The notes under the pieces: generated by a model
Seen by the model: the letters and a program-made list of their open reading frames with translations, nothing else
The model's database searches: none
Told to the model about the DNA's origin: nothing
From: Micromussa lordhowensis
Taxonomy: Eukaryota; Cnidaria; Anthozoa; Scleractinia; Lobophylliidae
Direction: 5' to 3'
NCBI GenBank assembly: GCA_964020085.1
Contig: OZ026603.1
Coordinates: forward strand, 25,462,889-25,526,888
Length of the DNA stretch: 64,000 nt
Shown here: in pieces, positions 1-64,000 of the stretch
Position numbering within the stretch: the stretch's first letter is position 1
Layout: the number at the start of each line of letters is the position of its first letter
Made by a program: the position numbers and the translations under genes

Positions 1-226
1 GCTTACTTGTGGTTACATCGTGGCTATGATGGTCCCAGATGAATTGTAACAAATTAGCTCGTTGTGTGCCTCTGATGATATAATGAGGCAGTTTTAAATT
101 TACAATCCTCTTTTGAAGTTAAATGAACGGTATGGCGTTAATTTTTTTATACGCAGTTCTTGGTGTTCGATGATTAAGTAACCATGGAAGTACATTTTAC
201 TTTCATTTTCTAAGACGCTTGCGTTA

Positions 227-341
227 TTGCATATTTTTGCAATATTTTTAGCCATGCTGATATGTTGTATTTTTTTTTTATTAAATATCTTCATAACTTC
301 TTACGGGGATGCTGACGCTTGCTTTAACATCACAATAAACG
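227..341 (+). other. Possible hydrophobic exon, unassigned
   Basis: An open frame encodes a strongly hydrophobic stretch (MLICCIFFLLNIFITSYG) followed by a short Asp/Asn-rich segment, and ends in phase 1 at a good donor (GGTAAGTA near 341). A possible acceptor (tttttag) lies at 244-250. It could be a signal-peptide exon or a membrane segment of receptor A, but it lacks the basic stop-transfer residues seen in the TM exons of B and C, and no phase-1 to phase-2 linker exon was found to join it to 1150. Left unassigned. Confidence 0.25.
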
Positions 342-1149
342 GTAAGTATATAAATTTGCTACTTATGTCATGTTCTATGGTTAATTTTTGTTCTCATGAA
401 TTTGTTTTTGTTTGTGTGTGTGCCGCTGGTATTGTAACTAATCTGCTCTTTCTTTGCTGTAATAAAAACCTGCGATAATCTTGGATCCAGGTCTCACTCT
501 GGATGGGACGCAAAAAGGTGTAGGATTTGGGAAAACGTCAACTGACATTTTCAAGTTACAAAATGCTTACCACAAAGTAAAGTTGGAGGAAAAAAAAAAC
601 AAACAAACAATAATTAACTTATTCACCGACACTGAGGTGAATAATTGTTTTAGTATATACCACACAAGCTGAATAACTAGCGGACCAAAGAGTACATGTA
701 ATATAATATACCGACAATATACCGACAAAGCGAAACAAGAAGCCATTTTGTTTTTCTTCGGCTGTTCCGTGGTGAATAGTACTTGGCTACTCACCTCCGA
801 GCTAGCCAATCAGCGTGCACGAAAAGTACTATTCACTTGTGTGGTACATACTAAAAACGGCTATTATTACATTTAGTAAAAGAGTATATCAGAACCTAGA
901 GACCGAGGAAGCTATGAGACAATAGATATACTAGAATCGCCTTTAATTCGCTGAATGATATCCTAGCCCTTTTGAGACTAATACGGGCACAATTTGTTAA
1001 TTGAGCACATTCAGTTGGTATGACTAGAGCTCAATTTTTCAGTACGATATTTGCCACACTTAGTAAATCGACACGCTTCATAATTTTAGTAAATAAAGGC
1101 ATCTGGTAATGTAAGATGTCAATCTATCATTGTCATGACAATGTTTTAG

Positions 1150-1831
1150 ATCACGCGGTGAAGTCCAAAGTCGTGTCCGTTGCACTTACAAGAAACCTTC
1201 AAGCCCAGGACAACAGTCAGTTGAACACGGAGGACACCTGGAGAGCTCTGCTGCAGAAGTCACAATACATGTAACACTGTCGCGAACTGATGTGGGTCTG
1301 GACACTTATGAAACCATTGGAGACAAAGAAGGGCCCACTTATGCTAATCTTAAACAGACCAGCAGGAAGTCTCAGACCCATAAAGAAGAGGCTTTAACCC
1401 ACGAGGATGGAACAGCAAAGCAAAAGCAATCTAAAGATGGATATTGTATGCCATTGGAGAGCTCACCACTGGATGCTACAAACAACAAGCTTGAGGCGCA
1501 TGGAGTGGTGGATGTTAAAACTGCGGGAAAACAGGAAAATAGAGATCACGTTTACGCGGTTGTTCAAAAAGATAACAAAGGTAGAGACTCTGCGGCGAGT
1601 TTCCATGCCACAGCACCTTGCTCGAAACGTTTGGAGCCTGCGATTCGCCCGAATTCAGCTGCTGAACCTGTGAATCGCACGTCCTGCGCGGATCCGGCAA
1701 ATCACTCAGATGTGAGATGCTTTTCCGTGAAGCCTGTCAATCACTCGCAAGACGCACTCTCAGGAGACGGGAAAAAAGATCAATTGTATGCCGTTGTCGA
1801 CAAGGGAAACAAGAAAACGAGACCACCTCAG
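1150..1831 (+). CDS. Receptor A penultimate tail exon
   Basis: The open frame runs from an upstream TGA at 1136, and the acceptor ag at 1148-1149 restores a clean start. About 227 residues, hydrophilic, Lys/Glu/Ser rich, with no signal peptide or TM segment. It contains TYETI and TYANL near residues 50-60, then VYAVV and LYAVV, each followed by a Lys/Asp-rich stretch. Between the last two lies a degenerate repeat built on PVNRT, PANHS and PVNHS. It is much longer than the equivalent exons of B (166 nt) and C (151 nt). The VYAVV/LYAVV segments match EYAVV in B. Confidence 0.7.
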
Positions 1832-4068
1832 GTTTGTTTGTTAGGTTTGTGTTTGTTTATCCGGTTTTTTTCATTTCTTAGAATCAAGAACATCAACATC
1901 ATCAACCGAGGTTTCCCAGACAAATATGCATAGTGTCAAGGAGCTCCCCTGTATAAACTACGATTTGTGGATACGTTGCGTGATGGCGCCAGTTTCCGCA
2001 GGCTCGCAAGTTTTACAAAAAGCTAATTTGTAAAAGTCTATTTTTTTAAGTACATAGCTGGAAGCACAAAGATAAGCAATACTTTTGCAATTGCGTGCTC
2101 GTTTTGCGTAAATAAACTCCGTGCGACTGATTCACGTATTTCCCCTGATGAATATAGTAGACAGTATTTATTATCTTCAGTTCAAAGCATTTACTAAGTA
2201 TTTACATTGCCGGTCCTTGGTTCGGGCTCACTCTTATGGAGCTTTCCTTCAGAGTACCAATGTTCCACCGAATATACACTGAGCCATCTATCGCAACTGG
2301 AACTAATCAACACACGCGATCAAAATACAGGGAGGCGATTCAAAGTCGTCCTCGTGAACATCTAAAATAAACAATGACATTTCCCTCAGATTTTGATAAA
2401 AGCTACCGTCGAAGGTAAGCATCAAAATCCAACGCTGAGAGCACGAAATAGCGAAGCCTACGGCGACCTATTGGAAAAAAAGATCAAGAGCAAAGACGAA
2501 CTTACATGCCGGCCTGCTCACATGTTCGTCACATGTCTTATCACATGTCTCAGTAACGATACCAGTTTACTGTCCGTGACTTGCCCCTGCAAAAAGCAAG
2601 CGGGTGGGCCATACAGGATAACCGTGTATAGGGGGAACCAACTTTGAAAGTCACAGGGAAAAGTTAGGCTTGCGCCCCGGGGGGGGGGGGGTATACTTAA
2701 CACAGTTTTTAATACGGGGAGGCTCCGCCCCGAGGTCCAACCCCTTACCCTTTTATATACCATTTTGGCAGAAAAGGTACCCCTTTTATATACCTTAATT
2801 GAGAAAGGGTACCCCTTTCACATACCTTCTTTAGAACACTGCACCCCCTTTCTAAACCGTTGTAATCAAGCCAATGAACAATATTACGGGAGAATATCAA
2901 GTGTTACTAGAAGAAATGTTTACTCGGAAATGTTTACACGTATAGTACGGAGCTAAATGATGTCCCGTGAACAGTGGGCCCTTCATGTACGATAATGGAC
3001 GACGCTTGCTAGCAAATCGTTAGACTTGCACCTTCATTGGACTTAATGATGTCCTTCGGCAGACTTCCTTTAGACAGCAGTTATGGAACGCTGGTCGGTT
3101 GGCTCCCTCTCAGACTGAGTCACCACGCGAACTGAAATTCAGAGGAGTGTAACCTGGGCTATACTTAGCACCGACTGACAAGGGGAGGGAGGGGTGCGGG
3201 GGGTACCGATGAATAATGAAAACAAAAAAACTTGAAGAATAAACGAAGCATGCAGCAAGAAGTCCTCTACACTTTACACTAGGTAAGACTTACAAGCTGC
3301 TGCCATAAGGAAAGCAAAAGGTTTAATAAATAAATAAATAGATTAGAAAGAGAAATCAATAAACACCGCTAGATGTCATTAACACTGTTTTCATAAATCC
3401 AGACATATATTTCAACGGATTAATAAAATTGAACAATTCCTGATTTAACGAAAGGAGGGTGAAATTAGTCTTCCTGGCCTCAAAAGGCATACGGGAGAGT
3501 TATCCCCTTTTATTTGCGCTACGATAAGCCTTGTGGAAAGCTAGCTCTAGGACAGAATTGTATCAAGATTATCAGCGACAAGTCAAATTCTGTAGCCACG
3601 TTTTTGCGAATCCAGACAGATATATACCTCAACTTTGTGAAATCCCTACCCTTTTATATACCTGAATTCTGAAAAAGGTACCCCTTTCGGGCGGAGCCTC
3701 CCCGTATAGGCCATTATAGGGAGTAACCCCCCCCCCCCCGGGGGGGCTTGAATTACACTACGTGAACGCAATAAGTATTAAAGGACATCCCTCTAGCTGC
3801 CTTTGTTGTTGTTGTTTTTACTTCTGATATATTTTTTATTGCTGATCTTTTCTTTCCAATAATGAACACTTTGCTTCATACACAGAAGCCTTCCCCTTAC
3901 CGTGGACTTGTCTACGCTGACCTAAACCACTCCACAACAAGCAATACGGGACCAGTTAAAAGAGAGTTTCCGACGGTCTACGCCGACATCGATTACGTCA
4001 AGACAGACGCAAGATCAAAATTACCAGAGGAAAATTTGGATCAGACAACGGAGTGTGATGATCCGTAG
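1150..4068 (+). CDS. Receptor A, cytoplasmic tail with tyrosine motifs (3' part of gene)
   Basis: Two exons encode the intracellular tail of a membrane receptor: 1150-1831 (enters in phase 2 after a tttag acceptor, leaves in phase 0 at a GT donor) and 3886-4068 (phase 0, ends TAG). The same exon/phase pattern (2-0, then 0-stop) is seen in receptors B and C downstream, which is the main reason to call it a paralogue. Tyrosine motifs in order are TYETI, TYANL, VYAVV, LYAVV, LVYADL and TVYADI. LVYADL fits the ITIM consensus and TVYADI the ITSM consensus, both known to recruit SH2 proteins such as SHP-type phosphatases once phosphorylated. No convincing TM or ectodomain exon was found between 1 and 1149, so the 5' part is probably off the window. 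The intron 1832-3885 contains a G-tract-ended MITE. Function is inferred from motifs only. Confidence 0.7.
2678..3748. mobile_element. MITE-like element with poly-G/poly-C ends, copy 1
   Basis: About 1.07 kb in the last intron of receptor A. The left end is a run of G (2679-2691), the right end a run of C then G (3727-3747). Inside them are inverted arms: ACGGGGAGGCTCCGCCC at about 2714 matches the complement of GGGCGGAGCCTCCCCGT at 3690, followed on both sides by copies of AAAGGGGTACC and CCCTTTTATATACC. A second copy lies at 31756-32147. No transposase was seen. The target duplication is unclear. Confidence 0.6.
3886..4068 (+). CDS. Receptor A terminal exon with ITIM and ITSM
   Basis: Acceptor acacag at 3880-3885; phase 0 frame of 60 residues to TAG at 4066-4068. 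Contains LVYADL (ITIM fit) and TVYADI (ITSM fit) 22 residues apart, then DYVKT and an acidic C terminus. The terminal exon of B has the same order, LVYAQL then TVYADV, with similar spacing, supporting common descent. Confidence 0.72.
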   Translation, partial: KPSPYRGLVYADLNHSTTSNTGPVKREFPTVYADIDYVKTDARSKLPEENLDQTTECDDP

Positions 4069-5821
4069 CAGAGTAACCGTTGTGGTTAGCCAATCTCTTA
4101 AAACACTAATGATTTGGCAATTAACGCTAGTGACACAGTTAAAAAAAGAAACGTTAAATTGCACAAACTCTGGTCAGTTGACTTCATTGTTTTTATTTGT
4201 AGTGGACCTAAGGAAAAATTACCATTAGGCATATTAGCCCCGTCCACAATACGAAGGAGAAACGTGAAAACGCCGCTTTATTTCTACGGTTAGGTCTACC
4301 GTCCACCATCACTAAAACGGAACTTATCGAAAAGGCTCTTCAAAGGGAATTTTCGATAATCATGTGATTAACTTTAACCCTCGAGAGTGTACTCGAGGTT
4401 TCCTGCCACCAGTGATTGCTGCGTTTTCAAATTTCTCCGGCGTTGTGTGGACGGAAAATATATGATGCGTTTTCGGAGTGAAAACTCCGCCTTATGTTCA
4501 GGAACGCGGCTATTTGGCTACGGCTCACTTATTACGACAGGAAATTAGATACTTATTTTGTTTTTCCTTATTTTAAAAATCCATTTCTTCTTTTAATACC
4601 ACTTGCGTGGGGCAAAACTCGAATCGTGGAGAATCTCTCCGTAGGGCTCTGTAGCATGCCGTAAGATTAGGTCATCAATATGCGATTTTTAGCTGAAATC
4701 TTAGTCGTTTCTCTCCGGTTGGAGAAAGGCAAACGAGGCTAGCGGAAATTTAAAGAAGATTTCTTTTATTAGGCCTTAGTAAGAATAGAAGTCAACATGC
4801 CATGCAAACCTTGAACGCTGAGAACGTAGTCGAAAAAACTGGCCTCTGCGTTGTATCAATAAACTTGCCTGTATACCAATTTATTTTTACAATTTATATA
4901 TTTCAGTTTCTTTCAGTTTTTTTTTGTCAAGCGTGCGGCATAACCTTTGGCTTTAATTTGGCTCTTATCCTGTCTGTACTCACTTGCCAAGTTAATGACG
5001 ACACAGAACAAAACTGAATTCTAAAACGCGAATATGTGTAAGCAATTCTTGAAACTGTAATGAACCCGATAGCGAAACGCTCCATGACCGTTCCCACGTG
5101 GATGTCTAGCTGTGATAATCTCAATGTGTGAAAACGGTCGAGGAATTAGAATACCTTTCAAGTGAAAACGCTTACGAATTCAAATATTCAAAAGAATCCA
5201 GCGGCATTAATGAATCCGAGAAATATATATGCTGTTGTTTATACGTACTCGGCTAACTTAGTTAATTGGTGTATAATGTATAATTCCAACATTTTGTAAT
5301 TAAAAAGTGTATTGATGTGATTGATTTAACAGAGTTCCTGCTTATCCTTTGTCCGAACATGTATGGGGAACCTTCGCCATGCGCACAAAGGATTTTGACA
5401 TTTTTTTAATATTATATTTGATTATTTCAGTTTTTTGTTGTTGTTGTTTTTTTTTTAACCCTGACGACCCTCTCGAACTAAATCCTGATCCAGTCGCACG
5501 TACGTTTTATCGAGCTGACCCCGTGTTTTGCTTCATCCGCGTTGTGTGATCTTCTCAGAAACGGAACGCTTTTTCGCAATACTGGAAGAAACTTGTTTGA
5601 TCTGGCATTGTTTCTTATTTAGAATCCACTATATTGGGGTTCAGCAACGAGCTTTCTAAATATTTCATCGACCAGCCAATTTCCGCTTAAGCGTGACATA
5701 GTGTTTGACTTCCGCTGTTTCCACCCAAGTCACACCTCAAGTGACCGGAAGTTGCGTCGTTGTGAGTCGGCGACGCGGAACGACGTCGAAGCAAATCAGT
5801 CTTATATGTTTGTGGGTTTCG
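4069..5821. other. Intergenic region between receptors A and B
   Basis: No convincing coding exon. About 4200-4490 holds a dispersed repeat (see repeat entry). The last few hundred bases before 5822 are the presumed promoter and 5' UTR of receptor B; no clear TATA box or known operator could be picked out by eye. Confidence 0.5.
4230..4490. repeat. Dispersed repeat with GCTGCGTTTTC core
   Basis: A phrase of the form GCTGCGTTTTC, then AT-rich DNA, then TCCGGCG and TGTGGACG occurs near 4419-4455, 34010-34050 and 44258-44300, in intergenic and intronic positions near each receptor gene. It looks like an old interspersed element. No ORF. Confidence 0.45.
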
Positions 5822-5900
5822 ATGGCGATCAAGACGACGAATTTAGCGAAGCTGCCAGTTTGGATTATAGTGGCGATTCAAATCTTTCATTTCGGAGCGG
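5822..5900 (+). CDS. Receptor B exon 1, signal peptide
   Basis: ATG at 5822 opens a 79-nt exon ending in phase 1 at GGTAAGTG. The peptide has basic and polar residues then a hydrophobic core (LPVWIIVAIQIFHFGAG), a good signal-peptide shape. It has the same length (79 nt) and exit phase as the signal exons of C and D at 27929 and 44566, which supports it despite the 14.3-kb distance to the CTLD exon. A longer ORF in another frame overlaps it (5701-5904) but shows no family features. Confidence 0.6.
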
Positions 5901-8900
5901 GTAAGTGTGGCGAAGAACTGCTCGTTGTTTACCCAAGTATACGATTACAAGCTTCATATTAGTCCATGACGTGTGAATATCACTCAATTTTAAGGTAGTT
6001 GCACCAATTGTTATCTTTGGCCCACGATTCCGCGCTCAAAACTTGTAATAACTTACAATTCAGAGTACACATAGCATGTTCGATTAGCTATTTACCTCGG
6101 ATATCAATCATTTCATGCATTATGAAATTAGCTTTTCAGGAAAGGCTCACGCGATTTACATGAGAACAGGTTTTGACGAGGAAGTGAAACGAATATCACA
6201 TTGATCATACATGTACATGTACTTACCTTTTTACGAGTCAGCTTCTCGGCTGAACCCCCTCCTATCAACTCGTCTTACGTTCAACAATCATTATATCAAA
6301 AAGATCTTTTTATTGTGGTGACAGCGATCGGCATAAAAACAAGAACTGTTGTCTGCGTTCACAACTAGCGTGACCGTGACAAGGCAACTTCGGCTCGCAA
6401 GCAATGTGTAACGCAACGTTTTCACGTGGATCGTTCGAGCTCTTGCGGAACGCTTTCCCTACGGTAAGATAGCACAGTTACACATTCAGAATATGATAAT
6501 ATTTTTTTTCCGTCTGAGGCGGAATATTCTTATGTTTCTGCCGATTTTAGGCTGAAAATATTCTTGTGAATATTCCAAGATTTTGGCCCATAACATTTCT
6601 GTTTTCGAATGTAGGCGAAAGCCAGCCTTCATGCATTAAAACCTGACGTGACGCACATAACTTCTTGCAGAAATATTGTTAGCATCGAACATATAGCTAG
6701 TGCTGTCTTTTTATTGCTTTTTGGTTATTTGGCTAATTTTATACAGCTTAGTTAAAAACATAATTGTATTGCATTTACAATTTTTCAACACACAAAATTA
6801 TATTCTTTATATTCTCAGCCTCAGGTTTATTCTTCAAATATTCTTAAAATTTCGCAAATTTCATCCTCGATATTTATATTAACCTCTAAAATTCAGTTGT
6901 CGCTCCAAAATTGAACTTAATCGAGTTTGGTTCTCCTGTATGATACATTAGAGGAACTATGGAGCGAATCTGTTTTTGAACCCTGTCTTTACAGTGTAAT
7001 GTATGAGACTGAGTCAGACCTGTTGTAGATTTGTAATAAACTGTAACAACAATTATAAATGGTTCTAAGGGTCTTAGCAAAGATCTTTGCAATATCTTTG
7101 AAAGATCCTCATATGATCCTCAAGGATCTTGACGGATCCCAGCAAAGATCCTTTTGGGACCTTACCAAGGATTCTTGTAAGATCTTGATATAATCAAAGA
7201 TCCTTTTGGAATCCTCAAGGATCTTGAAGGATCTTACCAAAGATCCTTTTGGAATCTTACCAAGGATCCTTGCTTGATCTTGATAAAATCCTTGAAGATC
7301 CTGACGGATCTTAGCAAAGATCTTTGAAAGATCCTTACAAATGTTCCTCAAAGATCTTTGAAAGATCTTCACAGAATCCTCCTGTCAGGATTTTTTTTAA
7401 AGGATCCTAGCAAAGATCCTTGAAAGATCTTTCCATTAAAGATCTTTTAACCTCTTTGAAAGATCTTTAAAGATCTTTAAAGAATTCTTAAAAGATCCTT
7501 ATCTTTAAGGATCTTTGGCAGGTCCTTGAAGATCTATAAAGATCCTCAAAGATCCTGTCAGGATTTTCGCCAGGGTCTTACTAAAGGAGCGCGAGGGCCG
7601 TACTGAGGAATGTTGGCTCGAGGTCGTGGCAGTACGGACCTATTGTGGCACAGCGAGGTCGGTGGCGGCTCGAGCTAGCTACTAGGTTAGTAATTAATTA
7701 GTTTATTGAATGGCACTCGGGTCATGATTGTTTGTTTTCTGTTAAACGCACTTCCGGTCAATTGAATTGAAAGGGCTACTTCTGTAACGCGAGTTTGAAA
7801 ACAGATCGCGCTTCTCAATTAGTACAGTTCTCGATTTTTCAAACTCACTGTCCTTGAGTATGTTCAATGGATATTTCTTCTCAGTTAAGTTTCGCTCTAT
7901 ACTGCGCTGAAAACAGGAAATTGTTGCTGCCCTCATACTCTTTTCCTCTTTTCCTGCGTGTGTTCATAAAAAAAAAAAATAGACAAAAGAAGGTCAAGCT
8001 CCGACGCAGGTAAGCTTTCAATTCTTTCATTTGCCATTCCATTAGCTTCCATGTAGCGGAGAAGAGTGTTCATATCGGTAGCCGTCTTCTTATTTGTGTT
8101 TGCACTTTTCTGTTTGTCTATGGCCTCCTGACTTTCGCTGATGCCTGTTTCAGTTTCTCTATCAGACTTATAATAATAAAATTCGCTTAGTGAATATTCG
8201 TCTTCGCCGTCCATGTTTTAAGCTCTGTAAAGTATCAATCTTTTGGGTAGTTTCTTTGCGAAGAATGATAGTCTTAACACGTTTTCTTTATGTGGTTTTA
8301 GTGAATTTGCCGGCTTTCGAACACCCTCCCCCCCCCCCCAAAAAAAAAAAAAAAAAAGTACACAGCTTAGTGGAAACGGTCCGTATGGCGAAATCTCAAC
8401 CAAGAAAGAACCAATCTAGCCTGCGAAGAACTTGCTCGCAGACCGCTAAAACCAATCAGAACGCTCGGATCTACCTCAAGACTACCTTGCCATATTATAA
8501 ATTCTTGTAAAAAATAGAGAGCGTAAAAATACTTTATACACCCTAACCCGCACTCATGTCTTCAGACAAAGGATTTTTCACATAGTTGTGAGGCTAAGGA
8601 TATGTAAGTAATTTTGTTATTCAAATTTTAGGCGCCACTTATGCAAAGGGCTATAGCGTATGACATTGCATTTGATGTCTAGATGGTGTCACAGTAATTT
8701 TAGAGTCAGCCTACACTGATTAAAGCCTGGTATGACGCACAGACCTTCTTGCAGAAATGTTATTATCATCCTACATACGGCTAGTGCTGTTTTGTTGCTT
8801 TTTGGCTAGTTTTGCTGTTTAGAGAATGGAAGAATTTCATATAGTCTAGTCAAAACATTTAGAAAATAACGCAAAGCAAATACACACGCTGATTGGTTAA

Positions 8901-9066
8901 AAACCGTGTCTCTATAACTCGATAGAAACGCAGAACTAGCACGAGCTGTTGACATAATGACGGCGCGAACAAAGAGACTTTGCAGTAAACAAGTTGTTTT
9001 TCTTTTTCTTCGTCGCGGTATTTTCTAAAAGAAATAGAAAACATGTTCTCCGTGTTCCTGCGGCTC

Positions 9067-9097
<31 letters not shown>

Positions 9098-9930
9098 CTT
9101 TCACTAGTGTTTCTATAACTCGATAGAAACACGGCACATGTTTTCTATTTCTTAAATACATTACTTGCAAAAGGTTCGGACGTTAAAATTTCGGACGTTT
9201 TATTTCGGACGATTAATTTTCGGACACATTTTCCCTCTTTTCGGACAATTTTCGGACAAAAATTCGGGCACTGCCCTAAAACATGCCTAAAGTACTGATT
9301 TACGACTCAAAAACATGAATTAGACTGAAATAAAATCGGTGAAAATGATAGTTTTACTCTACCTTCAAGGTTTTACAGCCGGATACAGCAACGAGAAAAT
9401 AACACGAACTCAATCTATGTTTTTGTCTTTCATAAAAGAAACAATATCTTCCTTTCCAGTGATAAAAAGAACGACTGAGCAAAGCCGCCTAATCCGAATT
9501 CTAGCCATACCATGTATATTGGCTTAGAATATGTGATGCCTTCACCCAGAAAGTACTTTTAAAGTTTTATACTATACTGTAAAAATTTCGGACGGTTTTA
9601 TTTTCGGACACTATTTTTGTCGGAAATTTTTTTTGCAAGTAATGTAATTGATTGTGTTTTGTTTCAACACACAAAATTATCTTATTTCAAAATCTCCGCC
9701 CTTCTTAAAATTTCGCCAATTTTAGCCTCGATATTCTGATAAAATATATTCCTATAAAAAAACTGTGGTAGAACTAACTTTTTGCATCCTACAATGGGGC
9801 ACTAAAGTCTTAGGACAATTAACACGATATGCCTTTCTTTCTCCCCCTTTCCCCCCTGCCCCCAAGCAATGTCGCAGTTTGTGCAGCCCTGTACACTTTA
9901 GCCTGTCCTCTATGAAAGGGTTTCTTCATC

Positions 9931-9966
<36 letters not shown>

Positions 9967-12900
9967 TCGGTAATCGGCATCAACGTGTTTAGAGAAGTGC
10001 ATATTATGCTACATCCAATTATTACATAAGTTAAGGATCTGGAAACAAAGTTTTCTAGAACCGTTCCAAGGATTTTAGTCTCCATTGTAGCTATAGGGAT
10101 GTGACTAGTAACCCCGATCGAAGTAAGCATGAGGGGAACATTATTACGGTATTGGACAATTTTTCTTGCGGTATTTCGGTAATTTTAATCTCGAAATGTG
10201 GTATTGTGGTTTTAGAAAGTATCCTTCAAGTCCTCTACCGTTTTCCGAGCCTTTCCCAGTTTCCGATTGGACATTCCCAATGAAACGTAGCTCTCGTGGC
10301 AACGGAAAAATGCAATTCCTTGAGACGCAATCGGAAAAGGTTAAGTTATTTTTTTATTTATTAGTAGCCAACACGCCAATGGATTTTACTTATTTTGATT
10401 ATGTTGCCTAAATGGAAAATTACCTGACTTAACGTTCATTATCAAATTCTGAATTTCTATATCTGCTCAAAACTTAACATACAGAGTTGTTGCTTTAGAC
10501 TAAATGACCGGCAATCAAATCTTTTTCTATAGGCTACGTTCTTCGTTTTTCTTCTGCTGGTCAATTAGCCTTATTTAATTTAAGGCCTTGACCGGCTGCC
10601 GGTTATAAAGTACAGCTTGTAGTGCTTAAAAGCAGTGCAAGTTGTATTTCGCGACATTCATACAGATGATTGGGTTCGCTAGGACCCATGGTCGTAACAT
10701 GGCGTGCTGACTGTAAGCCTGATTGAAGTTGTTGTTGTTATCCATGTTTATCTTTGTTATTAATCGGCCATCACCAAATTTGGCAACGAGAATGATGTTC
10801 CAAAGTGGTCCGTGATTAAATTCGTACAGAAGTTTTGTTCCTACAATCGAAATGCCATTGACTAAAACGACTGAACGACAAGCGGACGGATCGAGCACAT
10901 CGTCCACTAACGTTGATGGGGCGACTGTAAAACAAGTCTTGGAAGTCCGTGGCCTACCTTACTTCGACCCTAAGGGAGAGCCGAGTTCACTGTCAGTTCG
11001 GAAGCAATGAAGCGAGCTTTCATTGCTGTTGCACTCAGGAGGTATGGAATTACAAGAAGTCTTCTATACTTCGGTGGTACCTGAAGATCACGAAACCCCC
11101 TTCAAGGATTGTTTAGCAGAGATCCAAAACTACAAAAGAAGTTTCTCGAGGAAGCTTTGGCTGTGTTACAAGAAACCGCAAGAATTCAGGAAGCCATCGA
11201 CACTCAGATGCAGTCTATAGAAAGTCATGAACTAGACAAGCTGGCTAACGTTGTAAAACATCACAAAGGAAAAAGGAGGCAATTAAAGGAAAGAAGTCTG
11301 AAAATAAGAAACGTGGAGATAAGAAATGTTAACGGTGTGATTGGGAAGACAAGAGTTGTCCAGCACTTGGAAAAGCGAGGGTCACTTTGCTGTTTGTTTT
11401 AAGTCTAAGAGGCCTAAGAATCGAAGTGGAACATACTGTACTGATCGGACAAATCAAGCTACAACGAAAACAGACGAAGATTGTTACGCTTTTGTTATCA
11501 AGGGTGGCAGTGACTCGAGTGGAGTTGTTGATCTGTGTGTTGGAGGTGTACTTATTGATTCTGGAGAAACATGTAACATTGTGGATCGTGCTACGTGGGA
11601 GAGTCTGAAACAAAAATGGGGTGAAATGCCTTTACCGGAGATGTCAAAAGAAGCTGTTTGCATATGGCCAAACCAAACCAGTTGGAATAGTTGGAATATT
11701 CGAAAGTGAAATTTATTGCGAGGAGTCTGGAAATATGTGTGTGGATTAATTCACTGATGTGTCTACCGGAAGTGGGTAGATTAAAAGATTGTCAGCTGAA
11801 ACTACATGTCCAGAAAGATGTTAAACCTGTTGCACAACCAGTCGGATATCCTCTAGTTTAAGAGACAAAGTTGACAAGAATTTGGATGAGCTCCTAAAAG
11901 AGAACATCATTGGAGGTACCCAGTGGTCCAACAGGGTGGGTCTTTCCACTTGCGGTAGTACCAAAACCAGATGGAGATATCCGCAACTGCAAAGACATGA
12001 GAAAAGCCAATAAAGCGAGTGTGAGGGAACGACATCCGATTCCCACGGTTGGGGAGGTTCTAAACGGGTCTAGGTCGTTTAGTAGATAAGACTTGAAATG
12101 GAGCTTCCACTAGGGGGAGCTTGATCAAGAATCACGTCGAAATACTACGTTCACTACCCACAGAGGTCTCTTTCAATACAAGAGGTTAATGTCTGGAATT
12201 ACCTTAGCTCCAGAGAAATACCAGAAGATTGTTAAAGAAACACTGGTGGGTTGTAAAGGAGTTGCAAATATTGCAGATGACCTAATCATCTATGGACGTG
12301 GAATTCAGGAACACGATGAGAACCTCTTAGCTGTCCTTCACCGTCTCAGAGAGTGTGGTCTGACTAAGTTTTAGTTTAGGCTTCCGAAATTACAGCGCTG
12401 ATTATATTACCGTGAACACCTAAAATATGTCTGGAATGTTTATTGTGTTGTAACCAATCACATGCGAGATCTTCACACCACAGAAACCACAGGCAACGAA
12501 CCGTTTCCTATCGGCCACGGAAGAAATTATTTTAGTTTTGTTTAAAGGGTACAAGCTGTTTTGTTAGGAATTTAAAACACCGCTGTTCCCCAAGATCAGC
12601 GCTGAGTACCAGTACATCGTTCGAGTTTAGAAAGAGAAACAAGCCAACGCGACACGACGACGACCAGCTTTCAACGGGCAGCGACATCACATGAAGATAA
12701 TAAATCAAAGTGCTCTGTGAGCAAACTCGTGAAGTGAACAAATTAGTTAAGAGATTTCTTGGATTATGTTTAATATTATCTGGTTTAGGGAATATTGTGG
12801 TTGATTTTCATTCTTAGAGTACGAGGAGTAGTTTAGTGTTCACTCGTAACGTACCAAAGAAAAAAGGTAATGGCTGGATAAGACGGCATTACAACTGAAA

Positions 12901-15900
12901 CGATCATGCTTATACATTTCACCAGGGTGGACGATGTAACGTGTTTTAAACATTTTTCATTTTTGTTTCTGGTTCACCAAGAAATATGAAGCCTTCCTAG
13001 AGCCCGGTGAGGTGCCGGCGGTTTCATAGTTGATTCCAATAAGAATGAATAAGGATGTAAATTTTTTTCGGTGCCGTGCACATGATGTTGACATAGCTCA
13101 TTGGTACTGAATATACCGGTATCTACCGTTTTGGTGTACCGCGATCGACTCCGGGTGTGGGCTGATTTTTAAGTTTAGTTTTTTCTTGTTTCTGTAGTTG
13201 TTTTTAGCGATGCAAAAAATAGTTGCTCTGTGTTTATATCATTTTGCTGGCTATATGCATATTTACCATACCATAAAACCGTGCTTCAACGACTTCCGTT
13301 TCTTTAAAATCCATTCGAATTCCGCATCCATTGAGAACTTGTGCTGCTCATCGATTTTACGATTTTCGATGTTCTTTTTTTCGATAGCCGAGTCTTCTTT
13401 AACTTATATCTTTTAATTTATCCTTTAAAACAGCTTATTCTAATTAAATATAGACAGCAGTTTAAAAGTAAGCCGCAAGCGTACCTCATTTGCATAAAGT
13501 TTACAGCCCATCGATCGAGCGACACATTTGCCCACAACTCACGATAACTCGTGCTGCGCATGCGCTTCACGAGTTAAAAACGAACAATCGATGTTTTTAT
13601 TTCTGATCGCATAATCCTTGCTAATTTTTTTTGTATAACAAGGGGACTGGATTTATGTGGGCTAACCATTGACACTTCGAACTACTGTGCAGTGCCGGCA
13701 CAAGTTTCCTTGATCACAAGATCGCAAACTGGAAAGATCGCTGACCAAATTCAACATCTATGGAATGATTGACATACCGTGCAAAGTAAACAGCCCAACT
13801 TTCTCTGAAGGCATTTATGCATTTGATATCTGGATGATTGCATGCTATAGGAAGCTAGTTATGAGGGGATTTAGCCGAGAATATTTCAAGTTCCCTTTGG
13901 ATGAAATTATTTAAACTCCACCGTTTTTCGTTGATCGATGCGCGACTTTGGAAAACAAAACACCTGCGTGAACGTTTCCAAAATTTTCCGTCAGTCTTGC
14001 GTGTTATTGACAGATCGGATCGAAATCCACCAATTGCAGCCACTAGTGTGACCTTCTAACCTTCTCTACGTCCTGCTATCGGGCTGTGATTGGTGGATTT
14101 CGATCCGATCTGTCAATAACACGAAAGACTGATGGAAAGTTTGGAAACGTTTCCGTTGTTTTTTCAAAGACCGATTTCGATCGTTATACAATAACTTTGA
14201 ACCGTCGCATGCGTCTAGCCCGGCACATCGGCTTTGTAATTTATTTGTAAAAGTAATTGTTTGCTTGTAAAAAAACTGAATGTTAAAACAAAACGAAAAT
14301 AATTTGTTCCGTGGTCGATAGGAAACGGTTCGTTGCCTGTGGTTTCTGTGGTGTGAAGATCTCGCATGTGATTGGCTACAACACAATAAACATTCCAGAC
14401 ATATTTTAGGTGTTCACGGTAGTATAATCAGCGCTGTAACATTCTTTCGACACGATCTAAACAGTAAAGGAACTTCCCAATGATTAGGAATGGTAGCTGC
14501 GATTCAAAATACCAAGCCTTCACAAAGCACCGCAAAAGTTAGCTCTTTCCTAGGGCTAGTACAGTATTGTGGTAATTTCCCCAAAGCCTTAGAGACAAAA
14601 GGGATAGATATCAAACAGACTCTATCCTGCACATCAAGACCTACTATAAGCTGACAGAAACTTTCCAATACACGCATTTCACCTCATGCCACCCTCCGGT
14701 ATAAGCGAGCTTTAACAAGACTCCTTAGAACAAACTCTTCACAAACTACATTTGAAGACCTAATTACTTCATTGAGAGGTCCCTAACAGGAGTCCGCTTC
14801 GAAGACGGAAGGTCGGCTCTCCAACAAAGAAAAAAGACTCAAATCGAAAGTTTTGTCATTTGTCACGACATATCAACCAGTAATAGGTGGCCTAAAGAAC
14901 ATTTTAATGAATAACTGGTTGTAATACAAAACCAACCGTTGCTGAAAAGCATGTATACAATGCCTCTGATTATATCATACAAGAGAGGCAAATCTCTTAA
15001 AGATATGCTCGTTAGAGTAAAAAGTTAATATTTGAAGGCTAAAATACATCGCTATCACAGGGTAACCCTCGAGGGTAGTCCGTGTAGGCCTGTCATTATC
15101 TTTAGTTTCCAATCGCCTCGAGGGCCTGCTTGACAATGGCACACGCCGAGGAGATTTGCTGCACCCTCTGCACATCTTCATTTGCTGGCAGCCATCTTTG
15201 TTTGAGCTTGAGCGCAATGCATTCTGGTCGTCATTAAAATATTTGCAAGTTCACCATAAATAAAACTAGTATACCTAATAGGTAAAGGAGTGCTGCCCAG
15301 ATCTAACAAGAACATAAACAATTACAACCCGCCAATGGAACTATAAATTTATTTGGCTATTCGTTGTAAATAATATGTAACATGAACAGCAACATGTGTA
15401 TTAAACACACCAAAGTTCCATTTTTGTTGTTCGGCATTGTAGAGTTTATTTTTGGCATAGCAGCTTTTTATTCAAATCGATCTAAGGGAATCTCTATTTA
15501 TCTTTACAAAACTTGCACATCTTGAACGTTATGTTGATAGTTGTTAATTATGGCCCATAGTTTGTACAATTTCTCTTTCCCGTTACATATTGCTATACCA
15601 GATAACTAATTTAAAGTTTGAAGTTTAAATGTATCAAGAGAGTTGTTAAGTACTGTCAAAACCAGGGAATTCGAATTGATGAATTCATTGTAGAATCAGT
15701 AGTCTTACTTCTAAGAAAATATTCAAATGCCCTTCAATTATTATTATTATTATTTTGACAAAAGTGACAAAAATTCTCATTTCTAGAAGCATTTGAACGG
15801 TTCACCTAGTTGTAAACGCAAATGTTCGGTTGATTGCGTTAAGATTGTAGATTCAGCTAAAACTAGACATTGTCTTAAGCTCAAAGAAGCGATCTACATC

Positions 15901-18091
15901 AGCCGCTTAAAGCCAGAACTAAATGCGCAGTTACAACACAACAATGATTTTTGCTTCTTGTCACGCAGTTCTGTAAATAACGCTTGTGCACTTGCACGCG
16001 CAGAATTGTAACTGTTATTCTATTTTAAATTTCAAATCGTTAACGTACTCAAACTGTAAGCGTATGTAAAAGAGTGGAAAACAGAACATGTCTTTAAAAA
16101 GTTGTCTCGTGAGCTTAAAATTTTTGTTAATATTATTATTTTGTTTTCATTTATAATATATTGTTAAACAAGCTGAGGTTGTTATCAGAGTAAGAGCTAA
16201 GCATATAGCCTGCGAGCAGACTCACATTTGGGAGCACACGCGCGAGCAGTGAAGAACGAATTCAAAAGCTAACCGTTTCGGCGGGGAGGAGTCTGATGAA
16301 GAGGCGCGAATAAAGTGAGCCTGCACTGATCTCTGTAAAGTTTTCATTTCTCCTTCACCTGAGCGAAGTAAAGTTGACAAAACTGTCAATCTATTTTGTT
16401 TGATGAGAAGCGATTAGATCCCCACGGAGTAGGAAATTTAATGCGGGTTCAATGCGGGTTGGAGAATAGAATAGAAAAGTTTGATTGCTAGCTACGAAGA
16501 AGTGCTCCTCACGAAAGCGTAATGTCTTATATAAAAGTATCAGGTCATACATGAGAGAAATGTTAACGTTAGTAACTATGGATATCAATATAAAGTAGGT
16601 TAAGCGATATGTGACGTGATAGTTGATGTAATTGCTGAGAAGTGCAGGATACCAATAAAGATAAAAAAATTAGCAGAAAAAACAACAACAACAACAACTG
16701 TACATGTAAAGAAAAAATATTTGATAGTACCGGGATAAAAAAAATGTCTGATGATCTGGGAAAATATCAAAATGGTGATAACCAAGCTTAAGATCAAAGC
16801 TGAAAAGGAAATCGCCCTTGCTGACATATGATAACAAGACTCTCCAATCTTCGCACTTGAACTTTTGCTTCCAAATAGGTTATTTGCATTGACATACCTC
16901 AAATCGAGAATAAGCCTTTTCTTGCTTTGACGATTGTATATACACGGAGAGCGGGTTAACAACATTCGGGACGAAAGGCACCTCAACAACTGTGTGATTG
17001 CCAACTAATTCAGATATAGCCGACTCGACAAAAGATGCATTCTCCAAAGAAGACATATTGTTCTGAAACAGCGCCCTACAAGGAGTACTAATAAAAGGGA
17101 TCCGATAACCGAATTTGATAGTATTAGTTACAAAGTTATTGGCGCCAATAGTATACCAATGATCGAGCTTAATCTTAAGTCACCCTTAAGTACAGACAAT
17201 GCAGAATTCTCTTCGTATTTAAATAGACCGCACGCGAAACAAATATTGCAAGGGTTTGCTTTGCTAATAGGTGTAAAGGAACGAGAAGAGGACCTGACGC
17301 CAAAATCGTGGTATCAAAAATGCCCAATCATTCGCGAACAAGTTGCTGTAAATTTGATCTGCTAAAACACCCTTAATTCTTGCTAAATTTTCGAACATTT
17401 CAGGTGGCTCTGAATCCCTTTTCCAATTTCTTTTTAAACTTTGCAAAACGTTGCATCTTATCATGCTGATTACAATTCAATAATAAAAAAATGAGGGTCT
17501 CCTAACTCGTTTTTGAGTTATAAGCGCTTAAAGCTAAAATTGAGGGTGTTTTTAGCAAGCCATATTGTTGCTTTGGTAATCTATTGTGCCACAAAATTGG
17601 CAGCAACATGTTCACCAATGATTGGGCCGTTTTTTTAATACGCTGAGTTTGGCATCAATTGATATAGAGTGGTTAAAATGACCAATCAGAATATAAGTCT
17701 TGGAAAGTACTGGAAACTGTTTCTAGCCTCCTTAAATTAAACTCGTTATTGATTGATTTTAATTTACTTATTTAGAGTGCTTAATTGATCAGAATCAATT
17801 GTTTATACTTCTTGGTCATTTTAATTGATACCATCACTGTTTTCTGGGACCATACAAATGGCTTTAATGTAGCACATTAATAAATAACCAGTGCAGTAGA
17901 AAACAAGTTCTGCTGTGACCTACAACTGTAACAACAGCCATAAGCAAATTATTAACTTACTTTAACCGCACACGATTAAAATAGTGCGCCTGATCTTGAA
18001 AAGGCATAATCAATTGTCTCAAGAGACCAAATACTATATGAAATTATAATATTATTTTGCTGGTCCCACTCGTTATTATGATGACGACGAA

Positions 18092-18171
<80 letters not shown>

Positions 18172-21100
18172 CGACGTTCCAGTCAGTGATACCATGATAA
18201 AAGACACGTTGCTTCCCCAGTTTGTTCTAACACGTAGCAGATGGAGGTCATTTTTGTTTCGCGTGTTGTTATTATAGTCGCTTCTTTAAAGTGGTTATCA
18301 TGCGTTCACCGACGTCTGAGAAGATGATCAAAGCTCTAGTGCCAATCTTCCCAAGGTATGGATATCCATTCAGCCTCAAGTCGGACAATGCAACTCAGTT
18401 TGTATCACAGGAATTTGAAAGTTTTCTTGCTAGTCATGGAGTCCAACACCACTGAAACATCACCACCACTCTGGCCTTAAGCTAACGGAGAAGTTGAACG
18501 GCAGAACAGATCTTTGCTAATCCCTCAAGATAGCAGAAGCAGAGGGAAGGAAGTGGAAGGATGAGTTGGACAAATTCCTGTTTGCGTATAGGACAATCCC
18601 TCAATGCTGCACAGGAGTCAGGACCCCAGCATTTATGATATTTGGCAAGGGACTGAGGACATGAGATACGTCACAACAAAACTGTTTTGGACAAAGGAAT
18701 TAGAGATCGTAACTGGAGTCAGAAGCTCACCGGCAAATTGTAAGCTGACAGACAACGCCGTGCTGTGGACAACCCAGTGGCTCCTGGAGATAAAAGAACA
18801 CCAAATTAAATGAAAAGTTAGCTCCCAACTTTGAGCTTAAGCTGTGTATTGTTCAGACTAAGGGAGGGCAAGGAGTAACCCTGAAATCGCCTGATGGCGT
18901 AGTGGAAAGCTAGAAGAAACAATTCACTTCCAAGCCGTACAGAGCACCAAAAGAGCCTGAAAACTCCAAAGCAGTTGAAACCCCAACAGATTCTGTAGTA
19001 TCATCTTCTGTGGCGATACAGCAGTAACAACGAAGCCAAAGAGCAGACCATCCATCCCGAACTACACGGATGACAGCTCAGTTTTAAGACTATGTTCTGG
19101 ATAAGTTAAAGGCCTTGTTTAGGATACGTGAACAGTTTCGAAGGACATTACGCAGTTAAGGTTATTTGTTTACCGAGAGAGACAACGGTTAGAGTTTCGA
19201 ATATTGCTTCATTATTTGTTATTGCAAGAAAGCTTTTCACAAAGGATGGGAATGTAGTGTTTACATGTAGTGTAAGGAGAGGCGGGGTGGCCTCATAGTT
19301 AGTGTGCTCGACTCCGGAGCGAGCGCTCCGAGCCCTGGCCTGGGACATTGCGTTGTGTTCTTAGGCAAGACACTTTACTCTCACAGTGCCTCTCTCCACC
19401 CAGGTGTATAAATGGGTACCGGCGAATTTAATGCTGGGGGTATCCTGCGATGGACTGACATCCCATCCACGGGGGAGTAGAAATATTCCTAGTCGCTTCA
19501 TGCTAGGGAAACCGAGATAAGCTCCGGCCTGATGTGCCACTTGGTTCGTATGCAGACTTTACCTTACATGCAGTGTAAGAGATATTTCGTGACGTTTATA
19601 GGAACCATGGTTGTGTAACATGGCGTGCTGGCTGCAAGCGTGATTGAAGTTGTTGTTGTTCTCCATGTTTATCTTCGTTATTAAATGGCCGTCACTACAC
19701 CGCGTACCTGGAAAGGGCAAAACATCAGCCTAGTTTGCCATAACGTTAGCGTAGTGTTTAATCATTATATATATATATTATTCTATGTATAAATTGTGCA
19801 GATAATGTTTGCATGGCAGATGCTAGATTTCTTGCTGGGACATGTGACCATATCAACCCCTCGATTCCCAAGGACACGCGACCAAATCCAGAAAAGTTGC
19901 CCTAAAAAAATATTGAAAGAACTAATTTTAACTCCATATGTAGCGGCATTACGCAAGGGGATAATCGAAAAATGCGACACTTGAATACTGTGTGCTCTGA
20001 ATAATTCAACTCACAATTTCGAAAGGAGAGTTCCTCTTGCTACACCTTTGAAAATGACACAGTCAATGTCATGGTTGAAAGCAATGGAATCTTGTAGATT
20101 TAACTTTGAGCTGATTACAGATTACCTCAGTATCCTAGTGACACTCTTTTGTCCGTTGATCCATCTTCCAATCAAGTATTTATGTTTGTTTGTTTTCCTT
20201 TTTCTAGGAATTTCAGATGGAGATAAACGTTGCTCTTGCTACGGTTTTATCAATAACATATCATATCCGTGGAAACTAGCAAAGGACACTTGTGAATTAA
20301 ACAATAATCATCTAGTGGTCATGGAAACCGAGCGAGAATGGAAATTTATAAATAAGGAAATTCAAACTCTAGAAAGTGGAAGATTTAATGAATGGCTCAT
20401 TGGTTTGTATAAAAACGCAACTACTGGAAACTGGACTTGGATCAATGGAAAAACACTAACTATAGACAAATGGCAAGTTTCTAAGCCTGGAGACGATGAT
20501 CTGTACGCTCTGATAGCCAAGGAATGGCCTCAGGGACATAAGGGATCGTTTAACAGCATCAAGGAAACCACTTATAGAGGATGGATTTGTGAAAAAGAAA
20601 CAGGTATAAATTCATTGTGAACAGTTATTTATTTCACCTCATAATGAAGCCCCATCTAGTTCATTGCTGCTCTTTTCCCCTTTTACCCCCTTCTCGCCCA
20701 ACCCTCCCCAACCCCCCCGCCCCTTTTCTACCCGCCTCCGGTCATTCAACTGGACACACCGCGACACACTAAGTGGATATACATGTACACAGACTGGACA
20801 GGCACCTTCTACCACACGAACACTGACGAGCCACGAACACTGCCGACTCTGGAATACCGTCGTTTATTGACGAAGAAACGTCGTCAACTCGCGTAAGGAG
20901 AAACTAATCAATATCGGTCAAGCTGAGATGCAGAACTCTAGATTTCTAAAGGAAGCACTGTTAAAATGTAATTACAATGTGGTGTCTATAAATATAACTA
21001 GTTGATTTTCTGTACCCCGACAGATACCTGCAATGGAGTCTGTTTAGAGCATAATCCTGTGCCAACAAGCTCAACGCCTGGAACTACCGCCTCCACCACA

Positions 21101-24100
21101 CAATGGCAGCCAAACGTTTCAACTGTATATGATACAACTACTACATCAGGTTAGATCTTACAGGCCACTAACCAAATACTGCATGTACTCTGTTCGATCG
21201 CAATAATTTTTCTTCTTTCACTTGATCGCCGCCCTTCAGTGACCTAAATCTTAAGAGCCTCCCTATCCTTGACACACTGAGTGGAAACTGAAAGTGGCAA
21301 GGCAAGGGAAAATGGTTTGAAGACAATCCAGTTCAAAGACGAAGTAGTAGTAAGGTTTTGCAACGTTTCGTAGTGATCCTTTCATGAGTATATGTAGTTT
21401 CATTGTTACTTTACTTAGTAAGCTGATTGGACTACTCAGCCCCGAGCCCTACGATTCGCGGGCCTATCAGTCTTAGAACACCATTACGATTTAAGTGGAC
21501 TGGGTTATAACTTTTGTTTTTATTTTCCTCTGTTAACAGTTTCCACCTTGACCTCCTCAGCCCCAGGGGGTGATGGGAAAAAGGGTGACAATGATAACTC
21601 TTCCACTATAGTGATAGTAGCCGTGTCCCTAGCAGCCGTCTTCTTTGTCGTGTTGATCGTCCTTGTTATAGTCCTGTTACTAAGGCGACGGAAACACCGT
21701 GGCCATGGAAAAGGTGAGTGTCTTAGCTTGCGCGTGTCACATTCGTTTGAATCCCCTGGCTGTTCTTCTCACATGATATTGTTTTGCACCGTATTATGTC
21801 GTCAAAGCAACACTGAAATCCCAGATCATTTGCACAGAAAATAATTTATAAATCACACACCATTCAAGTCGGTACCACTATAACGTCTTCACGGGATCAA
21901 TAAACTGCTGTCGTTTGACTTGTATTTTTCGTTTTCCTCAGTTTTTGCAACTTTTGCATAACACGCTTAAAAGCCAGCTTCAAGCAGGATGGTAGCAAGT
22001 CCTGGCATAAGAATTGATAATTAAGAAACTGCAAGGAGACAATAGCATAATTATAGCAACCCAGGTATCGGTAAAGAAATCGGCAAAGTTATACTCTTCT
22101 TCCAATAATCAATCAACCAAGTGCTACTGTAATGATGATCTAACATAGAAGCCAGAAATTACTGGAAAAGTAAAATTGAAAGTTGTTGATTTTGTTTGCT
22201 ACCCTAAAGCCGGTGCAATGATTTAAGTCGTCTTTCTTGCTTTCAGATAGCGAAACTCTACCGAAAAAATCGCGGTAAGTATATGATTCCTGGCGCTCTT
22301 GCAGCTATAACAATTTCTTCAATCAATATCTTGATAGAATGCCAGCCATAAAGACCGTGAGGATGAATTGAAGAAGTCATCTCAGTTAAAGAGAATTTGG
22401 CTTGATAATCGATTTCTCTCAATTTGTACAATAGAAGATTGATGAAGAGACGAGGAAAGGATTGGTTATGTGAATAACAGATAATGTGTTTACCTTTGCA
22501 TAGCCTGCTTCGCAAACGAGGTCAACTTGAACGTCATTTGAGCGCTAACCTGGCAGGTCACAATGGCGACTATATGTTTTATTATTTTCTTTTTTAAGGC
22601 ATCAATCAGCCCAGTTAGGTCAAAACCAGTATGAGCCCGTTGATCGTGTAGAAGTCGCAAAGCTGCTTGGGACACCAGACAGCAACAAGGCTGAGAAAAA
22701 GATTGAGCATGTGTCACCTTCAGCAAACTGTGAATATGCTGTGGTCAACAAGAAAGACAAAAAGGTGAGTTGTGAGCTGAGCATGCTGAAAACTTTCGTC
22801 AGGACTTTGGGATGTGGCCCTGGATAATTCCTTTTTGTCCTTCTTTTAATTTTTCGTCAGTCATTCCGCCCGTCTGTCCGTCAAACCGTCCTTCCGTCAG
22901 TCAATCAGTCAGTCAGCCAGTCATTAAGTTAGTCAGTCAGTCAATAAGTCGGTCAGTCACTCAGTTAATCAGTCAAACAGTTAATTAGTCAGTTATTCAT
23001 TTATTCATTCATTCATTCATGCAGTTGGTCAGTCAGTCAGTTAGTCAGTAGTTAATCAGTCATTCATTCAGTCAGTTAATCGGTCACTCAGTCAGTCAGT
23101 TACTCCGCAGTTAGTCGATTAGTCCGTAAGTCAGTCAGTCAATTAGTCCATCAGTCAGTCAGTCAGCTCATTCATTCAATCAGTTACTAAGTCAGTCAGT
23201 CAGTCAGTCAGTCAGACAGTCAGTTAATTAGTAAGTCAGTAAGTCACTCAGTCAGTCAATCAGTCAGTCAGTCACTCAGTCACTCAGTTACTCAGTCAGT
23301 CACTCAGTCAGTCTATTAGTCAATCAGTCAGTCAATCCGTCAGTCAATCTGTCAATCAGTCAGTCATTCATTCAGTCAGTTAGTCAGTCCTCAGTCAGTC
23401 AGTCAATTAGTCAATCAGTCAGTCAGTCATTCATTCAGTCAGTCAGTCAGTCAGTCAGTCAATCTTCAGCTACTGGCAAAGATTGAAGCATTCCACTAAC
23501 AACGTGTTGTTACGAGAAGCATTTCAATATGCAACAAAAAATACACCTTTCTTCAACATTCAACAGAATGAAGAAATCAATAAAAAGTGTAAAGTAAAAG
23601 AACCAGTAATCCAGCAACACATCAAAAATACGCGATTAGTTATAAAGAAAACCCTCAGGGATCAATACTTACAGAACTGGCTTGAAACCCAGAATAGGTC
23701 ACCAACAAATTTAAGAGAAAAATTTACACAAAAGGAAATTAAAAATAATTATCAATTTGAAAACTACTTGACATTAATTACAAAGCCAGCACACAGAATT
23801 AGCCTGACAACGCTTAGATTAGCATGTCATGTATTACGAATACAAACTGGTAAATACGAAAATAGATAGCATTAATCCCAGTGGAAGAACGCCCATGTTA
23901 AGTATACCAAGAAGATTGCATAGAACATGAACAGTATTTCTTAATGTATTGTCGGAGGTATACCACATTAAGACGTGAGCTGCACTCACATATTTCAAAC
24001 GTTGACGCTGATTACAACAGTTTAAGTGATAGCGAGAAGACAAGGTATTTACTTAAAGCGGAAAACTCGATTACATCTAAAATAATAGGAAAATATATCC

Positions 24101-25724
24101 ACATAATGTTTAGAAAAAGGAAAGAGATTCTTGATTCACAACTGTAATAAGCGCTATAAATGTATAGCGGATGATGGTGAACATCTTTTTTGCATTTTAT
24201 TAGTTAATGTTCAAACCTTTGTTGTATTTAGACCAATACCTCCGTTTGGAGAGTAAGGCGCAATAAAGAGTACTATTACTATTACTATTCAGTCAGTTAC
24301 TCAGTCAGTCAGTCAGTCAGTTAATTAGTCAATCAGTCAGTCAGTCAGATACTCAGTCAGTCAGTCAGTCAGTCAGTCAGTCAAGTAGTCAATCCGTCAG
24401 CCAGTCAGTTGCTCAGCCAGTCAGTCAGTTAGTCAATCCGTCAGCCAGTCATTCAGTCAGTCAGTTAGTTAGTCGTCAATTAGTAAATCAGTCACTCAGG
24501 AATTCATTCAGTCAGTTACCCAGTCAGTCAACAAGCAATCAATCAATCTTCTGGCTGACTGTCTTACTGACTAACTAACTGACTGACTGACTGACGGCCT
24601 CACTGATTAATTAACTCACCGACGGGCTTAATGACTGACTGGCCTGTGACGGCATGTGCTAAACCCAAACGACGATGGATTCTGGACGATAGACGATAGT
24701 AGACGACGGACGATATGCCCATTTTAAGGTCGAATTTCTCAGTTTCACTTGAGTATGTGACATCAGTACGTGGCAGTGTTCTAAATGCGGTACCGAGTTG
24801 TACATTTTCTGCCAGTGGTTTCATTCTTTTCCTTTTAACGGCTTGAAAATTAGTTGACCTTTGCCAAAACAGTTTAAAACCAGGCTCAAAACGTGTGGTC
24901 GCTGGTAGCGGGCCACACTACTTGGCTCGATTACTAGTCGTTGTTCGGGAAATCGACGGAAATAGATTATATGCGTTTGCCATCCACCACCTCATGCTTA
25001 TACTACTACGGACTGCGTGCATCTCTAATAATTCATGTGACATTGCGGGCCAACTCGTTTTTATATGGAAATCATTTCCCTAAAGATTGCGTGACAAATT
25101 TGTCACATGTCGCGTCCCCGCCTTTATGTGGTCGATATGACCTTAAAATGGGCATATCCTTCATCGCCATCGTCTATCGTCCATCGTCCATTGTCTATCG
25201 TTTATTGTCTATCGTCCATCGTCCATCGTCTATCGTCTATCGTTCATCGTTCATCGTCTATCGTCCATCGTCTATCGTCCATCGTCTATCGTCTATCGTC
25301 TAACGTCTATCGTCTATCGCCCAGCGTCTATCGTCCAGAATCCAGCGCCTGGGTTTTAGCACATCCCGCATGTGACTAACTGAATGATCGAATAATTAAC
25401 TGATTGATTGGTTGATTGATTGATTGGTTCATCGTTTGGTCCATCGCTTGAGCTATTGACTGATACTTACTGTTTAATTCATTGACTGATGGTTGATTGA
25501 TTAAATATTTTGTTTGCTTTTATAAGAGAAAGGAAGGAGATCTTGTCTATGCCCAGCTAGCTGAGTTTGATGGTGCGAATAGCGACAAGACAGCACAGAA
25601 ACCGCCCAGCTACGAACCCACAGTGTACGCCGACGTTGACGTGCCGTCACCGGAAGTGTTCGACCACACCAGTGTGGACTCCACGCAACCGACCTACGCA
25701 AATGTGGAGACGACTGGTGTGTAA
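5822..25724 (+). CDS. Receptor B: signal peptide, C-type lectin domain, stalk, TM, tyrosine-motif tail
   Basis: Seven exons join in frame to 388 codons plus stop: 5822-5900, 20208-20603, 21024-21149, 21540-21713, 22247-22274, 22599-22764 and 25527-25724. All introns have GT/AG ends and the phases are 1,1,1,1,2,0, the same tail pattern as A and C. Layout: signal peptide (residues 1-26), CTLD (about 27-158), Thr/Ser-rich stalk, TM helix, then a roughly 140-residue tail with QYEPV, EYAVV, LVYAQL (ITIM fit), TVYADV (ITSM fit) and TYANV. A single-pass type I surface receptor is predicted. The ligand is unknown, and the lectin fold appears to have lost its calcium and sugar residues. Intron 1 is 14.3 kb and full of transposons, so the first exon is the least certain link. 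Confidence 0.72.
6490..6890. repeat. Dispersed repeat, copy 1 of a pair in intron 1 of receptor B
   Basis: Matches 8700-8865 plus 9650-9745: both copies contain GCAGAAAT, a CTAGTGCTGT phrase, TTGCTTTTTGG, CAACACACAAAATTAT and CTTAAAATTTCGC in the same order. The second copy is interrupted by younger insertions (about 8866-9650). No ORF. Confidence 0.6.
7078..7575. repeat. Degenerate AAAGATCTTT/GGATCCTT array
   Basis: About 500 bp built from diverged short units of the types AAAGATCCTT, GAAAGATCTTT and CAAGGATCTTG, many of them palindromic around GATC. The overlapping open frame on the minus strand (about 7109-7372) is a by-product of the repeat. Confidence 0.75.
7742..8214 (-). pseudogene. 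Crypton-like (DUF3504-type) fragment, frameshifted
   Basis: Two overlapping minus-strand frames: 8214-7933 (contains DMNTLLRYMEANGM and LPASELDLLLS) then 7936-7742 (FQRSIERNLTEKKYPLNILK). They recall, in that order, the N-terminal part of Crypton-derived tyrosine-recombinase-like proteins common in cnidarian genomes. The frames are broken relative to each other and the catalytic part is missing. Interpreted as a decayed transposon-derived copy inside intron 1 of receptor B. Family call is from memory of sequence style. Confidence 0.5.
8326..8357. repeat. Homopolymer C then A tract
   Basis: A run of about 13 C followed by about 18 A. Flanking short ORFs on both strands are artefacts of this tract. 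Confidence 0.7.
9159..9644. mobile_element. Short TIR element with TTCGGAC repeats and TA duplication
   Basis: 486 bp with inverted ends CATTACTTGCAAAA and TTTTGCAAGTAATG, flanked on both sides by TA (9157-9158 and 9645-9646), as expected of a Tc1/mariner-type MITE. Subterminal DNA on both sides carries several copies of TTCGGAC. No transposase. It sits inside the second copy of the 6490-6890 repeat, so it is the younger insertion. Confidence 0.7.
10640..10787 (+). repeat. Probable 5' LTR remnant of the Gypsy element
   Basis: Direct repeat of 19575-19705: CATGGTCGTAACATGGCGTG versus CATGGTTGTGTAACATGGCG, then GATTGAAGTTGTTGTTGTT, then CCATGTTTATCTT. It is followed by TTTGGCAACGAGAATG, a TTGGCRACGA-type phrase often found just inside 5' LTRs near the primer site. 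The upstream edge is not defined. Confidence 0.5.
11380..12374 (+). pseudogene. Gypsy gag end, protease and first part of reverse transcriptase (broken)
   Basis: HFAVCFKSK near 11383 is the tail of a CCHC knuckle. LIDSGETCNIVDRATW near 11548 carries the aspartic protease D-S-G. The RT part shows VPKPDGDIRNCKD and, at the end, NIADDLIIYG with the DD pair of the catalytic box and EHDENL after it. In-frame stops occur at several places, and the first gag knuckle is frameshifted. The strand is the same as the host gene. Confidence 0.72.
12393..14436. mobile_element. 2-kb palindromic (foldback-like) DNA transposon with TA target duplication
   Basis: The ends are inverted: CAGCGCTGATTATA at 12393 and its complement ending at 14436, with near-identical arms of about 170 bp (12393-12565 and about 14265-14436). 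TA flanks both sides (12391-12392, 14437-14438). Removing the element and one TA rejoins the Gypsy RT reading frame at this point, which confirms the boundaries. A second nested inverted pair (about 13935-14033 and 14087-14175) lies inside. The interior has no recognisable transposase, so it is non-autonomous. Confidence 0.82.
13935..14175. repeat. Inner inverted repeat of the foldback element
   Basis: The left arm reads GACAGATCGGATCGAAATCC and the right arm is its complement, separated by about 55 bp; homology continues outward over roughly 100 bp per arm with scattered mismatches. The two minus-strand ORFs overlapping it are shadows of the palindrome. Confidence 0.75.
14437..14900 (+). pseudogene. 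Gypsy reverse transcriptase/RNase H remnant after the insertion
   Basis: Continues the RT interrupted at 12391. VSSFLGLVQYCGNF (about 14538-14580) is the conserved connection after the RT palm in Ty3/Gypsy pol. Further downstream similarity is weak and broken by stops. Confidence 0.6.
15786..16011 (+). pseudogene. Penelope-like element GIY-YIG endonuclease remnant
   Basis: One open stretch reads HLNGSPSCKRKC, then DCVKIVDSAKT, then LKLKEAIYISRLKPELNAQL. That order (Cys-rich loop, K-I-x-D, L-K-I/L-K-E-A-x-x-I, P-x-L-N-x-Q) is the C-terminal end of the endonuclease domain of Penelope-like retroelements. No reverse transcriptase part was recognised next to it, so it is a fragment, probably inserted in the Gypsy element. 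Confidence 0.55.
16700..17140 (-). pseudogene. DIRS-like reverse transcriptase remnant
   Basis: Read on the minus strand: SELVGNHTVVEVPFVPNVVN, then NPLSVYIQSS, then RLILDLRYVN and, after a frameshift, FKCEDWRVLLSY and GDFLFSFDLKLGYHHFDIF. This succession is the fingers/palm region of reverse transcriptases of the DIRS/PAT type, where FDLKSGYHH carries the first catalytic Asp. At least one frame change near 16880 breaks it. Confidence 0.6.
17375..17720. repeat. Dispersed repeat pair with 28500-28870
   Basis: Both stretches share AACTTTGC, TGCATCTTATC or TGCTTCTTATC, GAGGGTGTTTTTAGCA, GTTGCTNTGGTAA, CTATTGTG and CACAAAA in the same order and spacing. The copies lie in intron 1 of B and intron 1 of C. 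No ORF. Confidence 0.6.
18073..18175. repeat. (GAT)n microsatellite
   Basis: About 100 bp of nearly perfect GAT triplets with GAC variants at both ends. Confidence 0.95.
18290..19140 (+). pseudogene. Gypsy integrase and 3' pol remnant
   Basis: FPRYGYPFSLKSDNATQFVS followed by EFESFLASHG and, after a stop, ANGEVERQNRSLL: the catalytic-core DN and the E of the D-D-E integrase fold, in Ty3/Gypsy style. Several stops and shifts. The tail continues weakly to about 19140, after which LTR-like DNA and a SINE follow. Confidence 0.7.
19281..19563 (+). mobile_element. tRNA-related SINE, copy 1, with target duplication
   Basis: Starts GGCGGGGTGGCCTCATAG with an A-box-like TAGTTAGTGTGC, continues through CTCGACTCCGG and GAGCCCTGG (B-box region) and a body with GGCAAGACACTTTACTC and AATGCTGGGGGTATCC. 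It is flanked by a near-identical duplication of about 19 bp: TTACATGTAGTGTAAGGAGA at 19261 and TTACATGCAGTGTAAGAGA at 19564. A diverged second copy lies at 36000-36316. It interrupts the presumed 3' LTR of the Gypsy element. Confidence 0.72.
19583..19705 (+). repeat. Probable 3' LTR remnant of the Gypsy element
   Basis: Direct-repeat partner of 10640-10787, separated from the integrase end by the SINE. It ends near GGCCGTCACTACA. Confidence 0.5.
19800..19985. repeat. Dispersed repeat pair with about 33140-33320
   Basis: Shared order: GCTAGATT, GGGACATGT, TCGATTCCC, then AAATCCAGAAAAG or AAATTCAGGAAAG, TGTAATT-like AT stretch and ACGCAAG. One copy lies just before the CTLD exon of B and one after the CTLD exon of C; a third partial copy (CATGGCAAATGCTTGATTTC) is at about 30570-30610. 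Probably an old transposon rather than a conserved intron element. Confidence 0.45.
20208..20603 (+). CDS. Receptor B C-type lectin domain exon
   Basis: Phase 1-1 exon, 132 codons, after a strong polypyrimidine tract (tttttctag). CTLD hallmarks: W-x-L-A-x-x-x-C-E near the start, LVVMETEREWKFI, WLIGL, GNWTWINGK, and WICE at the end. The outer disulfide pair is present (Cys of DTC and of WICE). The inner pair is absent: the usual CA-x-M is YALI and the last loop lacks Cys. KPG stands where EPN or QPD would sit, so calcium-dependent sugar binding is unlikely; a protein-binding CTLD is the better guess. Confidence 0.85.
21024..21149 (+). CDS. Receptor B Thr/Ser stalk exon
   Basis: Phase 1-1 exon between ccccgacag and GGTTAGAT. 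It starts with DTCNGVCLEHN and continues with Thr, Ser and Pro-rich sequence typical of an O-glycosylated stalk. Confidence 0.65.
21540..21713 (+). CDS. Receptor B transmembrane exon
   Basis: Phase 1-1 exon, acceptor ttaacag and donor GGTGAGTG. A Ser/Gly/Asp-rich juxtamembrane segment leads into a helix of about 26 hydrophobic residues (IVIVAVSLAAVFFVVLIVLV and on), then the stop-transfer RRRKHRG. Confidence 0.85.
22247..22274 (+). CDS. Receptor B 28-nt linker exon
   Basis: Micro-exon (DSETLPKKSR) from tttcag to GGTAAGTA. It converts phase 1 to phase 2. The equivalent exon of receptor C is 25 nt (41358-41382) and also begins G|AT, encoding D. Confidence 0.6.
22599..22764 (+). CDS. Receptor B tail exon with QYEPV and EYAVV
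   Basis: Enters in phase 2, leaves in phase 0 at AAGGTGAG. Charged cytoplasmic sequence with QYEPV and EYAVV; EYAVVNKKDKK is similar to LYAVVDKGNKK at the end of the matching exon of receptor A. Confidence 0.72.
22855..23465. repeat. Long (CAGT)n tetranucleotide array, left part
   Basis: About 600 bp of TCAG/CAGT repeats with many point variants (AATC, ATTC, CCGT). The array resumes at 24285-24600 on the other side of a LINE fragment, suggesting insertion of the LINE into a pre-existing array or expansion around it. Lies in the last intron of receptor B. Confidence 0.93.
23470..24288 (+). mobile_element. Non-LTR retrotransposon 3' fragment, copy 1
   Basis: Starts with YWQRLKHSTNN and continues to HRISLTTLRLACHVLRIQTG, which aligns with RHRIALTKLRLSNHKLAIET in the second copy at 31135-31195. 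Further on are broken frames (EHEQYFLMYC, the His-Cys part of the C-terminal zinc motif). The 3' end is GCAATAAAGAG followed by three TACTAT units, a LINE-style short tandem tail. Premature stop after 23867. Confidence 0.65.
24285..24600. repeat. (CAGT)n array, right part
   Basis: Continuation of the 22855-23465 array; the last 50 bp switch to the complementary phase (CTGACTGACTGAC). Confidence 0.9.
24651..25367. mobile_element. Mutator-like non-autonomous element with ATCGTCT minisatellite arms
   Basis: The inverted ends begin GGCATGTGCTAAACCC on the left and, as complement, GGGATGTGCTAAAACCC on the right; both continue with GGATTCTGGACGATAGACG and finish with GATATGCCCATTTTAAGGTC. The right arm has expanded into about 190 bp of ATCGTCT/ATCGTCC repeats (25155-25345). 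The flanks GCCTGTGAC (24642-24650) and GCATGTGAC (25368-25376) match at 8 of 9 bases, the length expected for Mutator-type duplications. The interior carries no transposase. Confidence 0.68.
25155..25345. repeat. ATCGTCT/ATCGTCC minisatellite
   Basis: About 26 seven-base units with one-base variants, in the right arm of the 24651-25367 element. The two overlapping + strand ORFs full of IVHRPSS-type repeats are artefacts. Confidence 0.85.
25527..25724 (+). CDS. Receptor B terminal exon with LVYAQL, TVYADV, TYANV
   Basis: Phase 0 exon, acceptor tataag, 65 residues and TAA at 25722. Three tyrosine motifs: LVYAQL (ITIM fit), TVYADV (ITSM fit) and TYANV. The last also occurs as TYANL in receptor A. 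Confidence 0.75.
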   Translation, partial: RKEGDLVYAQLAEFDGANSDKTAQKPPSYEPTVYADVDVPSPEVFDHTSVDSTQPTYANVETTGV

Positions 25725-26938
25725 TTAAATGCGCGGTATTTAGCTTCTGTAAACTGCGTGTTTAGAAAGCGAGCAAGAGCACTTTTAATAGGACGTGTTT
25801 AACAACTCTGTCTGACCACCTGTTAGTGCCAGCAAGATATAGTGTCTACTTAGTAATGTAATTATTGTAATTAATATAACGGTAATATTTCTATAAGAAG
25901 GTGACTTGTTAGCCAAGCTAAGCGTTTATGTCTTGCCACATATGTTTAACCTAGTGGGTATTTTCGTAGGCGAGGGAGTTGAGACACACGTTGTTGTTTA
26001 TTGTGGTAACGTAACAAATAGTTATGTAGCGATAGACCTACATTAACATCATATATCGTTAGTATAGGCTCTTGTAAAGTCTCTACTAAACAATAACGAG
26101 TGTCGACCATTTTTGAGAGATAAGCGGTGCCCAGTCTGTGAACAGAATGGCTTTTTATCGCTCCAGCTGGTTTGGCTTTCCGCGTAGAGACAGACAAATC
26201 GGCCGGGACCAAAGAAATGTGGCTGTACACACAGGTTAGAGTGTAACCGTGACAGATATTATTAACAATTTTATAGTCTGTCATCTTTTTATTTAAATAC
26301 CTCTGTCTCGAGAAACCAGTAGTCTCTTTAAGATTTGACTTTGCCAGCGTATTGGTAGACTATAGTGATGTTGCCAAATTAAACGACGCGGCAAACCCAC
26401 AAGCGTGCTTGATCGTGCTATTTTTCAGACTATTGGGAAACGCGTGTCGTTATTTACAATAATGGCAATTTTATTTTTTTTTATTTTGTTTAAGTGTACA
26501 GAAAAAATATTTGGTAGTAAAGAGCTAATTATACGTTAAAATATATTTTTATGATGCTTTAAAGAGTAGCCAATATTTTAAGAGACACTTTCTAGTTTTT
26601 GTAGTTTTCAGGAAACATGATAATGAACATATGGAAGAGTGCGTAAAGCCAGTAATATTGAATAATAAAAATTAACAGTGTTTTAAACCTGACTTGCAAT
26701 AGTTGCGAGGAAACAGAGACGAAATGTGAAAGAAATGGTAGAGTGTATTATTTTGATGTACGGCATTAAACTTGTGTGTTGTCCCACTCCGAGTGTTAGT
26801 CTTCAAACTGGTTTACTTTCACTGTCGGGTGAATAGCTCAAAATTTGCCAATACCCAGCCTCTCTTTTCAATTTTTAAAACGTTTTTTTTCAATAAAACA
26901 CTTAACAATGTATGAAAATCGGTAAGAAAATCTTAAAG

Positions 26939-27116
26939 TAAGGGTGCGTTCCTTATCAGGATCAGTGATCCAAAGCCTGTCTGGATCATGGTGCATCAAA
27001 GGAACCCATGAATCCGCTCTGGTCGTCAATTTATCGGTTTATTTGATGCACCATGATCCAGACAGATCTTGGCTCACTGATCCTGATCCAGATCACCCCA
27101 AAGGAACACACCCTAA
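26939..27116. mobile_element. Hairpin MITE
   Basis: Near-complete inverted repeat: AGGGTGCGTTCC on the left and GGAACACACCCT on the right, with ATCAGGATCAGTGATCC and GTCTGGATCATGGTGCATCA on one arm matched by their complements on the other. About 178 bp with a loop around 27020. Class uncertain (hAT-like ends); no clear duplication. Confidence 0.7.
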
Positions 27117-27524
27117 GCCCGGGTCTGAACAAAGGTATGCATAGTAATCTTCTCATGTAGGATCACTGTGCTCGCGAAGCTTAAGCTTTGCATTTCTCGT
27201 CTGCATGTCAGAAGGAAGGTGACAAGGTCTGATAACAGGTTGAAGCAGCCCCCTCCCCTCCTCCACCTTCCCCCACCCCCTTCTCCCTCCTGCCCCCAAC
27301 CCCTCCCAAAAAAAATATTAATGATGACATAGAAATATGTAGTTTCAGTGACGGATATCACGCTAACAAATTGAACCTTCTTCTGCTCGGTAGTTCTGTG
27401 CACCGGAGGCTGAAGGTCGTGACGGAACTTGTCAGTGATAATCTCTCTCATTGTTCAACCTCCATCTCATACTTTGCATTTCTCCCGTGTAGCGAAATTA
27501 GATCAATTTCCGTGATTACTTTTC

Positions 27525-27928
27525 ACTCAGTCCGGTCACTCTTCCTTGAATCACGCTCACGCAACGTACGTACTTTGTTACGGACATTCACACTGTAAAT
27601 AGACTCTAAATGACTGGCCGTCGACAAACTGCTGAAACTGCACGTGTCACGAGATGAAAGCCAGCAGATATCATGCGATCCAAGAATGGAGACTAGAAAC
27701 TGAAACTGACGGCTAAGCAATTATTATAAAACCACCCAACCACAATATTCAACTTTCACCTTAGTGCTAAAGGAAACGCTCCACCTACCACTTCACAATT
27801 CTTGAACTGTTTCCTTCATTAAAGCAGGAAGTCCAAATATTGATCCGTGGTAGCTATATCACGTGCCGCGATACGTAATTTACACCATCTGGCTGGAGGA
27901 TATCATCGATGTCTTATGCTCCTGAAGA
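27525..27928 (+). promoter_or_regulatory. Presumed promoter/5' UTR of receptor C, duplicated at receptor D
   Basis: Similar in order to 43930-44430: AGTCCGGT, then TTCCTTGAATCAC or TTCAAGGAATCAC, then CGACAAA with TGCTGAAACTG, AGACTAGAAACTGAAA, AAACCACCC and CACAATAT. The similarity ends near the signal-peptide exons, which are also similar. It marks a duplicated 5' module; the actual transcription start is not known. Confidence 0.55.
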
Positions 27929-28007
27929 ATGGATATCTCCAATTCTGGTAGCTTGGTTTTTATCCTGATTCTCAAGCTTGTTTTTCTTCAAGGTACACTT
28001 ATAACGG
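27929..28007 (+). CDS. Receptor C exon 1, signal peptide
   Basis: ATG at 27929, 79 nt, exit phase 1 at GGTAAGTC. Hydrophobic core LVFILILKLVFLQGTLITG. Very similar to receptor D exon 1, including the shared codons for LQGTL and TG at the donor. Confidence 0.78.
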
Positions 28008-31000
28008 GTAAGTCTTCATCGTGTTATAAGAACCATGACAGCATAATTAAGTATAATAAATCATTCGCATTGTGCCGATATACGCCATGGAATCTTGGCT
28101 TACAATGACAAGATTTTACGGCGCCACTAGAAAAAAGCTAGGTATACTGTACTAAATATCAGCTGATACGTTATCTGGTTATTAAAGAAGTGGTGGTGAA
28201 TGATAAATGCGGGACGTAGCGAGAAGGTGAGACTAGCGTTTTTCTTCGCGAGCTTGAGACATTTTTTTAGTTTTTAATTTGCGCAATCGAGAATCCTAAA
28301 CGGAGAGATTACAATAATGCATATTATGCATAGAGATTTGCATGTTGAGTACCCACAAGGAAGTACTGCCTTTGCGATTATTGTACCGAGACGGAGTTGA
28401 AGTGAATATTCATCAATGTAAGCCATTAAAACCTGAGCCACAGTGCCATAGCACGGGGAGGGGCTGAGGAGGCCGTGCCCCCTATCTTACCTCAAAAGTC
28501 GCTCTGAACCCTATGTACAGATTTTTTAAAAACTTTGCCAAAAGTTGCTTCTTATCGTGCTAAATTTTATAAAGAAAATTCACCATGCCGTTTTTGAAGT
28601 ATAAGTTCATAAGTTGTAATTAAGGGTGTTTTTAGCAGGTCATACGGTTGCTATGGTAACCTATTGTGTCACAAAAATGATAACAACTTGTCCACTTATG
28701 ATTCGATTAACCGTTATTTTAATTTTTCTTATTAAGTGCTTCAGCAAGCAACTCATAATCCGATCACTTATGATTTAGCAGTTCTTTGTGCCATGATTGT
28801 AGCATCAAGTAACAAAGAGTGGTTATAATGACCCATCAAAATCTAACTGCTGGAAACTGTTTTGAGCCACCCTAATATCTCTCACACAAACGCTAAAATT
28901 TGAAAAAGATACGATTTTTTTTGTGTTTTGAAGAAAAAAATGGAAACAAAACATACTAGCAGCACATCACGCAATCATTTAAGTAATGTAGTGTTCAATT
29001 CAAGCGAAAAGTCACGCAATAAATACCTTTATGTTTTCCATATATTCAAGCTTAACGTTCGTTTTTAACTTGGAGAATATTTATATTTTCCAAACTGTAG
29101 TTGTAGGACGAGTTCACTCCATCACTCCTCCACTCCTTTACTTCCTGTTAGACATTTGTAATCAGGGGGTGGGGGAGGTGGTAACTCCCATATGAGGAGA
29201 TCAAAGGATGCTTGTCAGAAAATTTGAATTTAACTCCTAAAGAAGACTACTGTGGTCGTTAGTCGAGCTGCATTAAAGCCACGTTTCTGTTTGAGAAAGG
29301 ATCCCTCGCGAATTTGTAGACCCGACGTGCGTATTCGATTTAAGCCGTGGTCAAAGAGTAACCCGAAAACACTGGCCCCCGGTCCACCGACCCCCGCCGC
29401 GAACTGGGTCCGAGGAGTACCCATACGGAACCCCCGCTACGAACCACCCCCGAAAATAGAATAAAAATAGTAATTTAACAAAGATCTCACTGATGTTTTG
29501 TCTAATAGATTTCTCGTGTCAGTGAAATTTCGAACATGAAACAGACTGCGTTTTTAAAACCACCGAAATAATACATCGTTTTCACTGTCACGCAATAAAA
29601 AGAATAAATCGAAAACTATCCAGTGGAAAAAGCTAAGAAATTGTGATGTTATAGAAGATAAAAAAAAGTAAGACACTTCTCCAAGTTTTAGCCCTGTGCG
29701 TTTCCCCAAACTTCAGATATTCGTTCGAAATATTTCGCAGAAATTTACAGAGCCCAGTACGAAAACGCCATGTTGTACCTCCATGCTACTCCGCAGCTAC
29801 TAATATCGCTTCGGAAAGGGAAAAAAAAGAAAGAAAAAAAGAAAGATAAAGGATTTATTACAACATGGGGTATTCGTATTTTGTAACCCATCCAAGCATG
29901 AACCCCGGCGAACAGGACTCAACCTTATTGAGCGGACGAGAGGCGGTATTGTCCTTGTGGTATTATGACACTGCGTTAAATAATTTTTTTTCTCTCGAAA
30001 GACTGACAAAAAAAGAAAAAAAAAAACAGTGATATCGCCTGGGAAAATAAGAACGAAAACAATAGTAACGACAATGAGAATCAAATTATACTTGCTTTGG
30101 TGATCGGATAAGAAGCCATACTTTCGTTATAAATGTCTCTGGTAAGAATCACCAATAACTTTTCAACGGTGTTACTTCTCCTCGTGTATTCTCTTACCGC
30201 TACGTTTTGTCAGTGGGCTTTAGACGGTCCTTTCCTGTTTTATTTCTGAACGTTTTGCTTCTCATTTTCATGGTTTTGTTTCTGAACGAATGAGACGTTT
30301 TAAATCAATGCTTAGATGGTTAACGGGCTCACTTCAATCATCAATCAATGGGAAATCTACCGGTTTGCTCATAGAGCTCTTTGATTAATTAAACCCCTAC
30401 ATCATCTCGAGCTCGTGTATTACATTCTCTGCATTCTCTGTAGTTTAACACAGTTAAAATTAACAAATAACACCCTCCATAAGAATGGGATAACAGAAGT
30501 ATTTAAAGTTCAACTATTTTTATTATTATTATTTGAAGATTTATTATGCCGATCGATGCCGATGATATTTACATGGCAAATGCTTGATTTCTTGTAGGGA
30601 CATTTGATCTCCCATACTCTTTTATACGAGTGAAGTGTGTGGGATTGATTGCAATGGGAAATTAGATAAGGATCCAGCAGAATTAGTTCAAAATAAATTC
30701 CTAATGTGACTGCTGGGAGTTAACAAATACTGCAATAACAGTGCGTGCAGGGCTGAGACAGGACGGTTCCCAATGACAATTGCTGCCCAATGTAGGAACT
30801 TTAAGTTCTGGCTAACCTTAACCAAAAATGAATACAAATTATCCCAAATAGCATTCAATGACATTAAATGGGAGTAAAATAAGGCTTTCTGGAGCAAAAA
30901 AATCAAAAGATAGGATTAGGAGATCTCTGGATGAAAGCACACTATGTAGACATAGGAATTGTAAACATTATCAGGCAACGACTTAAGGATATCGAACTAC

Positions 31001-34000
31001 AAAGATGGCTAAGTGAAATAAATAACGATATCAGAAAAGATGCTAACCAAAGTAACAAAATGAGAACCTACCGGTTATTCAAAACGATAGACAATTACAA
31101 ATGTGAAGACTGGCTACATCAGGTCACTAATGTAAGACACAGAATAGCACTAACAAAACTGCGACTTAGCAACCACAAATTAGCCATAGAGACAGGACGT
31201 TATTCGAGACCGCTCAAGAAACCTGCAGAAAGAAATTGCCCGATTTGTAAAATAGAAATGGAGGACGAATACCATTTTTTAAATATATGCCCTGCTTACC
31301 AGGAAAAACAATGTTCGTTAATAGATTATTTGGAAAAGGAATATAGAATAAAAATAAACAGAATGTCACCTAACAGAATATTCATGTTTCTAATAAATCC
31401 CCCTAGCGGAAATGTTAAAATACAAAAACTAATAGCAAAACATATTTTCGAATGCTTTGAAAAAAGGAATGGGGAAGACGGCCAAAATTAATAAGTAACT
31501 TTTTAGCCATGTATATTTTTTGGTGTTTGTAATTAGTTCTTTGGAAATTGTGGTCGATATACCATTTATTGTATAAGACTCCAAATAAAATATGTCTGTC
31601 TGTCTGTCTGTCAGGATACAGGTTTGTGCGTACCCGGATACACCACACCCTTTCTTGTCCTTGAGATTATCAGGAGTTCAGCTTTCCCCCGTCGTTTATC
31701 AGGAAAATAAAACATGAATACGTTTACTACGGTTAATTGCATGTGTTATACCCAGAAGGGGGGGGGGGGGGGGGGGTGTGTGAGGGGATGAGTTTCTCTG
31801 CTCTAAAGGGTCAATCCGCTACCTTTTATATACAATTTTGACAGAAAAGGAACGCCTTTCGTATACCTTCTATTGAAAAAGGTACCCCTTTCTCTTACAT
31901 TCCTAAGAGCATTACATCTCTTTTCTAAACCCTTGAAAAAGTAGTTAATGATGTACTGCTTCATAAAATAAATGATACTGCTCAGTGCTGTAAGGTGAGT
32001 CTCTGCCAAATATTTTAATTAAGGTCCCTTTTGAATACCTAAAAGACAGATTCTTGGACCCTTTCATACACCTGAAGGCTGAAAAAGGTACCCCTTTCGG
32101 TCGGAGCCTCTCCTTATCGGCCATTATAGGGAGTTCCTCCCACCCCGGGTACGAATGCTTATAATGAACAAGTTCATCTTTGTTCGTAATTTTCTGTTAC
32201 ACAGGTGAGACCTTTAAATGGTTTAAAGGAGGCTGTTCCAATTACACATTTCACGCGAAATCTCCCGGTCTGAATTGGGAGCAAAGCAGACAATTGTGCA
32301 AGAAGACTGGACTGGGTGATCTTGTGTCTATCGAAAGTGAAGCGGAGTGGATCTTCTTGAAAAACACTATTTTAAATTTGACAATAGCTACCGAATATTT
32401 TATCGGGTTGAGAAACGATGATCGGTCTGGACAGTGGAGTTGGTTAAGCAGCAAGAACACATCTGAAACACCTCTTCCTTGGGCTAAAGGGGAACCGAAT
32501 CGCGATGGGAAATGTGCAACCATGTACAAGAATTATCGGAGCGATTATGGAAAGTATAATGACATACATTGTACAATACAACAAAGGTCTGGGTATATTT
32601 GTGAGTTTCCTGTCGACGGTTGCAATCAAGAGGGTAAGTCTTGTACATTCCATACATACTTTCAAACGATTGTTCTCAACGTTTTTTTAACCATAACATA
32701 TCCTCGATGTGACAAACCGTACTGCCACTAGCAATGTACTGATTACCCAGTTGCGTTCGTCCCTCGTGCGTTTTTTTAACAATTCAATTATGTGATGTAA
32801 ATCGTCTTAGCCTTAATGTCGTTAAGACCAAAAAGTACGTATGTTCATAAAATATCACTGCTCGCCGACATTAGTCTTTACAAATATAATGTCGACTTGT
32901 GAATGTCACTCAGTACAAATCATCATCACGTGAAACATTCTCTCTACTGTCAAGTGACACAGGTATAATTAACTTTTGGCAGTCTCGAAATGAGATTTCA
33001 AGGAAGCATTAAGTTTGTTTATATCATTATCATCGTCATTATCATCATCATCATTATCATTATTAATATATGATTTTAAAGATATTTTTTCTATTTCAAG
33101 GGGAACAGCATAAACCACACCCTAATTTGAAATGCGCAAGCGTAGTGTATTATTGTTATGGTGAGCGCTAGATTGCTCTCAGGGACATGTACCCGTCGAT
33201 TCCCGGAACGTGAACAAATTCAGGAAAGCCACCCCAAACCAATGTCGACAGAAAAAAAAAAAACTGTAATTAAATGTACCAAGAAGCAACGGCAATACGC
33301 AAGTACATGATTCTGAAAGAACTCGTTGAGATAAAGTGAAATGCGAAAAAAAAAATATCGAAAAAGATCAATCCGTCTTGAAGTCTGAATTTTGTAAATG
33401 TTTTAAAAATAGTAACAAAATGGCGATAAATTCAAACTTTCAAAATTAATAAGCAGACTTGATGCTTGCTTGAAATATTATTATGAGGTTTCCAAAAGCT
33501 AGTTGTAACTGTGTTAACCTAAGTTCCGCGTTTTTCTGTTATCCCCTGTCTTCTACATGTATACAATACATGATAGGATACGACCAAACATCGCTCAAAT
33601 TACCCAGAAACAACGTAGCGGAAGAAAGTAACACTAAGTATTGTAGCCAAGAAGATGGTCGGGCGTTTACACGACTCTTGACTTTTAATGACTGCCGAGA
33701 AGCTGAACGCACGATAAAAACACCAAAGGATACTGAACAAAAAATTGTTCGAAAAGAACTGAGACAAAAAGAAATATGATGCTAGAAAAAACCTAACAGA
33801 ATACCGATTAGTGCAAGTGGGATAAACGAAAAGAATGTGAGTCAAACGAAACAATGTGGCAGTAAAAAGCAAGGACACGCCGGAGGAATTTGAAAACGCA
33901 ACGATCACCGGTTCTTTTGGATTAATTTTGTGTTTGAGGAAAACTCGGGCAGGGAAATCACATGATTTTCGTGCCCTCTTCGTTTTCGGTAGAGCTCACC

Positions 34001-37000
34001 TTCGAAATAAAGCTGCGTTTTCATTTGTTCCGGCGTAGCGTGGACATGTCATAAAACTAGTTTTTTCACAAAGTTCTAAGCATCATTCAAATTAAGAATA
34101 TTGCTGCTGTACTCCTGCTATTGGAGCTGAGGACACATTGGTTTTTTAGTAGCAATATGCGGTGTGCAGTCGTCTACAAAATGGCGGCGCTCGATACTTT
34201 GCGTTTTCCAAGTGTTCGTGAGAATGATTTACATGTAATTGTTACATATTAATTCTACATTGTATCTGCGTATCTACAACAGGCCCTGGACCTCCCAGAC
34301 AATTTAGCGGCCAAGTCATGTCAGATACGGACGTTTATCTCTCCTGGAAAGATCCTGTTAATTCCAATGGGATAATTAGGTTTTACTACATCAGGATTTA
34401 CGACACCAAAACCGGTCAACAGGTGAAAAATCTTGTGAACAAGACTGCAGTAAAACAAGATTATTTCCAGTCGCAACTGATATACAACCTGAAGCCTTTT
34501 ACAGACTACACTTTCACTATACAAGCTGTCACTATCAAACCTGGAGAGATGGCTAACTTTTCTGCAAAGACGGATGAAGGAGGTATCCCTTTAACAAGTG
34601 TATAATTATTTATCAAGCACGTGTCCATGTTCTAACTTTTTTTGTCTCAGTTACTGCACATAACGGCTTCCTACGGCCCTTAACACTGGAGATGCTTATA
34701 TAACTGAGCTGGAGGCGTTTGGTAGTAAACAGAGCTGTACAATGCACGTTTTGAAATTGTATCTGTTAGTAGTAAAATCTTAGACTGCTGCATGCTATAG
34801 GTCGAAGGAGAGCTGTCGTCTGTCTCAACCTCGATGCGTTGCCGTGTTTTGTAGCATTTGGCATCATATTACATTTGCTTGCAAACCTAATATCCGGATA
34901 CCCTATGCTTTACAGTGGCGAAGATACCAGCTATTGAAATTAAAGTGGACTCCATCACAAATTATAGCTTGTGTAACCCTTAAGCAAATCTGCCATGGCC
35001 AAATGAAACTGACTTATCATTTCCGAAAATCATGCACAAGCCAGTTCCAGATTTTTCAAAATAACGGTACGTAATTCATTCATCCCGTGTGTTTATAGTC
35101 CCAAGTCAACCAAGGGATGTCACAGCTCAGCTGGTAAACGATTCCATAGTTGTAACATGGAAAGCACCACAAGATCACAATGGAATACTCACCAAATACA
35201 AGGTGAATTAACTGTCTAGGCCAAGTATATAAATCTTTGTTACTGACCTTTCTTTGCTAATACTTCGCTCGTACTAGTTATCTTCATCACTTTTTCCCCT
35301 ACCTGCTTTTTATCTTGTCGTATTGTTCTTTTTTTCCGCAGGCGAGCGATGTCGAACATCCGAATTACTTTTGACCATTGCATAATTTCCCTTCCAAGAT
35401 GTAAAAAGTATAAGTATAGCCGCTTCTCTGTACGTTACATTGTACAGGAAACTTATACCTCAAACCTTTTACGGAGTTGTATAAACCATAAAATAACAAC
35501 CCTTTAATTTTCATCAGCAAGGGGATTCCATCCTCCGACAAATAGATTGTGTACAGCTATATCAAATTCTTGAACTTTTCACCTCTAGTATATCGATGCT
35601 ACTTATTTTCAATTTCCTACTCAAGGTGTTCTGCGATGGCAGACGAGACTACAACAGTTCATTCCAAACTAATATCCAAGTGGTAGAAGCTGTGATCGCG
35701 CGGCGTTCTGTTATAAAGATGGACGAGTTGAAGCCTGGTACAAAGTACATTGTGTACGTTAAGGCAACCACAGCGGAGGGAGATGGTGTTGGAAGCGACC
35801 CTGTTATATTGCAGACTCCATCAAAAGGTATCCATGAACAGCTGGATTTCCAGGGAGCTGGTGCACTCATTTTTTGTACCATCGATTTAGTTTGGAACAG
35901 GCTTAAATGCTTTTAGACTTGTAATCATCGCTAGTTTGTAGATTCCAGGGTTTTAAAGCGACATTTTCACCTCACGGGCCCAGTGTTCTACTGATGTAAT
36001 AAATCGTCGGCACTCTCCGATGCATGCATGGTCGAGTGTCGCGGTCCGCGCTCGAGGTCTGGCCAGGGAAACTGTTTTGTATTCTTGGGCAAGAAACTTT
36101 ACTCCCGCAGTTCCTCTCTCCACTCAAGTGTATTAATGGGCACCGAAAAATGTAATGCTGGGGGTAACCCTGCGATAGACTAGCATGTCATTCGGGAGGG
36201 GGTGGAGGGGGAGGGGTTAGCGGGCAAAAATACTCCTAGTCTCTTCTTGCTATTGAAACCGGAGTAAGCTCTAGCCTGGTCGATGGGCAGTTGGCTCGTA
36301 TGAAGACTTTTCACCTTTTACTCTCATGCATATCAAAGTGATCGTTTCTGGCAAATGTTTTATTTTCAGCGCCTCCTCCACCACTTCCTCTCCGGGTTAA
36401 TGAGGATGAGGTCACATCAACGACAATTACCATGTTTTCTCTAACACCGTCTTCAGATCGCAATGGAGAAGTCATGTAAGTCTAAATGACTGATCACTTA
36501 AAATTTGGTAAATTAATAACTTATTATCAAAAGCTATTATTACATGGCGTTATGGTCATCTTTCATCCACTTTAATTCAAAAAGTAACGCTGAGAGACTG
36601 GGAAAGAGACTACTCGGAGGGGGGGGGGGGAGGGGGGTGTATTTATTTACCCATTGGGGATTAGGGTTCCTCTTAGTCGATGCCTCCACACATGTCCAAT
36701 ATACACAAACAGAAACCAATTGTCAAGTAACCCTCACCAATGGAACCATTGGTACCAATGGCACCAATGCAAAAGGAGGCAGCCGATCGGTGCTCTATTT
36801 GTAAACTGCATATATCAACACCTGAGGGCCGAGCGTAAACTATTTGTCGATTGGTACCGTTGGTACCAATGGAAAAGGAGGCAGCCGATCGGCGCTCCAT
36901 TTGTAAACTGCATCTGGAAAAGTAGACAGTCGATCGGCATGCCATTTGCAAAACTCCGTTAAGTGTGCGAGCCCAAAAGCGCTAAATGTAATGTATATTC

Positions 37001-40000
37001 TTCGTTCTTAAAGAGTGCGAGCAAAAAACACATGCTAAATACAATGTATGTTCTTCTTTCTTAAAGCGTGCGAGCGCAAACACACGCTAAATACAATGTA
37101 TATTATTCGTTCTTAAAGCGTGCGAGCCCAAACACACGCTAAATACAATGTATATTCTTCGTTCTTAAAGCGTGCGAGCTTAAACACACGCTAAATACAA
37201 TGTATGTTCTTCGTTCTTAAAGCGTGTGAGCGCAAACACACGCTGAATACAATGTATATTCTTCGTTCTTAGAGAGTGCGAGCCCAAACACACGCCGGCT
37301 AAATACAATGTATACTCTTCGTTCTTAAAGCGTGCGAGCCCAAACACACGCTAAATACAATGTATACTCTTCGTTCTTAAAGCGTGCGAGCCCAAACACA
37401 CGCTAAATACAATGTATATTCTTCGTTCTTAAAGCGTGCGAGCGCATTTCACCAATAGAATACCAATGGAATGAACGATATTCCATTGGTACTCATCGTA
37501 CCAATCGTACCAATGGACAAGTCGAATGCACCCCCTCACAGCCTGAAGCCGAAGAAAATATTCTAAGTCGCCGTAATGATATGCATTTCACCAATGGCAT
37601 GCCATTGAAATGAATAATATTCCATTGGTACCAATCGTACCAATCGTACCAATGGACAAGTAGAATGCAGCCCCTCGCAGCCTGAAACTGTAGAAAATAT
37701 TTTAAGTCCCCGTAATGATATGCATATCACGAATGGAATACCTTTGGAATTAATGATATTCCATTGGTACCAATCGTACATTCGATATTCTTCGTTCTTA
37801 AAGCGTGCGAGCGCATTTCACCAATAGAATACCAATGGAATGAACGATATTCCATTGGTACTCATCGTACCAATCGTACCAATGGACAAGTAGAATGCAC
37901 CCCCTCACAGCATGAAGCCGAAGGCAATATTAGAAGTCGCCGTAATGATATGCATATCACCAATGGAATACCATTGAAATGAATAATATTCCATTGGTAC
38001 CAATCGTACCAATCGTACCAATGGACAAGTAGAATGCAGCCCCTCGCAGCCTGAAACTGTAGAAAATATTTTAAGTCCCCGTAATGATATGCATATCACG
38101 AATGGAATACCTTTGGAATTAATGATATTCCATTGGTACCAATCGTACCAATGGACAAGTAGAATGCACCCCCTCGCAGCCTGAAGCTGAGGAAAATATT
38201 CAAGGCCCCGTAATGATATGGCTTTCACCAATGGAATACCATTGGAATGAATGATATTCCATTGGAGTCTGTTTGTGAGTATTGGACAACTCTCAGTCGA
38301 TGCATGCCACGGAACTCGGAAGATAAGCACTTGCTGGTAGGCTCAGTCGAACGCAGACTTGACGTTCTACTACTGAAATAGCAAAGTTAATAGAAGAGAA
38401 ATGCTCTCTTATATTTTACTTCACTGTCAATTATCTCTCCAGAGCTCACCAAGTTATAGTAGAGATGATGGGAAAAGTAAGCAAACGTGAGCCAGTTTGT
38501 TTACCAAATGACGATTCCGGGTACGAAGTAGCTGAGGCAAATGGGGATCGTTTCTACATTGCAGCTCAGTTTAAAAGAGGTGAACTACCCGTGGAGTTCG
38601 TTCTTGGAAACTGGAAAATATACGGTGATTACATGAATGCTCCCTTGCAGCCAGAGACACGATACAAGGCGTACTTTAGAGGAGTAACCGAGCATAATGG
38701 GGTAAGCTTTTTATCATTTAGTCAGAACCATTTCAAAAAGTTTAGGTCACATTTTTCCACATGCTAGTTACATGAATGTGCAACCATTTTCCTTGGGAGT
38801 GTTTCACAATTTTTTTAACTTGTAGTACGGATGTGTTTTAACATTTATTTCTGTCGTTTCTGTAGAAATGGCTTTTTGGAGAGCCAACTGCGATTTGCCT
38901 GCCACCAACGGGTAAAATACTCTCCTCTCTCTTTTTCTTTTATCTTTGCTAATTAAATTTGTGAATGAACGTACACTGCATAGTCTATTAATGTAATTGT
39001 TTGGCTGCATGTGGTTGATCACATGCTTTGCGATGTTGCACGTGGAACGCATCAGCACAATCAAGCAACATTGTTTCATACTTTACTCTCGCATAAGGCC
39101 ATCTGTGAGGATGCCATGTACAATTGGTCTACCTTAAAAGTGAGAAGTGAGGTTGAGGTAAGGTGGTACTTTACTGACTCAATTACTCCATCTCTTAGAT
39201 TCCAACCGCACAGTCCCACCATGCATATGTCCACCAGAGTCATAGAGTCTTCCGCGGTAGTGATAATTCTCGCATCCTCGACAGCGGTGTTATTTGTTAC
39301 CTTACTCAGTTTTGCTGGAGTTTTCATCTTATGGCGAAGGAAACAGCGAAAAGGTGATTTTTTGTCTTTTATAAAATAACTGACATACTACGCACGCTCT
39401 GATTGGTCAATAGAGTTGCAAAACCTATGTTCTATTGTAGCGGTAAACACATAGAAAAGTGGTTACGTCACTGTTCCCGTAATGGCCGAAGAGGGTCATG
39501 ACAATTTTTCAGACTTCGAACCGGCTTTTGGTCTGGAAAGGTCAGAAGGCAAAAATCAAAATAAACCAAAATCTAAACCAACGAATGAAAACAATCATAG
39601 TGCGGAGGAAGGATGGTCCAGCAAGAAGAGACGATTTGCCGTGGTCGAAAGCAAAGTTCTACGGGAACACAAAACAGTAGCGACAAAAAACGGATTTCGC
39701 TGGCTAAGATTTCAATATCACGAATACCTTTCATTCAACATATAAATGGACATTTACAAGGAAAAACAGGACCAGAAGTTGCTTCCGATATATACGTGTA
39801 TATGCTTAAACTTATTTGTCCATTGCAAAAATTTTACGCCGATTCCGTTTAGGCTTAAGTTAAGAAAGAATTTTTAAGCGCTTTCGGTGCCTTCCGCGGT
39901 CTGTGGAGGCTGCATTTCTGACTACAGGCGGGTTCAACTGATCAATTTGGGTTATTAAAAAGCAGGGAGAATATTTCTTACGAGTTGACATTTAAGCCTA

Positions 40001-42865
40001 GGAGAAATTTTGAGTTTAAACTCAACGCATGCATGCATAACACGATAAATGATTTTGGTTTCCGTGAGCACTTCAACGTAATAAATAAATTCGATTCTGA
40101 AAAATTTTTGAAAGCAGCGTTTCTGTAACTAACCTCTATTCCATTCGCAAACCTTTGGAAAGTTATCGTTGAATCACTTCACCAAGCATATGAAGTTTGT
40201 ACTATACTTGCAAACTGTCTGTACAGTCTTTTCCTTTCGCGATAGCCGATTCCGCCTACATATCTCTGTATTTCGCCGTCAAATACTTTTGAATGAATTA
40301 ATACACTTTCTGCCTTTCACCTATAACCTTTCCTTTCTTGAAACTTTTTTTAGCGTCAAATGTTTTCGTCGCTTTCAGCTCTGCAGATTTTGTGTCCGGC
40401 GCCGAGTCTGTACTTTCATTCTGTCAGTCGCTGTGATTGGTTTGTCGCGTCAATCTCATGATTTTGATAAGAATTAGCAACTTGATCACGAAAGTACAAT
40501 AATTTTCCTCCCTTTGACAAACGTTTTCCATTGTTATTTCATAAAAGCAATAGACCACTCTTTCTATGGGTTTACTGGCGCAGTAAACCACTTGGGATGT
40601 TGGAAGAACACTCGAAAAGCTTGTAAATCACTCGCCTAACAGCTAGTGAATTTAAAAGCTTTTCTCGTGTTCTCCCAACATCCCGCGTGGTTTATTGCGC
40701 CGGTACACCCATTGAAATAGTGGTCTATTGCTTAAATATACGTGTACAAAAATGATGGTTATATTTGGTTCGTCTGTGATAGGACCTCAAAGGGCAAAGT
40801 AATATAATTGTAATAGTGACAGTTTTCACAGGTTCACTAGTGAAGATTTTGTGTTGTCGATTATACATTCGTAGCCAGTATGAATTGAATACAGATGCCT
40901 AGTTGTTAATTATAATCCATTGGAGGAGGGATGCATTGATGACGTCATAAACAACTTTTTTGTTTCTTTATTATATAAAACAAGTAGATTCCGTGTCGTC
41001 GTGCGTCTGTTCAGTACTGACAACAGAACACCTAAAGATGTGGTAAGAACATCGGTGACACTTCTTGTTCCACTCCCTTTTTTTGACGTCATCTGTGATC
41101 TAGTAGTGACCAGACCCAAGACAATATGGAATCTTAAATATCATGCTCTTTGATAGAAAGACGGAAAACGACAAATCCGCGGCAGAAAAGTTATGGATTA
41201 GAACCGAAAGTTACTTATCTTGTAGCGGAAACGGCATGAACTAAAGTATTTCAGAAAGAAAAACCAGTAATTGTGCGGCATCCATCCAACACGTCAAAAG
41301 TAACAGAACTGTTGAAACATAGCTTTGTGCTGACCTTTTTTGTTGTCTGAACAACAGATGCAGAGCATGTGGCCGTTAACAGGTATGTCAAGTGGTAAAC
41401 TAGGCGTATCGTTACAAAAAGAGAAACAAAACAAAAGAAACGAAATGCCAGGTGAATCCCCTTTTAGCCTCGTATCAAACGGGTGTTATTGGTTCACCTC
41501 ATTTAATTTCAGGAGCTGAGGACGTGACGTAATTGAACATAGAGGGGTCTGAACTGCATTGTTGAAATTAAAACTAATAAACTTTCCAAAATGTAAGGAC
41601 TTTCCAGCCATCGCAGTGGCTGCAATTTTCATTACATGAGATCATAAGCAAGCCGAGAAGAACGACAACACAGAAAAATTAACGAGAAATATCAGATTTT
41701 TAATGTTTATTTTATGTGCATCTGTTCTTGCATATCATATTGCCAACAGGAACCAACCTGACGATCACGATCCAGACGGTTCTTCGTTGAATCCAGCAAA
41801 TGCCGCGAGACAGCTTGGTTTCATGGATGAAGCAGAAACTGCTACCAATGAACACAGAGAGGAGTGTGGATATGCCTTGTTGAATCCCCGTACAATGATG
41901 GTAATTTCAATGAACGTTTCGAAATATTATTGTTTATTACAGAAGTAAAATAACTGTGGATATATCTAAAAAACAAGCTCCTTGTAGTCGTCGTCGTCGT
42001 CATCGCCGCTGTCACTATCACTATTCTTATCGTTATTGCTGGCTTCTTCATACCTAATTGCGGACATTTTTCTTCTTCCTCCTCCACCAGTTTCTTCTTT
42101 TAGTTCGTCCTCCCTCTGCTGATCTTTCTCTCCCTCCACCTCTTTCCTATCCTCTTGTTCTTCCTTCCTCGTCCTCTTCAATCTCTTCTTTGTTCTGCAG
42201 TCTTCCGCCTTCCCCCTTTCCTCTTTAGCCTCTTCCTCCTTCTCTCCCTTCTTTTCCTCCTCGTTTCTTTCCTTCTGCTTCTCATCCTTCTCCCTGTTCT
42301 TTTTCATCCAGTTTTCTATATCTTCACCTGACTCTCCTACTCCTACTCATTTTCCTCTACAATCTTCTTTCTCCCTTGGTCATCGTGTTTTCATGATTGC
42401 TTGTTGTGTACGTGTTGTCCTGATTATGATTGGTTCTCCGCGCGCCTTGCAATTGGGCACTTCTTTTTCTGTTTCATTTATATGCTTTGCAAAGACTTTT
42501 AATAACTTTACATAGGTTCGTTCTCGTCGTAAATATCGCTTTTAAATAAATCCCCCAATTTCTCCCTGAATTGTGCTTCGTTAGTCTCGTTACTAGTGCT
42601 GTTTCATTTGATTGACTTATCAATTCGACTGCTTGATCGATTGCATTTTTAATTGACTGTCTGATATGGTATAGTTCAATTGCTCTAATGTATTCCACAG
42701 GTGCCTAGGGATAGTTGCTACGCATCGCTTGAGGACGAGTCTCACAAAGGAGACAGAGCCAATGAATCGTCTACAGCTGCAGCTGCTAAGCCTTTGTTAC
42801 GACCCGGTGAAGAACAGCCCACAAATGTCAATCAAATGCCATCTTCTGACTATGAGAATATTTAA
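27929..42865 (+). CDS. Receptor C: signal peptide, CTLD, FN3 x2, RPTP-like membrane-proximal module, TM, ITIM tail
   Basis: Twelve exons give 657 codons plus stop with consistent phases: 27929-28007, 32205-32633, 34283-34582, 35099-35202, 35626-35827, 36370-36475, 38443-38701, 38866-38911, 39246-39353, 41358-41382, 41750-41900 and 42701-42865. Type I membrane protein. Ectodomain: one calcium-competent-looking CTLD, two fibronectin III domains and a module that in receptor tyrosine phosphatases sits next to the membrane. The tail has no phosphatase domain but carries YALL, CYASL and DYENI; SCYASL and SDYENI fit the ITIM consensus. It probably signals through SH2 phosphatases or adaptors; ligand unknown. 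Weakest points are the short TM exon acceptor and the tail micro-exon. Confidence 0.75.
30684..31612 (+). mobile_element. Non-LTR retrotransposon 3' fragment, copy 2
   Basis: The broken 5' part shows LLGVNKYCNNSACRAETGRF, the RT thumb region of LINEs. An intact frame 30931-31491 (186 codons) then gives RHRIALTKLRLSNHKLAIET, CPICKIEMEDEYHFLNICP (C-x2-C...H-x4-C zinc motif) and a C terminus ending DGQN. The 3' UTR finishes in a (TGTC)n tail of about five units at 31592-31612. More intact than the copy at 23470. Same strand as the host gene. Confidence 0.75.
31756..32147. mobile_element. MITE-like element with poly-G end, copy 2
   Basis: Shorter relative of 2678-3748: starts with about 20 G, then CTACCTTTTATATACAATTT and AAAAAGGTACCCCTTTC, and ends with GGTACCCCTTTCGG, CGGAGCCTC, GGCCATTATAGGGAGT and CCACCCCGG. 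The inverted arms are less complete than in copy 1. Confidence 0.58.
32205..32633 (+). CDS. Receptor C C-type lectin domain exon
   Basis: Phase 1-1 exon, 143 codons, acceptor acacag and donor GGTAAGTC. Full CTLD signature: GCSNYTF start, WEQSRQLC, LVSIESEAEWIFL, YFIGLRNDD, GQWSW, WAKGEPN, KCATM, NDIHC and YICEF. Both disulfide pairs are present. EPN at the calcium site and the N-D pair in YNDIHC suggest mannose-type calcium-dependent sugar binding is possible, although the usual W of WND is Y here. This contrasts with the degenerate CTLD of receptor B. Confidence 0.9.
32995..33070. repeat. (ATC/ATT)n microsatellite
   Basis: Imperfect ATC and ATT triplets, about 60 bp, in the intron after the CTLD exon. 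Confidence 0.8.
34283..34582 (+). CDS. Receptor C first fibronectin III domain
   Basis: Phase 1-1 exon of exactly 100 codons after caacag. FN3 pattern: PGPPRQF start, LSWKDP (strand B Trp), RFYYIRIYD, LIYNLKPFTDYTFTIQAVT (the L-x-P-x-x-x-Y core) and a Gly end at the donor. Confidence 0.87.
35099..35827 (+). CDS. Receptor C second fibronectin III domain, split in two exons
   Basis: First half 35099-35202 (VPSQPRDVTAQL ... VVTWKAP, ends TKYK in phase 0), second half 35626-35827 (VFCDGRRDYN ... MDELKPGTKYIVYVKATT, ends in phase 1). The split falls between strands C and C', a common position for FN3 introns. Confidence 0.84.
36000..36316 (+). mobile_element. tRNA-related SINE, copy 2
   Basis: Diverged copy of 19281-19563: GTGTCGCGGTCCGCGCTCGAG, GGGCAAGAAACTTTACTCCC, CCTCTCTCCACTCAAGTGTA, AATGCTGGGGGTAACC and TTGGCTCGTATGAAGACTTT in the same order. 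A G-rich insertion at about 36195-36225 separates the two body parts. Confidence 0.68.
36370..38911 (+). CDS. Receptor C RPTP-like membrane-proximal module (three exons)
   Basis: Exons 36370-36475 (starts APPPPLPLRVNEDEV, phase 1-2), 38443-38701 (phase 2-0) and 38866-38911 (phase 0-1). Key features are HQVIVEMMG, FYIAAQF, LPVEFVLGNWKIYGDYMN, PLQPETRYKAYFRGVTEHNG and, at the end, CLPPTG. The G-x-x-x-Y-G-x-Y-x-N-x-P-L-x-P-x-x-x-Y pattern is characteristic of the segment just outside the membrane in type II receptor tyrosine phosphatases. The intron 36476-38442 is filled by satellites. Confidence 0.75.
36720..36960. repeat. Three tandem units containing GGAGGCAGCCGATCGG
   Basis: About 80-bp units joined by CCATTGGTACCAATGG-type palindromes (36738-36770, 36845-36870); each carries CGATCGG followed by TTTGTAAACTGCAT. 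The ORFs on both strands here are repeat artefacts. Confidence 0.75.
36963..37447. repeat. 52-bp satellite
   Basis: About nine tandem copies of a 52-bp unit containing GCGTGCGAGCCCAAACACAC and TACAATGTATATTCTTCGTT. Spacing measured between TGCGAGC at 37121 and 37173. Only scattered substitutions separate units. Lies in an intron of receptor C. Confidence 0.9.
37448..38275. repeat. About 139-bp palindrome-bearing satellite with higher-order structure
   Basis: Six to seven units, each with ACCAATGGAATACCATTGGA, GATATTCCATTGGTACC, CAATCGTACCAATGGACAAG and AATGATATGCAT. A block starting at 37449 recurs at 37817 (368 bp later), taking with it the end of a 52-bp satellite unit, so part of the array was duplicated as a block. 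Units are rich in CCATTGGTACCAATGG-like perfect palindromes. Confidence 0.85.
39246..39353 (+). CDS. Receptor C transmembrane exon
   Basis: Encodes VVIILASSTAVLFVTLLSFA plus GVFILW and the stop-transfer RRKQRKG, ends in phase 1 at GGTGATTT. The TM is clear. The acceptor is inferred: only the ag at 39244-39245 (catag) keeps the frame from the previous exon; the pyrimidine-rich acceptor at about 39199 would hit a stop in that phase. A missing small exon upstream is the alternative. Confidence 0.65.
39482..39745 (+). pseudogene. Possible Crypton-like ORF start, truncated
   Basis: ATG frame of 87 codons: MAEEGHDNFSDFEPAFGLE, then a Lys/Asn-rich stretch, KKRRFAVVESKVL and TVATKNGFRWL. The acidic N terminus followed by RFA and a T-K-x-x-x-R-W phrase is reminiscent of N termini of Crypton-derived proteins in cnidarians. 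It stops soon after. It lies in the intron between TM and tail exons of receptor C and has no splice-compatible phase with it. Low certainty. Confidence 0.3.
40549..40734. mobile_element. Hairpin MITE
   Basis: The left end AAGCAATAGACCACT and its complement at the right end (AGTGGTCTATTGCTT) bound a 186-bp inverted repeat with further matching blocks (GGTTTACTGGCGCAGTAAACCA versus TGGTTTATTGCGCCGG; GGGATGTTGG versus CCAACATCCC). No ORF; class uncertain. Confidence 0.72.
41358..41382 (+). CDS. Receptor C 25-nt linker exon
   Basis: Micro-exon DAEHVAVN between acaacag and AGGTATGT, phase 1 to 2. Position, size and phases match the 28-nt exon of receptor B, and it is the only piece found that joins the TM exon to the tail exon at 41750 in frame. 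Confidence 0.6.
41750..41900 (+). CDS. Receptor C tail exon with GYALL
   Basis: Acceptor tgccaacag, phase 2 to 0, donor ATGGTAATT. Asp/Asn-rich start, then GFMDEAE and CGYALLNP. Counterpart of 22599-22764 in B and 1150-1831 in A. Confidence 0.65.
41975..42380. repeat. Polypyrimidine-rich low-complexity tract
   Basis: Begins with TCGTCGTCGTCGTC and continues as 300 bp of CTTCCTCC-type sequence. The minus-strand ORF full of Glu and Lys (41966-42307) is a translation of this tract. Confidence 0.8.
42701..42865 (+). CDS. Receptor C terminal exon with two ITIM-like motifs
   Basis: Acceptor ttccacag, phase 0, 54 residues, TAA at 42863. SCYASL near the start and SDYENI at the very C terminus both fit S-x-Y-x-x-L/I; YEN could also dock Grb2-type SH2 domains. 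An Ala-rich and Pro-rich linker lies between. Another frame here stays open longer (42729-43031) but does not fit the gene. Confidence 0.72.
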   Translation: MPRDSCYASLEDESHKGDRANESSTAAAAKPLLRPGEEQPTNVNQMPSSDYENI

Positions 42866-42896
42866 CTCCGATGAGTTGAAAGGAAAATTGGATCGC

Positions 42897-43040
42897 ATGT
42901 GTACTAAAGGCATCCGCGGTCGAATGTCGATTGATACCCCCGATCGAAGCATATCAGTCGATCGACAATCGGCCGACCAACGAGTATCGATCGAGATGTA
43001 TCGATTGGCACTCGACTGCGTGTGCCTTTAGTACACATGA
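42897..43040. mobile_element. Hairpin MITE in the 3' UTR of receptor C
   Basis: The inverted ends ATGTGTACTAAAGGCA and TGCCTTTAGTACACAT enclose about 110 bp unusually rich in CGATCGA and ATCGATC motifs. It starts about 30 bp after the stop codon. Confidence 0.72.
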
Positions 43041-43929
43041 ACCGGAAACTTTACAGTAACTGCAAGAGTTTCCGCGCTTATTGGATAATTTTCATTGACT
43101 ATGACTCTCGTCGTAACATTGTCAAAGTAGTCAGGAAATCCACTCGTCTATACATTCGTGGACAATGTTATGGGGAAGTTCATGATCAATAACGGGAAAT
43201 AGACGCATGAAAAACTGCATGACGTCACTTGAATTGTTAAACTGATGAACTTAATATTCATGTTTATATTAGTAGTATAATAACGATTTCATGACTGTGT
43301 CTAGGATGTCTCGAGATATGCTCTCCAAACTGTTTTTGATAAAAAATACTGTGGTGGTTAATTAGCTTGCTCAGCTTACCGCAACAAGATAATAAAAGTT
43401 ATTAAATAGAGAGGCAGTTCGAGATCCACGAATTACGCGCATTTGCAATGACCATTTGTCATGTCACATCATGTCACATCACTTGAGACGAGCCATTGCT
43501 GTCGAGGGACCGAGACAAGCCATTGCTGTCGTCAACATCATATAATGGATATTTAAAGAATCATGACCAATTACCATGTCTGCTTTTGCCGCTAGTAAAT
43601 CATTAAATTATGTAGAAATCTTCTGATGACATATGAAGAAAAAGAGAACTGTATTTACCATCATAGTTTAGCATGAAAATTCCTCGCATAGTTTTACAAA
43701 GTTGAGGATTGTAGTTAGAGTGCTGCTTGGTAGAAAAAGTACGAAAAGATTAAACTGTTCGAAGCCCCCTTTTTTTCTGTGAGATCGTCGATGTCGATCG
43801 TTGAGTTAAACAGGCCACCATCTTGGTCTCTTGATGCGAGCAAAACTGGGTAGAGAACAAAATGCCCACTGGCTTAGTAGCACTTAGTAGCTAAATTTCA
43901 ATAATTTACCTATTTACTTTAGAGCTCGA

Positions 43930-44565
43930 GTCCGGTCCGGTAATCCTTCAAGGAATCACCCAACACTGTACGCAGTGCACGCAGTACTTAGAATTCGAAC
44001 ACATTCAATGGCCGACAAAGTGCATGCTGAAACTGTACGTCATGCGATAAAAGCGAGCAGTGATCACAAGAAAGCAGACTAGAAACTGAAAGTAATCATT
44101 CTGAAACCACCCGCGTCAATCACAATATGTAACCTTTGTCTTTCTGCTCAAGCAAAACACGCGCTAAAAACACCCAAAACACGTACGCTTCCCTTCTTGA
44201 CGGATTAGTGTGAACGGTAGAGCAGCTCCTAGTGGACCTAATCCTAGAAACAAAGCTGCGTTTTTTTTTAATTTATCCGGCGAAGTGTGTACGGGGTCTA
44301 AGCTTTCCGCTTTCCAGTGTTTTGTTTTTTGATGGATATGTGATACACGCCCTTGTAAGATATGATATCCGCGACATGATTACTCGGCAATTTTAACTAC
44401 TGTTTGCTTTAGCAAAACAGGAGGTCCACATCCGTAATGACATCACCTGGCTCTTTCCGTTTTTCCTGCCCCGCCCTCAGCAAAAAGATGACTGCTAAAT
44501 ATATACACAGTTTTATTCCGTCTGGTTGGGGGTTATCGGCATCGATTTGCTATTCTCCTAACGTT
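43930..44565 (+). promoter_or_regulatory. Presumed promoter/5' UTR of receptor D
   Basis: Shares ordered blocks with 27525-27928 upstream of receptor C (AGTCCGGT, GAATCAC, GCTGAAACTG, AGACTAGAAACTGAAA, AAACCACCC, CACAATAT). It is interrupted relative to C by a copy of the GCTGCGTTTTT dispersed repeat at about 44215-44300. Confidence 0.5.
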
Positions 44566-44644
44566 ATGGACGGCTCTTATTCAGGCAGCTTATTTTTGGT
44601 CTGGATTCTTCAGTTTGTTTGTCTTCAAGGTACACTTCTAACGG
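44566..44644 (+). CDS. Receptor D exon 1, signal peptide
   Basis: ATG at 44566, 79 nt, exit phase 1 at GGTGAGTG. Peptide core LFLVWILQFVCLQGTLLTG aligns with LVFILILKLVFLQGTLITG of receptor C over its whole length. Confidence 0.75.
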
Positions 44645-47600
44645 GTGAGTGCTGTTATGTACATCTTAGGGTAACCCTAATTTTCTTTCAACATGATAAG
44701 CTTCTCTCATCATGGCGATTTAAGGAATATTACTCTACAACAAACAGCTACGTCGCTTCACTGAAAGGTATATCACTCGGCTGTCAGTGTTATACGTTAC
44801 TTATTTCAAGATAGACTGTAGATTGTAATCAATCCGTACTCGGCGCTGAGGCTGCTCTTTCACCCTTTTGTCTGCGCAATTTTTTGTCTTGTATTCTGTT
44901 TCAGTGAAGCTTCTATCTCTTTCTGTAATCCCTGGAATCTAAGTTCAGAAACAAATGAACTCAGCTGTACAAATTTAAAGCTCGACATCACTTTTGCCTC
45001 TGATGTTAAACGGAGGAATTCGAAAGATCTACATTTTTTAAAAATACATCATAGTGATTTGTTTACTGTCAAGGAAGTAATGTGGTTGCTGTTATTGAAT
45101 TATTAATCAGAGACGTAAATATTAATATATACGAGAGTTTGCCTGGATGTGGTTTAACGGATAGCCGACAACTGAATTTTTAAATAAAACTGTTAACCAA
45201 GAAATAATCGAATATTGAGCTGATTGACCCAAATTAAAGCAATAATACTTGATCTTTAAATACGTAACCATTTCATGCCAAACAGCTTTTAAGTAACTGG
45301 ATCTTTGACAATTGGTGAGGGGATATTTTGCTTTTAACAAAGAAAGGAAAGAAATGGAATTAGACCAGGCAACTCAGAAGAAAGTGAAACTCGCTAAACG
45401 GCAGGATACCCTTAGTTGCGCGTAAGCAGGAAATATAAAGCCCAGGGGCGGATTTAAGGGGGAGGGGGAGGGTGCACGGGATGACATGCGGCTTTCTAAT
45501 ATAACTGATATTCTGAAAAAAAAGTATTCCTTACTGGTGTATGTTTCGCAATACATCAAGGGCTTCTGGGATTTGCAAACGCCGACAGTTAATGTACTGT
45601 TCTCCTTTCATGGGAAGGGTGTTTAGGTGTAGGAAACTTACGCTTATCCAGCTGGAAGGTCGTCTTAGCCTTGTTTCTTGCGGGTTGAAGCGCTGGAACC
45701 TGAGCTGGAACGTTTTCGTAACAGTTCATTCATCCCCCGCTGAGATTTTGAACTGTCTCGCCACTGATCAGACTATATCATCTGACCAGGCTAACTTTCC
45801 AAGTATTGCCTTGTTGGATAGAATTCTTCGTTTCTTCCAGTATTGTTTAATTGCAAAACTAGTAACGCTTTACATTCTTTTTGAATTTTTCTATAATTTC
45901 TCATCGATTAGAGGCTTTTTTTTCTGACTTTCTAAAAAAATATAATAGTGAAATCCAAGATGGGGGACTCAAGATGGCAGACTCGATGACGTATTGCGAG
46001 TCATATTAAGTGGCAACCATCAAAAGCAAGAAGCTCAGAGCAAGATGAAAAAGACATTCAATCTTGTAGAGCAAGCTGAAGGCTTTCTATGAATTAAACG
46101 CATATTATTTCTTACTACAATGAAACAACCTTTCTTTCCAGCAGACTGGTGGTTCAACTAGTCAGCCAGCAATGCAATATTATATCCGAATTTATCCGCA
46201 CTACACCTCCAGAGGGTGGGATGTTTGCTGATGAGAAGAGTAGTCAAACTAAATTTAGTCATGGCCAGCCAGCAAATTTCAGTCTTCATTAATTTTGGAT
46301 CCTTTTGTCCCTGCACATTCACCTTGGCTAGTTCTAAGTGACAGTCCTGCATGTAATTATTCTTTTTGGAGTAAAAAAATACAACACCAACAGCAACAAG
46401 AAATCGTTCTTCTTTGTTTTGCAGCCCAGAGAAACAGCATCGCGACCACGTCACAACCAGGGCGGGCAGCACTTATTTCACAGCAATCAACACGGGTGAC
46501 GTCGAGCACGACAATCAATCATTTAACAAGTACTTTAAAGACTGTTGTGTCGACACCTGCAGTAGTCACAAGTACACAAGCTGCCCTTGCTGTTACTACA
46601 AGTAAGTGTAAGAGGTCAGTGGGAGCTAGGGTGGTTTTGAATTAATGACGGGGGGATTTGACAAATGAAGTCTTTCGTTTTGCCCTGGCGTTTAGTTTTC
46701 TCGCGATTCTATCGCCGCGTTCAACAATCGAATACTGAAATACGAGAATAGTCTACTTCAGGTCTAGAAAAGCAACGCTGATCCTAAAGATTTTCTTTCC
46801 TCTTATTTCGATTCTTTGGACACAAAAAACAAACAAACAAACAGGGACATCAACAACAATTAAGGACGGGAGGATTTGACAAAAGTCTCTCGTTTTACCC
46901 TGGCGTTTAGTTTTTTGCGATTCTATCCACGCGTTCTGAAATACGAGAAAAGCCTACTTCAGGTCTAGAAAAGAAACACTGATCCTAAAGATATTCTTTC
47001 CTCTTTTTTCGATGTTTTGGACGCAAAAAACAAACAAACAAACAAGCAGCGACAACAACAACAAAAACGTAACGATACCAAATCACGATGTACGGATTAC
47101 TCCGAGGTTATTTTCAAGTGTGAGTAAAATATATTAAAATAAACTATATATCTAAGATAAGTTATAAAATATTTAAAAACAAAATCTGTCGAGCCAAAAG
47201 TTCGGATTAAATCGAGATGACAAAAAAGAAAAAAAAAATCTGGTTCCAGGGTTAGGAACCAAACCATTTCCACGTAAGTGATTTGCATCAAAGAAATGCG
47301 CGATGAAGGCTCAAATTAGCCACAGTACTGACTCATGGTAGACTGACCGACTGACTGACTGCAGGTGACTGACGTGCGGACGGACTACTAGCTGTATAAG
47401 GCCCTCCACAGACTAGGGATTTAGTTATCGACAACTATTTGTGATCGACAACTAAACGTTATCGACAACTAAAAAACGAAGTCTGTGGCGCAAGTTGTCG
47501 ACAACTAATAATTTGGGGTTTAGTTGTCGACAACTTGCGCCACAGACTTAGTTTTTTAGTTGTCGATAACTTTTAGTTGTCGATCACAAATAGTTGTCGA

Positions 47601-50600
47601 CAACTGAATCCCTAGTCTGTGGAGGGCCTAAGAAATACACTGGGTGTTTTTCTTGGTAGGGAGGATAACTACCTGTCGTACTGAGGCATTCAACATGCAG
47701 TGTGACCTGTTGGGCATTCGTGTAGCCGTAACCTCAACCAACCACCCACTTATTGGCTTTGTTGATCCGCGTTTTTTTTACTGTTGCAGTTTATTCGAGG
47801 CTGAAGTTGTATTAGAGTTTTTAGTCATTAGTTTTAAGAGCTAAATGTCTTTTATAATAAGAATATCTTTTCTTGAGGGTCATATTTACAAGAGAGACAC
47901 TCCGTTTATTCAGGAGCCGGCGTTTAATCAACCCAGCATGGTCGAGTGTTTTCTAGTGAATTCCGTTTTGTCAGGAGGAAATATTTTGATTGGGAGTGTG
48001 AGAGAGAAGATATCGAAAAGTTGGAACAAATATAGCAAAAATTATATAGCTTGTGAGACATGTGAAAATAGCAGACCGCCACGGATGTCATTTGACCCAA
48101 AATAACTCCATGACCGGAAATCGACGTAGACTTCCGTTTGGACGCGCCCGTCTCTAGCGTGATTGGTCAGTGGAAGAATGTTCAATTTAAGTCACGTGTC
48201 TAAATAGTCACTTCCCGTTTACAGCAAAGTAACTTCAAGGAGAGTGTAGGTTTTTGTCGAGGGTCGAGGGTCGAGGGTAACATGTCGAGGGTCCAGGGTC
48301 GAGGTCGAGGTCGAGGGTCGAGGTCGAGGGTAAAAAAATTTAAAAAGTTTAAAAAGTTAATATCCCATCCTATATTAAATTAATATATAACGTTAATCGC
48401 GCGGTTCGTCTCTTCAGTACTTTCTCGCCTTGCGCTTGTTGTGTAAGCGTTTGAAGTTATTCGACTCTTTCTTCGATCGTTGTTCTTTCTCCTTTGTTCT
48501 AACCCTATGGAAAAGAGAGTAGAACAGTTAGGATACGACGTTGCCTTCAATCCGCCTGGGGACGGCGATTGCTTTTATGCTTCGGCGGCAAAGGCTTTGG
48601 GAATTGAAACCCAGCGCTTGAAGAAGGTGATCTTCGACTTTCTAAAGAGCCACCAGTTTGATGTGAGTATTCAACCTATAGTTAACTCTCGAACGACAAA
48701 GATAAGTTTGTTGTGTCAATTAGCAACGATTTTTACAGGAATTTTCGGCCAAAATTCACAACTATTCCAATTACAACATTGCAGCCGGCCAATTTTTCAC
48801 GCATAGCTTACTTGGGAATGAGATCCAAAAGAAATATCGCACCGGCGATTCGATCTAAACTTTCTTGTAGTGTGCGGTCGTGTTTTGCTGTCGACAGGAT
48901 CTAAAATGCTTCCAATTTTCCCCTTGAAATACACGCATGTTGCTGATTATAGCGCCTGAATTTTCCTGGAGTGAAGAAATTATCAAATTACAAAGGCCGG
49001 CAAATTATCTTTTTAACGTTTATAATTGCAATTCGTATATCATGCCGTGCTACAGAAGGATTACTTATAGGATGTATCTGCGGCTTGCATTGCGCGGCCA
49101 TGTAATATCCTCTATTTATCGTATGGCTGTGTCTCACAATGACTGGGAACTACCGAATTCAGGAATTTTGAACCGAAAGAACCCAAGAAAAGCCAAAAAG
49201 CCAGATAAAAATAAATAAGCAGTAAAGATGGACGAGCAAACTTTGGCAGAATTAAGTTCAGCTCAACGCTGTTTGCAAGCAAAATGTTAGTGCAATTCAT
49301 TAAACGATTTTCTTGTATTTACGAGAGAATCTTGACCTCCCAGATATACACCTCACGAGAAAACATTTTTTACCCTCGACCTCGACCCTCGACCCTCGAC
49401 CTCGACCCTCGACCTCGACCCTCGACCCTCGACATGTTACCCTCGACCCTCGACCCTCGACAAAAACCTACACTCCTTCAAGGATGACTTTCTGCAGTTA
49501 ACCCAGCGAATCATAAGGAAATAATGGCATTATTTACTAGCTACACGTCCCAATTACCAGCTGTGTTACTTTTATTCATCTACACCTTCCTCAACAATGC
49601 AGGTAAAAAAAGCGTTATTCTGTATGATAACGCCGTGAATTGTTTATTAGCGCGATTGTCAGATTATGGCGATTCTGGAATCGCGTCGCAGTTCGTTCTT
49701 ATCATTCTGTTATTTTGCGATTTGTTTGGTTGGAATGGTTGCTGTAGACTTCGACAAACGCTTAAGGTCTATCGAGTATCTCTTATATAAGGCCTAGAAT
49801 AAAGAATCTGCCAGAAAACCTGATATTTGTATATTATGACGGTGCATGTAAAAGCTTTCAGTGAATGTCATTGGCGTAAAATGTCAATTGACTGAGCGGA
49901 GTTATCTTTGAAAATCTTGAATAAAACTGTCGCTTTGGAAGCTCTATATTATGCATATTTTCTGCTTGAAACTGGAATCATGTGTATTTTGTACAAAAAC
50001 ATATCAAAAGCCAAATCGTTTTTGGCGTAAGCGATCGAGCAGTCATTTTGCCAGAATATTTGGTTTTTCTCACGCCATTCGCGTGCTCCTTTAGCTATCT
50101 TACAAGTTTTGCTTGCCTCGCAATCTTTCTTTTTCTTGGATAAAGCCAGCATTAGTGCGTGAAATATTTTCCTTTCGTCGGCCAACCGTCAAGGACTTCG
50201 ATGAAGAAATATTGTGCTGTGGCGTTTGCCGGGCAAATCGCCAAAAAAATTACAGCGCGTCGATTATTTAAGCTTACCGGTGAGACCATATGGAGCACGT
50301 AAACCGCTTTTGTTTTTAAATTGGTTTTGAATGATCAACTTTTGTGTTGATAAACTGCGGGCTAGTCTGAGAATCAAGGAAGTCCATAGCGCAAAAGATA
50401 TGGAATTCTTTTCCTTATCCGCGACTTCCCATTATAGAAATTCCAAGAAAATTGTTGCGATCGATATTAGGCTTAGTGGATTACAAAGGATATCGACTAA
50501 GTTTTATTATGTTTGTTATGTGCATAATTATTTTTAGCTAAAAGAAAGGAAGAAATGTCGAACAATACATGTACAAGTAGATGAAAGGTTCCTTTGTGTG

Positions 50601-52982
50601 ACACGAGTGTGACAGTGATGTTGCAACCTTGATAGAATGTACAGTAAAATTGCCAATCGATACTTAATCAATGCATACACGTAGTTTATATATTCCTGGG
50701 CTATACGTTAACGCTAACCCAGGATTAAGAGATAACTGCATTATCAATTTTTCTTGTTTAAAAATGTTTTTCACTTCTTACATGTATGTAGTTTGAGATT
50801 GCTCAATGTAAACAGAAAACCTCACCAAAAAAACGGCTGTCCTCGTGTACCGGTTCACAAGAGCCAATACAGTACAAAACACCAAACAATACACAACAGC
50901 TAACTAATGACTCTTAAACAAAGAAAGAACAATGGTTATTCCCTTGTGAACCGGTGCAACAGGACTGAACCAAAAAAGTACAAAACTGAAATCAAAATTC
51001 TTGCTAATCCTGGGCTAGCTTAATCAGGCTTTGAACAACCCGACCCTGGTGTATTAAGACCAATCAGAGTTTTGGTGTTTAAACTAAATAAAACTTCAAT
51101 TGCTTGACAATTGAATTGATCTTGTTTGGGTTCATCAAACTCACCTAAACATCGATAGCCAATCAAACACAATCAAATGTTCAGTAATGAAATCTTTATG
51201 GAATCGAACATAAACAACTCTTGTCAGTCCATTTTCCACATTGATTGAATTAATTCTGATAACTATTGTATGATGGGGTGCTGTACGTATTGCTAAATAC
51301 ACTGAATCTGCTTATTCTTGAGAGACCTTGAGAGTATGAGAAATTTTCTTTTGATCAGTCTTGGCTCGAGGCAAAAGGGGCTAACACTGACTTGCTTTGA
51401 TGGTTAATTCATCTACTTGAATTGAAATTGTAACAAGACAAAGAAAAATCAATGCATTCTCTTCCTCTCTCTTGTTGTTTTTTTTCGCAGGCACACTAGC
51501 TTTCAGTGGAGGTATGACTGTTATTACATTATTGTGATTAATATACATGTAATTATGCAACTGCATACGTTTCATCTATGCCAGCTCTCTTGGATGGTCT
51601 GGGAGTCTACATGTATCTGTACAGGCCAGATCTCCTGGTCTCCAATATGGGTTAACTACCAAGTCTCTTGGTGGATTTGAAAAAGTAGCACTTTAAGTTA
51701 ATTTTCACAATTATTTTGCCTGATTTTTGGGCTTATTGTACTTTGTGAAATGGTACTTTGTGAAACAAAATGAAAGAAAATGAAATCTGCTCTTTGTAAA
51801 ATATAGATCTGTACGTTGCAAAATGAAATATTTTAATTAATGCATAATGAAAATCAGTTCTGTACTTTGCAAAATGAAAATCTGTAGTCTTAACAAAATG
51901 AAAAAGGTGAACTTTCCAAATGAAAATCTGTACTTTGTGAAATGAAGAATGTACATTTATTTGCGAATTGAAAAATCTATACTTTCCTGAAAAGTTTAAA
52001 AGGATAAGTTTTGAGTCACCTGTAGGGCCTCATTCTCCTCACCTGAAGCAAACTTGTTACTTTGTGGCTGAATTCTATCAACAACAGCTACATGCTACAT
52101 TAACTCTTAGCATCATAGAAAATTAAGCTTGTACATGTACATGTATGTACTTGAGGTGTTACTGAGGTTACAGTCCTTTCATTTTGATGTTTGTACAACT
52201 GTCAGGTTGTCCCTCAGTGGGAGTTGGCATTGCAAAAGCCAGAATTCCTAACAAGGATATCACTGCATCATCAGAGCTGAATTCTGATTCATCTGCTATT
52301 CATGCAAGATTTGGAAACACAAAAGCATGGATTCCCAGTTCAAATGATAAACATCCATGGATTCAAGTAAATCTACAGTATGAAAGAAATCTCACTGGTA
52401 TTGTTACACAAGGCTTCAATATGGTTCTTTTGTTAAGTCGTATTATGTGAGTTATGGTGAGGATGGAATAAACTGGATGAACTATACTGTTCAAGGAAAA
52501 ATAAAGGTATTTATTAGGATCAATATTTAACATTCAGAGATTTTATTTATATCAATGTAGACTATCAGAGTGTTCATTTTATATCCCATTTAATTTTACA
52601 TAATTAAAATTTTGTGTATATTGCACATTCGTTGTACATAGTATTTGTTACAGTACATGACTAGCTTTATGTACATGTAGATGTCTTCTAGACACACAAT
52701 TTACAAATTAACATGTAATATGTACATTAATTAAGTAATAAATATATAAAAAGACCAACCAACCAAACCAGGTGAGCTTTCACACAAAAACATGACATCT
52801 TCACACATGAAAATACAGTGTAACATGTTACATGTATCTTCACATGTGAAATATATAAACAATAGTCTCCATTTGGCGCGAAAATATGCTAGGATATTTG
52901 TCCGCGGACATTATCTGTTCCGAGAAGCGAACAGTTTTCCGAGAGCGCAGCTCGAGGAAAAATGTGAGCTTCGAGGAACAGA

Positions 52983-53018
<36 letters not shown>

Positions 53019-56000
53019 CCCAAATAGAGACTATCGTGTTTATTATCCTTCAAATCTTTTACGCAACGCGCGCAGATTTGAAAATCAGGGTATATTCTCT
53101 GATATTCCCCAGTTTTAGTTGGGGAATATTCGGTCACGTGACGGGTTTGGACCAATCGCGCGCGAGCGAAAATATTTGATGGATTATAAGGCGTTATATC
53201 CCCGCCAAAATTCAAACTTTTGTTTGCAACATTGTTGCTTTGAATTATCGCTCGATTTTACACTCCAATATTCAACTTCTACAATTCAACATTAATTGCC
53301 CATGCATTCACAATTCAATGTCCATATTTCAAATGCAACGTTGGTCGAACATGCGACATTCTTATTCAATGTTCAATGTGTTTATACGGTGTAAATATTG
53401 CGATATGCTCGCAATGCAATCCAACATTCTTGTTTCCTGTATTCTCAATCAATATCCATATTTTGCTTCCAAATTTCTTCGTTTAACATGCGACATTCGT
53501 GTCTTTCAATGCAATGTTGATACTTGGTGTGTGTGTTGTGGTGCAGAGTGCGACATGCCTGCCACACAATCCAACATTCTTCTTCACGCTCGAGTGAACA
53601 ACCACAGTCACACTCGTTCCCAGGGGGGTGTGGACAAAACCTGGGCCCGGGCCCATGGGCTAGCCCATGGGCTACCTTATTTTGATGATTTTACAATCTC
53701 ACAATAATTTTTGGAGGGATTTTTAGGGAAAAATTGAGAATTTCCGGATAGATTTTTTGAGCATTTTTCGGGATATTTGTGTCTAGGCCTAGAACAGTTT
53801 TGACACCACGTTATTCCTATGGCTTGAATTGACGAGACAAGCAACGCTGTGCAGTTAAAATGGCTTGTTTGGGAAAAGTTTTTTTATTTTTTTTTTAAAT
53901 TTGTTTTCTCAAAGTGCAACTTTACCTGTGTATTTATTTGTTTCAAGGTGTTTGTTTGAACTTTGCAAGAACTTTAGGACGCGCTGTTGTTGTTGAATGG
54001 TTCAAGGGTAATTCCGACGTCACACGTAATTTCTCACGGTCAAAACTGGACTTGAGGAAGAAAGCACTAAAAGTAAAGAACTTGAAGAAACCTCTGCCAA
54101 GATAAGAAGCTTGGAAATCAGTACCAGTCAATGCTGTAGTAATTGCCATGAAAGAAATTACACAGTTCGATCGCACTTGCCGAACTGGCAAAATGTGAGT
54201 CAGTGTTTTTCTGTGGTGAGTTGAGTACAGTGTGTAGACAACCACATGAAAAAACAGAACTTTCAGGGGTATAAAAGGGAAATAGCAGCATTGAAAACGG
54301 TCGCCTCGAAAATAGTACTGGTTTTGAGCTGGCTTTCTCCCGAGTAAATAGTTCTTTGAACAAACAAGTATAAAAATTTTGCTTGAAGAGTTTCCCCATA
54401 AATATGTTCAATATGTTTAAAATTCTTCTATTGATCCTATCATTTATTCAGATATTCAGATTATAAAAACTTCGAAAGACAAAATTCCCGTACGGGCTAC
54501 CAACTATGCTTCCCTTCAAGTTTTTGTAGAGTGGCGCCAAAACGTTCTCAAGTGGGCGGGTAAACTTTGAAGTTTGATTGTCAAAACTTCGAATTTTAAT
54601 TGCCGGCAGAACATGTTTTTTTTGTGACCCGTGTGGACGAGGTACTTGCAAGCGACGGTAGCACATAGCTTGGTAGTTGGAATGGATTCGTCGTCTGATG
54701 GTAATTCACCAGTTTCGTACGCTAGTGTTGTTCGGGGATACTCTTCTCCAAGTGAGATTAGTGGTCAGAGTATCAAAAAGAAGGGGACGCTATGTGGTTG
54801 TCTACTCAACTCACCACAGAAAAACACTGACTCACATTTTGCCAGTTCGGCAAGTGCGATCGAACTGTGTGATTTCTTTCATGGCAATTACTACAGCATT
54901 GACCAGTACTGATTTCCAAGCGCGTAAGCTGTGTTTCTTATCTTGGCAGAGGTTTCTTCAAGTTCTTTACTTTTAGTGCTTTCTTCCTCAAGTCCAGTTT
55001 TGACCGTGAGAAATTACGCCTTTGATTTTGTTGGAAAGACTTGCTGCCTCGAAACACAACTGACTCAAGCTTTGCTTTCCAAAAATAAACTGCTTGTGTG
55101 ACATCGGAATTACCCTTGAACCATTCAACAACAACAGCGCGTCCTAAAGTTCTTGCAAAGTTCAAACAAACACCTTGAAACAAATAAATACACAGGTAAA
55201 GTTGCACTTTGAGAAAACAAATTAAAAAAAAATAAAAAAACTTTTCCCAAACAAGCCATTTTAACTGCACAGCATTGCTTGTCTCGTCAATTCAAGCCAT
55301 AGGAATAACGTGGTGTCAAAACTGTTCTAGGCCTAGACACATCCCGTGCAAAATTTTTACCGAGATCTCGCCGAGATCGGCGAGATCTCACCGAGATTGA
55401 CGAGATCTCGCCGGGATTGACGAGATCTCGGCGAGATTGACGAGATCTCGCCGAGATCTCGTCATGATGTTTTTTAGATTCTAAATCTCGGCGAGATCGC
55501 GGCGAGATTGCCGAGATCTCGCCGAGATTACCGAGATCTCGCCGAGATTGTAGAGATCTCGCCATGATGTTTGCCAGATTCTAAATCTCGGCGAGATCTC
55601 CTCCATCTCGACGAGATTACCGAGATCTCGCCGAGATTTGTAGTGATCTCGCCATAATGTTTGCGAGATTTTAAATCTCGGCGAGATCGCGGCGAGATAT
55701 CCTCCATCTCGCCGAGATTACCAAGATCTCACCGAGATTTGTAGAAATCTCGCCATGATGTTTGTGAGTTTCTGAATCTCGGTGAGATCTCCTCCATTTC
55801 GCCAAGATCTCGCCAAGATGTTTGTGGGTTTCTCAAAACTCGGTCGAGTTCGCGGCGAGATTTTCTACATCTCACCGCGATTGGCAAGATCTCGCCGTGA
55901 AGCTCGACTCTTTCTGTATCTCACCGAGATCGTGTCGAGATTTTGAAATACACAAACTTCTAATTACCACAATATTAAACCAATCATTCCCAGATAGAAT

Positions 56001-59000
56001 GAATAATTTTCCCCGCGCCGTTGAATTTAACTTCTTTGTGGTTGACCATTAGCTTTCCGTTTTTCAGTTCGATTTCAAATGCGGGAAGCCCAAAAATGAA
56101 GTAAAGAGGCTCTGACATGGATCGGTTTTATTTACCAAGACATTTTATTTAACAAAGTTGAATGGAGCGATCTGACTTTATTATGGCGACGATTAGAGAC
56201 GTGTGCTGATGGCTTTTTGAGATAACAGTTTTGTTGTTCGTATTGAAATTTTGTTCTTTCTTTTAGCCGTTGGAGCAGACTTACCTTTGAGTTACTCAAT
56301 GGCCATCAATTGTCTAAAAAAATTCACTTTTCAAATTTGGCTTTGTAGAAGTAGGACTTTCTTTTAGTTTTCTTCACTTTTCCTCGAGCAACGCCGGCGG
56401 CGGCAGACAGACTGGACGCGGGAAGACTTCCCGCCAAGATCGTTAACCAGGCACTGTGATTGGATGTCTTGAGTCACGTGGGGTAAAGTACACGCCATCC
56501 TTCGACAGGAGTTGGCTTCAGAGTTCTTTGCGTTACGTGAGAAACTTGTTTATTTAAGATGTTTTTGAAAGTACAAAGGCCTTGGTGACGATGAAATGAG
56601 CTGCTTTGTTCAAGTAAAGGAAATACGGTTTAACTAACGCAAATGTGAGCAATCTCACGAGGATTCGTAAACACCTTGTACGACTGTTTTTTTCAAGACC
56701 TGCAATGACTGAGGTCTGTGTACACGGAATAATTTTTAGCAAAGTGCAAAACTTGAGCAGTGGATGAAGATAAACCTTTTCATGACCTTCGCTTTGAGAT
56801 GAGGTTGAAGTCAAGCCAAACGAATTTTCTTCGCTTCTTTGCGGCTGACAGATGTAGTAGTTAATTATTCTTGTTTGCTCGAGGTAAAGGACGCGAGTCG
56901 ACCCGACGATAAAGGTTAGTTCTCCTCAATTTCTAGTTGTAGCAAAAACGATTTTCTTCTCATTAAAGGTAGCGAAATGTGAACTGAAGGTGAATGTGTC
57001 TAAAACTGTTAAGCTTTTTTGAACTGTACGTGACGCCGGATTCTCTTATCTGTCAATAAATCTGCTTGTGTTTGACATGTAGTCAGGAGTGGTATATTTC
57101 AGTGTGTTTGTTTTGTCTGCTAGAAACTACTTCACTCAACGAATTTATGATAAGCTTACCTGGATCTGAGTGTTAACATTTTAAAATATCTTACAGTTTT
57201 CTCGATGATTTTGATATCTCGGCGAATCTCGCCGAGATTCTCAACAAGTTTTTGAGCGCCGAGACTTTGAGATCTCGCCGAGATCTTACTTGAAATCTTG
57301 CTAAGATTCTCGGCGAGTTTTTGAGATCTCGGCGAGTTTTTGGCCGCCGAGATTCTGAGATCTCGCCAAGATCTCGGCGAGAATCTCGACGAGATTTTGA
57401 GATCTCGCCGAGATGTAGGCGAGATTCTCGGCGAGTTTTTGGCCGCCGAGATTTTGAGATCTCGCCGCGATCTCGGCGAGAATCTCGACGAGATTTTGAG
57501 GTCTCGGCGAGAATCTCGGCGAGTTTTTGGCCGGCGAGATTTTGAGATCTCGACGAGATCTCGGCGAGATCTCGGCAATCTCGCCGGCCAAAAACTCGCC
57601 GAGATTCTCGCCGAGATCTCGGCGAGATCTCGTCGAGATCTCGGTCAAAATTTTGCAGGGGAAATATCCCGAAAAATGCTCAAAAAAAATTTCCGGAAAT
57701 TCTCAATTTTTCCCTAAAAATCCCTCCAAAAATTATTGTGAGATTGTAAAATCATCAAAATAAGGTAGCCCATAGGGTAGCCCATAGGCTAGCCCATGGG
57801 CCCGGGCCCAGGTTTTGTCCACACCCCCCTGGGAACGAGTGCGACTGTGGTTGTTCACTCGAGCGTGAAGAAGAATGTTGGATTGTGTGGCAGGCATATC
57901 ACACTCTGCACCACAACACACACATCAAGTATCAACATTGCATTGAAAGACACGAATGTCGCATGTTAAACGAACAAATTTGGAAGCAAAATATGGATAT
58001 TGATTGAGAATACAGGAAACAAGAATGTTGGATTGCATTGCGAGCATATCGCAATTTACACCGTATAAACACATTGAACATTGAATAAGAATGTCGCATG
58101 TTCGACCAACGTTGCATTAGAAATATGGACATTGAATTGTGAATGGGCAATGTTGAATTGTAGAAGTTGAATATTGGAGTGTAAAATCGAGCGATAATTC
58201 AAAGCAACAATGTTGCAAACAAAAGTTTGAATTTTGGCGGGGATATAATGCCATAGTGAAAAGATCAGTCCATTGCTATGGTTACATGTACATATAAATA
58301 ATAATAAATGGCGCCTTTTGTAGCGAAAGTGAAATGGTTTGGGATTTCATCGGTGTTTATAATAATAATAAAAAAACACTACATGGCCACTTGGACGTAC
58401 AAAATTTCTCTTCTTGTGTTGAAAAATAATTATTTGTTCACTGCGCCCACTTGTGAAATATTCTTCAAAACTGAAAGAAAATATCTGCATGGCCATGTGA
58501 TATCCTCTATGTATGTACATACAGGTACACATATGTACAGTGTAGATGACAGATCCAGAGGGGCTTCATAATGATTATTATACTTATTCTTAAAAAGAAT
58601 GTACACTGTATAATCTATATAGGTTTATTAATAAAAGTAACTTACATATGAGATGCTGTACCTGTACACACAATAGGTCAGTCATTAATAAAGCAATGCA
58701 TGGGCACAAAAATTATTTAACTCTCTCTCAAAGTTTCCTGGGAAGGAAAAAATAAAATCTTTGTTCAAATATGATGTCATGTGATGCGAAGTAGTACTTC
58801 CCAAGTACACAATGTACGTACAGCATACAGTCATTAGACCAAAATTAAGTTCTGTTCATCTTGAATTCTTCAGAGAGGTTATTCTGAGAGAGTTCTGAGA
58901 GGGTCGTTATCACAGCTATGTAAGCTAGAGCTTGTACATGTTCCAGAGGTTTTATTAGGGTCAGGGTTATTAATTAGAATTATATAATTGTATTTTTTTG

Positions 59001-62000
59001 TTAAGATATTGGATGGTGATGCTGCTGGTAAGAGTCACAAAACAGAGGTTTTCAATCCTACAGTCCTTGCACAGTATATAAGGTTGCATCCTATGAACTG
59101 CTCTAACCTGTGTGCACTTAGATTGGAACTTTATGGCTGCAATGTCACTACTGGTAAGAGGTTCAAGGTTCATTTATTTTACACTATTTACATAAATAAG
59201 AAACGAAATGTACATGCATGAACAGTTAACAATGTATCTACTGTACTAACTGTAGGTGTTTCTTGTTATATATACAGGGCTTCTGAGATTATGCGTTTTT
59301 TTCAGCAAGTTATGCATTATTTTTTGGCGAAATGTGCACCCAAAATCCCTAATTATGCGAACTGCGCATTATTATTTTCTTAGCAAAAAATTGAACGGGG
59401 TGGCTATTTGCAGTGCTCCAAGCTGCGACTGTTTTGATCGCCATGGCAAGTGAAAAAATAATTTGGCGACTAAATTTTACGAGCAGGTCACCAATTTGGC
59501 TGATTGTTTATCAACAGGGTTTTTTCCAATATAATCATTAAGCCAAACAAATTTAATCACAATTTTTGTATGCTTGTCTTTCTTACCTGTATTTTTTTTT
59601 CTTAACGGGATGTTTTTTACTTGTTGTAATGATTTCACATTAAATATTTACATGTATATGACAACAAACAGCCCCAACAGCCAAGATAAGTTTCCAATGT
59701 GTTGTACCGGCATGTATTTGGTAAGATTTCTAGCAAATTTTGCGGTATTTTTATGAATTTTGCGAGATTTTGCGGATTTACTTGAAATTTGCAGCTCCAC
59801 GAATGCGCGGAATTTTAGAAGCCCTCACATGCACAATAATATTAATTAATGTAACAACTGGTTGAGTTGAATTATTCTTTTGTCACTTAACCACTGGAGC
59901 AGCACCAGTTGTCATTTTGAAGGGGAATTTTGGATTTTTTAACCTTCAGTGCTGTACATGTGGATCATGGGCTTCCTTACTGTTTTAATTTACTTTTGTT
60001 ATAGATTATGTACTATGCTTGCCCAATGGGCAAAGGAAATTTCTTGTTTTCTTTTTTAATTTTGCACAAGGTGTGATTCTGTCTTTCAGTAAAAGAAACA
60101 CTTTCAACACAAACTTGTTCACGAAGGACGTTTGTTTCATATTCCATGAAACACACTACAGTTTGCATTCAAAATAAACAACACTTTGGTCATATGTTGT
60201 TGAAATATACCACCAGTTCTGAGTGGCCCAAGCAAAGAAAAGTATTGCTTTGCCTTCGGTTTTTTTTTTGTCGGTAAGCATGCAGACCCAAACTCCCACT
60301 CACGGCCAATTGTCGTCACTGGATGATGTCATCATCAGCCAATTACAGGCCATTTCTCAGCTCTTTTCGTCATATTCCTCCCTCAGGAGGGTTTTGTCAA
60401 GTTAGCAAATTAACTGTTTAGACAAAAAAATATGGCGGCCAAATGGAGAAAATGTTTATCTGGCCCAACTTGAGCCAAAATCCTTTGGCGATGGGCATCA
60501 CGACATTTGCAAGGATAAAGCATCTAATTTTGGGACCAGCTTCTGGCTAGCCTGAATTTCAGCCGTCTCCTCCTCTCGCTAAGTCTCGGGAGAGAGACGT
60601 CTGAAAGCACTGGGCGATAATGTCCTCCAGTGACGTCACGAGTCAAAAGTGGTAATTTATGAAATTTCACACGCGACCTTCGCTAGACAAAACCGTTAAG
60701 TTTGGTGGATGTCAATCATCTCCGCCTCCTTATCGACCTAATGCAAAATTTACAAAAATAGTCTTAAACTTTGCAGCGGTCCACTCGTAAAAATTATCAT
60801 TTTACTTTCAGTATGCCCAGTTAGCTCACTAAATACACTGGAATTAAATATTCCTTGAAGTTTGTAACTTGACTCGTGCGGCTTGGGTTTCTCAACGGCC
60901 ACTCTGGGCCATTCACATGCATGAATGACCCCGAGAGCAAGCAAATCTACACGTGAACTAAATTATCTATGTACATATTCATGGGGCTACGGACTAAACA
61001 AAACTTCTAATAAACCTGATAATTTTATGGTAATAGGTCGTAATAGGTTTATAGGTTAAAGTATATGTTCAGTCCGTAGCCCCAAGAAAATACTTGCAGA
61101 ATAATTTGTTTGCTCACGTGCAGATTTGCTTGCTCTCGGGGTCATTCATGCATGCGAATGGCCGTTGAAAAACCCGACAAATGTCTTCATTTAAGGATTT
61201 GAATGAGTGCTTTGCCAATGTATTTAGTGTGCTAGCCGTACATATTGAAAGTACGGTAAAATGATAATATTTTATGAGTGAACTGCTGCAAGGTTTCAGG
61301 CTTTTTTTTTTTTTCAGGTAAATTTTGCATATGACTATGCTTCGTTTGGAAAATGGCTGTACCGCTTTGAAAGCTCAATCACCACTGACGAGTGGAGCCA
61401 TACATATTAAGGGTTTTCCATATCCCGTAGGCAAGTTTACGAATACATCGCTTCCGCTAAGAATTTTCTGGTTGCGGATTGAGGTTTTGAACCCCAAAGG
61501 TCGAGCATACACCAGAAACGGCTTTAACTCTTGTGGCGTTAGCTCGCGATTTTCTTCGAACGCACGACGTTTGGCAATAAAATTATTCAAATTATCCGCG
61601 GAGGGCGAATAAATTAAACACGGCAACCAATCAGAAGCACTACCAGGTTTTCTGGTAGTGACGTCACTGGACGACATTATCGCCCAGCGCCTTCAGACGT
61701 CTCTCTCCCGAGACTTAGCGAGAGGAGGAGACGGCTGAAATTCAGGCTAGCTGCTGGCTAGTAAGGCTAAAATTATCCAGAGTTTAAAGCTGTATTTTCG
61801 TTTTGCGTACAAAACAGAACATTCAGTTGTAATCTGGAATATTTGTTTCTGTTCACTTTCAAAGGGAATATTAAATGCACTAAAAAGGTATTACGTCTGG
61901 CCATGGAATACGCTGACGGTGAAAAATGTAAGATCGTGTATAGTTCGCCAGAAGCAATGGTGGAATTTTCTGGGGAAAAAAGTTAAAACTAAGCCTTAGC

Positions 62001-64000
62001 ACTTGTCAAAGACCCATATGTAAATTTCTATTGAAAGGTCAAGGTATTTTTTCATTAGACGTAAACAAAATTCTCCGATTACAAGTCGCGCTTATCTCAC
62101 GCTATGAATAGAATGTAATCAGATACTCCTTTTTTCGTATATTTGCTGAAGGGCAGGAGAGTCACGTTTCGCAGACAGTGTAAGTAACTGCGTTTTTTTT
62201 TTAAAGTGCGGTTTTCAACCAATCGCATCCTTTAAATCTGAGCCATTTTAAGACATAAACAAGTAGTCTGTAGAAGAGTAAAAATATTGTTTACTGTTTT
62301 CAAATATCTCTTTTCGTTCCAGAGATATTCAAGTTTTTAAAATATGCAAATTAGCCAAGTGATGATGTCATACACTCAGCCGCATTTTGATCAATTATGA
62401 GAAACAAGTATATCTCAGTCAATTTATATTAATGTTTGAATTTTTACAGTAAGATTCTAATAGAGGTGCTCCACAATTTGAGCTTAACAATTTTGTTACC
62501 ATGACAACATACTAGGTTCCAGACTTCCACATTATGAAAGGCTTTTCTGACCACTTTTAGGGTTTTATATTGATACATGTACTTGCCAATGGCGCCTCAT
62601 CTGCATAATCCAGCAAGCATATAAATACATTAGGTTGAGTTCATAGCCTTGTTTATTGTTTTCCAAACTTAAAATCACTAAAATATTGATATCAGGCTAG
62701 AGGGGACTTGAAAGGAGTGGGTTGCCATGGGAACGGAAATTGTTATAGCTGTAGATGTGTTGCATTTAGAACTATTAGTCTACTTAGTTTCAATGGTTTC
62801 TGCTGCAAATTGACCGAGATTGCGCTATTTATATACGTCATGTAATATTTGGTTGAGTGTATGACGTCATCAGTAAGCTCATTTGCATATTTTACTCATT
62901 TTCAAACTTAAATATCTCCTGAACCAATGCAGATATTTGTAAATGGTACATGGCGTTTTTAATCTTTCGTAGAATTCTATGCATTTAACAAAAAAAATCA
63001 AGGGGTAAAAATCTGATCATTGTAGCACTTTAAGGAATGAAAACTAGTGCCAGTCTCCAAACGGCCAAAAATGTCTTGCAAGTTTTTTAGGCTTTTTCAT
63101 AGCCAAATAATCTTAAAACGCTCTGTGGATGCAGAATACATGTATTATCAAGATAAAGCGTTAAGTGACAATGTGGTTTATTTTGATGAAATTGAGTGAC
63201 TTCATGAATAATGTGATTTTTCTTAACTTGTGGGATCGAATGTGATTTTAGGTCAATTGTGCAAAATTGCACCATCACATAATATCAAAAGGGCTGACCC
63301 GTACTCTTCATCGTTTTTTTTTGTTAGGCCTGCCTGGTCAACCACCTGCACCCACTGCAATTTCAGTTTCAACACATGTTATTGACATAACATGGACAGC
63401 ACCCAGTGATACAGGTGCTGGAATCACAGGGTACAATGTGCAGTGGCAAGTTGTTGGGGAAAAAGTGAAAAACCAAAAAGTGATTACAGGAAGCAGGACA
63501 GCAAGACTTGACGTAACGCCATACACATCATATGACATCCAGGTCAGAGCTTACAATGAGAAGGGAGATGGGCCTTTTTCACGGCCACTACGAGTGACGT
63601 CTCAAGAATCAGGTTAGTGAAGCCAGCTGATCAGAAATATTGCATAATCAAATGGTCATGTACATGTACATGTATAAATAAATTTGTATATTGACTGAGA
63701 AGGAGAGTAGGTAATCGTGTTAGGGCCATTGTATGCATTTTGAAAGTGCTGGAAACTGTTACATATATACAGTGTATACAATGTACATGTATGCTTACAA
63801 GTTCTTATCTGTAATTTCCTGATCTGATTCAGGAGTTTTAACGCTGTTTGTACATTGTAGCACTAGGCAACAATAGTTTACCGTGGATAAAACCCAGTTG
63901 CCAGTAGTTTGACTGTTTTTCACGTACACAATTGTTTGTTTTACCATAGTCCCATCTGCTGCTCCTGGTAGCTTCACAGTAACTTCGACTTCCTCTCTTT
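44566..64000 (+). CDS. Receptor D (partial): signal peptide, Thr/Ser stalk, F5/8C domain, FN3 domains
   Basis: Exons: 44566-44644, 46425-46601, 52206-52506, 59006-59153, 63328-63612 and 63950 to the window end. All ectodomain exon groups are phase 1-1. The F5/8 type C (discoidin) domain is split over two exons; its first exon carries an apparent 1-nt deletion near 52423. No CTLD exon was found between the signal exon and the stalk, although the signal exon is nearly the same as that of receptor C. TM and tail lie beyond the window, so an ITIM tail is only expected by analogy. Linking the signal exon to the downstream exons is inferred from phase and order; the frameshift leaves open that D is a pseudogene. 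Confidence 0.62.
46425..46601 (+). CDS. Receptor D Thr/Ser-rich stalk exon
   Basis: Phase 1-1 exon, 59 codons, acceptor ttttgcag and donor AGTAAGTG. Mostly Thr, Ser, Val and Ala (e.g. VVSTPAVVTSTQAALAVTT), a mucin-like O-glycosylation segment. The stalk exon of receptor B is similar in kind but sits after its CTLD. Confidence 0.65.
46646..47062. repeat. Tandem duplication of about 205 bp
   Basis: Two direct copies, each running from GGGAGGATTTGACAAA or its variant through CCTGGCGTTTAGTTTT, TACTTCAGGTCTAGAAAAG and CTGATCCTAAAGAT to an (AAAC)n tail (CAAACAAACAAACA). Copies begin near 46653 and 46868. Intronic. Confidence 0.8.
47400..47628. mobile_element. PIF/Harbinger-type MITE
   Basis: A 229-bp near-perfect inverted repeat with ends GGCCCTCCACAGACTAGGGA and TCCCTAGTCTGTGGAGGGCC, flanked on both sides by TAA (47397-47399, 47629-47631). 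A TWA trinucleotide duplication with a GG-starting end is typical of Harbinger MITEs. Arms carry repeated AGTTGTCGACAACT-type palindromes. High arm identity suggests a recent insertion. Confidence 0.82.
48242..49475. mobile_element. Mutator-like element carrying an OTU-domain gene fragment
   Basis: 1,234 bp with inverted ends GAGTGTAGGTTTTTGTCGAG, each followed by a GGTCGAG/GGGTCGAG tandem array of about 80-100 bp. A perfect 9-bp duplication CTTCAAGGA flanks it (48233-48241 and 49476-49484), the length expected for Mutator-type insertion. The only gene-like content is a two-exon OTU-type ORF on the + strand (48507-48858). No transposase is present, so it is non-autonomous. Confidence 0.85.
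48507..48858 (+). CDS. Truncated OTU-type cysteine protease ORF inside the Mutator-like element
   Basis: ATG at 48507; exon 48507-48662 ends at GATGTGAGT in phase 0 and exon 48739-48858 follows acag in phase 0, ending TAA; 91 residues. NPPGDGDCFYASAAKALG is the start of the OTU fold with the catalytic Asp-x-Asp-Cys region. The second exon (EFSAKIHNYSNYNIAAG) is hydrophilic and has no catalytic His, so the protease core is incomplete. OTU domains are known passengers or components of some animal Mutator-like (Phantom-type) transposons. Whether it is expressed is unknown. Confidence 0.6.
51690..51995. repeat. Irregular tandem array of TACTTTGTGAAATGAAAATC units
   Basis: About twelve diverged units of 20-25 bp with a TACTTTG...AAATGAAA core; intronic, no ORF. 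Confidence 0.7.
52206..52506 (+). CDS. Receptor D F5/8 type C domain, first exon, frameshifted
   Basis: Starts CPSVGVGIAKARIPNKDI (phase 1 entry after ctgtcag) with ITASSE, HARFG, WIPSSNDKHPWIQVNL and LTGIVTQGF, a classic discoidin pattern. At about 52420-52426 the frame must shift by one base (a missing nucleotide) to continue as SFVKSYYVSYGEDGINW and YTVQGKIK, which reaches the donor AAGGTATT. Exon length is 301 nt, one short of the 302 needed for the phase 1 to 0 transition. Confidence 0.78.
52860..53033. mobile_element. Hairpin MITE
   Basis: The left arm ATAGTCTCCATTTGG, GCGAAAATATGCTAGGATAT and GGACATTATCTGTTCC is matched by complementary GGAACAGATAATGTCC, ATATCCGAGCATATTTTCGC and AGAGACTAT on the right. 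174 bp. ORFs on both strands are palindrome shadows. Confidence 0.75.
53778..55341. repeat. Inner 1.5-kb inverted repeat of the 5-kb element
   Basis: Arms share TGTCTAGGCCTAGAACAG, CCACGTTATTCCTATGGC, AACTTTAGGACGCGCTG-type and CACTGACTCACATTTTGCC blocks as complements. The left arm lacks about 80 bp present in the right arm (about 55017-55100). The loop (54247-54792) contains an ORF starting MDSSSDGNSPVSYASVV (54679) that runs into the right arm; it is not recognised and may be chance. Confidence 0.72.
55355..55945. repeat. CTCGGCGAGAT array, left
   Basis: About 590 bp of units such as GAGATCTCGCCGAGATT and CGGCGAGATCTCGTCAT; larger 80-95-bp units containing CATGATGTTT are also visible. Strongly self-complementary around AGATCT. 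All ORFs rich in RSRRDL are artefacts. Confidence 0.9.
57210..57650. repeat. CTCGGCGAGAT array, right
   Basis: Same 11-bp theme as the left array but in a different arrangement, with TTTTTGGCCGCCGAGATT as a recurring spacer. Lies just inside the right arm of the 5-kb element. Confidence 0.9.
59006..59153 (+). CDS. Receptor D F5/8 type C domain, second exon
   Basis: Phase 0 entry after gttaag, phase 1 exit at GGTAAGAG. ILDGDAAGKSHKTEVFNP, AQYIRLHPMNC and LCALRLELYGCN complete the discoidin fold; the final Cys normally pairs with the Cys at the domain start (CPS in the first exon). Confidence 0.85.
59275..59826. mobile_element. Degenerate hAT-like MITE
   Basis: Ends CAGGGCTTCTGAGATTATGCG and, as complement of the right side, GAGGGCTTCTAAAATTCCGCG. 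Imperfect inverted ends of about 20 bp, no ORF, no preserved 8-bp duplication. Confidence 0.5.
60547..61750. mobile_element. TIR element with a helicase-motif ORF
   Basis: Inverted arms of about 115 bp: CTAGCCTGAATTTCAGCCGT and, near the inner end, CGATAATGTCCTCCAGTGAC against its complement with one or two changes. Flanks CTTCTGG and CTGCTGG (6 of 7) may be a target duplication. Two further inverted pairs are nested inside (60870-60960 with 61118-61200; 60980-61000 with 61065-61086). Minus-strand ORF 61677-61375 has a helicase-type motif (see CDS entry). Confidence 0.7.
61375..61677 (-). pseudogene. RecQ-like helicase N-terminal fragment
   Basis: Open frame of 100 codons ending in or near DVFVNLPTGYGKPLICMAPL. 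PTGYGK matches helicase motif I (Walker A) as found in RecQ-type helicases, where a phrase like D-V-F-V-x-L-P-T-G-x-G-K-S is usual; here the K is followed by P instead of S. Only the first motif is present and the frame stops soon after, so it is a fragment, probably captured from a larger helicase-bearing transposon of the same family. Confidence 0.5.
62200..63036. mobile_element. MITE-like element with inverted subterminal blocks
   Basis: Blocks at 62300-62392 (GAGATATTCAAGTTT, AAATATGCAAATTAGC, GATGATGTCATACACTCA) are matched as complements at 62853-62935 (TGAGTGTATGACGTCATC, CTCATTTGCATATTTT, AAACTTAAATATCTCC). Outer ends share AAAGTGC and GCACTTT. Interior AT-rich, no ORF. Boundaries approximate. 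Confidence 0.5.
63328..63612 (+). CDS. Receptor D first fibronectin III domain
   Basis: Phase 1-1 exon, 95 codons, acceptor tttgttag and donor GGTTAGTG. PGQPPAPTAI start, ITWTAPSDTG (strand B Trp), GYNVQWQV, RLDVTPYTSYDIQVRAYNE and PLRVTSQES: textbook FN3. Confidence 0.9.
63950..64000 (+). CDS. Receptor D second FN3 domain, 5' end, cut by window
   Basis: After ttaccatag the phase 1 frame reads VPSAAPGSFTVTSTSSL, the A strand of another FN3 domain. It runs off the window. Confidence 0.7.

Follow-up and report, generated by a model that had tools for sequence, protein, structure and literature searches.

The window analyzed here is the whole stretch of 64,000 nucleotides at C9:25462889-25526888 of the host assembly (580.8 Mb in 1383 contigs; C9 coordinates are those of OZ026603.1). 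Four stony-coral receptor genes, A to D, lie head to tail on one strand of it. Signal exons were located at 5822 (B), 27929 (C) and 44566 (D) by a signal scan, and as B, C and D start there, the genes are 1.7-2.2 kb apart. The exons are given below with the evidence for each; P numbers denote homologues.

1164..1831, + strand: gene A cytoplasmic tail exon, YETI-x7-YANL (ITAM form), YCMP and YAVV twice, ends in phase 0 (open frame; 79% to P0035)
3886..4068, + strand: gene A last exon, LVYADL and TVYADI, stop at 4066 (93% to P0035, 50% to P0036 and P0037)
5822..5900, + strand: gene B signal-peptide exon, ends in phase 1 (signal scan; 86% to P0001 residues 8-29)
20208..20603, + strand: gene B CTLD exon, type b, without EPN/QPD sugar motif (Pfam Lectin_C E 1.1e-10; nearest solved sequences mincle, NKR-P1A and dectin-1)
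21024..21149, + strand: gene B Ser/Thr-rich stalk exon (aligned in homologues)
21540..21713, + strand: gene B transmembrane exon, phase 1-1 (homologue alignment)
22247..22274, + strand: gene B mini exon of 28 nt, phase 1-2 (its residues occur in P0001 and P0002)
22599..22764, + strand: gene B tail exon, YEPV and YAVV, phase 2-0 (tyrosine kept 17/18 and 17/18)
25527..25724, + strand: gene B last exon, LVYAQL, TVYADV, YANV and stop (tyrosine kept 18/18 at all three; single genome copy)
27929..28007, + strand: gene C signal-peptide exon, paralogous to that of D (signal scan; DNA alignment with the 44566 region)
32205..32633, + strand: gene C CTLD exon, type c, EPN and YND (Pfam E 1.2e-15; AF2 mean pLDDT 76.9; mincle and langerin folds)
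34283..34582, + strand: gene C FN3 exon 1 (77% to P0030 residues 675-773)
35099..35202, + strand: gene C FN3 exon 2a (81% to P0030 774-809)
35626..35827, + strand: gene C FN3 exon 2b (69% to P0030 808-874)
36370..36475, + strand: gene C FN3 exon 3a, PTPRU-type FN3 (61% to P0030 876-910; Pfam Fn3_PTPRU in C model)
38443..38701, + strand: gene C FN3 exon 3b (59% to P0030 912-998)
38866..38911, + strand: gene C short exon that completes the last FN3, ends in phase 1 (47% to P0030 999-1017, E 0.45 alone; same exon in D, E and M1)
39214..39353, + strand: gene C transmembrane exon, acceptor homologous to D and E out of phase (comparison with D and E)
41750..41900, + strand: gene C tail exon, CGYALL as first half of the ITAM-form pair, phase 2-0 (44% to P0017; 4 copies aligned)
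42701..42865, + strand: gene C last exon, SCYASL (second half of the ITAM-form pair), SDYENI and stop (51% to P0017; 5 copies, all C9)
44566..44644, + strand: gene D signal-peptide exon (signal scan; further copies outside the window)
52206..52507, + strand: gene D F5/8C exon 1, 2-nt indel near 52418-52422 (two frames match P0030, at 64% and 80%; alignment with gene E shows the 2-nt gap)
59000..59155, + strand: gene D F5/8C exon 2 (65% to P0030 173-224)
63329..63612, + strand: gene D first FN3 exon (69% to P0030 224-288)
63950..64000, + strand: gene D start of second FN3 exon (gene continues past the window end)

Gene B is complete in the window, where seven exons encode a protein of 388 residues with signal peptide, CTLD, Ser/Thr stalk, transmembrane segment (TM) and tail. 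The search returned 29 homologues, every named match being from a stony coral, and the best named one (Oculina patagonica) has 67% identity over 99%. Whole-protein matches were obtained in Oculina, Pocillopora, Stylophora, Acropora, Porites and Montipora, with 94-100% of the searched part covered at 36-67% identity; the other matches are partial, with coverage down to 14%. The contigs of 1.4-3.1 kb that carry P0001, P0003, P0032 and P0035 are probably spliced transcripts, because such small contigs hold exons which are kilobases apart here.

For the alignment of the B tail, the 18 of 29 homologues having the whole tail were used. P0017, which has a C-type tail, was left out along with ten having no complete B tail as listed (P0009, P0010, P0016, P0018, P0019, P0021 and P0026-P0029; P0016 and P0018 are both from Desmophyllum). 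The rows are not independent, several being paralogues or isoforms of one species, and in them the tail tyrosines are kept at YEPV in 17/18, YAVV in 17/18, LVYAQL in 18/18, SYEP in 15/18, TVYADV in 18/18 and YANV in 18/18, while those of the ectodomain are kept in 17, 3, 3, 14, 1 and 4 of 18. When the window is included, TxYADV is present in 19/19 rows, (L/V)xYxx(L/I) in 18/19 and YxN at the last tyrosine in 19/19.

Gene C consists of a signal exon, a CTLD, three FN3 domains in split exons, a TM and two tail exons, and these last two exons are matched by the Oculina protein P0017. The join of CTLD to FN3 and the frame of the TM belong to a predicted model. The TM acceptor of C is out of phase compared with D and E, and the same is seen in M1, the upstream inverted copy. 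Gene D continues beyond the window with FN3s, a TM and then, at a distance of about 10.5 kb, a C-type tail. Genes C and D possibly show damage, and the acceptor of C and the indel of D may each mark a pseudogene, be allelic or stem from an error of assembly. An open stretch at 39455-39655 (KSGYVTV...KKRRFAVVESK), which to some degree resembles a YAVV tail exon in decay, is shared by C and M1 and absent from D and E; it has weak splice sites and was left out as a C exon.

The initial annotation had counted A among four adjacent genes; its tail exons are indeed in the window, and the rest of gene A is not. The ectodomain side of A falls partly within N runs, which are gaps or stretches withheld and conceal part of the gene; one of them directly precedes the window (the long runs are L014 1-2500 and 5001-10000, L015 5801-10000 and L031 4182-9181). 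The first tail exon more likely starts at 1164 than at 1150, judging from P0035, and the A tail shows 79% to P0035 and 36% to P0036 and P0037. Six tyrosines are kept in 7/7 copies of tail A, and the strict ITAM form (YETI-x7-YANL) is found in 2/7, namely the copy of the window and an identical one, and is absent from P0035, P0036 and P0037. An ordered series of CTLD, stalk, TM and A tail was found on the minus strand, and a type c CTLD at C9:25269371 precedes a stalk and a TM exon of the A type; from these exon orders the two traced A-type genes are CTLD receptors. The start of P0035 resembles MAM at E 0.2 only, below the cut-off, and a MAM ectodomain is not claimed for the A type. An A-type tail exon at C9:24591738-24592406, 871 kb off, encodes protein 100% identical to that of window 1163-1831 (other intact copies 89-95%), which may stem from a recent duplication, from gene conversion or from a sequence duplicated in the assembly.

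The array to which these genes belong is real, conserved and expanding, is about 1.05 Mb long on C9, and has related tyrosine tails of two forms. In searches of the host genome the tail exons were confined to C9:24.59-25.64 Mb, as seven A-type copies plus a fragment, one B-type and five C/D-type. The intact A tail exons are 89-100% identical and, together with the fragment, which has two stops, lie in C9:24.59-25.46 Mb; the frame is open in 7/8 copies. The last exon of B has one copy in the host genome, the other match among those listed being at E 6 on C5, and the five copies of the last exon of C are all on C9 at 25.42-25.64 Mb. At least 17 CTLD exons were located on C9 between 24.56 and 25.50 Mb (150 of 260 candidates scored). 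A tblastn search over 264 kb added two type c exons and three of type b, of which one is broken, one is partial and one is that of window B, giving at least 22 in the array, and also located genes E and F downstream of the window and inverted genes upstream. The same gene kinds lie mostly on the minus strand at C9:25312889-25462888 (L014-L028), an inverted part of the array upstream of the window. CTLD matches are also many on other contigs (C1, C6, C7, C10 and others), and searches with the tail exon of A and the last exons of B and C gave no good match on those contigs. The last intron is in phase 0 in A, B and C and also in D and E outside the window, and a TM exon ending in phase 1 is common to B, C, D and E. 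The same-strand array, matching exon phases and differing ectodomains (CTLD; CTLD plus FN3; F5/8C plus FN3) described in the initial annotation are borne out, the array is larger than was reported there, and paralogues sought on both sides were found up- and downstream on C9.

The Pfam families in the models are Lectin_C, fn3 and F5_F8_type_C, and no Ig family was found in the Pfam search of the models. The type c CTLD is nearest to Clec4b1 and selectins by sequence and to mincle and langerin by fold; the AF2 model of the type b CTLD had a mean pLDDT of 56.9 and was not used. Of 18 CTLDs of the array, 13 carry EPx as the sugar motif, 4 carry QPx and 1 carries EAS, and EPN itself occurs in 2/18. 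In vertebrate lectins the change of E to Q at this motif shifts the preference from mannose to galactose.

On the evidence of the sequences, ectodomains and tails have been shuffled between genes. The B tail occurs with a type b CTLD in 15/18 aligned homologues (P0001, having c plus b, is counted) and with a c-like CTLD in P0023-P0025 (Montipora where named), the A tail occurs with a c-type CTLD in P0036 and P0037 of Pocillopora, and P0032 combines CTLDs c and b with a TM resembling that of C. The Oculina genes ACROYT_G020126 and G020127 (P0002 and P0017) are identical at 176/216 residues in the ectodomain, 13/28 in the TM and 28/128 in the tail; the tail of G020127 is C-type, and the ITAM form is present only in this member of the pair. 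Similar ectodomains are thus carried there on tails of opposite motif form. The pair may represent the anatomy of paired receptors, being one pair taken from annotation in which G020127 may be an annotation fusion. ACROYT_G020143, with F5/8C and FN3, is on a contig of the same length (33.96 Mb) as that of these two, which suggests that it is linked to G020126/G020127 in Oculina.

The six motifs named in the initial annotation were all found at the places given there, in exons flanked by AG/GT: LVYADL at 3907 and TVYADI at 3973 in A, LVYAQL at 25542 and TVYADV at 25620 in B, and SCYASL at 42713 and SDYENI at 42845 in C. LVYADL, LVYAQL, SCYASL and SDYENI fit the ITIM pattern (S/I/V/L)xYxx(I/V/L), and an ITSM, TxYxx(V/I), stands beside the ITIM in the tails of A (TVYADI) and B (TVYADV) at a spacing of 22 and 26 residues, which resembles that of vertebrate pairs. 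Counting of motifs was rejected as evidence for ITIMs. In open stretches of at least 25 aa the window has 108 matches to the bare pattern on the plus strand and 79 on the minus strand, and shuffling of the B tail residues gave one ITIM in 897/5000 trials and an ITSM in 221/5000. Matches to the bare pattern carry no information; the argument is based on homology, on conservation and on the gene models, and B in particular, with motif counts near chance, is supported by conservation and not by count. Loss of the tyrosine motifs between species had been named as a ground for refutation; those of LVYAQL, TVYADV and YANV are retained in 18/18.

The ITAM form (YxxI/L-x6-12-YxxI/L) was scanned over 26 tails or tail pieces from genes of the window, their copies and homologues, window A being counted twice, and was looked for in D, E and M1 as well. 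It is absent from window B and from 11/11 of the B-type homologues scanned (of the 18 aligned), and present in 6/6 C/D-type tails (window C, D, E, M1, and P0017 and P0030 of Oculina), where chance accounts for it in 12-38 of 5000 shuffles each. The C/D-type pair is YALL-x12-YASL, and an ITIM form overlaps it; the tail motif scan found no ITSM in C/D-type tails. C, D, E and M1 each carry two ITIMs, SCYASL or SCYTSL and SDYENI, reached in 2-27 of 5000 shuffles. The inhibitory motif form which the initial annotation had proposed for the tails fits the B type, having ITIM and ITSM without the ITAM form, and does not extend to all tails, as the C/D type carries the ITAM-form pair. The presence of this pair in the C/D type and its absence from the B type suggests paired or mixed signalling.

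Tails B and C/D share a plan of YE(P/S)V (not in C), YA(V/L/M) or YTM, and then a second YAxL or YTxL. The pairwise similarity score was reached by 0 of 1000 shuffles for A-B, B-P0017, B-P0030 and C-P0017, by 4 for P0017-P0030, by 7 for C-P0030 and, weakly, by 25 for A-C; it was not significant for B-C (105/1000) and A-P0030 (717/1000). In hhalign profile comparison, with P0030 standing for D, E values were 2.3e-5 for A-B (probability 76), 1.1e-5 for B-C (81.5) and 0.00095 for B-D (22), and C-D (0.044), A-C (0.14) and A-D (0.42) were not significant. Gene B is the hub of the tail relationships, as shuffle and profile comparisons tie it to A and to C/D. Direct pairwise similarity of C to B is not used for this; that tie comes through P0017, the B-C profile match and the phases.

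Selection was estimated on recent copies. For the D type, in which pairs were pooled against one reference copy, dN/dS is 0.34 in ectodomain exons, 0.33 in the TM and 0.93 in the C/D tail (42.5 N and 12.5 S changes), so this tail is only weakly constrained; FN3b and F5/8C pairs were left out, as their gaps are not a multiple of three. A hypervariable D-type ectodomain is not supported in view of the 0.34 and the conserved FN3s. Tail A (7 copies) gives 0.43. For CTLDs dN/dS is 0.82 in five K-type and 0.59 in nine G-type copies, a truncated copy near 25.407 Mb being left out. From FPW to the end, the part containing the sugar motif, it is 0.96 (K) and 1.04 (G), against 0.62 and 0.43 for the rest, and in site permutations 6/5000 (K type) and 291/5000 (G type) placed dN of the loop as far above that of the framework. 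Positive selection on the loops is not claimed, as 0.96 and 1.04 also fit relaxed constraint.

The explanation we favour, at a probability of roughly 55%, is that the array of about 1.05 Mb encodes single-pass type I receptors which signal via immunoreceptor-type tyrosine tails of two forms, in the manner of paired receptors. It builds on the observed anatomy, paralogy, motif conservation, shuffling and two motif forms, and from these we infer phosphorylation, SH2 docking, the sign of the signal and the ligands. In each gene a signal exon would be followed by ectodomain exons in phase 1 that can be exchanged for one another (F5/8C with FN3 repeats, or a CTLD of one of two types), then by a TM exon and finally by a tail of one ancestral plan. 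The type c CTLDs would bind a glycan, and the type b CTLD, FN3 and F5/8C a surface protein, upon which a kinase of the Src type would phosphorylate the tail. The B-type tail, with ITIM and ITSM 26 residues apart, would then dock a tandem-SH2 phosphatase and dampen the response, and the ITAM-form pair of the C/D type would dock a tandem-SH2 kinase or adaptor for activation, or both outputs may arise. Duplication and exon swapping would give new pairings of ligand and tail. Paired signalling is favoured because one ectodomain sits on both tails in Oculina; the kinase, the SH2 partners and any self/non-self role are putative.

All tail motifs fit the YxxPhi form of sorting signals as well, so the proteins could instead be endocytic or phagocytic lectin receptors whose tyrosines serve AP-2 in the uptake of particles, microbes or algal symbionts. 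The type c CTLDs, which resemble mincle and langerin, the latter an endocytic receptor, also agree with this. We regard it as unlikely, since conservation goes beyond YxxPhi (position -2 is T in 19/19 rows for TxYADV and L or V in 18/19 for LVYAQL) and each tail has several motifs at fixed distances (22 for A, 26 for B). It is less probable still that the whole array is inhibitory, with C/D-type tails acting through SCYASL and SDYENI and the ITAM form being incidental. Two fitting ITIMs in C, D, E and M1, rare in shuffles (2-27 of 5000), speak for this, but YxxL-x11-12-YxxL is kept in 6/6 C/D-type tails, two Oculina proteins included.

Two further readings give the tails no immune-type threshold or little present function at all. 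The YxN sites, at the last tyrosine of B in 19/19 rows and in SDYENI of C, D, E and M1, follow the pYxN rule of Grb2, and with the FN3 like that of R2B phosphatases they would suit recruitment of Grb2-like adaptors in growth or adhesion; this leaves the conserved ITIM/ITSM pair unexplained, and we consider it the least probable account. Only slightly better, and still very unlikely, is that the array is a by-product of birth and death, a lineage-specific lectin expansion with many members decaying. The indel of D, the acceptor of C, the A-tail fragment with two stops and the dN/dS of 0.93 in tail C/D are in its favour, and the available text of PMC10236652 describes amplification of coral lectin and immune-receptor families by tandem duplication. 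Against it, B is full length across coral genera, and tail A has a dN/dS of 0.43 and open frames in 7/8 copies.

Paired receptors are described in the accessible part of PMC3533184 as clustered receptors having similar ectodomains and opposite tails. The preferred reading of the array, as paired-type receptors, likens it to those of vertebrates (NK gene complex lectins, KIR/LILR) in clustering and in similar ectodomains on opposite tails, and to the NK gene complex lectins also in having CTLDs with and without the sugar motif. Activating members of vertebrate pairs usually borrow ITAM adaptors, whereas the coral C/D type has the ITAM form in the receptor tail itself. The NK-complex lectins are type II in the available text of PMC2756403 and PMC2704933, but the coral receptors are type I, with N-terminal signal exons and C-terminal tails. 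In Hydractinia, as far as the accessible text of PMC12065747 goes, ITIM and ITAM motifs occur on candidate allorecognition genes and associated signalling molecules are encoded in the genome, and the available part of PMC11999971 gives the Alr genes as IgSF with 41 members. The likeness to Alr is that of a cnidarian gene complex with ITIM and ITAM motifs, drawn from motifs and clustering, and Alr ectodomains are IgSF while those of the coral array are CTLD, FN3 and F5/8C. The Botryllus fester co-receptors (FcoR) have ITIM or hemITAM tails within a histocompatibility locus (PMC12065747, accessible text), but belong to a chordate and have Ig and sushi ectodomains, and the coral swap is between genes. 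The Clec4 group (DCAR2/Clec4b1, BDCA-2, mincle), langerin and selectins are the nearest solved sequences and folds to the type c CTLD, yet differ in topology and tails, and EPN is found in only 2/18 array CTLDs. In C and P0030 alike the last FN3 gives a match to Pfam Fn3_PTPRU, as in R2B receptor tyrosine phosphatases, and Pfam found no phosphatase (PTP) domain in the C model or P0030. Fibronectin and MAM are among the partner domains of cnidarian CTLDs in the available text of PMC8260672.

In searches of an open-access library, outside which most subscription papers lie, no description of such a coral array and no paper joining ITIM and anthozoan was found. The array is of the clustered-immunoreceptor kind in a new form, with lectin, FN3 and discoidin modules on two tail forms, and is a candidate coral recognition locus. 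Corals reject non-kin and select algal symbionts, and we know of no established coral receptor locus for either. The array supplies genes, a map position, conserved tail motifs, two opposite tail forms and candidate ligand loops. If the proposal is true, it would be a further case in which clusters of varied ectodomains with ITIM and ITAM tails were assembled independently, and coral self/non-self and symbiont tolerance would become directly testable. More tentatively, as a possibility we hold doubtful, the locus may be an anthozoan paired-receptor recognition complex in which the same ectodomain on ITIM/ITSM tails or tails with their own ITAM reads self or algal-symbiont glycans via diversifying sugar-binding loops. 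Such a complex would be renewed by duplication, inversion and exon swapping, and would form a coral counterpart of Alr and the NK complex on unrelated ectodomains and a candidate locus of allorecognition or symbiont tolerance.

The introns of the window also contain repeated sequences. Open frames like gag-pol pieces are present at 11085-12374 inside the first intron of B, where they probably derive from a retroelement of the LTR type. Simple repeats and minisatellites of some length occupy 22860-24540 (B intron) and 36600-38300 (C intron), and in an intron of D the same open-frame sequence occurs at 53180-53707 and 57750-58346 on opposite strands, about 4.5 kb apart, as an inverted repeat.
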